A stretch of 48,398 nucleotides of DNA from an uncultured Myxococcales bacterium (GCA_937893795.1 CALCTH010000592.1:1-48398), one strand, 5' to 3'; counted from the first letter of the stretch, positions 1 through 48,398 are shown. Numbers and translations are program-made. Notes: a model not told the origin generated them from the letters alone.

Positions 1-488
1 CCGCAGACGAAGCCCGGGCACGCGCTCCGGGCGGCGAGCGCCTCGTCGAGCGGGGCCGGACCGCGCACCCGCGGCGTCCACGCGCGCTCCGCCTGCCGTG
101 CAGCTTCCGTGGCGATGGCCTGCCAACGCGCGCGGCGCTTCATGGCGCGGGCATCGTCCGGCGTCGCCACGCTGCGCGCGGCGCGAAGGAAGACGACGTC
201 CGTCGCGCCCAGCTCGGTGGCCTGGCGCACCACGTCGTCGGCCTTCCTTCCCTTGGGGAGCCCCATGACGAGGCCGAGGGTCTCGCCCTCCGCGGCGGTC
301 CAGCGGCGAACGATGCGCGCGTGGCCCTCCGCGCCGAGGGTCGCCTCCGCGAGGCCGCCTCGGCCGTCGAAAAGCAGCACCCGCTCCCCGGGGCCCAGGC
401 GGCGCACGCGCAGGTGCTGCCGCGCCGGCTTGCCGAGCGTGAGCGCGGCCCCGACGTCGACGAGCGCGTCGACCGGGAGGCGCCTCAA
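1..488 (-). CDS. rsmE: 16S rRNA m3U1498 methyltransferase RsmE family, 5' part only (C-terminus off the left edge)
   Basis: Reverse-strand translation from a TTG overlapping the prmA stop: LRRLPVDALVDVGAALTLGKPARQHLRVRRLGPGERVLLFDGRGG...GLVMGLPKGRKADDVVRQATELGATDVVFLRAARSV...KRRARWQAIATEAARQAERAWTPRV, typical RsmE/SPOUT motifs. Confidence 0.8.
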   Translation of the reverse strand, partial: MRRLPVDALVDVGAALTLGKPARQHLRVRRLGPGERVLLFDGRGGLAEATLGAEGHARIVRRWTAAEGETLGLVMGLPKGRKADDVVRQATELGATDVVFLRAARSVATPDDARAMKRRARWQAIATEAARQAERAWTPRVRGPAPLDEALAARSACPGFVC

Positions 489-1327
489 CGCCGGAGGACG
501 ATCGCCCGCCACTCGTTCTCCCTCGGAGACGCCGCATGCGCGAGGCCCACGTCGACGTAGGCCGCCGTCACGTCTTCATGGTCCTCTTCGAGGATCCCGC
601 TGAGCACGAGCGTTCCGCCGGGGGCGACCCGGGCCACGAGCGCGTCGCGCATGGCGAGCAGGATGGGCGCCTGGAGGTTGGCGAGCACGAGGTCGTAGCT
701 CCCCGGCACGTCCTCGATGGGCGTGGCGCTCGCGTCGAGCGTCGTCCCGTTGCGGGTCGCGTTGTCCGTCGCCGTTCGCACCGCGTCGGGGTCCACGTCC
801 ACGGCGACGGCCGACACCGCGCCGAGCAGGCGCGCGGCGATGGCCAGGATGCCGCTGCCGCAGCCCACGTCGAGCACGCGCTCGCCCCCCCGGGTGCGCG
901 CATCGATCTCCCGGAGCACGAGCCGGGTGGTCTCGTGGATGCCGCTGCCGAAGGCGTAGCCCGGGTCGATGGTGAGCACGACGTCTCCGGGCGCCGCAGC
1001 GACGTCGCGCCAGCTCGGGCGGAGCAGCAGCCGCTCGCCGAGCTTGGTCGGCTCGAAGAAGGCCTTCCAGGCCTCGCGCCAGCCGTCTCCTTCCACGAAG
1101 CGAAGCGCGGCCGGTCGGTCGAGCTGTGCCGCGGCGCGCTGCGCCGCCTCTTCGCCCTCGAAACTCGCGACGAGCGTCACGGCTTCGCCGGCGTCGGGGA
1201 CGTTGAGCGTCGTCCCGTCCCGCTCCTCCACGCCCAGGCAGCCGAGGGCCCAGAGCCTGTCCGAGACGAGCTCCACGTCGTCCGGGGCTACGGCGACATG
1301 CAGGAAGGGGTAGCGCGGCTGCGTCAC
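485..1327 (-). CDS. prmA: Ribosomal protein L11 methyltransferase (PrmA-like)
   Basis: 280 aa; DPGYAFGSGIHETTRLVLREI and SAM motif VLDVGCGSGILAIAARLLGA; followed by rsmE as is common. Confidence 0.88.
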   Translation of the reverse strand: MTQPRYPFLHVAVAPDDVELVSDRLWALGCLGVEERDGTTLNVPDAGEAVTLVASFEGEEAAQRAAAQLDRPAALRFVEGDGWREAWKAFFEPTKLGERLLLRPSWRDVAAAPGDVVLTIDPGYAFGSGIHETTRLVLREIDARTRGGERVLDVGCGSGILAIAARLLGAVSAVAVDVDPDAVRTATDNATRNGTTLDASATPIEDVPGSYDLVLANLQAPILLAMRDALVARVAPGGTLVLSGILEEDHEDVTAAYVDVGLAHAASPRENEWRAIVLRR

Positions 1328-1439
1328 GCTCGGGTCCTTAGCTCAGCCCCTTCGGCCACGCCCCCGGAGGGGGACGTGCCCTTCCCAAGCGCGCTCCCAC
1401 CTTGGCGTCGCCACCGCGGGGCTTAGACCCGACGCTTCG

Positions 1440-2558
1440 ATGCACATCGACATGCCCACCCTCGCGCAGGTGCGTGAGCTCGCTGGCCAGCGGCATGCCG
1501 CCAGCGTGACCATCACCTTGCCCACGACGCCCGTCACCCCGAAAGCCCGCCGAGATCGCATTCGCTTCGGCAACCTGGCGAAGGAGGCGCTCGAGCAGCT
1601 CCGCGAAGCCCAGCACGCCCCGGCCACCCTCGCGGCCCTCGAGGAGCAGCTCGCGTCCGTCGAGGACGACGTGGCCTACTGGGACGTGCAGGCCCGGGGC
1701 CTCGTGGTCTTCGCGACGCCCGACAAGCTCCTCACCTTCCGGCTGCCGAATCGGCTGACGGACGCGGTCGAGGTCTCCGACCGCTTCGATCTGCCGCCGC
1801 TCCTGCGTGCCCTGACCTTCCCGCACGAGGCCGTCGCGTTGCTTCTCGGGCAGAACGGCGTCCGGGTGCTCTCCATCGGGCGCGAGGGCGCGACCGTCGA
1901 GCTCACGGTGCCGGACATGCCGAAGGACGCGAGCAGCGTGGCGAGCCGTGCCAATCTCCGGGACCGCTCCCCGAAGGGCCGCACGCAGGGCAGCGAGGGA
2001 CACAAGGTCATGCTCCGGAGCTACGCGCGGCGCGTGGACCAGGCGCTGCGGTCGGTACTCGCGAGCGCACGACTCCCGCTCGCCGTCGTCGCCGCGGAGC
2101 CGCTCCGTTCGATCTTCCACGGCGTCTCGAGTCACGACGACGTGCTTACCGGCGAGCTCCCGGGGCTCCACGAGGGGAGCCCCGAGACGGAGGTCGCGGC
2201 GGGCGTCCGGGCGCTCCTCGACGCGCGCTACGCGGAGGAGCTGGCCGTGCTTCGGGAGCGCTTCGGGGACCGCCAGGCGCGCGGCATGGCGACGGCGAAC
2301 ACGGCGGCCGTGGCGCAGGCCGTCACCTTCGGTACCGTCTCGACGCTGCTCGTCGACATGGACGCGAGCCTGCCCGGGCTCATCGATCCCACGGACGGGA
2401 CGCTGGTCGTCGACGCCGACGCCGGCGCCTCGAGCTACAACGTCTTCGGGGAGATGTGCTGCCGCGCGCTGCTCACCGGCGCGCGCGTCGTGAGCGCTCG
2501 CGCGAGCGACATCCCGGAGGGGGCCCCCGTCGCCGCGTTCTTGCGCGCGCCGCTCTGA
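1440..2558 (+). CDS. baeRF-like protein (bacterial archaeo-eukaryotic release-factor-like family)
   Basis: 372 aa; VVFATPDKLLTFRLPNRLTDAVEVSDRFDLPPLLRAL...VALLLGQNGVRVLSI layout and C-terminal ...GTVSTLLVDMDASLPGLIDPTDGTLV.. resemble baeRF/eRF1-like proteins. Confidence 0.6.
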   Translation: MHIDMPTLAQVRELAGQRHAASVTITLPTTPVTPKARRDRIRFGNLAKEALEQLREAQHAPATLAALEEQLASVEDDVAYWDVQARGLVVFATPDKLLTFRLPNRLTDAVEVSDRFDLPPLLRALTFPHEAVALLLGQNGVRVLSIGREGATVELTVPDMPKDASSVASRANLRDRSPKGRTQGSEGHKVMLRSYARRVDQALRSVLASARLPLAVVAAEPLRSIFHGVSSHDDVLTGELPGLHEGSPETEVAAGVRALLDARYAEELAVLRERFGDRQARGMATANTAAVAQAVTFGTVSTLLVDMDASLPGLIDPTDGTLVVDADAGASSYNVFGEMCCRALLTGARVVSARASDIPEGAPVAAFLRAPL

Positions 2559-2583
2559 CGGCCTTCCGCGGCCTGCGTCGCGC

Positions 2584-2820
2584 TCAGAGCGCGGAGAAGG
2601 CCAGGCCCCAGGCCACGAAGAACACGACCCAAAGCACCGGCGTCACCCGTTTGCCGGCACGCCAGCACACGTAGGGGGTCACGGGGGGCACCAGCGCGGC
2701 CGCCTTCCAGCGCGGCGCCTCCGGGCCGAGGAGCGCCTGCCAGAGCGCCACGCCATGGGTCATCAGGGCGGCAAAGCCGAGGCTCAGAGAGACCAGGAAG
2801 AGCGTGGCGTCATCGCCCAT
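2584..2820 (-). CDS. Small predicted membrane protein (78 aa)
   Basis: Two hydrophobic segments (LFLVSLSLGFAALMTHGVALW; VLWVVFFVAWGLAFSAL); packed just downstream of hom. Confidence 0.55.
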   Translation of the reverse strand: MGDDATLFLVSLSLGFAALMTHGVALWQALLGPEAPRWKAAALVPPVTPYVCWRAGKRVTPVLWVVFFVAWGLAFSAL

Positions 2821-2827
2821 GGCGCGC

Positions 2828-4159
<1,332 letters not shown>

Positions 4160-4170
4160 GGAAGGTGGGC

Positions 4171-4494
4171 TCAGTAGATCTCGCCCGGGCCGTAGGGGAG
4201 CGGGCGGGTCATCTCGGAGTCGGCGTCGGCGATGGAGGCCTGCCGGCGCGCCGCGATGGCCTCGTTCCACGACTCGAAGTCCCCCTGGATCTTCGCCTCA
4301 CGCCGCACGACACGGGCCCGAAAGCGCTCGAGGCGTTTCGCCTCGGTGGCCCCCAGGGTCGGGAGGGCCTCGTCCACCTCGCGGAGCACATGCCGGATGC
4401 GGCCCAGGGCGTCGATGAAGTTCTCGCGCTGCGCGAAGCGCTGCGCTTGCACCATCCACACGTCCCAGCGTTCTCGCGGCGTGATGTCCTTCAT
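4171..4494 (-). CDS. Conserved hypothetical protein (107 aa)
   Basis: Tightly packed upstream of hom on the same strand; protein-like charged/helical composition. Confidence 0.6.
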   Translation of the reverse strand: MKDITPRERWDVWMVQAQRFAQRENFIDALGRIRHVLREVDEALPTLGATEAKRLERFRARVVRREAKIQGDFESWNEAIAARRQASIADADSEMTRPLPYGPGEIY

Positions 4495-4646
4495 GAGGGG
4501 TACGATACGCGGGCGGCGCGTAAACGCCAGCGGGACCTGGCGGGCTCCATGGCGGCGCCCTCGCCGCCGGGTTTCCTTCCCTCGCGCGCGGGCCAGGCGC
4601 GTGCGACGACGTTGACCCCGCCAGGCGCCGGGCGTACGGAGGCGCC

Positions 4647-5081
4647 ATGGCAGCGCAGGACCTGAGTGCCCCCGGCGAGCTCAACGCGCTCCTCGGCCGC
4701 GGCTCGGCCTACACCGGAAAGCTCACCTTCGAGGGTCGCGTGCGCATCGATGGGCACTTCGCGGGCGAGGTGTTCAGCGAGGGCACGCTCATCCTCGGCG
4801 ACGGGGCCGCCATCGACGCTCGGGTCGACGTCGGGACGCTCATCGTCCTCGCCGGCGAGGTCCGGGGGCACGTCACGGCCCGCGACCTGGTGGAAGTGCA
4901 TGCCGACGGTCGTGTGCACGCCGACGTCGTGACCCCCCAGCTCTTCATCGACCGGGGGGCCGTCTTCACCGGCCGGTGCACGATGCCCGAGGGCGGGGAC
5001 GACGTGCCGCGGACGAATCTCGACGCAACCGAGACAGGCGACCGGCCGGGGCCTCCCGAGCCCGGCGACTCCTCGGGATGA
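4647..5081 (+). CDS. Bactofilin/polymer-forming cytoskeletal protein
   Basis: 144 aa; GSAYTGKLTFEGRVRIDGHFAGEVFSEGTLILGDGAAIDARVDVGTLIVLAGEVRGHVTARDLVEVHADGRVHADVVTPQLFIDRGAVFTGRCTM, classic bactofilin repeats. Confidence 0.92.
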   Translation: MAAQDLSAPGELNALLGRGSAYTGKLTFEGRVRIDGHFAGEVFSEGTLILGDGAAIDARVDVGTLIVLAGEVRGHVTARDLVEVHADGRVHADVVTPQLFIDRGAVFTGRCTMPEGGDDVPRTNLDATETGDRPGPPEPGDSSG

Positions 5082-5202
5082 TCGATGTCATCGGACAGAA
5101 AAACAGCCTGGTAGGCACCGAAGCGCGGCGGACATTGCGTTAACTCACTCTGCTGAGAATCCAGGTCTTGTCGAGATTCGCCCCTGCCTCCAGTTCAACA
5201 AG

Positions 5203-5391
5203 GTGACCAACGTACGCGACCTCGACAGCCTCCCGGAACCCGCCCGCTCCTGGGCCCGCCAGCAGCGAGACGCGCTCGTGGCCCGGGGGCTCACCCCCGA
5301 GAACGCGGCCCGCCAGGCCCTGCTCGAAGGTGAGTGCTGGATGTACCAGCGCGCTCCCTTCGCGCGGCCCGTCGACTCGAAGAGCGCCTGA
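5203..5391 (+). CDS. Small hypothetical protein (62 aa, GTG start)
   Basis: MTNVRDLDSLPEPARSWARQQRDALVARGLTPENAARQALLEGECWMYQRAP; protein-like composition in an otherwise empty interval. Confidence 0.4.
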   Translation: MTNVRDLDSLPEPARSWARQQRDALVARGLTPENAARQALLEGECWMYQRAPFARPVDSKSA

Positions 5392-5470
5392 AGCGCGCGC
5401 GACGCCGCGCCCGCGACGTCCACGCCCGCGGCGTACTCGGCCGGTCACGGTCTCGAGACGACGACGTCGG

Positions 5471-6799
5471 TCACAAGGCCCAGCCCAGCTCGAGTCCGAG
5501 CGTGAGGCCACGGTCGGAACCGCCGGTGCCCTCGGGGCCTGCCGCCTCCGCTCCGCCCAGCCCCAGCGCGTAACGCGTGAAGGCGAAGCGCAAGCCATAG
5601 GCGAAGCCCGGGTCGAGTCGCCCGGTCAACGCCAGCCCCACGTCGAAGCCGCGCGTGGAGCCCGCACCTCCGTGCTGCGTCTCGAGGTCTCCGGTACCGA
5701 AGACCGGCCGGAAGCCCGCATCGAGGCGGGCCACGAGCAGCTCGCGCAGGATCTGTAGCTGGGCGACGAGGCCTGCTCGAAGCTGCGTATAGCGTGAGCT
5801 GAAGAAGGTGGAGTTCGTCCCGAGGTCGAAGGTATCGACCCCGAAGCCTACGAGCGCGCCCACGAGCAGGCGGTCGTTCATGAGCGGAAGCTGGTACCCG
5901 ACCTGAACGAGCAGACGCCACGCCGTCGTGTCGACGTCGTTCGTGGTCGTCCCGCCCGAGCCGTCCATCACGACCTCGTTCGAGCTCAATCCGAGGGCGA
6001 AGGCGAGGGCCAGCTCGGCGTAGAGGCCACGCGCGGCGCCTTCCGCGTTCCTCAAAAAGAAGGACTCGAGGCGGAGCGTGAGCTCGGGGTAGAGGCCCGC
6101 CTCGTAGGTGCGGGCGCCGCCGTCGGTGAGGTCGACGCGGGCGTCGCGGGTTCTCCCCTGCATGCCGATGGTCGCGCGCACCAGCGGGAGAGGCGCGGCT
6201 TCGCCATCGTCGTCGTCGGCGTCGTCGGCGTCGGCCGCGCTCTCGGCAGCGCGTTGCGCCGCCATCTCCGCACGCATGCGCGCTTCTTCCTCTGCCGCGT
6301 CCCGCTCCTGAATGGCGAAGATCGTCTCGTCGATGACTTCCGCGGCGAGGTCCCGGAGCAGCAGCCGATTGGCCCGCCCCGTCGGCCGCGGGCCCTCTCG
6401 CTGGCTTCGAAGCACGCCCCGGTCGTCGTAGGCGCGCAGCTCGCTCACGGCGGCCCGGCCCCGGCCGCGCACCTCGCCCTCGACGATCACGCTGAGTCCG
6501 AAACGCTCCGCGACGGCGGCGCGCCCGCCTTCGGTCCCGAGATCCACGCCGAGGCTCTCCGCTGCCGTACCGACCTCGGCCCGGGGGACGAGGTCCAGGC
6601 GCTCGCTCGCCGCGGCGACCGCCTCGCGGCGGAGCGCAGGACCACCGCGCCCGCGGAAGGCGAGCACGACGCCGCGCCGTGACTGGGCGGCGGCCACGCT
6701 GGCCTCGAGCACGGGCAGGGCCAACCCCGCTGCGCCGGCCCACCACGTCGTCACGCCGAGGAACGCCAGTCGCGCTCCGGCCCCAAGGGTCCTCACCAT
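5471..6799 (-). CDS. Secreted two-domain protein, C-terminal half a predicted outer-membrane beta-barrel
   Basis: 442 aa; N-terminal hydrophobic signal ending ASVAAAQ; Asp/Ala-rich linker (ADADDADDDDGEA); C-terminal alternating aromatic/glycine strands. Confidence 0.65.
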   Translation of the reverse strand: MVRTLGAGARLAFLGVTTWWAGAAGLALPVLEASVAAAQSRRGVVLAFRGRGGPALRREAVAAASERLDLVPRAEVGTAAESLGVDLGTEGGRAAVAERFGLSVIVEGEVRGRGRAAVSELRAYDDRGVLRSQREGPRPTGRANRLLLRDLAAEVIDETIFAIQERDAAEEEARMRAEMAAQRAAESAADADDADDDDGEAAPLPLVRATIGMQGRTRDARVDLTDGGARTYEAGLYPELTLRLESFFLRNAEGAARGLYAELALAFALGLSSNEVVMDGSGGTTTNDVDTTAWRLLVQVGYQLPLMNDRLLVGALVGFGVDTFDLGTNSTFFSSRYTQLRAGLVAQLQILRELLVARLDAGFRPVFGTGDLETQHGGAGSTRGFDVGLALTGRLDPGFAYGLRFAFTRYALGLGGAEAAGPEGTGGSDRGLTLGLELGWAL

Positions 6800-7187
6800 G
6801 GCGTCCTTGTACCAGCCCTCTCCGATGGCGCCGATTTCCCGCGCGTCGCCCCGGGTGTGGTGCCAGAGTCACGGTGTGTCGGCGTCGGAGCCTCCGCCAA
6901 GCCTCCCCGGCCCCGAAACACCGTGAAGTTGCGACCTCGGGCATTGGAACGAGAATCGCAAGGTCAGTGGGGTCAGACGTGAGTGACGTGAGATACGCCC
7001 AGCCTCCGATCCGGTTCGGCACGCCGACCTCGAACGCAACGCTCGGGGGACCCCACGCGACGGTAGGGGGGAAGGCGTACGCCCCACGGCCTTCGCCCCC
7101 CCGTCGGGACGCTGCTGAATCGCTTCCCTCGCCCCGACGTCGGACCCGCGTACGCCGCTCGAACCAGCATTTGACCAGGACGCTGCC

Positions 7188-7775
7188 ATGACCCGCCTCC
7201 CCCTCGCCCTCGGCCTCGCCGCCTTCGTTGCCCTGCCTAGCCTCGCGCTGCCGGATCTCGCCGCCGCGCAGGGCCCGGAAGCCATCCAGACCTACCGCGA
7301 GCCCGCCGAGGGGACCGACGTGACCATCGGCGCCGCCACGGGGCTCGTGCAGGCGTCGGCCGACGACGTGGTGGCCGTGCTCAGCGACTACGCGAACTAC
7401 GTCGAGTTCATGCCGAGCTTCCGCGCGAGCCGCGTGCTCGGCCGCCGTGGCAACCGCGCGAACGTCTACGTCGAGGCCACGATCCTCCACGACACCATGA
7501 CGCTCTGGGCCCAGGTCGTGCTGCGCGTGAGCGACGGCGAGCGCCCGGGTCAGAAGATCATCGAGGCCACCATGACCCGGGGCAACGTCGACACCTTCAT
7601 CGTTCGGTGGGAGGTGCAGCCCGTCGACGCGAACAACGCGCTCGTGACCTTCAAGCTGCTCGTGGACCCGGATCTGCCCGTCCCCTCCTCCCTCGTTTCC
7701 AGCGAGAACGAGCGCTGGGCCCGGGCCACGCTCGGGCGCCTCCGCACCCGCGTCAGCGCCGTCGCCGCGAGCTGA
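7188..7775 (+). CDS. Secreted SRPBCC/polyketide cyclase-like (START-like) protein
   Basis: 195 aa; signal MTRLPLALGLAAFVALPSLALPDLAAAQ; ASADDVVAVLSDYANYVEFMPSFRASRVLGR. Confidence 0.7.
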   Translation: MTRLPLALGLAAFVALPSLALPDLAAAQGPEAIQTYREPAEGTDVTIGAATGLVQASADDVVAVLSDYANYVEFMPSFRASRVLGRRGNRANVYVEATILHDTMTLWAQVVLRVSDGERPGQKIIEATMTRGNVDTFIVRWEVQPVDANNALVTFKLLVDPDLPVPSSLVSSENERWARATLGRLRTRVSAVAAS

Positions 7776-7804
7776 GCGCGCGCCGGCTCCGCCGGCACCT
7801 GGAG

Positions 7805-7836
7805 AGCCCCGCGTTTGCCTGGAAACGCGGGGCTTT
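7805..7836 (+). terminator. Rho-independent-like terminator
   Basis: Perfect 12-bp inverted repeat AGCCCCGCGTTT-gcctgg-AAACGCGGGGCT followed by TTCG. Confidence 0.7.
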
Positions 7837-7865
7837 CGTCGTTCGGCGCGCAATCACGGGCCGCC

Positions 7866-7896
7866 CTTGACCCCTTTCGGGGGCACTGCTAGGTGT
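7866..7896 (+). promoter_or_regulatory. Possible sigma70-like promoter ahead of the atp operon
   Basis: TTGACC, 17-nt spacer, TAGGTG, located between the terminator and the first atp gene; weak -10 match. Confidence 0.3.
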
Positions 7897-8050
7897 CGCG
7901 CGCCCGCCAGCCGGTGGGCCCCGGGCCACGGCGGCCCCTCCCCGTATCTCGCCCCCCGCCGAGGGGCATGACGAGTGCGTCAGCGGGCCTAGAGTGGAGG
8001 CGTCGCCGGCGGCACGAGGCTCTCCAGCGACGGACGACGAGGTCCACCCC

Positions 8051-8512
8051 ATGCTGCTCTTCGCGATCCTCTCGGACGGCTCGCTCATCGATCTCGACGG
8101 CACGTTCTTCATTCAGCTCGCCGTCTTCTTCACCGCGTTCGTCGTGTTGCGTGCGCTCGTCTTCAAGCCGGTGCTCGCCGTGCTCGAGGCGCGGGAGCAG
8201 GCCACGGACGGGGCACGGGAGACTGCCAAGCAGCTGCAAAAGCAAGCTGCGGCCTCGGGCTCGGACTTCGAAGACAAGCTCCGGGCGATGCGCGCCGACG
8301 CCGCCGAGAAGCGCGACACGCTCCGCGGCGAGGGCAAGCGCACCGAGGCGACGCTCCTCGCCAAGGTTCGTCAGGACACGGAGAAGCAGCTCGCCGAGGC
8401 CGAGGCCAGCCTCGAGCGGGAGGCGAGCCGCCTCCGGCAGGAGATCGCCGCAGGCACCCCGGCGCTCGCGAAGCAGATCGCCTCGAAGCTCCTTCAGCGG
8501 GAGGTGAGCTGA
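8051..8512 (+). CDS. F0F1 ATP synthase subunit b-like (first of two b-type subunits, b')
   Basis: From ATG at 8051: FFIQLAVFFTAFVVLRALVFKPVLAVLEAREQAT...; long amphipathic coiled coil; first of two b-type genes. Confidence 0.8.
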   Translation: MLLFAILSDGSLIDLDGTFFIQLAVFFTAFVVLRALVFKPVLAVLEAREQATDGARETAKQLQKQAAASGSDFEDKLRAMRADAAEKRDTLRGEGKRTEATLLAKVRQDTEKQLAEAEASLEREASRLRQEIAAGTPALAKQIASKLLQREVS

Positions 8513-9195
8513 TGTCCGGACGAACGACCCTTCGCGCCGCGCTCCTCGCGCTACCCCTTTTCGCCGCGCCCGCGCTCCTCGCGGCACCTGCCAACGCGCA
8601 GCACGGCGCGCCCGAGGCAGACCAGGCGGCGGAGAGCCACGCCGACGGTCACGGCGCCGCGCATGGCGATGGCCACGGCGCGGTCACCGTCGGCGCCATT
8701 CTGAGCGACACGAAGTTCCAGGCCGGCGTCATCGCCTTCCTGATCCTGCTCGCTGCCTTCGTCTTCCTCCTGGGCCCCAAGGTGACGGCGGCGCTCGAGA
8801 AGCGGCAGGCGGAGATTCGCGAAGCCCTCGAAGAAGCCCAGCGCCTCAAGGCCGAAGCCGAGGCACGGAAGGCCGAGCTCGACGAGCGGCTGGCCAAGCT
8901 CGACGCCGAGATGGACGAGCTGAAGTCCCAGATGATCCGTGCCGGCGAAGAGGAGCGCGACCGCATCATCGCCGAGGCCGAGGAGAAGGCCGCGCTGATG
9001 CGGAAGGACACGCAGTTCCAGATCGACCAGCGCTTCAAGCAGCTGCGTCAGGACCTCTACCGCGAGTCCGTGACGGCGGCCGTCGGCGCGGCGCAGGAGC
9101 TCCTCACGAAGGAGACGAGCGCCGAGGATCAGACGCGGCTGGCGCAGGGCTACCTCGAGAACGTCGCCCAGGCGGCGAAGGAGCGGCGCGCGTGA
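8512..9195 (+). CDS. atpF: F0F1 ATP synthase subunit b with N-terminal signal-like extension
   Basis: FQAGVIAFLILLAAFVFLLGPKVTAALEKRQAEIREALEEAQRLKAEAEARKAELDERL; start overlaps the upstream stop. Confidence 0.88.
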   Translation: MSGRTTLRAALLALPLFAAPALLAAPANAQHGAPEADQAAESHADGHGAAHGDGHGAVTVGAILSDTKFQAGVIAFLILLAAFVFLLGPKVTAALEKRQAEIREALEEAQRLKAEAEARKAELDERLAKLDAEMDELKSQMIRAGEEERDRIIAEAEEKAALMRKDTQFQIDQRFKQLRQDLYRESVTAAVGAAQELLTKETSAEDQTRLAQGYLENVAQAAKERRA

Positions 9196-9743
9196 CGGCC
9201 TCGGTGATCGGACGGCGCTACGGGCGCGCCCTCCTCGAGCTCGCCCACGAGGCGGGCCAAGAGAGCGAGGTCCGAAAGGGCCTCGAGGAGCTGCTCGCGA
9301 GCTGGACCGCGAGCCCGGAGCTTCGGGGCATCTTCGAGAACCCCGGCGTGGGCGCTGACCAGCGTCGCGCCATCCTCGATGCCGTCGGCGCCAAGATGAG
9401 CCTCCCCACGCTCGTCACGAACACGCTCAAGCTCCTCGCCGACCGGCGCCGCCTCCGCCACGTTCCCGAGCTGGTCGAGGCCTACCTCGAGCTGGCCGAC
9501 GCCGACGCTGGCGGGCTTCGTGCCGAGGTGACCACGGCGGGCGACATGCCCGAGAGCTACTTCGCGGAGCTCCAGAAGACGCTCGCCGAGAACCTCGGCC
9601 GCGAGGTGACGCTCGTGAAGAAGCAAGACCCGGCGCTCATCGCCGGCGTCGTGACGAAGGTCGGCGACATGGTCTTCGACGGCTCGCTCCGGTCCCGGCT
9701 GCGCGAGCTCGAGGACACGATGCTCAACGCCGAGACCGCCTGA
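9192..9743 (+). CDS. atpH: F0F1 ATP synthase subunit delta
   Basis: VIGRRYGRALLELAHEAGQ...; C-terminal VTLVKKQDPALIAGVVTKVGDMVFDGSLRSRLREL. Confidence 0.93.
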   Translation: MTASVIGRRYGRALLELAHEAGQESEVRKGLEELLASWTASPELRGIFENPGVGADQRRAILDAVGAKMSLPTLVTNTLKLLADRRRLRHVPELVEAYLELADADAGGLRAEVTTAGDMPESYFAELQKTLAENLGREVTLVKKQDPALIAGVVTKVGDMVFDGSLRSRLRELEDTMLNAETA

Positions 9744-9814
9744 GGTCCGCGCGCCTCATTCCCCACCCCCGATTCCCCTACGCCGCCCAGACGGCTTTGA
9801 CCCGCGCCCAATAG

Positions 9815-13852
<4,038 letters not shown>

Positions 13853-13856
13853 GCCC

Positions 13857-14282
13857 ATGGCCAGCCAGCTCACGCTCGAGGTCGCGACGCCGACGGGGCT
13901 CGCGCTCCGTACGGAGGCCGACTCCGTACAGGCGCCGAGCGTGCAGGGCGAGTTCGGCGTGTTGCCGGATCACCTTCCGCTCCTCGCAGCGCTCCGCACG
14001 GGCATCCTCACCTACCGGGCGTCGGGGAAGACGCACGTGGCGGCCATCGGGCCCGGCTTCGTCGAGGCGGAGCCCGACAAGGTGCTGCTCCTGACCGACC
14101 TCTTCGCCCTGCCGGCGGACGTCGACGTGGACGCCGTGCGCGGCGAGCTCGCGGAGGCCAAGCAGGCCCTCGCGGGCTTCGGCGAGCGCCACGAGGGGCA
14201 GGCCTACGAGGAGCTCCAGCGCAACGTCGACTGGGCCCAGGCCCGCCTCGACGCGGTGGCCGAGGCCGACCGCGTGAGCTGA
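13857..14282 (+). CDS. atpC: F0F1 ATP synthase subunit epsilon
   Basis: LTLEVATPTGLALRTEADSVQAPSVQGEFGVLPDHLPLLAALRTGILTYR. Confidence 0.92.
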   Translation: MASQLTLEVATPTGLALRTEADSVQAPSVQGEFGVLPDHLPLLAALRTGILTYRASGKTHVAAIGPGFVEAEPDKVLLLTDLFALPADVDVDAVRGELAEAKQALAGFGERHEGQAYEELQRNVDWAQARLDAVAEADRVS

Positions 14283-14300
14283 CGCTCAGCGCCGAGGCAT

Positions 14301-14339
14301 CGAAACGGGCGCGTCGCTTTGGCGGCGCGCCCGTTTTCG
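14301..14339 (+). terminator. Terminator at the end of the atp operon
   Basis: CGAAACGGGCGCG ... CGCGCCCGTTTTCG inverted repeat just after the atpC stop. Confidence 0.7.
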
Positions 14340-14767
14340 TTCGGGGGGTCGCCTTTGGGGGAGGCGCCCTACGTGCTTCGCCGCGGGAGCCGCGGCGCAG
14401 GCCGCGTCGGGTCGTGGACCATCAGCGACACCTCAGGGGCCCGAGCACCCCGTTCGGGGACGAATCTGCGTGTCATGAGCGTTGCCCGTTGACGTCTGCG
14501 GCGCGTCAGCGGTACTTGGTTCGCCCGGCGAACAAACGATGACGCCTTGGCTTGACCCTTCTACCGAACGAAACTGTTGCGGTATTCCCTGGATGGTCCC
14601 CTTATGGGGGGTCCATGAAGGGAACCCATCCTCGATCTGTGTCGAAGGCGATACGTCGAATGAGGGCCGGGGCCCGGGCGAGAGCTGGGAGAACGCCACG
14701 CGTTAGTGGCTGAAAGTGGTGCTCGGCGCGCGGGGTGGCGTGCGGGGCGGTGTGTGGAGGAGAGGGT

Positions 14768-17700
14768 ATGAACGGTAAACGGGCTCTTGGGCTCGCCACA
14801 TTGGCGGTCCTGCTTTGGACGACGGCCCTCGGTGGCTGGGCGGCCGCGCAGGACTCCGACGTGCGCAATGCGACGACGCCGGGAGCGTCGACGCAGACGC
14901 CGACGCCGGAGGACGACACCACCATCGAACCGGGGGAACCCCCTCCGGCGCCGGGTCCCTACGGAGACACGCCGCCCGACGAGCTTCCGCCCATCGAGGA
15001 GGATGCCGGCGAGGACGACGACGCCGAGGCGGGCACGGGGGACACGACACCGCCGCCGGCCGATGGCGCCGCGCCCGGAGCGACCGGCGACACGCCCCCG
15101 GACGGCACGGAGCCGGGACCTGCGGCCCCGGTCCCGAGAGACGTCCCGCCCCCGCCGGGCTCTGCCCCCGGCGTCGTGGCCGTGCCGACGCCTCCGGGCG
15201 GGCAGCGCACCACGCCGAACGACGTTCAGGTCCACCGGGACTCGCGCGGCTGGACCCTTCGCGTCGACGGCGAGGACCTCCTCGTGCGCGGCATGAACTG
15301 GGACTACTTCCCGATCGGCACGAACTACGACTACAGCCTCTGGTCCCAGACCGACGAGTTCATCCAGGAGGCCCTCGACTACGAGATGTCGCTGATGCAG
15401 GCGATGGGCGTGAACGCGATCCGCGTCTACGTCGGCATTCCGGCGAAGTGGATCACGTACATCTACGAGAACTACGGCATCTTCACGGTCCTCAACCACC
15501 CCATGGGCCGCTACGGCCACAACATCGACGGCGCGTACATCGCGCCCACGAACTACGCCGACGCGCGCACGCGCGAGGTGCTCCTCGCGGAGTGGCGAGA
15601 GATCGTCGCGGGCTACAAGGACGTGCCCGGCCTCCTGATGTGGCTTCTCGGCAACGAGAACAACTACGGCCTCTACTGGAGCTCCAACGAGATCGAGGAC
15701 CTTCCCGAGGCGACGCAGGGCGATGCGCGCGCCGTCTTCCTCTACTCGCTGATGGGCGAGGCCGTGGACGCGGCGCACGAGATCGACACCGGCCACCCCG
15801 TCGCGCTCGCCAACGGTGACCTCGGCTTCATCGAGCTCATCAAGGAGCACTGCCCGAACCTCGACATCATGGGCTCCAACGTCTACCGCGGGCGGAGCTC
15901 ACGAGACCTCTTCCAGCGCGTCGCCGACGAGCTCGAGCTGCCCTTCTTCTACACGGAGTTCGGCTCGGACGCCTACAACTCTCGCGAGGGTCGCGAGGAC
16001 GACCTGGCTCAGGCCGACATCAACCTCGCCCTCTGGCAGGAGGTCTACGAGCACACCGCGGGTCACGGCCGCGCGGACAACGCCATCGGCGGCCTCCACT
16101 TCCAGTGGTCGGACGGCTGGTGGAAGTACCGGCAGACCGAGAACCTCGACGTTCACGACGAGACCGCCTCCTGGGCAAACGACGCCTACCCCTTCGACTT
16201 CGTCGAGGGCGAGAACAACATGAACGAGGAGTGGTTTGGCATCTGCGCGAAGGGCCAAACCAACAACCAGGGCTTCTTCCGGCTCTATTGTCGTACGTCG
16301 TACTACGCGATCCGCGACGGCTGGGCCCTCGACCCCTACTCGCCCAATACGGACATGAGCCGTATCCGAACGCACTTCGGCAACATCCGGCCGAGGTCGC
16401 TCGAAGCGAACTACGCGGCCCAGAGCGCGGCCCGCGAGATCGAGTCCATGCGCATGGTCCGGACGGCCTTCCTCCGGATGGACCTCGAGACCTACGTCAC
16501 CGGCGGACGCAACCTCAACGTGCCCGAGCGCGCGCAAACGCGCTTCGACGACCTCGAGAGCTTCTACTTCGGCTTCGAGCTACAGCCGGCGCCGCGCTTC
16601 CGCGCGAACCTGTCCGTCAACATCCTCGGCAACTCGCCGCTGAACCCCATCGACGAGCTCTTCTTCGAGGCGCGCGGTCAGGCCCGCGATGTGGTGGACG
16701 CCGACGGCGAGACCTTCGCCGCCTCCGGTGCCGAGCGCGTGAAGCTCTACCAGGCGTCGTTCACGTGGGACGAGAGCTGGTTCCAGCTCGAGGGCTACTA
16801 CCGAACGGGCCACTACCACTGGGGCTACGAAGGCGACTTCTTCAACATCTATCCGGAGGCCTACTATCAGCAGGCCGGCGACGCCTTCAACGCGGACGTG
16901 CCCATCGGCCTCGTCTTCAGCGGTAAGCGGGCGCTCTCGGGCCTCAAGATCGCGTACGGCCCGGAAATCTACTGGGGCGCCAACCCGACGGTCATCGCGA
17001 AGTGGTACCGGGAGTCCGGTCCCTGGCAGTACTCCTTCATGCATCAGGAGGACATCGCGCAGCGTGCCAACGCGCCGACCTCCTCGGCCCTGCCCATTCC
17101 GCAGGATCGCCGCTCGACCATCTACATGTCGCGCCGCTTCGGTCCCATGACCCTCGAGCTCGGCGGCATCATGGCCGGCTCGCGTCGTGTCGGCCGGGAT
17201 TTCCGCTACGTCGTCGACGTCGACGAGGAGGCGGGACTCGGCAGCTACCTCGGGACGGGCCAGGCGCTCGTCGAGGACGAGGTCGGCTACGAGGACACCT
17301 TCGGCGCCAAGGCCAAGATCCGGCTCGAGCTGGCTCCCTTCTACTGGTACGTGCAGGGCGGCTACCGCGGCCTCGTCGCGGACGCGGGTTGGGACCCGAC
17401 GCTCACCTTCACCGGCTGGACGCTCAAGGAGAGCGGCCAGGGCAACCACTGGGCCGTGTCGACGGGCGCCGCGTACAATCTCGGGGACTTCCAGGTCGCG
17501 CCGAACGTGCTGATCCAGCGGCCGCTCATCGGGCCGCTCCCGCAGATCAACGACTTCTTCGACAACGAGACCGGGACCTTCTTCCCCGGGACCATCGCCC
17601 GAAACCAGCTCGCCGATCCCTTCTGGGTCCGGAGCAACCGCGAGACCTACGGCTTCGAGCTGCTCATCACCTACGACCCGACGCCCGCCACCTTCATGTG

Positions 17701-18268
17701 GGCGTGGGACAACGTGGCGCGTGAGGACGCGAAGTTTGCCTTCGCCCTCGACGTCACGTACCGGATCCACCCGACGATTCAGGACGCGGGCATCGGCATC
17801 TCGGCCGAGGGCTTCGTCTTCGGGTTCCCGACGTCGGCACCGGCGCAGGACCTCTGGGACGTCTCGTTCCAGACCATCAACAACTTCGGCAACGGCTGGC
17901 GCCTCGTGAACCGCATCTACGCGGGCAACGGGCAGGCCAACGGTGACGATGACCGGGAGATCATGCGTTACGGCACCCAGGGGCGCCTGACCCACGATCG
18001 CTTCGCCGCCCAGTACTTCGTCAAGATCGACGATTGGGGACCCTACGACTACTATCGGGACTTCAACTTCACCCTGCCGCTGCAGACGATGCTCGACCTG
18101 TCGTACTCGCTCGCGCCGCAGCAGTTCTTCGCGCCGTCCCAGACGCGCTTCGGCATTCGCACCACGTTCCGAACCCTGGACGAATTCTCGGAGCGTTTCC
18201 TTCCCAACATCAACGACGCCCTCGGCACCGAGTGGGAGATTCGGACCTATGTACAGATCACGATTTGA
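14768..18268 (+). CDS. Secreted TIM-barrel glycosidase fused to a C-terminal outer-membrane beta-barrel-like domain
   Basis: From ATG at 14768 behind GGAGGAGAGGGT; signal MNGKRALGLATLAVLLWTTALGGWAAAQ; Pro/Thr/Asp-rich linker; GH motifs GWTLRVDGEDLLVRGMNWDYF, LLMWLLGNENN, LPFFYTEFGSD; C-terminal ~600 aa with repeated beta-strand/aromatic pattern. Confidence 0.8.
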   Translation: MNGKRALGLATLAVLLWTTALGGWAAAQDSDVRNATTPGASTQTPTPEDDTTIEPGEPPPAPGPYGDTPPDELPPIEEDAGEDDDAEAGTGDTTPPPADGAAPGATGDTPPDGTEPGPAAPVPRDVPPPPGSAPGVVAVPTPPGGQRTTPNDVQVHRDSRGWTLRVDGEDLLVRGMNWDYFPIGTNYDYSLWSQTDEFIQEALDYEMSLMQAMGVNAIRVYVGIPAKWITYIYENYGIFTVLNHPMGRYGHNIDGAYIAPTNYADARTREVLLAEWREIVAGYKDVPGLLMWLLGNENNYGLYWSSNEIEDLPEATQGDARAVFLYSLMGEAVDAAHEIDTGHPVALANGDLGFIELIKEHCPNLDIMGSNVYRGRSSRDLFQRVADELELPFFYTEFGSDAYNSREGREDDLAQADINLALWQEVYEHTAGHGRADNAIGGLHFQWSDGWWKYRQTENLDVHDETASWANDAYPFDFVEGENNMNEEWFGICAKGQTNNQGFFRLYCRTSYYAIRDGWALDPYSPNTDMSRIRTHFGNIRPRSLEANYAAQSAAREIESMRMVRTAFLRMDLETYVTGGRNLNVPERAQTRFDDLESFYFGFELQPAPRFRANLSVNILGNSPLNPIDELFFEARGQARDVVDADGETFAASGAERVKLYQASFTWDESWFQLEGYYRTGHYHWGYEGDFFNIYPEAYYQQAGDAFNADVPIGLVFSGKRALSGLKIAYGPEIYWGANPTVIAKWYRESGPWQYSFMHQEDIAQRANAPTSSALPIPQDRRSTIYMSRRFGPMTLELGGIMAGSRRVGRDFRYVVDVDEEAGLGSYLGTGQALVEDEVGYEDTFGAKAKIRLELAPFYWYVQGGYRGLVADAGWDPTLTFTGWTLKESGQGNHWAVSTGAAYNLGDFQVAPNVLIQRPLIGPLPQINDFFDNETGTFFPGTIARNQLADPFWVRSNRETYGFELLITYDPTPATFMWAWDNVAREDAKFAFALDVTYRIHPTIQDAGIGISAEGFVFGFPTSAPAQDLWDVSFQTINNFGNGWRLVNRIYAGNGQANGDDDREIMRYGTQGRLTHDRFAAQYFVKIDDWGPYDYYRDFNFTLPLQTMLDLSYSLAPQQFFAPSQTRFGIRTTFRTLDEFSERFLPNINDALGTEWEIRTYVQITI

Positions 18269-18965
18269 AGCCCTGGCGCTCGTGGTGGCGCTGTGCACGG
18301 CTCTCGGTGGGTGCTTTCAGGACCCGGGAGATTTCGTCTTCGGCATCCAGACGACGGGACTGGAGTACGAGTTCTTCGACGAGAACGAGGGCGTCTTCCC
18401 GTCGGACATCACGCTGATCAACCCGAACAATCCGTTTAGGAACAGCCCGCCGGGAGCGGTCACGAAGTTCAGCATCCTCGCCAACGGCGGGGCCGTGGCG
18501 AGCTACTACACCTTCGCGACGTTGCTCGCGACGGAGACCACGGGCGAGCACCAGTTCTTCACGGCCCAGTCGGCCCAGCGTGTCGTCGAGTCGGGCTCCC
18601 TCGACCTGGCGACGGAGAACGAGCTCCGGGAGATCGCGATTCGCGGCTACCAGGCCATGCTCCTCAACTTCCCCGATACACGCACCTTCGCGGCCAACGG
18701 CATCGACTCCTTCGAGCTGGCCACGCTCGCCGTCCTCGGCATCGTGGACTTGGGCGGCCGCATCCCTGGTGACTGGGTGCTCGTGAGCGCACCCTCGAAC
18801 CTGCCCGTCGGCTTCGATCTCGACGGTGATGGGGAGGACGACCTCACCGCGCCGCCCGGCGTGGTGGCCGTGCGTCAGGCCGGGAGCGACCTTCCGCCAC
18901 CGGACCCCGTCGACCCTCCGGAGGAGGTGCCGACCCCGGGCTTCGACGACGAGGAGAACCCGTGA
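18249..18965 (+). CDS. Hypothetical lipoprotein
   Basis: MYRSRFEALALVVALCTALGGC lipobox; start overlaps the end of the upstream gene. Confidence 0.75.
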   Translation: MYRSRFEALALVVALCTALGGCFQDPGDFVFGIQTTGLEYEFFDENEGVFPSDITLINPNNPFRNSPPGAVTKFSILANGGAVASYYTFATLLATETTGEHQFFTAQSAQRVVESGSLDLATENELREIAIRGYQAMLLNFPDTRTFAANGIDSFELATLAVLGIVDLGGRIPGDWVLVSAPSNLPVGFDLDGDGEDDLTAPPGVVAVRQAGSDLPPPDPVDPPEEVPTPGFDDEENP

Positions 18966-19699
18966 TGCCGAACTATCGCGTGAGCCTGGTCCCCGCGCTG
19001 GCCCTGGCGCTGCTCTTGGGACCCACATGCCGCGAGGACCTTCCCACGCCGGACTACTCGGACCAGATCGGCATCGAGGAACGCATCGACGCAGGTACGC
19101 CCGAGGGCTTCCTCGCCGGCACGGATCCCCTTCAGGAGGGCGAGCAACGCCTCAACATCGGACTCGCCTATGAGGGCCGCTTCACTCGTGAGATCAGCGT
19201 CGGCACGGGGATTCGAAACGTCTTCGCCTTCGACCTCAACGGTGACGGCACGGGCGACTTCACCATCACGGGCGGCAACTCCTTCGACCGCGTCGAGGGA
19301 GTCGTCTCGACCGAGATCGTTCACGCGGGCTTCGGCTTCTGGGGGCTCGGGGTGTTTTACCGAGCGCAGGTCGACTCTTCGGGCACGCGGGGCGGTAGCG
19401 TCGACCTCTCGGGCTGGCGCGTCATGCACATGGCTTTGAAGTCCTCGGACGAGGCCTTCGAGGTCATCCGGATCGGGATGGAGTCCGGGCAATTCGAGAA
19501 CAACTTTGCCGCCCGGGTCGAAGCTACGGACTACGGCTACGTCAACGACGGGGAGTGGCATGTGGTCGACATCCCGCTCGCCGATTTCGAGGCGCAGGGG
19601 GTGATCCTTCAGGACTGCTCGGCGCCCCTCATTTTCTCCGGAGACTCCGGCCGACCGGGAGAGGTCTTGCTGATCGACGAGGTCTATTTCACCGACTGA
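18965..19699 (+). CDS. Putative lipoprotein with carbohydrate-binding-like beta-sandwich
   Basis: MPNYRVSLVPALALALLLGPTC signal; WRVMHMALKSSDEAFEVIRIGMESGQ...WHVVDIPLADFEAQGV...VLLIDEVYFTD resembles galactose-binding/CBM folds; GTG at 18962 is an alternative start. Confidence 0.65.
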   Translation: MPNYRVSLVPALALALLLGPTCREDLPTPDYSDQIGIEERIDAGTPEGFLAGTDPLQEGEQRLNIGLAYEGRFTREISVGTGIRNVFAFDLNGDGTGDFTITGGNSFDRVEGVVSTEIVHAGFGFWGLGVFYRAQVDSSGTRGGSVDLSGWRVMHMALKSSDEAFEVIRIGMESGQFENNFAARVEATDYGYVNDGEWHVVDIPLADFEAQGVILQDCSAPLIFSGDSGRPGEVLLIDEVYFTD

Positions 19700-19704
19700 A
19701 ACCG

Positions 19705-19721
19705 TCGCCCGTCACGGGCGA
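19705..19721. promoter_or_regulatory. 17-bp palindrome TCGCCCGTCACGGGCGA (terminator stem or operator)
   Basis: Seen directly between CDSs 18965-19699 and 19801-21309. Confidence 0.45.
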
Positions 19722-19800
19722 TACGACACCGTAGAGATACGGACCGCAGACGAACCCACGAACCTTTACGCCCATGGACTCGGGCGGCTTGGAGATGATC

Positions 19801-21309
19801 ATGAATGCGAATCACTGGATGAAGGTCCTGGCGATGCTGGCGCTGACGGGCGCCGTCGCCTGCGGCGACGACAGCGACGGAACGACGACGCCCCCCGAGG
19901 ACATGGGCGACATGGGCGGTGACATGGTCACCACCGACATGCCGACGCCCATGGGCGGCTGCACGGACGAGGACGCCTCCAACTTCAACCCGGACGCGAC
20001 CTTCGACGACGGCACCTGCGTCTTCACCGAGACGCTCCGCGTGGACATGGCGGGCATCGAGCTCGGCGAGGACGGCGTCTGCTTCCTGGTCGGCGACTCC
20101 ACGACCGACTGCACCGACGCCACGCAGGAGGGCGATACCAGCATCTGGGCCGCCGACGTCGAGGCCACCGGTGACGCCATCCGCGGCCGCTTCGCGCTCG
20201 GCGGGGCCACGCCCACGCCCGAGACCGTCCCCGCCGCCTGCGCCGTCGAGGGCAGCAGCCCCGGCATCCGCGAGTTCGCCGCCGACGAGATGGACCCGCG
20301 CACCCCGGTCTCCTTCAACGCCTGCGGCGCACTTCCCTTCTTCGTCGACGGGATCTACTCGGCGAGCGGCTTCATCGGTGACAGCGGCAACATCACCGTC
20401 GACGTCGATGACGGCGGCGACATCTGCCCGACCCGCGTCGACGGCGCCGACGGCGCCTGCCGTCGCTGGAGCTACACGCCCGGCGAGAACAACTTCGCCG
20501 GCGTCTTCTGGCAGTTCCCCGACGGGAACTTCGGCACGATGCCCGGCTACCCGATTCCGCAGGGAACCCGCCGCATCTCCTTCGCCGCGTGGGGTGCCGC
20601 GGGCGGCGAGTCCATCGAGTTCGGCTTCGGCGTCGGCGGCGACGTCGGTGACCCGCTCGAGGCGCGCAACACCATCACGCTCACGACGACGCCCACCCTC
20701 TACAGCATCACGCTGCCGAGCACGCCCTTCGAGGACATCGTCACGCCCTTCCTCTGGGTCGCCGCCGGCGACCAGGGTCCGGTCACCTTCTTCACGGACA
20801 ACATCGTGCTCCAGGCCGCCGACCCCGGCGCGGGCTGCACGAACCCCAACGCCGCGAACTTCAACGCGGCCGCGACGAGCGACGACGGGAGCTGCGAGTT
20901 CACCTTCGAGCTCAACGTCGACATGAGCAGCTACTCCACCAACGCCAACGGCGGCGGAACCTGCGGCAGCACGGACACCTTCACCGAGGTGTTCATCACC
21001 GGAAACTTCTGCGGCTTCTGCGTGGATCCGGGCCTTCGCCTCTTCGACGAGGACGGGGACGGCATCTACTCGCAGACCTTCACCTTCGCCGAGTCGATCT
21101 TCGACATCAACGGCGGGACCGAGCTCGAGTTCCTCTACATGGTCGACGGCTTCGCCAACCAGGAGGCGCTGCTCGACGACGTCATGTCCGGAGACGACGC
21201 CTGCGTCTCGAACACGGACGGCGCGGCCTTCGCCAACCGGGGGCTCCTCCCCACGGCGAACCCGACGGTCTTGAACCACACCTACGGGCGCTGCTCCGCC
21301 TGCCCCTGA
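19801..21309 (+). CDS. Lipoprotein with two DDGxC calcium-binding-like motifs and a putative carbohydrate-binding domain
   Basis: From ATG at 19801 with GGAG upstream; MNANHWMKVLAMLALTGAVAC; GCTDEDASNFNPDATFDDGTC and GCTNPNAANFNAAATSDDGSC; central domain similar to the C-terminus of CDS 23522-25345. Confidence 0.78.
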   Translation: MNANHWMKVLAMLALTGAVACGDDSDGTTTPPEDMGDMGGDMVTTDMPTPMGGCTDEDASNFNPDATFDDGTCVFTETLRVDMAGIELGEDGVCFLVGDSTTDCTDATQEGDTSIWAADVEATGDAIRGRFALGGATPTPETVPAACAVEGSSPGIREFAADEMDPRTPVSFNACGALPFFVDGIYSASGFIGDSGNITVDVDDGGDICPTRVDGADGACRRWSYTPGENNFAGVFWQFPDGNFGTMPGYPIPQGTRRISFAAWGAAGGESIEFGFGVGGDVGDPLEARNTITLTTTPTLYSITLPSTPFEDIVTPFLWVAAGDQGPVTFFTDNIVLQAADPGAGCTNPNAANFNAAATSDDGSCEFTFELNVDMSSYSTNANGGGTCGSTDTFTEVFITGNFCGFCVDPGLRLFDEDGDGIYSQTFTFAESIFDINGGTELEFLYMVDGFANQEALLDDVMSGDDACVSNTDGAAFANRGLLPTANPTVLNHTYGRCSACP

Positions 21310-21319
21310 CCTGAAACCG

Positions 21320-21360
21320 CGCCGGCGCCGCCTCTCCTCCGAGGTGGCGCCGGCGTTCCC
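21320..21360 (+). terminator. Strong terminator-like hairpin
   Basis: CGCCGGCGCCGCCTC-tcctcc-GAGGTGGCGCCGGCG (15-bp stem, one G-U pair) then TTCCCTTTCC. Confidence 0.7.
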
Positions 21361-21417
21361 TTTCCACCCCAACCCCCCTCCTCTGGGCGTGGCCGCGCCT
21401 GCGCCCGCACGACGTGG

Positions 21418-22680
21418 ATGACCACCGTCCCCCCGCGCCCCCTGCCCCGTCCGCCGGCGCTCGACCGAGTGCACGACTCGGCGTCGATCCGGGTGCAGCA
21501 TCGGCGCTTGCTCCTCGGACTGCTCTGGAGCCAAGCCGAGGGGTCGCGCGCGGAGCTCGCGCGCAGCACGGGGCTGAGCCGGTCGACCGTGTCTGCCATC
21601 GTCTCCGAGCTTCTGGACACGGGCCTCGTGCACGAGACGCGCGCCGGCGCCTCCACCGGCGGACGCCGGCCCATCATCCTCGCCTTTCGCGACGACGCGG
21701 CGCAGCTGATCGGCGTCGACCTCGGTGCGTCTCACGTCTCCGTCGCGCGCTCGGATCTCCGTCTTCGCATCGCGGGACAGCGCTTCGCGCGCCATGACGT
21801 GCGCGACGACCCCTGGGGCGCGCTCGCGCTCGTCGAGCGCCTCGTGCGCGAGCTCCTCGAGGAGGTCGGCGGCGTGAACTCGCTCATCGGCATCGGTGTG
21901 GCGGCCCCGAGCCCCATCGATCCGCGCCGCCCCGGGCGGCTCTCCCACTCCGTCGTGCCGCGCTGGCGCGGCATCGACCTCGTAGAGGTTCTCGGCGCAG
22001 CCTTCGGCCGCCCGGTCTTCGTCGACAACGACGCGAACGCCGGTGCGCTCGCCGAGCTCTGGTGGGGCGCCGGCCGCAGCGGCGGCGACCTGGCCTTCGT
22101 GAAGGTGGCCACCGGCGTCGGCGCCGGGCTCGTCCTGGGCGGCGAGCTCTTCCGGGGTACGGCAGGTATCGCGGGAGAGATCGGTCATCTCACGGTCGAC
22201 CCGCAGGGCCCCGAGTGTCTCTGTGGCCTGCGCGGATGCCTCGTGACCTTCGTCGGGCGCGCGGCGCTCATCGAGACCGTCCGCAAGCGTCGCGACGCCT
22301 TTCGTTCGTCCCCTCTCCACGTGGACCCGATCACCCTCGAGGGCATCGTTCGTGCGGCGCTCGATGGCGACCCGCTCGGGCAGGAGATCATCGAGGAGGC
22401 GGGCCGCATCCTGGGCGTCGGTGTGGCGAGCTTGCTCAACGTGCTCAATCCTGGACGCGTGGTGCTTTCGGGAGAGCTAGTCGAAGCGGGAGAGCTACTT
22501 CTCTCGCCGCTCCGGCAAACGGTACGGAGCCGCGCCCTCGCCGAGTCCATCGCGCACGTCGACATCGACCGAAGCACGTTGGGACCCAAGGGTGTCGTCA
22601 TGGGAGCCGCCACCCTCGTCCTTCAAGCGGCGCTCGCCGAGCCCGCCCTGATTCCCCAGATGCGCAGAGCGCAGGAGTGA
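21418..22680 (+). CDS. ROK-family transcriptional regulator (NagC/Mlc/XylR-like)
   Basis: Winged HTH SRAELARSTGLSRSTVSAIVSELLDTGLV; ROK domain with GVDLGASHVSVA, FVDNDANAGALAELWWGAGR, GEIGHLTVDPQGPECLCGLRGC. Confidence 0.92.
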   Translation: MTTVPPRPLPRPPALDRVHDSASIRVQHRRLLLGLLWSQAEGSRAELARSTGLSRSTVSAIVSELLDTGLVHETRAGASTGGRRPIILAFRDDAAQLIGVDLGASHVSVARSDLRLRIAGQRFARHDVRDDPWGALALVERLVRELLEEVGGVNSLIGIGVAAPSPIDPRRPGRLSHSVVPRWRGIDLVEVLGAAFGRPVFVDNDANAGALAELWWGAGRSGGDLAFVKVATGVGAGLVLGGELFRGTAGIAGEIGHLTVDPQGPECLCGLRGCLVTFVGRAALIETVRKRRDAFRSSPLHVDPITLEGIVRAALDGDPLGQEIIEEAGRILGVGVASLLNVLNPGRVVLSGELVEAGELLLSPLRQTVRSRALAESIAHVDIDRSTLGPKGVVMGAATLVLQAALAEPALIPQMRRAQE

Positions 22681-22682
22681 CC

Positions 22683-23522
22683 ATGCGAGAGTCGATTCGT
22701 TCCGTGCTCTTCCTCGGCCTGGCGATCGTCGCCGGCTGCGGAGAGAGCTTTACCGAAGAAGTCGTCGCGCCCTCGGGCGGTTTCACGCTGACCTTCGAAG
22801 ACCAGTTCGACGGCGCGGCGGGCTCCCCGCCGGACCTGACGAAGTGGACCTTCGACGTCGGCACCGGCGTCAACGGCTGGGGCAACGACGAGCTTCAGTT
22901 CTACACCGGCCGCCCGGACAACGTCTCCCTCGACGGGAGCGGCAACCTGGTGATCACGGCGCGCGAGGAGGAGTTCGCGGAGAGCGCCTACACCTCCGGG
23001 CGCATCAAGACGCAGGGCCTCTTCGAGCAGCGCTACGGCCGCTTCGAGGCGCGCATGCAGCTCCCGGGTCCTGGCGCCGGCCTCTGGCCGGCCTTCTGGA
23101 TGCTCGGCAACGACTTCGAGGCGGAAGGCAGCAACGTGCCGTGGCCCCTGGTCGGTGAGATCGACATCATGGAGAACATCGGCTCCGTCGAGACCGTCTA
23201 CGGCACCGTGCACGGTCCGGGCTACAGCGGCGCAGACTCCGTCGGCCGCCGGTTGACCACGCCCGGCGAGGACTACGCTGCCGAGTTCCACGTCTACCGC
23301 GTCGACTGGGACCCCTCGAGCATTCGCTGGTACGTGGACGGCGAGCAGTTCTACGTTCTGCAGGTCGGCGAGACGCCGGGTGAGTGGGTCTTCGACCGTC
23401 CCTTCTTCATGATCCTGAACCTGGCCGTCGGCGGGAACTTCCCCGGACCGCCCAACACCGCCACGCCCTTCCCGTCGGAGCTCGTCGTGGACTGGGTGCG
23501 CGTCTACGAGCGCACCCCCTGA
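22683..23522 (+). CDS. GH16-family endo-beta-1,3-glucanase (laminarinase-like) lipoprotein
   Basis: MRESIRSVLFLGLAIVAGC lipobox; WTFDVGTGVNGWGNDELQFYT; catalytic GEIDIMENIG; LNLAVGGNFPG; VVDWVRVYE. Confidence 0.93.
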   Translation: MRESIRSVLFLGLAIVAGCGESFTEEVVAPSGGFTLTFEDQFDGAAGSPPDLTKWTFDVGTGVNGWGNDELQFYTGRPDNVSLDGSGNLVITAREEEFAESAYTSGRIKTQGLFEQRYGRFEARMQLPGPGAGLWPAFWMLGNDFEAEGSNVPWPLVGEIDIMENIGSVETVYGTVHGPGYSGADSVGRRLTTPGEDYAAEFHVYRVDWDPSSIRWYVDGEQFYVLQVGETPGEWVFDRPFFMILNLAVGGNFPGPPNTATPFPSELVVDWVRVYERTP

Positions 23523-25345
23523 TGACGCTCGGCCCGCTCACGCCACGCGCCCTTCGCACGTGTGTGGCGTGCGCGGCCCTCCCCGTCGCGCTCGCTGGTT
23601 GCGGCACCTCGCGCGTGAGCGCGCCCATGGCGGCGCCGGTGCTCACGCCACGCCATGTGGAGGTCGTGCGGGACGGGGAAGGCTGGACCCTTCTCCGCGA
23701 GGGCCGGCCCTACCGAGTGCGCGGCGTCGGCTTCACCGGACGGCTGGACGGCGTTCGTTCCATCGGCGCCAACTCCGTGCGTACCTGGGGCACCGGGCCC
23801 GACGCGCGTGCCTTCCTCGACGAGGCCGAAGCACTCGGGCTCTCGGTGACGCAGGGCCTCTGGCTCGGCCACGTCGGCCACGGCTTCGACTGGCACGACG
23901 CCGAGGCGCTCGCGGAGCAGCGCGCGCGCGTGCGCCGGGACGTGCTCGCGCTCCGGGACCATCCGGCGCTCCTCTTCTGGGGGCTCGGGAACGAGATGGA
24001 GATCGACAACGACGACCCGGCCATGTGGGCCGAGGTCGGCGAGCTCGCCGCCATGGTCCGCGAGCTCGACCCCCATCACCCCATCGTCGTCGTGACGGCC
24101 GACCTCGGCGCCGCCAACGACGCGCGTCTCCGCGACTTCGTGCCCGGCGTGGTGTGGGGCATCAACAGCTATGGCGGCGCGCCGAGCGTTCCTGCCCGCC
24201 TCGCGGAGCGTGGCCACGAGGGCCCCTGGCTCCTGACCGAGGTCGGTCCCCTCGGCGATTGGGAGACAGGGCGAACGCCGTGGGGTGCGCCCGTCGAGCA
24301 GAGCAGCGCCGAGAAGCGCGCCTTCATCGTCCGGGCGCTCGCTGCCGCGGAGTCTCCCGCTGCCCTCGGCGTCTATGGCTTCGTGTGGGGACCGGGGGAC
24401 GTACCCCTCGACACGTGGTTCCCGCTCCTCGGGCCGGGAGACCGGCTCATGGAGACGGCGGCACCCTTCGCCGAGGCGTGGGGTACGGAGCTGCGCAGCT
24501 TCCCCGAGATCCGTTCCTTCGACGCGCCCTTCTCCGGCCAGAGCGTCGCGCCGGGCGCTCCGCTCCTCGCGACCCTGGAGGCCGAGGGCGCCGGCACGAT
24601 CACGTGGGCGCTTCACGTCGACCGCGCGCCCGGATCGAACCTGCCGGGGCAAGTTGCGAGTCGCGGCTCGGGCACGAGCGTTCCGCTCCTCTGCGGCGAA
24701 GGGAGCACCCGCTTCGAAGAGGCGGCGCCGCAGCGCCCCGGGCCCTACCGGCTGCTCGCCTTCGCAGAGAACGACGAAGGGGGCGTAGCCTATGCGACCG
24801 CGCGCTTCGAGGTCGCGGGCGACGAGCCACGCGGCGTCGCGCTGCCCTTCTGGCTCGACGACCACTACGCCCCGAGCGGCTTCATGGGCGACGCTCCCGC
24901 GCGGGTGACGACGGAGACGTGCCCCGTCGACGCGTGGTGTAGTGGCGCCTGCCGCCGCTTTCGCTACCGCGCCGGCGAGGCCTCGGATGGCTGGGCCGCC
25001 GTGGCCTGGATGCACCCGGAGGGGAACTGGACCGGGCGCCAGCCGGGCGTGCCGGTTCCTTCGAACACTCGGCTCGTCACCTTCCGCGCCTGGGGCGCCG
25101 AGGGCGGAGAAACGGTCTCCTTCTTCGTCGGCAACTGGGACGTCGATGGCTTCTCGCAGAAGCTCGACGACGTCGTGCTCGAGAGCTCCCCACGGAGCTA
25201 CCGCATCGAGCTTGACGCGGGGCTCCGTGACGACCTCGTCTTCGGCTTCGGTTGGGCGGCCCCGACTCCGGCGCAGGACCTCGACTTCCGCATCGCCGAC
25301 GTGACCTTCCACGCCGCCGACGCCGAGGTCATCGCCGGGGAGTGA
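23522..25345 (+). CDS. TIM-barrel glycosidase lipoprotein with C-terminal putative carbohydrate-binding domain
   Basis: Lipobox LAGC; VEVVRDGEGWTLLREGRPYRVRGVGF, LLFWGLGNEMEID, PWLLTEVGPLGDW; C-terminal ALPFWLDDHYAPSGFMGD...CRRFRYRAG... Confidence 0.8.
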   Translation: MTLGPLTPRALRTCVACAALPVALAGCGTSRVSAPMAAPVLTPRHVEVVRDGEGWTLLREGRPYRVRGVGFTGRLDGVRSIGANSVRTWGTGPDARAFLDEAEALGLSVTQGLWLGHVGHGFDWHDAEALAEQRARVRRDVLALRDHPALLFWGLGNEMEIDNDDPAMWAEVGELAAMVRELDPHHPIVVVTADLGAANDARLRDFVPGVVWGINSYGGAPSVPARLAERGHEGPWLLTEVGPLGDWETGRTPWGAPVEQSSAEKRAFIVRALAAAESPAALGVYGFVWGPGDVPLDTWFPLLGPGDRLMETAAPFAEAWGTELRSFPEIRSFDAPFSGQSVAPGAPLLATLEAEGAGTITWALHVDRAPGSNLPGQVASRGSGTSVPLLCGEGSTRFEEAAPQRPGPYRLLAFAENDEGGVAYATARFEVAGDEPRGVALPFWLDDHYAPSGFMGDAPARVTTETCPVDAWCSGACRRFRYRAGEASDGWAAVAWMHPEGNWTGRQPGVPVPSNTRLVTFRAWGAEGGETVSFFVGNWDVDGFSQKLDDVVLESSPRSYRIELDAGLRDDLVFGFGWAAPTPAQDLDFRIADVTFHAADAEVIAGE

Positions 25346-28300
25346 GTCGGACCTCGAGAACGCGCACGACGCCGTCCCGAGCGAAGACGTGGCGGCTGAG
25401 CTCGGCGCCGAGGTTCAGGCCGGGCACCTCCTCCGTGCTGCCGTCCTCGCGCCGGGCCAGGATGCGCGGCTCCCCGGCATCGGTGGTGATGATGACCGGC
25501 GTCTGCGCGAAGGTGTAGGCCATGCCACCCGCCGGGACCTCGATATCGGCGGCCTCTCCCGCCACGTCGCAGTAGCGCATCACGCCGGCCTCGCCGAGGA
25601 GCTCCGCGCCGCGCATGAGCGCGGGATCGAAGGTGAGCGAGCCGGCATCGATGCGTACGCCGACCTCACCGAGGCGCGTGAGGAGCTCCTCCTTCACCTG
25701 CCCCGTCATGCCCGGCTGCTTCGCGCCGCCGGTCTCTGGCGTGTGCGAGTAGGGGTCGGTGGGGAAGGCGCCATAGGTGGCCGGGGACTTCCGGTAGCCG
25801 AGCCCAGCCTGGATCTCGAAGTAGGCTTCGGCGAGCGCATCGAGGGTCTCGGCGGGCGCGCCCTCGTCCTTGGCGGACCAGAAGCACTCCTGCGCTGCGA
25901 GGAGCAGCTTCGAAACCATGTGCCAGTAGACGCTCCCGAGACCCTCGTAGGCGAAGAAGGTCCCCGAGCGCCCGGTGAAGGCTCGGTGATCGAAGACCTC
26001 CTCGAAGAGCCCGAGGAGCTCGTCCCGCTCCGCCGCGACGTGCTCCCGATAGCGTTCGTCCTGCGCGAGGTCGTCGAGGAGCGCCTCGAGGTCGGCCGCG
26101 TTCCGGAGGTCGCCGCCGAAGCAGGCCATGCCCTCGTAGCCCTCGACCACGATCAGGCGGTGGTCGCCGCCGAAGCGCATCTTGCTCACGAGCGGTGAGC
26201 TCGCGACGCGTGCGAGCGGGAAGCGGTTCTTCTGCAAAAAGCCGGGCAGGTCCTTGTTCGGGTAGAGCAGGTAGGTGTTCTGCGCCGGCCAGTAGAGCGC
26301 GCTCTCCCTCAGCGCGCGCAGCACCTCGAGCGCCTCGTCCGGCGTCAGCGTCCCCGCCGAGAGCATGGCGACCTGACCCTCGAGCATCGGGTCGAGGGAC
26401 TCGATGCGGGCCTCGTCACCCTCCATCACGAGCACGTCGTAGGCGTGCGCCAGCCCGTCGTCGCGGCGGCGCGCTCGGAGCGCGTGGTCGAGGTGGGCGG
26501 TGGCCACGTCGAGGAGCGCGACGAGCGAAGTCTTGGAAACGGTCGTTCGGTCGGTCGTGGGTCCTTCGTAGACCGCGTCTCGAAAACGCGTCCCCGCCTC
26601 GCCGAGGCGGTCCATGGTCGCGCGTCGCGCCCTGGGCTCGATGTCCGCCGCGAGCTGGCCCTGGGCGTCCACCAGCGCGCCCGCGACGCTCTCCGCGAGC
26701 GCGGCGACGGGCGCCGAGACCGGGAAGTCCGTGACGTCGCTGCCCTCGAGCTGCGAGCGCCAGTACGCCACGAAGCGCCGTAGGTAGGCCGCCGTCACCA
26801 CGGAGACGCCCTTGCCGGCGAGCGCATTGTTGGCGTCGTTCCACTCGGGCCGCTGCGTGTTCATCCAGATGCCCGCGCCGGGCACGAAGCTCACCAGCTT
26901 GGCGAGGAGCAGCGTGAGCAGCTTCTCGGCCATGGTGACGTGGTGCACGTCCTCGCCCGCGAGCACGAGGCGCGCGTCCGTGCCCATCTCCTTCTCGAGG
27001 GCCGTGATGGAGGCCTCCGAGTCTTCGTCGAAGTGAATCGTGTCGTAGGGATCCCGGACCGTGTCCGCGTAGCTCGCGATGCGATAGGGCACGTTCGCCG
27101 CCGTGAAGAGGGGCTCGTTCCACCAGCGCTGAAGCACTCCCGGCTGGAGCCGCTCGACGGCCTCGAGGAGGCGCTGGAGGTACACGATCTGGTGGTCGCC
27201 CCAGTAGCCGATGTTGCTCCAGGGGTTGTCTGGCTCCGGGACCTCCCACTCGATGCCCGCCCGCGTGACCCGGTAGGGGTTGTAGCCGTCGGGCGTCGTC
27301 GCGTTGAGGAACTTCGCCACGATGGCCGGACCGAAGACCGGGAAGGCGTAGGTCAGCGGCTCCCAGTTCTGGAAGATGTCCCGCCAGTTGCCCTGGTAGT
27401 CGGTGCAGGGCGTGTTGTCGGGGTTGCGGAGCTTGATGGAGAACTCGTTCCAGGGCCGGCTCGGATCCCCGTGGCGCCGGCTCCAGGTGAGCGGGAGGTA
27501 CTCGAGGGCCAGCCGCCAAAGGTCGCGGTCGCCGCTCGCCTCCGCCTGGGCGTGGAGATCCGAGGCCTCGAGCCACTCCGGCAGGGCGTCGAAGAAGGCC
27601 CGCCGGCGCTCGTGAAGGCGCCGGTTTCGCGTGCTGACGAACTCCACGAAGTCGCGGGTCTCGACGCGCGTCCCGTGCGCGAAGACCCCTCCGCGGGCGA
27701 GGTTGAAGAGCGTGTTGGCGAAGTGGTGAGTGGTCGCCAGGTCGTCGGCGCCCACGGAGATGCCGTCGCCCGCGGCGAGCGTGCGCAGCAGCCCCTCGGT
27801 GCTCGCGGCCACGTCGGCCTCGAGGGCTTCGGCGCGGGCGGCGTCGTCGTGGTCCCGGAGGAACGCGCGGAGCGTGCCGACCTCGCCGGCATTCTTCGAC
27901 ACGTCCATCGCCAGGTACCAGCGCGCCCTCCCGCCGGCCGCGAGCTCGAGGGAGGCGATGCGGAGGAAGGCGCCGCGGCGACCCCGCAGGTCGTTCTCAC
28001 CCCGCACGGCCTCGCCGCGCTTGAATGCCTCGATGCGCGCATCGCTCGTCAGGAGCGTCGTCTCGACGTCCAGCCCGGCGCCCCAGGCGACGGCGGCGCG
28101 GAGCGCCTCCGAGGGTTCGGCGCGGTCGGTGAGCGTCGAGCTCAGCGAGAAGAGCCCGATGCCCGTCGCCGGGTCCCGCTCGGTGCGCTTGTAGCCGTCG
28201 AGGAGGTTCGAATACTCGGTCTGGAGCTGACGCGTCGCCCCGTGCGGGAGCACGTTCTGCACACCGTCCAGCAGCCGGACCCGGCAGGGGCCCGCCTCCG

Positions 28301-28811
28301 CGTCCCGGGTCAGCGTGACGGTGCGAACGAAGCCGAAGCGCTCGCCCATGCGCCAGGACTGCGCGAAGGTCATGCCGAGGTCGTGGTTGCGTTCCTCGAA
28401 GCGGAGCGTGTCGCCTTCGACGCTCTTCAGCAGCGTCCGCTCGACGCGGTGCACCTGAACCCCGCGTGTCGCGAGCGGCTCCCAGAGCATGGGGCCCTCG
28501 CCGCCGTCGACGAGGAGCGCCACGAGTGGGCCCGTGCGGTCGGCGCCGCGGGTTACCTTGTCGACGGTGTCGTAAGGGAAGAGCGCGTGGTCCGCATTGC
28601 CGCGGCCCGCGCTGAGACCCCCGGTGCTCGCGATGAAGAGCCAGTGGTCCGAGGGGCTCGCGAGGGTCATGAAGAAAGGCGCCATCGCGTCCACGCCATG
28701 GATGGCGTAGTAGCGCCGGCCCTCCCGCTCCTCGAAGACGCCCTGGGTTGCTCGTTCCGGACCGAGCGGCACGTCACCGCCCAACCGAACCTGTGTTCGC
28801 TCGTCGCTCAT
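25329..28811 (-). CDS. Large cytoplasmic glycoside phosphorylase-like protein (GH94/GH149/GH161-type, likely beta-1,3-oligoglucan phosphorylase)
   Basis: ~1160 aa from ATG at 28811, no signal peptide; SIKLRNPDNTPCTDYQGNWRDIFQNWEPLTYAFPVFGPAIVAKFLNATTPDGYNPYRVTRAGIEWEVPEPDNPWSNIGYWGDHQIVYLQRLLE; role inferred from adjacent GH16/17/128 and transporter. Confidence 0.65.
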   Translation of the reverse strand: MSDERTQVRLGGDVPLGPERATQGVFEEREGRRYYAIHGVDAMAPFFMTLASPSDHWLFIASTGGLSAGRGNADHALFPYDTVDKVTRGADRTGPLVALLVDGGEGPMLWEPLATRGVQVHRVERTLLKSVEGDTLRFEERNHDLGMTFAQSWRMGERFGFVRTVTLTRDAEAGPCRVRLLDGVQNVLPHGATRQLQTEYSNLLDGYKRTERDPATGIGLFSLSSTLTDRAEPSEALRAAVAWGAGLDVETTLLTSDARIEAFKRGEAVRGENDLRGRRGAFLRIASLELAAGGRARWYLAMDVSKNAGEVGTLRAFLRDHDDAARAEALEADVAASTEGLLRTLAAGDGISVGADDLATTHHFANTLFNLARGGVFAHGTRVETRDFVEFVSTRNRRLHERRRAFFDALPEWLEASDLHAQAEASGDRDLWRLALEYLPLTWSRRHGDPSRPWNEFSIKLRNPDNTPCTDYQGNWRDIFQNWEPLTYAFPVFGPAIVAKFLNATTPDGYNPYRVTRAGIEWEVPEPDNPWSNIGYWGDHQIVYLQRLLEAVERLQPGVLQRWWNEPLFTAANVPYRIASYADTVRDPYDTIHFDEDSEASITALEKEMGTDARLVLAGEDVHHVTMAEKLLTLLLAKLVSFVPGAGIWMNTQRPEWNDANNALAGKGVSVVTAAYLRRFVAYWRSQLEGSDVTDFPVSAPVAALAESVAGALVDAQGQLAADIEPRARRATMDRLGEAGTRFRDAVYEGPTTDRTTVSKTSLVALLDVATAHLDHALRARRRDDGLAHAYDVLVMEGDEARIESLDPMLEGQVAMLSAGTLTPDEALEVLRALRESALYWPAQNTYLLYPNKDLPGFLQKNRFPLARVASSPLVSKMRFGGDHRLIVVEGYEGMACFGGDLRNAADLEALLDDLAQDERYREHVAAERDELLGLFEEVFDHRAFTGRSGTFFAYEGLGSVYWHMVSKLLLAAQECFWSAKDEGAPAETLDALAEAYFEIQAGLGYRKSPATYGAFPTDPYSHTPETGGAKQPGMTGQVKEELLTRLGEVGVRIDAGSLTFDPALMRGAELLGEAGVMRYCDVAGEAADIEVPAGGMAYTFAQTPVIITTDAGEPRILARREDGSTEEVPGLNLGAELSRHVFARDGVVRVLEVRLTPRR

Positions 28812-28825
28812 GGCTCTCTGCTCGC

Positions 28826-30267
28826 TCAGCCCGCGTCCGGGGCCGCCTCCGCGGCCGCTCCGCTCTCCTCCGCCGCACACCTCGCCTCGAGGTCCGTCTG
28901 CATGCCGCGGACGGTGTCGAGGTCCTGCTGGTAGAAGACCAGCCGGACGCCCGCAACCAGGTAGAGCATGGCCGGGAAGGCCGTCATCATGAGGCGAATC
29001 CCCCGAGCAGCGCCGCGTCGCTCCGCTCCTGATTCGCAACGTCGCCAAAGACCCCGAGCAGGCACGCCGAGAGATAGCCGCCGAGACCCCAGCGCAGCTT
29101 CATCGAGAGCGTCGACGCACTGAAGGAGAGCCCCCTTGCGCGGCGGTTGCGCTTCCACTCGGAGAAGTCCGCGGTATTCGCGATCATCGTCCAGAGCAGG
29201 GGGGCCGGCGGCGCGAACGCGATCTTGCCCAGGATGTCGAAGAGGTAGATCAGACCGAGCTGGTCGCCGCCCTGGAGGAACATCAGTCCGTAGAAGGTTG
29301 ATGTGAAGATCGAGCACCCGATGTAGACGTTTCGATTGCCGAAGCGGGAAGCGAGAGGCTTGGCAAGCGGAGTGGCAGCGATCAGCGCGATGAAGCCAAC
29401 GATGTTGAACTTCTCGTTCTCGCTCAGCGACGTGATGAAGCTGAGCATCTCCAGCTTGGCCTCTGGATCGATGAAGTGCGTGAAGCAGAGAGCACCCACA
29501 GCCGCCTGCATCGCGAAGAGCGTGAAGCTGATGATGCCGACCCCCACCAGCGCCACCCATCGACGGGTGGTTATGACCTTCTTCAGGTCCGCCTCGAGAT
29601 TGGTCTTCTGCCCCTCGGGCGGCTCGCTTCTTTCTCGGGTAGTGAGGAACGCGGCGAAGAAGAAGATCACGCTGATGACACCAAAGACGCTCATCGTCCA
29701 GCCGTATCCGAGCGCGTCGTCGCCACCGCCAAAGAACGTGACCAGTGCAAGGGCGCTGCCGGTCACCGCGAGCTGCCCCGCAAATGCGAAGACGAACGGG
29801 TATTGATTCAATGACGCTCGCTCACCCGAGCTTCCCGTCATGGCCCCGGCCAGGGACGAGCGGGACAGGTCGATGGCCAGATAAATGGTCATCAACAGCA
29901 TGTACGTCACGCCCGCATAAATGGCTTTGCCGTTCGGGCTCAAATCGGGAATGCTGAAGGTCATGACCGCCAGCACGTCGTATGGAATCGCCATCCAGAG
30001 GAGGTAAGGGCGGAACTTATCCCCGCGCGTCTTCGTGCGGTCCACGATGCCGCCCATGATCAGGGCCGTCACCACGTCCCAAAGGCGCGCTACGAGCAGA
30101 ATCAGTGCCGCAACCTCGGGGTCGATACCGTACACGTCCGCGTAGAAGACGAGGGCCCACATCCCCGCCATGTCCCACACGAAGTGAGACGCGGTGTCGC
30201 CGAGGCCGTGGCCGATCTTCTCTTTCAGAGAGAGCCGCGGCGTGGGGGAGGGAGACTCTTCGTTCAT
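28826..30267 (-). CDS. GPH (glycoside-pentoside-hexuronide:cation symporter, MelB-like) transporter; reading frame interrupted at 29000-29004
   Basis: Frame 30267->28987: KEKIGHGLGDTASHFVWDMAGMWALVFYADVYG...VARLWDVVTALIMGGIVDRTKTRGDKFRPYLLW...NTADFSEWKRNRRARGLSFSASTLSMKLRWGLGG; last helix continues in another frame as GIRLMMTAFPAMLYLVAGVRLVFYQQDLDTVRGMQTDLEARCAAEES to 28826. Confidence 0.85.
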
Positions 30268-30309
30268 GAAGTCCGGTCCGTAGCTGCTGTCGAGACCGCC
30301 GTCCTGAGT

Positions 30310-30322
30310 ACCACGGCGTGGT
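30310..30322. promoter_or_regulatory. Candidate operator in a divergent promoter region
   Basis: Perfect 13-nt palindrome ACCACG-G-CGTGGT between divergent genes ending at 30267(-) and starting at 30390(+). Confidence 0.4.
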
Positions 30323-30389
30323 CTACCCGTGGCCAGGTCTTTGCGGATTTATGTCGCGAGCGTGTCTCGGTCCGGGCTACGGTTGCCGC

Positions 30390-31484
30390 ATGGGGAACCA
30401 AGGTGGCGCGGGACCGCGCCGGACGGTGGCCACGTGGGGCGTGGCCGTACTGATGGGTAGCGCCTTTGGCGCTTGCGGTGGCTCGTCGAGCGAGGCGCCA
30501 CCGGCCAACGCCGCGACCGCGTCCACGGCCGACGACGACGAGGCGACCACCCCGGCGCGTCGCCCCTTCGCGCCGATGGTGAACGGTCAGCCGGTGATCC
30601 GGGGCATCTCCTACGGGCCCTATCGCGAGGGCCAGCGGCCGGGTGGCCCCGACCCGAGCGAGGCGGAGATCCTCGAGGACCTCCGCATTCTCGCGGAGCG
30701 CTGGCAGATGCTGCGCATCTACGGCTCGCCGCCGCCGGCGGAGACGATCGTGCGCCTCGTCCGCGAGCACGAGCTTCCGCTCAAGGTGATGGTCGGCGCG
30801 TGGATCGAGCCCGAGTCGCGCGACGGCAATCCCATCCCGGCGCACGTGGCGCAGAACGCGACCCAGGTCCGCGAGGCGATTCGCATCGCCAACGCCTACC
30901 CGGACGTCGTCACGGCGGTGAACATCGGCAACGAGAGCCAGGTCTTCTGGAGCGGCCACCGCACCGCGTCGGAGGTGCTCATCGGCTACCTGCGCGAGAC
31001 GCGCGCCGCCATCCAGCAGCCCGTGACCACCGCAGACGACTACAACTTCTGGAACAAGCCCGAGAGCGCGGCCGTCGCGGCCGAGGTCGATTTCCTGCTG
31101 CTGCACGCCTACGCGATGTGGAACCGGCAACAGCTCGACGACGCCGTGGAGTGGACCGCGCGCGTGGTCGGGGACATCGCCGCCGCGCATCCCGACCTGC
31201 GTATCGTCATCGGCGAGACGGGCTGGGCCACGGTCCTCGACCCGGATGCGAGCGGTGACGAGGCGACGCAGATCGTCGGCACCGCGGGCGAGGAAGAGCA
31301 GCGCGTGTTCTACGAGGGCTTCACGGCCTGGGCCGCGCAGGCCGAGGTGCCCTATTTCTACTTCGAGGCCTTCGACGAGCCCTGGAAGGGCGGCGAGGAT
31401 CCGCGCGGCGTCGAGAAGCACTGGGGCCTCTACACGGTCGATCGGGAGCCCAAGCTCGCGATCCGCGAACCGACGACGCCCTAG
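30390..31484 (+). CDS. GH17-like beta-1,3-glucanase lipoprotein
   Basis: From ATG at 30390; lipobox FGAC; IRGISYGPYREGQ, MLRIYG, VTAVNIGNES (acid/base), IVIGETGWAT (nucleophile), YFYFEAFDEPWKGG. Confidence 0.85.
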   Translation: MGNQGGAGPRRTVATWGVAVLMGSAFGACGGSSSEAPPANAATASTADDDEATTPARRPFAPMVNGQPVIRGISYGPYREGQRPGGPDPSEAEILEDLRILAERWQMLRIYGSPPPAETIVRLVREHELPLKVMVGAWIEPESRDGNPIPAHVAQNATQVREAIRIANAYPDVVTAVNIGNESQVFWSGHRTASEVLIGYLRETRAAIQQPVTTADDYNFWNKPESAAVAAEVDFLLLHAYAMWNRQQLDDAVEWTARVVGDIAAAHPDLRIVIGETGWATVLDPDASGDEATQIVGTAGEEEQRVFYEGFTAWAAQAEVPYFYFEAFDEPWKGGEDPRGVEKHWGLYTVDREPKLAIREPTTP

Positions 31485-31491
31485 GGCCTCC

Positions 31492-32736
31492 ATGCGCCTC
31501 GTCCCTCTCGTGCTCGCGCTGGGCTGCGCTTCGGCGGCGCAGACGGCGCCGGAGCGTCGGCCCGTGGGCGCCGCGGAGAGTCCGCGGAGCGCCGATGCCC
31601 TGCGCTCCAAGCGCGGCGTCGCGTACCACTTCTGCGGCCTCGCTGGCGCGCGCGGGGAGTCGGATCTGCGCCTCATGCAGGAGGGTCTCGGCTGGACCTA
31701 CAACTGGGCCGAACGTCCTCATGCCTGCGGCGACGGGCCGAGCGTCGAAGACGCCCTCGCGCGGGCGGGGGTCGAGTTCGTCCCCATGGTGTGGGGCCTC
31801 GTGGACGAGGGGCGCCACTGCGCGAGCGGGGGGCCCTGCTTCCGCGTGGACAATCCCGGCGGCCCCGAGGCCTGCGACGAGGCCTGCGGCGACATCTTCG
31901 CCGAAGGCGAGATGGGCGGCCCCGGTGACGCCTGCTGGGAGTGCTTCCACCAGCCGATCTCGCGGGACGACTTCGCCGCGCGTGTCCCGGAGGGCGCGCG
32001 GTGGCTCCTCGGCTTCAACGAGCCCAACTTCCAGGGCCAGAGCGCATTGACCCCCGACGTCGCCGCTCGCGCCTGGGTGCACCTGGAGCACGTCGCCGAG
32101 GCGCGCGGTCTGGGCATCGTGGGCCCGGCGACGAACTTCTGCGCCACCGGCCCCGACGCGCCGCCGCCCGCTCGCTGCATCGCGCCGCGGGAGGGCGTGG
32201 AGATGGTCCACCTGGCCTGGCTCGAGGCCTTCTATGACGCCTGCAGCGCGGACGGCGTGGCCGGCCGCGATTGCCGCATCGACCATCAGGCCACGCACGC
32301 CTACGACTGCCACGCCATCGCCTGGTCCGTCGACCTCTTCGCGCGGAAGGCCGGCCGCAGCCCGCCGACCGAGGCCCACTGCGCGAGCGGTGTGCGAGAC
32401 GCTGATGAGACCGGCGTCGATTGCGGGGGGAACGCCTGCCCGGCCTGCTCGGCGTGGGCCCGCTCGCTCTTCGAGCGGCCCGTGTGGCTCACGGAGTTCG
32501 CCCATGCGCCCTGGGGCGGCTGCGAGGACGTGCCCCCCGAGGAGATGCGCTCCCTGGCGCTCGACTTCGCCCGCCGCGAGCTTCCACGCCTGGACGTCCA
32601 CCCCCGGCTCTTTCGCTACGCCTGGTTCATGCCCCGGGTGACCGGGGTGCTCGACCACGACGACCTGCTCGCCGACGACCCCGCCGGCGGCCGAACGCCG
32701 CTGGGCGAGCTCTATCTCGGCGGCGCCTCGCGCTGA
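31492..32736 (+). CDS. GH128-like endo-beta-1,3-glucanase
   Basis: From ATG at 31492; KRGVAYHF, WTYNWAE, VEFVPMVWG, WLLGFNEPNFQGQSALTPDVAARAW, VGPATNFC, PVWLTEFAHAPWGG typical of the glycosyl hydrolase catalytic core / GH128. Confidence 0.82.
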   Translation: MRLVPLVLALGCASAAQTAPERRPVGAAESPRSADALRSKRGVAYHFCGLAGARGESDLRLMQEGLGWTYNWAERPHACGDGPSVEDALARAGVEFVPMVWGLVDEGRHCASGGPCFRVDNPGGPEACDEACGDIFAEGEMGGPGDACWECFHQPISRDDFAARVPEGARWLLGFNEPNFQGQSALTPDVAARAWVHLEHVAEARGLGIVGPATNFCATGPDAPPPARCIAPREGVEMVHLAWLEAFYDACSADGVAGRDCRIDHQATHAYDCHAIAWSVDLFARKAGRSPPTEAHCASGVRDADETGVDCGGNACPACSAWARSLFERPVWLTEFAHAPWGGCEDVPPEEMRSLALDFARRELPRLDVHPRLFRYAWFMPRVTGVLDHDDLLADDPAGGRTPLGELYLGGASR

Positions 32737-34877
32737 GTCGGCCGCGGTACGAGGGCGTCGAGGGCCGCGAGGTCGGCAGCGGGTGTCGCCTGCGCTCCGC
32801 TTCCCGGACGTGGCGGCAGCATGAGCACCGCCCGCCCGCGGCTGATGCGGACGCGGCCGGGGCTCACGTGGCCGTGCACCAGGCCGGCGCCGTGGAGGTG
32901 GCCGAGCGCCTCGTGGAGCTGAGCGCGTACCTGGGCACGCCGCGCGGGCTCCAGGGCGAGCTGGCCCAGGCGCTCGCCGAGGGGCTCCTCGAGGATGGCC
33001 CGCCCGTGCTCCGCATCGACGTCGAGCACGGCCTGAAGGAAGGGGTGGTCGGCCGTCGCCCAGGCCTTGAACCACGACGCGAGCGCTTCGTCGCAGGGCA
33101 CGATCCGGACGTTGCGGCCGAGCGCGCCATCCAGGGCCAGCACGCCGCCTCCCTCTCGCTCTTCGATCACCGTGTAGCGGTCGGCGTCTTTCACCTCGGC
33201 CCGGGCCTCCGGCGCTAGCGCCGGGAGGCTCACGGTGCCCGGACGGCGCTCCATCTCGGCCAGCGTGGCGAAGGCATCAACCTCCGGGTCCCGCCAGTCG
33301 AGGGCCTCGAAGGCTGCCCGGACGGTCTCCGCGCTCTCGGGTCGCGCCTGCTGCTCTTTCGCGAGCAGCCTCTGCACGAGCGCGTCGAAGCGCCGGTCGG
33401 CACCCCGCTCGCTCGGGACCGGGACGGGGCTCTCGAGGTGCTGCGCCACGAAGTCCGGGCCGCGGTAGGGCAGCTCACCCGCGACGAGGCGAAAGAGGAT
33501 GACCCCGAAGGCGTAGAGGTCCGTGGCCGCGGTGGGTTTGGTCGAGCCCGTGATCTGCTCGGGCGCCATGTAGGCCAGGGTGCCCATGAGCGCGCCCGTC
33601 AACGTGGCGCCGAGGTCCTGGAGGTGGGCGACGCCGAAGTCGCCGAGCTTCACGTCGCCGCCGGCGCTGAAGAAGACGTTGGCGGGCTTGAGGTCCCGGT
33701 GGACCACGCCGCGCCGGTGCACGGCCTCGAGGCCGCGGAGGATGCTCGCGCCCACGTGGCGAATCACCGCGTAGGGCAGCCGCGCGGTGCGGCCCTCGCC
33801 GGACCCCTCCTCCTGATCGCGCTCCGCAGCCGCCTGCAGCCGGTCCTCGAGGGTTCCGCCGGCGAGGTGCTCCATGACGAGGAAGGGGCCGTCGGGGTTG
33901 AACTCGAAGACGCGCACCACGTTCGGGTGCTCGAGGCCCGCCGCCACGCGTGCCTCCTTCGCGAAGCGCAGGTAGGCGTCTCGGCCCTGGCTGCCCGTGC
34001 CCACGTTCAGCACCTTCACGGCGACCTTGCGCTCGTAGAACCCGTCGTGGGCCAGGAGCACGCGGCCCGTGCCTCCGGCGCCGAGCGAGTGGAGCACGCG
34101 ATAGCGTCCCGCGAGGAGCTGGGTCGCCTCGTCACCGCGCGCCAGACCCGCGAGGCCGGCCTCGTCGCCGAAGGTCGCCTCGAGGAAGGCGGGAACGCTC
34201 GCCGGAAGCTCCCCGTGCTCCCGCCGTAGCCGCGCCAGGCAGGCGCCTGCGGCGTCGTGCATCTGCAGCGCCGTGAAGCAAGCCACCTGGAGCGCCAGCG
34301 CCGCGTCACGCCGCTCCGGGTCCTCCTCGGCCCGCTGGAGCGCCCGCGCCGCGTGGTCCCAGCGCCCGAAGTGGGCGAGGATCCGCCCGAGGCGAAGCGC
34401 GGCCTCACCGTCCGTGCCGTCCTCCTTGAGTCGTCGCTCGTAGAGCATGCCGGCGCGCCGGTACTCGCCGGCGCTTTCGTAGCAGCGCGCCGCCTCGAAG
34501 AGCTCGCCGGCCCGCGTGAAGGCCTCGGCGGCCTCGAGCACCTCTCCCGCGGCTTCGCGTAGTCGCGCCGCATCGATCACGCGTCCCTTCGCGTCGGCGA
34601 GCTCGGCGGCGAGCTGCGCCTCCTCGGGGTGATCCGGAAGCATGGCGAGGAGCCGCCCGAGCGCCTCCCGATCGTCCGCCGCGAGCGCGTGGCCGTAGGC
34701 CATCGCGAGAGCGCCGGCGTCCTCCGCGAGCGCGATGGCCTTCTCCCACTCCCAGACGTCGGCGTAGAGCTGGGAGGCCCCGCGGAGGTCGCCCGCGCCC
34801 TCCCGAAGCGTGGCGGCTTCGGCGTAGCGTCCCGCCTTCCGGAGGGCGCTGACCCGAGCCTCGAGCGCGTCGTCCAC
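32712..34877 (-). CDS. TPR-like / Ser-Thr protein kinase / C-terminal pseudokinase-like protein
   Basis: N-terminal helical repeats; kinase LGAGGTGRVLLAHD, VAVKVL, HRDLKPANV, KLGDFGVAHL, MAPEQ; second C-terminal lobe with HGHVSPGRVRIS in place of HRDLKPxN. Confidence 0.88.
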   Translation of the reverse strand: MDDALEARVSALRKAGRYAEAATLREGAGDLRGASQLYADVWEWEKAIALAEDAGALAMAYGHALAADDREALGRLLAMLPDHPEEAQLAAELADAKGRVIDAARLREAAGEVLEAAEAFTRAGELFEAARCYESAGEYRRAGMLYERRLKEDGTDGEAALRLGRILAHFGRWDHAARALQRAEEDPERRDAALALQVACFTALQMHDAAGACLARLRREHGELPASVPAFLEATFGDEAGLAGLARGDEATQLLAGRYRVLHSLGAGGTGRVLLAHDGFYERKVAVKVLNVGTGSQGRDAYLRFAKEARVAAGLEHPNVVRVFEFNPDGPFLVMEHLAGGTLEDRLQAAAERDQEEGSGEGRTARLPYAVIRHVGASILRGLEAVHRRGVVHRDLKPANVFFSAGGDVKLGDFGVAHLQDLGATLTGALMGTLAYMAPEQITGSTKPTAATDLYAFGVILFRLVAGELPYRGPDFVAQHLESPVPVPSERGADRRFDALVQRLLAKEQQARPESAETVRAAFEALDWRDPEVDAFATLAEMERRPGTVSLPALAPEARAEVKDADRYTVIEEREGGGVLALDGALGRNVRIVPCDEALASWFKAWATADHPFLQAVLDVDAEHGRAILEEPLGERLGQLALEPARRAQVRAQLHEALGHLHGAGLVHGHVSPGRVRISRGRAVLMLPPRPGSGAQATPAADLAALDALVPRPTQREAPPR

Positions 34878-34959
34878 ACGGGCACGCTATCGCGGGGAGG
34901 GCGGCGCTGCACCGGCCTCTTGTTGGCCTTGGTGAGGGGGCCTGTGGCATCACCGACCC

Positions 34960-35724
34960 GTGAGCGACACGTCCGAGCCGAAGCCGCCCGCCGAGGCCGA
35001 AGCCGAGGCCGCGCGCGCGCACGCCTCGGGCGATTGGGAGGCCATGCGTCGCGGGGTGGCCGAGCGCCTCGGGCACGACTTTGCGCAGCCCGAGCTCCTT
35101 CGTGACGCACTGACGCATCGTTCCTTCCGCAACGAGCGGCCCAACGAGGCTCCGGCCGATAACGAGCGGCTGGAGTTCCTCGGGGACGCCGTGCTCGGAG
35201 CTGGCGTCGCCTACCTGCTCCACCAGGCGTTCCCCGAGGCGCGGGAAGGGGAGCTGACGCGCCGCCGGGCCGAGCTCGTCAGCGAAGGCGGCCTCCTGAC
35301 CGCGGCCGAAGACCTGGCCCTCGGGGCCGCGCTCCGCCTCGGGAAGGGGGAGGCGCGCTCCGGTGGGCGCCAGAAGCCCCGGCTCCTCGCGAGCGCCGTC
35401 GAGGCCTGTCTGGGCGCCGTGTACCTCGACGGGGGCCCGGACGCGGCCCTCGAGGCCGTGCGCCGGCTCTTCGGCGAGCGCGTGCACACGGCCTCGGCCC
35501 GGCGCGACGCCAAGAGCCGGCGCCAGGAGATCGTGCAGGGGCGGCAGAGGACGACGCCCCGCTACGTGCACCTGGCGGCGCGTGGCCCGGATCACGCGCG
35601 GATCTTCGAGGCGGCCGTCGAGGTCGACGGCGAGGAGATCGCGCGCGGCGAAGGACGCAGCAAGGCCGACGCCGAGCGTGCCGCCGCCATCGCGGCCCTC
35701 GAGCATCTGAGCGGCGAAGGCTAG
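34960..35724 (+). CDS. rnc: Ribonuclease III (GTG start)
   Basis: LLRDALTHRSF, NERLEFLGDAVLG, LLASAVEACLGAVYLDGG; C-terminal dsRBD EIARGEGRSKADAERAAAIAALEHL. Confidence 0.95.
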   Translation: MSDTSEPKPPAEAEAEAARAHASGDWEAMRRGVAERLGHDFAQPELLRDALTHRSFRNERPNEAPADNERLEFLGDAVLGAGVAYLLHQAFPEAREGELTRRRAELVSEGGLLTAAEDLALGAALRLGKGEARSGGRQKPRLLASAVEACLGAVYLDGGPDAALEAVRRLFGERVHTASARRDAKSRRQEIVQGRQRTTPRYVHLAARGPDHARIFEAAVEVDGEEIARGEGRSKADAERAAAIAALEHLSGEG

Positions 35725-37133
35725 CCAGGGCCCTCGACGAGCGGGCCCGTGAGCCGCGCGCGCAGGCCGCCTTCCGCGGGCCGATCGAAGCGCAGCGCGA
35801 AGCCGTGGCGCTCGGCGACGTCGTTCGTGATGGCGAGGCCCAGGCCGAGGCCGCTCGGATGACGCGACCGGGCCTCGTCGGAGCGAAAGCGCCGCTGGGC
35901 CATGCGCGCGAGCGCGTCGTCGTCGACACCGGGGCCGTCGTCGACCACGGTGAGCGTGAAGGCGCCGTCCTCGGTCTCGAGCAGCACCGCCACGTGGCCA
36001 CCGGCCTCGTTGTAGCGAACGGCGTTGTGCACGAGGTTCGAAACGGCCTGCTCGAGAAGCGTCAGGTCCCCGCGCACCGTGCCGGCCGCGCTCGGCGCCG
36101 CGTGGGTCAGCTCCACGTCCCTTTGGGCGGCGATGGGGGCGTGGCGCGCGGCCACCCGTTCGATGAGCGGCCCGAGCTCGACCGGCCGACGCTCGGTCTC
36201 CGGCAGTCCTGCGTCCAAGCGCGCCGCGGCGCTCAAGTTGCGCACGAGGGAGGCCAGGTAGTGGGACTCCTCGAGGGCCAGCTCGACGGTGCGCGCGTCG
36301 CCGGCTTGCGCCCCGAGGCGCGCTCGGAGGGCGACGAGGTGCCCCTGGAGCACGGTGAGGGGCAACATCACGTCGTGCGTGGTGTTGGCGATGTACGCCG
36401 TGAGCGCGGCGTCCCGCTGCTCGAGCTCCTCCATTCGCGCCGCGAGGGCCGCCCGGTCCTCGGCGAAGGCCCGGCTGAGCTCGCCGATCTCGTCCCGCCG
36501 CGCGTCCGGCACGAGCGGCGCCTCGCCCCGACGCGCCGCGCGCACGTCGGCCGTGAGACGCCGGAGGCGCCGCACGATGGGTCCCGCGGCGAAGAAGGCG
36601 ATGGCGATGACCACGAGCGTGACCGCGAGCGTCGGCACGAGCGCCGGAAGGAGCCCGGAGCGGGGCGCGCGCGCCTCCACGAGCACCACGGCGCAGGGGC
36701 CGTCGTCGGCGGTGCGGAAGGCGAGGAGGCGCTGCCGGCCCTCCGGGCGGTCGACCAGCATGGAGGCTTCCTCCCCTGCGCCGAGCCGCTCCCGGAGCTC
36801 CTCCGGGAAGGGCGGCGCCTCCGGGTTGGCGCTGACCAGGTCCGCTCCATAGGCGAAGAAGCGCTCGACCCCCGGCCGGTCGACACGGCGTGGTGGCCGG
36901 CGGCGGGCGCGGCGCCGGATGCGTCCACCGGGCCCGGGCCAGAGCTCCGGGAAGGCCTCGCAGCGCTCGAGGCGCCCCTCGCTCAAGCGGCCACGGACCC
37001 CCTCGGCGAGGCCCTCGGCGAGCACGCGCTCGCGGAGCGCCGTCTGCGCCATGCTGAAGAACACGGCGAAGGGCACCACGAGGAGCACGCGGGTCCACGC
37101 GAAGCGGGCCCGGATGCCGCGCGAGGCTCTCAT
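35721..37133 (-). CDS. Sensor histidine kinase
   Basis: From ATG at 37133; HAMP-like region; H-box YIANTTHDVMLPLTVLQGHL; NLVHNAVRYNEAGG; VVDDGPGVDDDALARM; GLGLGLAI. Confidence 0.92.
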   Translation of the reverse strand: MRASRGIRARFAWTRVLLVVPFAVFFSMAQTALRERVLAEGLAEGVRGRLSEGRLERCEAFPELWPGPGGRIRRRARRRPPRRVDRPGVERFFAYGADLVSANPEAPPFPEELRERLGAGEEASMLVDRPEGRQRLLAFRTADDGPCAVVLVEARAPRSGLLPALVPTLAVTLVVIAIAFFAAGPIVRRLRRLTADVRAARRGEAPLVPDARRDEIGELSRAFAEDRAALAARMEELEQRDAALTAYIANTTHDVMLPLTVLQGHLVALRARLGAQAGDARTVELALEESHYLASLVRNLSAAARLDAGLPETERRPVELGPLIERVAARHAPIAAQRDVELTHAAPSAAGTVRGDLTLLEQAVSNLVHNAVRYNEAGGHVAVLLETEDGAFTLTVVDDGPGVDDDALARMAQRRFRSDEARSRHPSGLGLGLAITNDVAERHGFALRFDRPAEGGLRARLTGPLVEGPG

Positions 37134-37819
37134 GGCGTCGGGGTCGTTTCGTCCAGCCGGTAGCCGATACCCCATACCGTCGCGACCTGCTTGCCGGCGC
37201 GGCCGAGCTTCTTGCGGAGCCGCGAGACGTGCACGTCGAGGGTCCGTTCGCCGCCCATGCGCTCGGGGTCGAGGGCCGCCTCGACGAGCGCGGCGCGGGT
37301 CATGGCCGAGCCGGGCCGCTTGGCGAGCGTGAGCAGGAGATCGAGCTCCACCTTGGTCAGCTCCGGAGTGACCTCGCCGTCGACGAGCACCTGGCGTTTG
37401 ACCGGGTCGATGGTGATTGCGTCGAGGGCGATGGGGTCGCCCTCGCGCCGGATGTCCGGGCGCCGGAGCCGCGCGCTCACCCGTGCGCGAAGCTCCTGCG
37501 GCCAGAAGGGCTTGGTCAGGTAATCGTCCGCGCCGAGCTCGAGGGCCCGCACCTTGTCGGCCGTGTCCTGGCGGGCGCTAAGGATCATCACGGGCACGTC
37601 GCTCGCGCGCCGGTAGCGCTTGAGCAGGTCGAGCCCGTAGGTGCCGGGCAGCATCAGGTCGAGGATGAGCAGCCGAAACGCGGCCGGGTCCTCCCGCGCC
37701 GCGGCGTCGCCGTCCTTTCGCCAGCTCACGGCGTAGCCGGCGTCCTCGAGCTGCTCGACGATCTGCGCGCCGAGGGCCTCGTCGTCTTCCACCAGCAGGA
37801 TCGCGTCGCGTTCGCTCAT
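37130..37819 (-). CDS. OmpR/PhoB-family response regulator
   Basis: ILLVEDDEALG, LLILDLMLPGTYGLDLL, GADDYLTKPFWPQEL; C-terminal winged helix ERTLDVHVSRLRKKLG...VWGIGYRLD; overlaps the HK gene. Confidence 0.95.
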   Translation of the reverse strand: MSERDAILLVEDDEALGAQIVEQLEDAGYAVSWRKDGDAAAREDPAAFRLLILDLMLPGTYGLDLLKRYRRASDVPVMILSARQDTADKVRALELGADDYLTKPFWPQELRARVSARLRRPDIRREGDPIALDAITIDPVKRQVLVDGEVTPELTKVELDLLLTLAKRPGSAMTRAALVEAALDPERMGGERTLDVHVSRLRKKLGRAGKQVATVWGIGYRLDETTPTP

Positions 37820-37857
37820 CGCACCGTTCTCGACGCCGAAGACCTTACGACGGGCTG

Positions 37858-37887
37858 AAGCCCCGGTGGGCTTTCCGGCGAAGCCGG
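37858..37887 (-). terminator. Double-hairpin intergenic element between GST and response regulator genes
   Basis: AAGCCC-cggt-GGGCTT and CCGG-cgaag-CCGG adjacent inverted repeats. Confidence 0.35.
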
Positions 37888-37892
37888 CGCGA

Positions 37893-38684
37893 TCATGACG
37901 CCGACGCGCTGCCGATGGGCGGGCGATGATCGCGGAAGACGCGGAGCGTGAAGGCTCCGGCGGGATGCGCGCGCATCTCTTCGATGACGCCCTGGGCCTC
38001 GGCCGAGAGCTCCTCTGGGGCGGGCAGGTCGGCGCCGTACTCCGGTGGGATCACGGCGGGCGCCATCATGGAGGCGAAGCCGAGGTCGGCCACGCTGAAG
38101 CGGTCGCCGCAGAGGTAGGGGCGCCCGTCCGCGAGGCGTTCGGCCACCTCGTCCGCGACCTGCCGGACGCGCCCGAGCGACTTCTGGTAGCCCGCCTCGT
38201 CGATGCTCAGCGCCCGCGTCAGCATGCGCTTGCCCGCGGGATAGAAGGCGCGAAAGACGAGGGCCTGGGCGCGCGAGACGTTCGCGTCGGCGAGCTCGAA
38301 GAGGAGCGCCGGCCGTGCGAAGGCGAACCAGTAGACGATGCGCCGCGTGTGCGGACCGAGCTTCGCCGCGTAGCGGCGGTCGAGGTCCTCCGCGCCCTTC
38401 GGCGCGAAGAGCGTGCCGTCGCCGTGGGTCTGGTCCACGTAGCGGACGATCTCGCGGCTGTCCGAGACGCGCAGGCCGTCGGGGCCGCAGAGGAACGGCG
38501 TCGAGTAGCGCGAGGAGGCGACGTCGGCGCTCCCGGCGTCCGAGCCTCGGAGCTTCCACGCCACGTGGGGGAAGTGAAGCACGGGCATGAAGCCGGCTTC
38601 CCGGTAGCTCACGCCGGCCCGGTCGAGGGCCCAGCGCGCCTTCTCGCAGTAGTGCGAAAAGCAGATGGTGACGAGCTCGTACAC
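37893..38684 (-). CDS. Glutathione S-transferase family protein (GTG start)
   Basis: YELVTICFSHYCEKARWALDRAGVSYREAGFMPVLH; DSREIVRYVDQTHGDGTLF; YLCGDRFSVADLGFASMMAPAV; GGAGGA upstream. Confidence 0.85.
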   Translation of the reverse strand: MYELVTICFSHYCEKARWALDRAGVSYREAGFMPVLHFPHVAWKLRGSDAGSADVASSRYSTPFLCGPDGLRVSDSREIVRYVDQTHGDGTLFAPKGAEDLDRRYAAKLGPHTRRIVYWFAFARPALLFELADANVSRAQALVFRAFYPAGKRMLTRALSIDEAGYQKSLGRVRQVADEVAERLADGRPYLCGDRFSVADLGFASMMAPAVIPPEYGADLPAPEELSAEAQGVIEEMRAHPAGAFTLRVFRDHRPPIGSASAS

Positions 38685-39021
38685 GGGTGTCCTCCTCCCC
38701 GCGCTGGAATGCCTCGCGCCTCGGCATGCGTCCAGAGGTCGATGCCTCGCACGCCCCTTCGCCGCTTCCGAGGCGGAGCGCCTCGCTGGCTCGCTTCCGC
38801 GCGGCTCCTGGGCGAGCTGGTGCTGCCGCCACCAGAGGCGAAGCACGCGCCGGCCACGGTGGATGTGGTGGCGCCGTCTCGCCGGTCGGCATGCGAGGAT
38901 TCGCCGAACGAGCTTTCGGAGGAGCGTTGCCGGCAGCTCGCGTCGCTTGCCTACGGCTACATCGACTGCTCCTGCTATCGCTTCGCTGCAGGCGGCGGCG
39001 AAGGCGCCGCGAGGGGGGACG

Positions 39022-39804
39022 ATGAGCAGGACGCCCGCTGACGGGAGGAGCGAGGGGCTCGAGCGATGGCGCGGACGCGTGGCCCTCGTGACCGGCGCGA
39101 GCGCCGGCATCGGCCGGGCCGTCGCCGTGCGGCTCGCGCGGGCGGGACTGCGCGTCGTCGGCTGGGGACGGCAGATCGAGGCCCTGGAAGCGCTCGCGGC
39201 GGCGCTCGCGGACCACGATTTCGCGTGGCGCCGGGTCGAGCTCCGCGACGTCGAGGCGATACGCGCGGCCGTCGCCGCCACGGTCGCCTCGCATGGCGGC
39301 GTCGACGTGCTCGTGAACGGCGCCGGCATCGGCTTCGACGCGCCGATGGTCGGCGGCGACCCCGAGGCATGGCGCGAGATCCTCGACGTGAACGTGCTCG
39401 CGCTCGCGCTCTGCACGTCGCTGGCCGTGGAGGACATGCGCCGGCGCGAGACCGAGGACACGCGGGCGCCCGGCCACGTGATCCACATCTCCAGCATGTC
39501 CGGCCACCGGGTCCCGCGCGGCAACGCCATGTACGCCGCGTCGAAGTACGCCGTGCGCGCCATGACCGAGGGGCTCCGCGGCGAGCTGCGGGGCCTCGGC
39601 TCGCGCATCCGCGTGACCGCCATCAGCCCCGGCAACGTGGCCACGGGCTTCGCCCAGCGCTTCCTGGGAGACGCCTTCGTCCCGCCGCCCTATCCTCGGC
39701 TCGAGGCCGAAGACGTGGCCGACGCCGTCGCGCACGTGCTCGGCGCGCCGGATCGCGTCGCCTACCACGATCTCCTCGTACGCCCCGCCGAGCAGCCGAC
39801 CTAG
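39022..39804 (+). CDS. SDR-family short-chain dehydrogenase/reductase
   Basis: ALVTGASAGIGRAVAVRLA, VLVNGAGIG, ISSMSGH, YAASKYAV. Confidence 0.92.
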   Translation: MSRTPADGRSEGLERWRGRVALVTGASAGIGRAVAVRLARAGLRVVGWGRQIEALEALAAALADHDFAWRRVELRDVEAIRAAVAATVASHGGVDVLVNGAGIGFDAPMVGGDPEAWREILDVNVLALALCTSLAVEDMRRRETEDTRAPGHVIHISSMSGHRVPRGNAMYAASKYAVRAMTEGLRGELRGLGSRIRVTAISPGNVATGFAQRFLGDAFVPPPYPRLEAEDVADAVAHVLGAPDRVAYHDLLVRPAEQPT

Positions 39805-39826
39805 TACACCGAACGACCTGGGCCTG

Positions 39827-40390
39827 CTAGCTCGGCATGCCGCGCACGGCGAGGGCGCGCTCGACGAAGGCCGCGGGGAGCGCGGCGAGGGCACGGGCGG
39901 CCTCACCATCCCCCACGGCGGCACAGGCGCGGGCGACGGCCTCGAGCGTCGAGTAGTGCGCCGGCGGCGGCCCCTCACGGAGCGCGTAGCGGCTGGGCGG
40001 CCCGGGTGGGAGCCCCACCGCGCAGTGGCCTCGGGTGAGGAGCCGCCGGCTGAGGCGACGGGCCTGGCGCCAGGCGCCGTCCACGACGACCAGCGCGGCG
40101 CCGGCGTCTGCGGGGGCGAGCGGGCGCGCGCCGGGCTGAAGGACGAGGGCCCCGGCGGGGATGGCCTCGTCGCCCATGTGCACCCGGCCCCGAAGCGCCC
40201 GCGCCGCCAGGTAGCCCGTGTTGGTCGTACGGAAACGCTCGTTCGGGTGCATGCGGACGTGAAGCGCGAAGGGCGCCTCGCGCGCCCTCAGCACGTCGCA
40301 GACGCAGGCCTCGAGCGCCGCCCGGCAGCCGATGCACCGCGCCTGGCGCGCTCCCCGCAGCAGCGTGGCCGGCTTCGCGGAGGGATCCAC
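39827..40390 (-). CDS. DTW-domain protein (tRNA-uridine aminocarboxypropyltransferase family)
   Basis: CIGCRAALEACVCD; MHPNERFRTTNTGYLAARAL; VVVDGAWRQARRLSRRL. Confidence 0.85.
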   Translation of the reverse strand: MDPSAKPATLLRGARQARCIGCRAALEACVCDVLRAREAPFALHVRMHPNERFRTTNTGYLAARALRGRVHMGDEAIPAGALVLQPGARPLAPADAGAALVVVDGAWRQARRLSRRLLTRGHCAVGLPPGPPSRYALREGPPPAHYSTLEAVARACAAVGDGEAARALAALPAAFVERALAVRGMPS

Positions 40391-40479
40391 ACGCTCACCC
40401 TGAGGGCTCGTTCACCACGCTGCCAGGAGTCTGGCTTCGCGGGGTGGTGAAGCGCGGGGGAGGACACTACGTTCCGGCG

Positions 40480-41502
40480 ATGCGCGTGCTGCACGTGTTC
40501 GAGGACCCGGCCCGGGCCAAGCGCCTGGGCGAAGCGCTCGAGGGCGAGGGCATCGGCACCCACGTTCAGCCCGGCCGGGAGGGTGGCGCACAGCTCTTCG
40601 TCCAGGAGGACGACGACCTCGACGAGGCCAAAGCCGCGCTCGCGCTCTTCCTCGACGCGCCGGACGACCCGCGCTTCGGCGATGCCGCGAAGCGCGCCCG
40701 GGAGGAGCGGCGGGCAAAGGCCAAACGCGACGCCGAGGTCGACCGTAAGGTCCGGAAGGCGCGCGCCTCCCTCGAGGCGGCGTCTTCGGGCCGCGCGGGC
40801 CCCATGAGCCGGGCGCTCGTCGGCTTTGCGGCGGTGCTCACGGCGGTCACCTCGCTCGCGCCGCAGAGCCATGCCTACTTCCGCCTCATCGATCTCGAGG
40901 CGCTCCTTCAGTCTCGCTACATGTTCGCGAGCGTGAGCGCCGCGGAGCGCTTCTTCGGTGGCGTCTGGGACCTCACCATCCTGCGGGGCGAGCTCTGGCG
41001 TCTGGTGTCGCCTTTCTTCGTCCACGCGTCGTGGTTCGAGATGGACCCCACCACGGGTGCGCTCGTCGGTCTCGACCTCTTCGGCGCGGCGCACCTCATC
41101 TTCAACGGCATCTGGCTCCTGAGCATCGGCGGCATGCTCGAGCGCGAGCGCGGCGCCGGACGGCTGCTGGCCCTCTTCCTCGTCACCGCCTGGACCGGCG
41201 AGATCGTCCAGTCGCTGGTCTTCGGCAGCGGCGTGCCGCACGCCATCGGCATGAGCGGGGCCGTCTACGGGCTCCTCGGCTACGGCTACGTCCGCGGGCG
41301 CTACGACCCCACCGTCCGCCTCGCCATCCCGCGCCGGATCATGACGTGGATGCTCGCCTGGCTCGTGCTCGGCTTCGTGGGCTTCGGGAACATCGCCAAC
41401 GGCGCCCACCTCGGCGGCCTGCTTTCGGGATGCCTGCTTGGGTTCGTGGCGAGTGGTTACATCGGGCGCCAGCTGCTCCGCCGCGACGACGCGGGGCGCT
41501 AG
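40480..41502 (+). CDS. Rhomboid-family intramembrane serine protease
   Basis: LRGELWRLVSPFFVHASW; catalytic GMSGAVYGLLGY; NGAHLGGLLSGCLLG; N-terminal cytoplasmic domain. Confidence 0.9.
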   Translation: MRVLHVFEDPARAKRLGEALEGEGIGTHVQPGREGGAQLFVQEDDDLDEAKAALALFLDAPDDPRFGDAAKRAREERRAKAKRDAEVDRKVRKARASLEAASSGRAGPMSRALVGFAAVLTAVTSLAPQSHAYFRLIDLEALLQSRYMFASVSAAERFFGGVWDLTILRGELWRLVSPFFVHASWFEMDPTTGALVGLDLFGAAHLIFNGIWLLSIGGMLERERGAGRLLALFLVTAWTGEIVQSLVFGSGVPHAIGMSGAVYGLLGYGYVRGRYDPTVRLAIPRRIMTWMLAWLVLGFVGFGNIANGAHLGGLLSGCLLGFVASGYIGRQLLRRDDAGR

Positions 41503-41517
41503 CAGGCCCCGCGCCGC

Positions 41518-41874
41518 TCAGAGCTCGGTCCAGACGGCGAGCACGTTGCCGCTCGGGTCCCGGAAGTGAAAGCGGCGGCCGCCGGGGAAGTCGAAGGGCG
41601 GCGTCTCGATGGAGCCGCCCTGGGCCGCGACGGCAGCGTGCGTCGCGTCGAGGTCGGCGCTGTAGAGCACGACGAGGGGGGCGCCCTTCGCGGGCGCCTC
41701 GACCTCGCCCACGCTGAGCCCTCCCTGCTCGCGCGGCGTCCCCCGAATGCCCGCGTAGCCCGGACCGTAGTCCGTGAAGGCCCAGCCGAAGACCCCGCCG
41801 TAGAAGGCCTTGGCCGCCGCGAGGTCGTGCACGGTGAGCTCGATGTAGTCGATGCGGTGGTGACGGTCGCTCAT
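41518..41874 (-). CDS. VOC/glyoxalase-family protein
   Basis: IDYIELTVHDLAAAKAFYGGVFGWAFTDYGPGYAGI...FHFRDPSGNVLAVW. Confidence 0.92.
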   Translation of the reverse strand: MSDRHHRIDYIELTVHDLAAAKAFYGGVFGWAFTDYGPGYAGIRGTPREQGGLSVGEVEAPAKGAPLVVLYSADLDATHAAVAAQGGSIETPPFDFPGGRRFHFRDPSGNVLAVWTEL

Positions 41875-41905
41875 GGCCGGAGCAGACCACGCGCGTGTGA
41901 CGCGC

Positions 41906-42817
41906 TCACTCGTCCGCGCCGAGGCGCGTCCCGAGCCCCCGGAGCGGGCCCCAGCGCCAGAGGCGCTCCGCCTCGAGGTAGCAGGCGAAGGCCACGAAGC
42001 TGAGCTGGTAGGGGAAGCCGATGGCCATGAGCGCCAGCACGCCCCAGTGAAAGCCGGCGACGCTCAGCACCCAGGGACGACGCAGCCGGGGAAGAACGAG
42101 CACGAGGGGCGCCCCGAGCTCGAGCGCCAGGCTGAAGACGGCGAGCGCACTGAAGAAGCCCGGCGCGTCCATGAGCGAAGGAGCGAGCGACGAGGCGGGG
42201 CTGCCGAGCTCGATCTTCCGGACGTTGCCGAAGGCCACGTAGTTGCGAAGGGTCGCGCCACCGACGAAGGCGAGGCCGCTGTTGCGGAGCTTCGCGACGC
42301 CGGCGAGGAGATAGGGGAGCGTACCCGCGGCCATCATCAGCATCACGGGCCAGCCGTAGCGGGGCGCGGGGCTCGCCGGCGCGCCCCGGCGCGCGTCGAG
42401 GGAGAGCGCGTCGGCGGAGCGGCTGGCCGCGAGAGCCGCGACGTGCACCCACCACACGTTCTCCGTGTGCAGGATCTTCCCCCACGAGTTCGTGTGCGTG
42501 AGCACCACGAGCAACGCCGCGGCGAAGAGCGGGCCGCTCACCCGGAAGCGCCATCCGAAGGCGAAGGCGAAGGCGAGGACGAGGGTCAGCGCGACGAGCG
42601 TGCGGTAGAGGTCCGGCGCCAGCGGTGCCTCGAGCGCCGAGAGCACGCCGACGGGCGCCCAGCGCGCCGCGTCGTTCCGCGCGTAGCTCAGGAGATGGGG
42701 CAAGCGCCCGGCGAGCCAGACCACGCCATAGAGGCCCACGATGATGCGCAGGGTCGCGAGGCGTTCGGCCGGCCAGGCCGGGCGCCACCAGGCATCGAGG
42801 CGCGCGCCGAGGCTCAC
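41906..42817 (-). CDS. HTTM-like multi-pass membrane protein
   Basis: Multiple hydrophobic helices; RLATLRIIVGLYGVVWL; VLTHTNSWGKILHTENVWWVHVAAL; YLLAGVAKLRNSGLAFVGG. Confidence 0.7.
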   Translation of the reverse strand: MSLGARLDAWWRPAWPAERLATLRIIVGLYGVVWLAGRLPHLLSYARNDAARWAPVGVLSALEAPLAPDLYRTLVALTLVLAFAFAFGWRFRVSGPLFAAALLVVLTHTNSWGKILHTENVWWVHVAALAASRSADALSLDARRGAPASPAPRYGWPVMLMMAAGTLPYLLAGVAKLRNSGLAFVGGATLRNYVAFGNVRKIELGSPASSLAPSLMDAPGFFSALAVFSLALELGAPLVLVLPRLRRPWVLSVAGFHWGVLALMAIGFPYQLSFVAFACYLEAERLWRWGPLRGLGTRLGADE

Positions 42818-43275
42818 GGCGCCTCCGGTCGGAGCGGTACGGCACAGCGATGATGGAGCCGTCGTCCGACGGGCGCGGTTTCGTCGTGCGCGAGGTAGCG
42901 GACCGTAGCGAAGCGGCTCGTGGCGAGCTCCACGGCCACCACGTCGGCCAGCGCGGGATCGGCGGCGACGCGCCCGGCGACCTCGGCGCAGTGCGGCGCG
43001 GCCCCCGGCGTGCCCTGGACGGCGCGGCGGAGGGTCATCATGGACTGGAGCACCTCCCGGTTGCCCGCGCTGATCAGCGGGGGGAGAGGCCGTCGCGCTC
43101 CGCCCGCATCCACCCCGAGCGCATGCGTCACGTCTAGCAATGGCGAAGGGCGACCGAGGCTGAACATCGGGTAGTCGGAGAGCGGAAAGCTATCGACGGG
43201 CGGATCCCGCAGCGCCGGGCTCACCATGGCGGCGAGGAGCGCCAGGCTCACGGCGGCGGCGTAGGCGCGTTCCAT
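42814..43275 (-). CDS. Hypothetical protein, partner of the HTTM-like gene
   Basis: From ATG at 43275; N-terminal hydrophobic segment; PLSDYPMFSLGRPSP; overlaps the next gene by 4 nt. Confidence 0.65.
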   Translation of the reverse strand: MERAYAAAVSLALLAAMVSPALRDPPVDSFPLSDYPMFSLGRPSPLLDVTHALGVDAGGARRPLPPLISAGNREVLQSMMTLRRAVQGTPGAAPHCAEVAGRVAADPALADVVAVELATSRFATVRYLAHDETAPVGRRLHHRCAVPLRPEAP

Positions 43276-43483
43276 GCTCCGCTCCGTCGGGCCGGGGGCG
43301 GATACGTGACCGATCTCGGTCCACCAGATCGAGGTAACGCTGGCCTCGCCCGCGTCGTCCCCCAGGCGATGAGCGCGCCCGACCACCTGCCCCGAGGCAT
43401 GACGTGTTCTTCGGATTCTCCACGTGATTCCGGGCCCTTTCGCGTTGACGGGGCCCTCCTTCGGGAGCACGCTTGAGAGAGCC

Positions 43484-44095
43484 ATGGCCGGCCGTCCCCG
43501 CAGCTTCGACGAAGAACAGGTCCTCGACCGGGCCATGGAGATCTTCTGGCGCGACGGCTACGCCTCGGCATCGATGCAGGCGCTCCTCGCGCACATGGGC
43601 ATCAGCCGGCAGAGCCTCTACAACACCTTCGGGTGCAAGCGTCGCCTTTTCCTCCGGGCCCTCGACCGCTACATCTCCCTGAAGGCCGAGCCGATGCTCG
43701 CGCCCCTCGAGGCCGAGGACGCGGGCTTCGCCGCCATCGAGGACGTCTTCGCGCGGCTCGAAGCCGGCGCGCGGAGCGGATGCGTGCAGACGAAGCGCCC
43801 TTGCCTCATCGGCAAGACCTGCATGGAGCTCGTCGGCGACGACGCGGACGTGTCCGGGCGCGTGGAGGCGCACTTCCAGCGCATCACGGGTGCCTTTCAG
43901 CACGCGCTCGAGAACGCCGTCGAGCGCGCGGAGATCGCCCCCTGTGACGTCCCCGCGGTCGCCCGGCATCTCACGGCGACGCTCAACGGGCTCGGGCTCA
44001 TGCTCCAGGCCGGCGCCTGCGCCGACACGCTCGCCAGCGCGTCCGACGTGGCGCTCAGCGTGGTCCGGCGACCGGCGCAGGACCTGAGCGCCTGA
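43484..44095 (+). CDS. TetR-family transcriptional regulator
   Basis: MAGRPRSFDEEQVLDRAMEIFWRDGYASASMQALLAHMGISRQSLYNTFGCKRRLFLRAL. Confidence 0.93.
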   Translation: MAGRPRSFDEEQVLDRAMEIFWRDGYASASMQALLAHMGISRQSLYNTFGCKRRLFLRALDRYISLKAEPMLAPLEAEDAGFAAIEDVFARLEAGARSGCVQTKRPCLIGKTCMELVGDDADVSGRVEAHFQRITGAFQHALENAVERAEIAPCDVPAVARHLTATLNGLGLMLQAGACADTLASASDVALSVVRRPAQDLSA

Positions 44096-44125
44096 GCCGC
44101 GGAAGCTCGCCGCTCGCGTCGAAGC

Positions 44126-46141
44126 TCACGGCACGTAGAAGATCGGGCTCGTCCAGGAGCGCTCCTGGACGGTCCGCGGCGTCGTGTCCTCGCAGCAGAC
44201 GTCGAAGAGCTGGGCGTCCGGGTCGAAGGTTGCGCAATCGACGCCTTCGCTCAGGCAAAGGCGCTGGGTCCAGCGGCAGGTCGGGTTCTCGACCACGCGG
44301 GCGTAGTAGAAGGCGGGCAGGGCCGGATCGAAGTCCGGATCCGTCCACGTGCCGCAGAGCGTGGCGGCGCCGTCGCCCTCCGGCGTGCAGGTGGCGAGGT
44401 CGACGCTCGCGCCGTTCGCCGGATCGCCCGCCACCTCGATGACCTGCTCGAAGGTCTCGCCGGTCGCGTCCACCCAGCCCTTCACGATCTGGATCCGCTG
44501 GAGCGGCGCGCCGAGCGCGTCCTGGAGCGCCGAGGCGACGAAGGTCGGCGCGGCCCCGGCTGGCCCGCCGTCGAGTGTCCCGCCCATGGGCACGCCGTCC
44601 CGGTCGAAGGCCGGTACGTCGAAGGCGGCGCAGGCGTCCTCGGGGAGGCCGAAGCCCCCGAAGAAGCGCACCACGTGACGCGGCCCGCTCGTGGCGTAGG
44701 TCTCGCGCCGGCGCATGGCCTCGAAGAGCGCGTCGCGGGTGTTCTCCTCGGCCCAGACCACCGCCAGGCCGCCGGGTGACGCGGTGCGCTGGCTGAGCGT
44801 GATGCCGCCCGGCGGGTCCACGCGCTCCTCACCCGTGTCGTCGGTCGTGCCGACGTGCCCCTGCCACCCCGCCTCCTCCACGGCGCCGGGGATGGAGTTG
44901 TGCGTGTCCGACGAGCCGATGAAGCCGAGCTCGAACGGGTTCGCGCCCGTACGAACGCGCTCGGCGAGGCCGCGGCGGAGCGCGCCGCGCACGTAGTCCG
45001 AGGGCGGGATGCAGCCGTCGATGAAGCTGATGGCGTCGGGATCGCAGATGTTGGTGCAGCCCTCGGTGGGGTTCTCGGGATCTTCGCAGAGGTTCTCGTA
45101 GAAGATCTCGAAGTCGCAGAGCTCGTCCTCGCTGGCCAGCGGGTCGGCGATGCCGGTGACGCACTCCGACGAGCCCTTGTGCTGGTAGACCTCGACCAGG
45201 GGCTCGAGGGCTTGCCGCCGGGCGCTGAAGGCCGCGTCGTAGGCCTCACCGCTCTCCGTGAGCGGGTTGAACATCTCACCCACGGCCTGGTTGGAGTTGT
45301 GCGGGATGGCGAGCACGTCGCACTCCTCGTCCGCCAGGCACACGGCCTCGAGGGCGTCCCAAAGCTCTTCCGGCGTGCCGTGCGTGAGGAAGCTGAAGGG
45401 GGCTTCGGGCACCGTCGTATTCCGGAAAATCACGTTCCGGTGGATGGACTGCCCGAGCCCCCGGGCGCCGGTCCATTCGTAGCCGATGAAGGTCGTGAAG
45501 CTGCAGTCCTCGCTTCGGTCGTAGAACTCCTCCGCGGCGTTCACCGTGTCTTCCCAGGAGTCGCAGAGCCCTTGGTTGCAGGCGGCGGGGTTCGTGACGC
45601 AGACGCGCGGCGTCTCCCGGACGGTGAGCGCGAGGGTGAAGTCGACGCCGAAGTTCGCCCCCTCGGGGTCGGCCGCCCGGTACTGCTGGCACGTGCCCGA
45701 CTCGTAGCCCGGGGAGCTCGGGTCCGTGCAGATGGTCGTCGGTCCGAGGAGCACGGCGTGGTCCGTGACCGCCGCGAAGTCCAGGGGGCGGGCGAGCTGC
45801 ACGGAGCGGGCGGCGTTGCCGGCGTCGTCGTAGGGCGGGAGATCGATGGCCTCGCCGCGGGCGAAGCGGTAGGCGTCCGCGGGTCCCGTGCGTACGTCGT
45901 AGGCGGCAGCGTCGAAGGAGTAGCGCGTGTGGACGTGCAGGTCGCCGAAGAAAGGCCGCCGCGCGGGATCACGGTCGCGACATGCGGCGCGGTCGTCGGG
46001 GCGCGGGGGCAGGAGCCCGGCGCCGTCCTTGGGCTCGATTCGCGCGTCGGGTATCGCCGCGTCGGCCGGCTCGTCGTCCGCGCCGCCCGCGTCACAGGCC
46101 GTCAGGAGGAGGAGGGCTGCGAGGCAGCGGGAGGGGCGCAC
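44126..46141 (-). CDS. DUF3604-domain lipoprotein (PHP-like)
   Basis: LLLLTAC lipobox; FFGDLHVHTRYSFDAAAYD; DFAAVTDHAVLLG; GFIGSSDTHNSIPGAVEEAGWQGHVG; WAEENTRDALFEAMRRRETYATSGPR. Confidence 0.88.
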   Translation of the reverse strand: MRPSRCLAALLLLTACDAGGADDEPADAAIPDARIEPKDGAGLLPPRPDDRAACRDRDPARRPFFGDLHVHTRYSFDAAAYDVRTGPADAYRFARGEAIDLPPYDDAGNAARSVQLARPLDFAAVTDHAVLLGPTTICTDPSSPGYESGTCQQYRAADPEGANFGVDFTLALTVRETPRVCVTNPAACNQGLCDSWEDTVNAAEEFYDRSEDCSFTTFIGYEWTGARGLGQSIHRNVIFRNTTVPEAPFSFLTHGTPEELWDALEAVCLADEECDVLAIPHNSNQAVGEMFNPLTESGEAYDAAFSARRQALEPLVEVYQHKGSSECVTGIADPLASEDELCDFEIFYENLCEDPENPTEGCTNICDPDAISFIDGCIPPSDYVRGALRRGLAERVRTGANPFELGFIGSSDTHNSIPGAVEEAGWQGHVGTTDDTGEERVDPPGGITLSQRTASPGGLAVVWAEENTRDALFEAMRRRETYATSGPRHVVRFFGGFGLPEDACAAFDVPAFDRDGVPMGGTLDGGPAGAAPTFVASALQDALGAPLQRIQIVKGWVDATGETFEQVIEVAGDPANGASVDLATCTPEGDGAATLCGTWTDPDFDPALPAFYYARVVENPTCRWTQRLCLSEGVDCATFDPDAQLFDVCCEDTTPRTVQERSWTSPIFYVP

Positions 46142-46212
46142 CCGGCAGTTGTAGCGGCATGGCGCCGCCTTCGCACCCTTGCGCAGGTCGGTGCGGCTGG
46201 TACCTGGCCTGC

Positions 46213-47010
46213 ATGCGACGCCTCGCTCCGCTGCTCGTGCTCACCGTGGCCTGCACCTCCGGCGCGTCCGGGACGGAGGAGGTGCAGACCGTCGAGGTCG
46301 ACGACGTGGCCCGCGCCGCGCCCGACGCGCCCACGCCACGGGAGGCTCCGGCCGCGCCCGAGGCTGCCGCGGCCAGGGCCGAGGCTCCGCCGCTCCCGGC
46401 GCCGAGCACCCCGACGACGCACGCGGCTCCGGAGGTCGCGACGGCCACGGCCGCGCCCGTGGTGGGAAGCTGGGTCCGCTACCGCCTCGATTGGCGGGCC
46501 GGGGGGCGCTCCTTCACCGAGTATCGCCTCGTCGGCCGCGAGGGCGAGTCGCTCGCCGTGGAGGTCACGGACCATCGTGACGAGGGCACCCGGCACGTCC
46601 GCCTCGAGGTGGTCCCGAACGATGGGCCCGCGGGGCACCGACTGGTGAGCCTGGCCTTCAAGAACGCGCGGGGCGTCGAGCACGTGCCGCCGCGCCTCCT
46701 CGCGACCTTCGGCCCCATGCTCCAGCAATGGCTGGGCATGCTCTTTCCGGCCAGCCTCGAGGGCACGGAGCGCGAGACCGTGGAGGTGCCGGCGGGGACC
46801 TTCGAGGGAAGCGCGAAGGTCCAGCGGGAGATGAGCTACCAGGGCGTGACCCTCACGGCGGACGTGTGGCTCCACCCGGCGGTGCCGCTCACGGGCATGG
46901 TGCGCTTCACGGGGCGCGGTGAGAACGGCGAGCCCACGGCGCGCGGTGCAGGGCACCAGCTCGAGCTGATCGCCTTCGGCAACGAGGGGGCGGAGTCCGT
47001 TTTCGACTGA
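46213..47010 (+). CDS. Hypothetical lipoprotein
   Basis: From ATG at 46213; MRRLAPLLVLTVAC lipobox; Ala/Pro-rich linker then beta-rich domain. Confidence 0.75.
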   Translation: MRRLAPLLVLTVACTSGASGTEEVQTVEVDDVARAAPDAPTPREAPAAPEAAAARAEAPPLPAPSTPTTHAAPEVATATAAPVVGSWVRYRLDWRAGGRSFTEYRLVGREGESLAVEVTDHRDEGTRHVRLEVVPNDGPAGHRLVSLAFKNARGVEHVPPRLLATFGPMLQQWLGMLFPASLEGTERETVEVPAGTFEGSAKVQREMSYQGVTLTADVWLHPAVPLTGMVRFTGRGENGEPTARGAGHQLELIAFGNEGAESVFD

Positions 47011-47016
47011 GGGCGC

Positions 47017-47505
47017 TCAGTCGACGAGCGCGGCGCGGGCCACCCGGACGAGGTCCGCGGTTTGGGTCCGTGCGAAGTGCTCGGGTGCGTGGCGGGGACC
47101 CTCGAAGATGAGCTGGTCCTCGACCGTGACGAGGAAGCTGCCCCCTGCGCCGTCCGCGGCGAGTGAGGCCCAGCGTCGTTCTTCGGGGAGCGGGGGAAGG
47201 CGCTCGGGGCGGGCTCCGAGGCGCAATCGTGCCTCCGCCGCGACGGGGCGGAAGGAGACGGTGCGTACCGCGCCATCCTCCGGCGGGGACAGGGCTCTCA
47301 GCATGGCCTCGAAGGTCTCGGCGCGTTCGTCGCTCGCGGTTGCCGGATCGGGGAAGTCCGGCGCGATGGGCACGCTCGGCACGATCGCCGCGGGCACGCC
47401 GCGACGCTCGTCTGCGCGGTTCTCCCCGGCGGCCGGGCGGAGCGTGCCCTACGAGGCGCTGCACGCGCAAAGCACCCCCAGCATCGAGCACGCTGAGAAA
47501 CGCAT
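47017..47505 (-). pseudogene. Hypothetical lipoprotein interrupted by an in-frame TAG (47449-47451); alternatively a GTG-initiated 127-aa CDS 47017-47397
   Basis: Same frame upstream reads MRFSACSMLGVLCACSAS*GTLRPAAGENRADERRG(V/M)PAAIVPSVPIAPDFPDP... Confidence 0.5.
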
Positions 47506-47547
47506 ACGGGGACCGTGCCAGGCGGTCCGCGCTCCGCGCAGGGCCGA

Positions 47548-48346
47548 TCAGTGACCGAGCTGCGCCCAGCGTGAGCGGCTCAGCCGAGGGCCGAAGCGGG
47601 GGGCGCCGACGTTGCCGGCCATCAGCAGGCGGACCACGCGCCAGCGGTGACCGGCGAAGGGGGCCAGGAGCGCGAGCAGGCGCGCGGCGCCCGCGCGCGC
47701 GATGCCCTCCATGACCCAGGCGAGGACGTTCGGTAGGTGGTAGTCGCCTTCGGGGAGCGCGTCGGCGTCGCCGAGGGCGAGGCCCGCGACCATGTCGACG
47801 GTCCAGGGGCCCACGCCGGGGATGGCGGCGAGGGCGGCCCGGGCCTCGGTCAGGGGCGCGTCGCGGAATGCGTCGATGCGCGCGGCCTGCTTGGCACAGC
47901 GGCGAATGGTCTCGGCGCGCTTCCGCTCGACGCCGGCGGGGTGGTAGTCCGCGTAGCCGAGGGCGCTCGTGGAGGCGACGCAGCTTGGCGGCGGCGCGGG
48001 CGGGCGCGACGTCGGGGTCGAAGGTTTCCGGGCGGTCGGCCACGCCGAGAACGCGCGGCGCCTCCCGGACGGCCCAGGACGCCCCCGGGCCCCATGCGCG
48101 GGCCCGGGCGGTGCCCGGGGCCTTTCCGGCCTGTACGACGAGCGTCGCCGGTCCCTCGGGCGTACGCGTCGCGTGCCACACGCGACCTGTCTCGAAGCGA
48201 AACGTCGGGTCGTGGGTGCCGATGCGAAGCAGCCGGAGCGTCCCGACCACGTCGACGCCCCCGGGAATCGCGACGCGCGCATCGGCATCGCCCGCGGGCA
48301 CGGGCACTCGCGCTGTCATCCGCGCCCACGCCGGCCCTTCGCCCAC
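47548..48346 (-). pseudogene. AlkA-like DNA-3-methyladenine glycosylase remnant with internal deletion plus frameshift
   Basis: N-terminal frame ...THDPTFRFETGRVWHATRTPEGPATLVVQ...ARAWGPGASWAVREAPRVLGVADRPETFDPDVAPARAAAKLRRLHERPRLR; C-terminal in a different frame LGYADYHPAGVERKRAETIRRCAKQ...IPGVGPWTVDMVAGLALGDADALPEGDYHLP. Confidence 0.7.
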
Positions 48347-48380
48347 GTGGTTCGTCCACGTCCACGTGGTTCGTCCACGT
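48343..48380. repeat. Two tandem 19-nt units CCACGTGGTTCGTCCACGT (plus partial third)
   Basis: Read directly at the right window edge. Confidence 0.85.
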
Positions 48381-48398
48381 CCACGCCGAATCGACGCG

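Follow-up and report, generated by a model that had tools for sequence, protein, structure and literature searches.

Of the carbon that marine photosynthesis fixes, laminarin makes up one of the largest pools, and SusCD is the system to which laminarin uptake is usually credited. Laminarin clusters without SusCD are on record (PMC5827456, PMC10108472): SusCD-less CAZyme clusters were noted in the founding paper of the GH149 family (PMC5827456), and one variant-1 PUL without susCD was found in MAGs from a North Sea bloom (PMC10108472). The same MAGs carry laminarin PULs of the type 'GH149-GH0-GH16_3', and the GH0 gene was among the top 10% of expressed genes in the leading Aurantivirga MAG (PMC10108472). 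The laminarin PUL of Muricauda has a 'GH2 beta-glycosidase' upstream, together with GH16 and GH149 (PMC13188888), and syntenic laminarin clusters are either induced by laminarin or expressed during blooms (PMC6246565, PMC13188888, PMC10108472). The position of the Muricauda 'GH2 beta-glycosidase' (PMC13188888) is occupied, in the locus described here, by a gene for an enzyme fused to a predicted outer-membrane beta-barrel.

The window, meaning the whole stretch of DNA analysed, is one contig of 48,398 bp with 65-75% GC per 2-kb block, from a MAG of 6.4 Mb in 738 contigs that is 92% complete. The locus (14768-32736) is flanked on the left by an F-type ATP synthase operon (7994-14282) and on the right by a Ser/Thr kinase gene (32712-34877), and comprises eleven genes in three transcription units. 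Unit 1 (plus strand, 14768-25345) encodes the fusion protein, the lipoproteins LP2, LP3 and LP4, a ROK protein, GH16 and GH158, several of these genes overlapping by a few bases. Unit 2 (minus strand, 30267-25329) encodes a GPH symporter and then GH149, and unit 3 (plus strand, 30390-32736), divergent from the GPH gene, encodes GH17 and GH128. The gene set that a preliminary description had listed for this interval is present in full, and all locus genes are intact ORFs with GC3 bias. A perfect palindrome, GTTCGCCCGGCGAAC, lies upstream of the fusion gene at 14519-14533; it was sought as a ROK operator, and no second copy above chance was found within the window.

Family annotation of each CDS, a check that the preliminary description had proposed, assigned the enzymes to beta-1,3-glucan families, and Pfam and structure matches bear out the GH16 (EIDIME), GH17-like and GH128-like glucanases that it had named. 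The GH16_3-type laminarinase lipoprotein (22683-23522, plus strand), which carries the EIDIME motif, matches its Pfam family with E 1e-23 and is nearest to bacterial laminarinases (3atg, E 3e-73). The GH17 lipoprotein (30390-31484, plus strand; GNE and GETGW motifs) matches PF00332 (E 3e-11, 43.8 bits against a cut-off of 28.2) and the GH17 structure 6fcg (E 7e-28), while the GH128 lipoprotein or secreted enzyme (31492-32736, plus strand; NEPN and TEFA motifs) matches PF11790 (E 9e-35, 120.8 bits against a cut-off of 21) and the GH128 structures 6uax and 6uaw. Both of the two further TIM-barrel glycosidases of that description turned out to be GH158-like, the lipoprotein at 23522-25345 (plus strand) clearly and the fusion protein at 14768-18268 distantly. 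The former aligns with GH158 over its whole catalytic domain (9oro, E 4.6e-66, residues 42-423; BuGH158 6pal, E 4e-35) and ends in a CBM-like domain at about 24839-25321 that it has in common with LP4 (20329-20823; 37% identity over 170 columns, E 3e-24 by BLASTP). What had been termed a phosphorylase-like enzyme (25329-28811, minus strand, 1160 aa) is, judged by its sequence, unambiguously a true GH149 beta-1,3-glucan phosphorylase: it scores 1375.4 bits against the cut-off of 1150 for the NCBIfam equivalog NF058639, aligns with 6hq6 at 1005 bits over 1128 residues (29-1156) and contains the WND motif. Because it has no signal peptide, GH149 is predicted to be cytoplasmic.

The regulator, the symporter and the three lipoproteins reported earlier were likewise recovered. 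The ROK-family transcriptional regulator (21418-22680, plus strand) matches PF00480 (E 9e-54) and has an N-terminal HTH (HTH_24/IclR HTH), and the GPH-family (MFS_2) sugar:cation symporter (28987-30267, minus strand) matches PF13347 (E 2e-62) and exceeds the TIGR00792 cut-off (270.6 against 231.35 bits). LP2 (18249-18965, plus strand; lipobox LGGC) overlaps the fusion gene by 20 bp, and its homologues are conserved neighbours of that gene in Myxococcota loci. LP3 (18965-19699, plus strand) has a Cys that is invariant among its homologues, and by hhalign (probability 94.5, E 7e-8) its C-terminal part is related to the C-terminus of the Bacteroidota lipoprotein encoded after the fusion gene. LP4 (19801-21309, plus strand, starting at 19801 or 19819) contains two repeats resembling C-x-DP-A-x-N-F-N-x-A-T-x-DDG-x-C. 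Elsewhere in the genome there are four matches to the phosphoglucomutase family and one copy of GH30, the latter on a contig other than the window. The sole GH3 match of the genome lies in a frame of 373 aa, which is NagZ-sized and which we read as NagZ; the cytoplasmic step is therefore likely to be phosphorolysis rather than cleavage by a GH3 beta-glucosidase.

The signature gene of the locus (14768-18268, plus strand) encodes a protein of 1166 aa. Behind a Sec signal peptide, as read from the sequence, come a proline-rich linker, a TIM-barrel domain and then some 600 residues that match no Pfam family. The TIM-barrel domain (15224-16321, clan GH-A) appears, from profile, Foldseek and motif evidence, to be a distant relative of the GH158 endo-beta-1,3-glucanases. 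GH158 ranked top in single-sequence and profile searches of the PDB alike, the profile matching 6pal with E 1e-7 and 9oro with E 5e-6 over only part of the domain, and Foldseek on the AF2 model also placed GH158 best (E 3e-14), with GH157 close behind. The NE and TEFG motifs supply a predicted acid/base, E297 (codon 15656-15658), and a predicted nucleophile, E397 (15956-15958), and N296, E297 and E397 are invariant in all 61 homologues. These residues correspond to N136, E137 and E220 of BuGH158, in which mutation had demonstrated the N-E acid/base pair and the nucleophile glutamate (PMC7157763). A weak match to PF02836, below cut-off, would have made the protein 'GH2 beta-galactosidase-like'; this assignment was rejected, since profile and fold favour GH158.

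The C-terminal half (16457-18262), which ends in an EWEIRTY..I motif, is predicted to form 26 antiparallel strands without a plug (AF2 pLDDT 87, pTM 0.83). Its Foldseek matches are outer-membrane barrels (PfeA, FepA, BtuB, Occ porins and AlgE; best E 2e-11), with TM-scores to solved barrels of at most 0.39 and no close match, so that the model identifies the class of fold but not a particular relative; viral proteins gave generic porin and GH5 matches only. Averaged over the alignment, alternation of hydrophobicity along the strands reaches 1.27; 2000 shuffles gave 0.67 +/- 0.09 (maximum 1.00). Structure prediction and amphipathicity thus agree with the fused beta-barrel of the preliminary description, and this domain is very probably an outer-membrane barrel. 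It was also considered as a TonB-dependent receptor and rejected as such: it has no plug and no PF00593, and neither Pfam family matches even at E 1. In the AF2 model a helix precedes strand 1 and links enzyme to barrel (16391-16447; residues 399-417 of model A1). The model has eight connections of at most three residues, each running from an even-numbered strand to the odd-numbered strand after it, and long loops run from odd to even strands. Should the short turns lie in the periplasm, as they do in other barrels, the two ends of this barrel would face that side, and the enzyme with them, and on this topology we consider a periplasmic position of the enzyme moderately favoured.

The preliminary description had further suggested a search for synteny in related genomes, and this revealed that the cluster is conserved. 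In the 44 loci whose fusion gene has 7 kb or more of flanking sequence on each side, tblastn with the proteins of the window detected GH16 in 44/44, GH17 in at least 32, GH149 in at least 29, ROK in at least 15 and GPH in at least 14, counts that are lower bounds because divergent copies are missed. Neighbouring ORFs of the relatives add GH30, MFS and Y_Y_Y regulators, and the typical order in Flavobacteriia is regulator, fusion, lipoprotein, GH16, GH149, GH17 and GH30-like. In Myxococcota, as in 19 FCB loci, the gene immediately after the fusion gene encodes a lipoprotein. The inner-membrane importer varies among loci (GPH, a GPH-GH3 fusion, or dpp-like ABC genes, the last named in Myxococcota loci from sequence start and context); fusion and GH16 are constant. 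Because six enzymes of five beta-1,3-glucan families lie together and synteny extends across nine named phyla, the beta-1,3-glucan substrate of the preliminary description is strongly supported, and we hold this substrate class to be almost certain.

A scan of 85,488 species genomes yielded at least 590 relatives of the fusion protein. The best 80 of these match residues from about 150 to 1166, and hence both domains, at 45-57% identity and in reading frames unbroken across the match. They come from Myxococcota, Bacteroidota, Gemmatimonadota, Ignavibacteriota, Balneolota, Calditrichota, Krumholzibacteriota, Eiseniibacteriota and Delongiibacteriota, as well as from GN15 and KSB1; phylum ranks were taken from MAG titles, and an isolated odd assignment may reflect wrong binning. 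Bacteroidota and other FCB bacteria make up most carriers. Cultivable carriers include Flavobacterium paronense, Flavivirga aquatica, Halpernia humi and Cloacibacterium rupense. A tree of the fused protein separates Myxococcota from the rest by a supported branch, and the protein of the window nests within the Myxococcota clade (SH-aLRT 99). Close to the taxon of the window the distribution is patchy: a full or partial fusion was found in the genome itself and in four family relatives among 39 genomes searched. With the barrel alone as query, 10 of 98 Myxococcota genomes gave matches, in frames of 1036-1227 aa with the exception of one frame-shifted copy and with no weaker matches above threshold; 20 of 150 Bacteroidota-centred genomes had one copy each, in frames of 1046-1084 aa. 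In neither set was a barrel lacking the enzyme found. One extra weak match (E 7e-9) in the Bacteroidota-centred genomes is a degenerate copy.

We propose, with slightly better than even confidence, that beta-1,3-glucan utilisation is encoded here as a complete system, with the single fused enzyme-barrel protein responsible for the outer-membrane step. The lipoprotein enzymes GH16, GH158, GH17 and GH128, together with glucan-binding-type lipoproteins, would cut and hold the polymer, which may be laminarin, curdlan or a fungal glucan. The barrel of about 26 strands in the protein encoded at 14768-18268 would provide the passage through the outer membrane, and its GH158-like endo-glucanase, probably at the periplasmic mouth, would trim the chains on entry. 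The GPH symporter would then import laminari-oligosaccharides, which cytoplasmic GH149 would phosphorolyse to glucose-1-phosphate, thereby keeping the bond energy, and the ROK protein would repress the cluster. That glucan is conducted by the barrel, on which side the enzyme lies, how material flows through GPH and GH149 and how the cluster is regulated are all steps that we infer. Much of this route had been sketched in the preliminary description. Of its elements, surface hydrolysis probably applies to the lipoprotein enzymes, while for the fused enzyme the strand topology favours the periplasmic side; its GPH import and phosphorolysis are to be expected, GH149 having no signal peptide, and its use of the fused barrel as a pore is plausible only. 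Participation of the barrel in glucan passage is slightly more likely than not, and the best reading is that the fusion stands in for SusCD as an enzyme-coupled outer-membrane glucan portal. A plugless barrel of 26 strands would leak, however, unless loops or the enzyme close it.

A different topology would change this picture. By analogy with autotransporters, a linker helix threading the lumen would put the enzyme outside, and the barrel might then be a mere anchor or an autotransporter-like display device, with oligosaccharides entering via general porins or TonB-dependent receptors encoded elsewhere. Known type V translocators have 12-16 strands, and enzyme-bearing autotransporters carry an N-terminal enzyme and a C-terminal outer-membrane barrel on one chain. 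Fusions of this kind are thus established; a helix does precede strand 1, the seven TonB-dependent barrels of the genome, all on contigs other than the window, could carry the glucan, and SusCD systems normally have endo-glucanases at the cell surface (PMC7157763). We nevertheless regard display as unlikely, since 26 strands are predicted rather than 12-16 and the strand pattern places the N-terminus of the barrel in the periplasm. Moreover, an anchor needs no long barrel conserved at a mean column identity of 57% across phyla, and the neighbouring enzymes are anchored as lipoproteins.

Less probable still is an ordinary laminarin PUL in which a dispersed SusCD or TonB receptor performs the outer-membrane step and the fusion is an accessory enzyme. 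Laminarin genes are known to be dispersed in Maribacter (PMC11345257), and TonB receptors occur somewhere in the genomes of 20/20 relatives tested. Yet no SusD was found in the whole genome, the locus proteins have no Pfam match to TonB_dep_Rec, Plug or SusD, and the locus has no adjacent susC/susD pair. Among the relatives, the nearest TonB receptor in the matches listed for Flavobacterium paronense lies some 45 kb away from the fusion gene, and SusC/SusD is absent from the 25 commonest Pfam families of 136 neighbouring ORFs, a tally that can hide single cases such as the locus L064, which has a SusCD pair 5-10 kb upstream and is the one clear case within 10 kb. (The tally of neighbours is from Pfam scans; a home-made TonB-receptor HMM recovered 2/5 held-out controls and was too insensitive to use.) The earlier statement that the locus lacks SusC/SusD is correct for the locus itself and for almost every relative checked, with an exception in L064. 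It is also conceivable, though very improbable, that the cluster serves to lyse fungal or algal prey or to turn over self-made beta-1,3-glucan, with uptake secondary. Predators occur among Myxococcota, and the GH16, GH17, GH128 and GH158 families hold curdlan and fungal-glucan enzymes as well as laminarin enzymes; a cytoplasmic phosphorylase and a symporter, however, point to feeding, and the majority of carriers belong to Bacteroidota or other FCB groups, in settings known for laminarin utilisation.

If the fused barrel is indeed the outer-membrane entry, this would explain how SusCD-less laminarin clusters work, the conserved 'GH2' or 'GH0' gene would gain a function and a fold, and one marker gene would be at hand for a SusCD-less strategy across many phyla. 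From gene content and order, the GH2/GH0 of published laminarin PULs is probably the enzyme-barrel fusion. More tentatively, and at somewhat less than even confidence, we suggest that nine or more phyla share a widespread, hitherto unrecognised family of outer-membrane proteins in which an endo-beta-1,3-glucanase is tied to a pore of about 26 strands, so that laminarin-type glucans cross the outer membrane without SusCD, and that this family sits, labelled GH2/GH0, in laminarin clusters of marine bacteria that degrade blooms. Clusters that lack SusCD have been described before; what appears to be new is that they share a conserved enzyme-barrel fusion. In the open-access literature, to which our coverage was confined to the exclusion of subscription papers, we found neither a description of such a fusion nor any mention of a barrel on the GH2/GH0 protein.

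The locus has its closest counterparts in the flavobacterial GH149-'GH0/GH2'-GH16_3-GH30_1-GH17-MFS clusters of Formosa, Polaribacter, Muricauda and Aurantivirga (PMC6246565, PMC13188888, PMC10108472), with which it has GH16, GH149, GH17, an MFS/GPH importer and a lipoprotein in common; it differs from them by a ROK protein in place of the Y_Y_Y/LuxR regulator, by the addition of GH158 and GH128 and by the location of GH30 outside the cluster. Like the locus, the GH149 clusters of types I and II pair GH149 with GH16 and GH17 and include an MFS_2 importer; they differ in having an ABC transporter (type I) or a TonB receptor (type II), and an enzyme-barrel fusion went unrecognised there (PMC5827456). 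The Bacteroides 1,3GUL, home of BuGH158, shares GH16_3 and GH158 endo-glucanases and surface lipoproteins with the locus, but has SusC/SusD, GH3 and HTCS where the locus has the fused barrel, GH149 and ROK (PMC7157763). Type V autotransporters, finally, resemble the fusion in joining an N-terminal enzyme to a C-terminal barrel, whereas the barrel of the fusion is predicted to be 26-stranded instead of 12- to 16-stranded and is encoded within a catabolic operon.

A carbohydrate-binding module (CBM)-like domain that carries no Pfam name is common to two lipoproteins of the β-1,3-glucan locus, lying at 20329-20823 in LP4 and at 24839-25321 in the GH158 lipoprotein. By tblastn, LP4 also matches a GH158-like protein encoded elsewhere in the genome (L016). 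We regard this domain as a candidate new β-1,3-glucan-binding module.

The fusion gene, which joins a GH158-like enzyme to a predicted outer-membrane β-barrel, is preceded by a perfect, single-copy palindrome, GTTCGCCCGGCGAAC (14519-14533, ~235 bp upstream), a possible operator for the putative repressor ROK. The adjoining F-type ATP synthase operon contains two tandem b-type subunit genes (7994-9195). In one Myxococcota genome, the fusion is split into two frames of 963 and 171 aa on the same contig (L116 and L117), reflecting either decay or a sequencing error. A Bacteroidales MAG encodes a SusC/SusD pair (L064:41-4547) with the fusion gene 5-10 kb downstream; since both are present in this locus, the two outer-membrane systems are able to coexist.

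The final, cytoplasmic part of the route differs between loci: in L017, from a relative in the same family, a gene read by eye as a GH1-like β-glucosidase (8304-9752) immediately precedes the fusion gene. In another locus, a single ORF (L034:12411-15746) encodes a GPH/MFS_2 symporter together with a complete GH3 β-glucosidase. This GPH/MFS_2-GH3 fusion is the counterpart of the known MFS-GH17 fusions of Formosa, and joining the importer to an enzyme is a recurring idea.

Follow-up and report, generated by a model that had tools for sequence, protein, structure and literature searches.

The window analysed here, a stretch of 48,398 nucleotides from an uncultured Myxococcales bacterium (GCA_937893795.1, CALCTH010000592.1:1-48398), contains an uninterrupted open reading frame of 1166 residues with an ATG start, which is predicted to encode a glycosidase and an outer-membrane β-barrel in a single chain (Table 1). 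A preliminary description of the frame had listed a signal peptide, a Pro/Asp/Thr-rich linker, a TIM-barrel glycosidase with GNE and TEFG motifs and a C-terminal barrel, with no stop or frame break between them. All of these elements are present, and residues ~150–1166 align end to end with 83 homologues at 45–65% identity and without frame breaks. The barrel follows the glycosidase as described and starts slightly later than the 16.4 kb first given, near residue 564 (window position 16457). The leaders of the homologues likewise resemble signal peptidase I substrates, ending in AQ or similar. Two minus-strand frames of similar length (14561–15850 and 16580–18298) were rejected as high-GC shadows of the conserved frame.

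Table 1. Features of the fusion gene and of its neighbourhood, in window coordinates.
Feature	Position	Strand	Remarks
Fusion protein, GH158-like glycosidase and predicted 26-strand outer-membrane barrel	14768–18268	+	1166 residues; 83 full-length homologues
Type I signal peptide, residues 1–28	14768–14851	+	Ends AAAQ, without a lipobox; MNGKRALGLATLAVLLWTTALGGWAAAQ
Pro/Asp/Thr-rich linker, about residues 29–150 (~120 residues)	14852–15217	+	Missing from Bacteroidota homologues
Clan GH-A TIM-barrel glycosidase domain, GH158-like, about residues 151–524	15218–16339	+	Profile, model, Foldseek
E297, predicted acid/base, GNE motif after strand 4	15656–15658	+	Invariant in 84/84; aligns with GNE of BuGH158
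E397, predicted nucleophile, TEFG motif at strand 7	15956–15958	+	Invariant in 84/84; aligns with TEWG of BuGH158
Enzyme-to-barrel segment, two short helices and linker, near-fixed length	16340–16456	+	AlphaFold2, alignment
Predicted 26-strand outer-membrane β-barrel, residues 564–1166	16457–18265	+	Two AlphaFold2 models, Foldseek, strand alternation
Small predicted lipoprotein	18249–18965	+	20-base overlap with the fusion gene; related proteins occupy this position at 11 loci
Putative carbohydrate-binding protein, weakly CIA30-like	18962–19699	+	Relatives at 10 loci
Predicted lipoprotein, possible surface glycan-binding protein	19774–21309	+	Lipobox AVAC; no Pfam/NCBIfam family match
ROK-family transcriptional regulator	21418–22680	+	Pfam ROK 8.5e-54
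GH16 laminarinase, predicted lipoprotein	22662–23522	+	PDB 3atg glucanase 2.9e-73; Pfam GH16
GH158 enzyme with C-terminal extension, predicted lipoprotein	23516–25345	+	PDB 9oro 4.7e-66, 6pal 4.3e-35
GH149 β-1,3-oligosaccharide phosphorylase	25329–29048	-	PDB 6hq6 6.3e-301; convergent; the ORF probably begins upstream of the true start
MFS_2 sugar transporter	28987–30267	-	Pfam MFS_2 1.6e-62

The genes around the fusion form a β-1,3-glucan locus, with co-located enzymes (GH16, GH158 and GH149), an importer (MFS_2) and a regulator (ROK). An F-type ATP synthase operon (alpha, gamma, beta and epsilon subunits; 9842–14282) lies directly upstream of the locus. A role in export or biosynthesis was rejected, as the neighbours are catabolic.

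A scan of species genomes gave at least 590 confirmed relatives, the best 80 of which were kept, and a search for relatives was added. The comparison set of 84 sequences consists of the window protein and 83 others from the best-scoring relatives. The 83 best-match loci belong to Bacteroidota, Myxococcota, Gemmatimonadota, Ignavibacteriota, Balneolota, Calditrichota, Eiseniibacteriota, Krumholzibacteriota and other phyla, and the tree of homologues mostly tracks phyla. The spacing from domain to domain is identical in 72 of the 84 sequences. With a barrel-only profile, matches were obtained in 30 of the 290 Myxococcota and 30 of the 300 Bacteroidota genomes sampled (~10%), none of them to a stand-alone barrel: the matching frames are fusions, except where a contig end cuts the frame or a break interrupts it. 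Two short candidates for a lone barrel were rejected, one as a contig edge (L117) and the other as a mid-gene break (L111). A chance or assembly fusion was likewise rejected in view of the 83 other fusions. The full-length homologues, the near-fixed spacing and the lack of a lone barrel in the genomes sampled thus indicate an old family with two inseparable parts, and the fusion is widespread, unnamed and obligatory, a conclusion that is well supported by computation. Two homologues (L121 and L168) carry an in-frame stop (TAG, TAA) and are likely to be decaying copies or assembly errors.

AlphaFold2, run on the alignment of the 84 sequences, predicts 26 strands in the C-terminal part both in a model of residues 145–1166 (pLDDT 86.9, pTM 0.78) and in a model of the C-terminal part alone (pLDDT 88.4, pTM 0.84). 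Turns alternate between long and short along these 26 consecutive strands, with loops of 6–40 residues on one side and mostly of 2–6 on the other, and insertions among the homologues fall almost entirely on the long-loop (predicted outer) side. The in–out hydrophobic alternation of the barrel strands is 2.46, compared with 1.39 ± 0.20 in shuffled sequences, and exceeds all 2000 shuffles; no such alternation is shown by the TIM strands. Among the listed Foldseek matches of the isolated barrel are TonB receptors, Occ porins, MOMP, ChuA, FimD and AlgE, with TM-scores near 0.35, as would be expected for a barrel that differs from these in size. A sequence search of the PDB with the barrel gave no match even at E = 1. 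The C-terminal residue of the barrel is often non-aromatic. The strands are amphipathic and even in number, the periplasmic turns are short, the outer loops are long and a signal peptide is present, as in an outer-membrane β-barrel, and the models fit an even-stranded barrel with both of its ends in the periplasm. Neither model contains the soluble β-sandwiches that the preliminary description had named as the contrary outcome for the C-terminal half, and the models support a glycosidase and an outer-membrane barrel in one chain.

The enzyme domain carries the catalytic pair of clan GH-A, with an Asn-Glu after strand 4 and a Glu at strand 7 that are invariant in 84 of 84 sequences. In Pfam and NCBIfam, only part of the glycosidase gave matches, which were GH2-like and below threshold, and nothing convincing was obtained for the C-terminal half. 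Against the PDB, a single-sequence phmmer search found GH158(Pro) (PDB 9oro, 4.5e-6) and the family profile placed BuGH158 (6pal, 3.1e-8) at the top with both catalytic motifs aligned; both matches are weak and cover part of the domain. Foldseek with the full model ranked GH158(Pro) and BuGH158 first, with ~14% identity to GH158 enzymes in the structural alignment. In BuGH158, activity was abolished when any of the corresponding residues (Asn, acid/base or nucleophile) was mutated (PMC7157763). We infer from sequence and models that the domain is nearest to the GH158 endo-β-1,3-glucanases and predict it to be a glucanase. It is named GH158-like, rather than a GH158 member, because the distance is large and the true GH158 enzyme of the window scores 4.7e-66. 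The fusion shares with BuGH158 and GH158(Pro) the TIM barrel and the aligned Asn-Glu acid/base and Glu nucleophile and differs at the C-terminus, which is a soluble Ig-like domain in BuGH158 (PMC7157763) and a predicted membrane barrel here. Assignment to GH2 is not supported: Glyco_hydro_2_C scores 16.4 bits against a cut-off of 21 and matches the TIM part only, and the AlphaFold2 model, unlike GH2, has no sandwich domains before the TIM barrel.

A loop of ~55 residues after TIM strand 8 (about residues 444–499; A1 positions 300–355), WWK...NNMNEEWFGICAKG, hardly varies and is modelled without regular structure; this loop may be a docking face or part of the substrate cleft. Relatives of the enzyme domain that have no barrel occur in other Myxococcota at ~30–35% identity (L169:7170-8666, L170:7438-8568, L171:7344-8522 and L172:2-943). 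In three of them a lipobox at the start is followed by an acidic, Pro/Thr-rich linker resembling that of the fusion, so that predicted lipid-anchored versions of the enzyme domain exist. Another contig of the genome of the window encodes a second distant relative of the enzyme domain in a 725-residue frame without a barrel (L013:895-3069).

The outer loops of the barrel are strongly conserved. Mean conservation is 0.70 in the outer loops compared with 0.54 in the periplasmic turns, and positions conserved at 95% or more number 63 and 8, respectively. Nearly fixed outer loops include RTGHYHWGYEGDFFGLYPEANYGPN, LWWGANP, GLVAxGGxDxTxTFTGWRLKDSGSGN and GPYDYHRDFNL. Outer loops are ordinarily the most variable part of outer-membrane proteins. 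Because those of the fusion are nearly fixed, they must bind something constant, be it the glucan or the enzyme domain of the same chain, or both of these.

The neighbourhoods of the homologues resemble that of the window. GH16 is present at all 44 loci with complete flanks and at 61 of the 84 overall, GH149 is found at 34 of the 84, GH1 at 19 and ROK at 18, and GH17, GH30, GH3, GH81, Opp-type ABC transporters and hybrid two-component/LuxR-type regulators are neighbours at other loci. In most Bacteroidota the gene directly downstream of the fusion encodes a Big_2-domain protein of ~470–1000 residues (L080:10079-11956; relatives at 57 loci), which is probably an unnamed surface glucan-binding protein. 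When 15 TonB-dependent receptors from the same genomes were compared, singly and as a profile, with the neighbours of the fusion, a match was found at one of the 84 loci, the search extending to about 7 kb or to a nearer contig end. By this receptor search, 83 of the 84 loci show no match to the susC half of the susC/susD pair of a canonical Bacteroidetes polysaccharide-utilization locus (PUL). All of the homologue genomes, among them 32 searched for plug domains, have TonB-dependent receptors elsewhere, so β-glucan uptake could occur through these.

The gene set of the homologue loci is the same as that of marine laminarin PULs, and its order is similar (Muricauda, PMC13188888; Formosa PUL 2, PMC6246565; PMC10108472). 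In the Muricauda loci a 'GH2 β-glycosidase' accompanies GH16, GH149, MFS, GH30, GH17 and LuxR genes (PMC13188888), and loci from North Sea blooms are written 'GH149-GH0-GH16_3' and 'GH149-GH0-GH17-GH16_3-GH30_1', with the expression of GH0 and GH16_3 in the top 10% in one genome (PMC10108472). Judged by gene order, this 'GH2 β-glycosidase' or 'GH0' gene is probably a member of the fusion family. Laminarin induces the Formosa loci (PMC6246565). The susCD genes are missing from one locus of the related variant 1 type (PMC10108472) and are present in some laminarin PULs with this same set of genes (PMC6298971, PMC10108472). The marine studies ascribe import to SusCD and read a GH17-MFS fusion as a coupling of cleavage to transport at the inner membrane; no description of a barrel in the 'GH2' or 'GH0' gene was found in them (PMC13188888, PMC6246565, PMC10108472). 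A literature search for enzyme–porin fusions and glycosidase autotransporters found no relevant precedent. The statement that no named family has this architecture thus stands for Pfam, NCBIfam, the PDB (barrel) and the literature searched.

By analogy, the closest functional model of the fusion is the SusCD utilisome of Bacteroides (White et al., 2023; PMC7618045), in which an enzyme, binding lipoproteins and an outer-membrane barrel also serve one glycan; there the enzyme and the barrel are separate proteins, whereas in the fusion they form one chain. TonB-dependent receptors, including SusC, consist of a plug and a 22-strand barrel, whereas the fusion has 26 predicted strands and matches neither the plug nor the receptor models.

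Taking these results together, we consider it probable that the fusion is the outer-membrane component of a β-1,3-glucan (laminarin) locus, in which cleavage is coupled to uptake or the enzyme is at least anchored. The locus has no other outer-membrane passage and the fused protein is the sole barrel recognized there; it is proposed as the entry route. Coupling to uptake or anchoring had been suggested in the preliminary description, and the idea is strengthened because the fully flanked homologues all lie among β-glucan enzymes, nearly always without a TonB-dependent receptor. The substrate, the activity, the conduction of the pore and the coupling are inferred. Surface lipoproteins (GH16, GH158 and binding proteins) would catch and clip the glucan, the conserved aromatic outer loops would hold the chain and the barrel would let it in. 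The fused glucanase would cut the chain at the mouth of the pore, so that the chain could not escape, and cleavage would result in one-way uptake without a SusCD pair. MFS_2 would then import the oligosaccharides, cytoplasmic GH149 would phosphorolyse them and ROK would regulate the locus. In its fullest form, which we put forward tentatively and give a somewhat less than even chance, the proposal is of a self-contained import machine: a pore with its own endoglucanase, one-way and independent of TonB energy or SusCD, which is present in Bacteroidota, Myxococcota and Gemmatimonadota and is hidden in marine laminarin loci as GH2 or GH0.

The side of the membrane on which the enzyme would reside is weighted slightly towards the periplasm, because the linker is short, strand 1 begins in the periplasm and the helix ahead of it is predicted well only when the enzyme is part of the model. 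An enzyme threaded through the wide lumen to the surface, in the manner of an autotransporter, would suit the conserved outer loops just as well. As a rough estimate, the pTM of 0.78 suggests that the relative placement of the two domains can be trusted to some extent and does not indicate the side.

In enzyme autotransporters (type V secretion), such as EstA, the enzyme is followed by a helix and then by the barrel. The fusion has the same layout, a single chain with its catalytic domain ahead of a C-terminal outer-membrane barrel, and this raises the possibility, real though minor in our judgement, that the barrel of the fusion is a surface anchor only, displaying the glycosidase while other porins or a TonB-dependent receptor encoded elsewhere take up the products, such receptors being present in the homologue genomes. 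Because the unfused relatives of the enzyme domain look like lipoproteins, the barrel may do no more than take the place of a lipid anchor. A 26-strand barrel whose aromatic outer loops are nearly fixed is, however, more than a mere anchor needs. Known autotransporters have barrels of 12 strands (type Va; 16 in type Vd), there is no match to an autotransporter family in Pfam or NCBIfam, and the helix before strand 1, unlike a lumen helix, is not placed in the barrel-only model. The fusion also belongs to nutrient loci, unlike enzyme autotransporters such as EstA.

Another linkage, such as β-1,6, is possible for the substrate because the enzyme domain is far from GH158 in sequence, and a GH2 β-1,6-glucosidase has been supposed in the Muricauda laminarin locus (PMC13188888). 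We nevertheless regard it as unlikely that the enzyme trims β-1,6 branches or acts on another glucan of the same loci, with the barrel as a pore or an anchor: the nearest structures by profile and by fold are endo-β-1,3-glucanases, and GH30_1, which is found in many of the loci, is a characterized β-1,6-glucosidase (PMC13188888, PMC6246565). That the C-terminal half consists of the soluble β-domains of an ordinary multidomain glycosidase is very improbable: C-terminal β-sandwiches are common in glycosidases, part of the full model is matched in Foldseek by several structures of β-galactosidases and glucuronidases and the last residue is often non-aromatic, but both models show the 26 strands with their alternating turns, the listed matches of the isolated region are outer-membrane proteins and the hydrophobic alternation is strong in these strands and absent from the TIM strands. 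The architecture first described is thus confirmed and larger than stated, with the probable substrate, the wide distribution and the obligatory fusion as additions.

Laminarin is among the most abundant polysaccharides eaten by marine bacteria, and its entry through the outer membrane is credited to SusCD complexes. If the reading of the fusion as an entry route is true, laminarin would have a second way in, through an enzyme–pore fusion that is conserved in β-1,3-glucan loci across several phyla, and this would account for laminarin clusters without susCD. It would correct the 'GH2 β-glycosidase' or 'GH0' annotation of a gene that is reported to be highly expressed in blooms, and would offer a single-gene system for direct tests of cleavage-coupled transport. 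An uptake route is thereby suggested for a protein that is so far on record only as an ordinary soluble enzyme.
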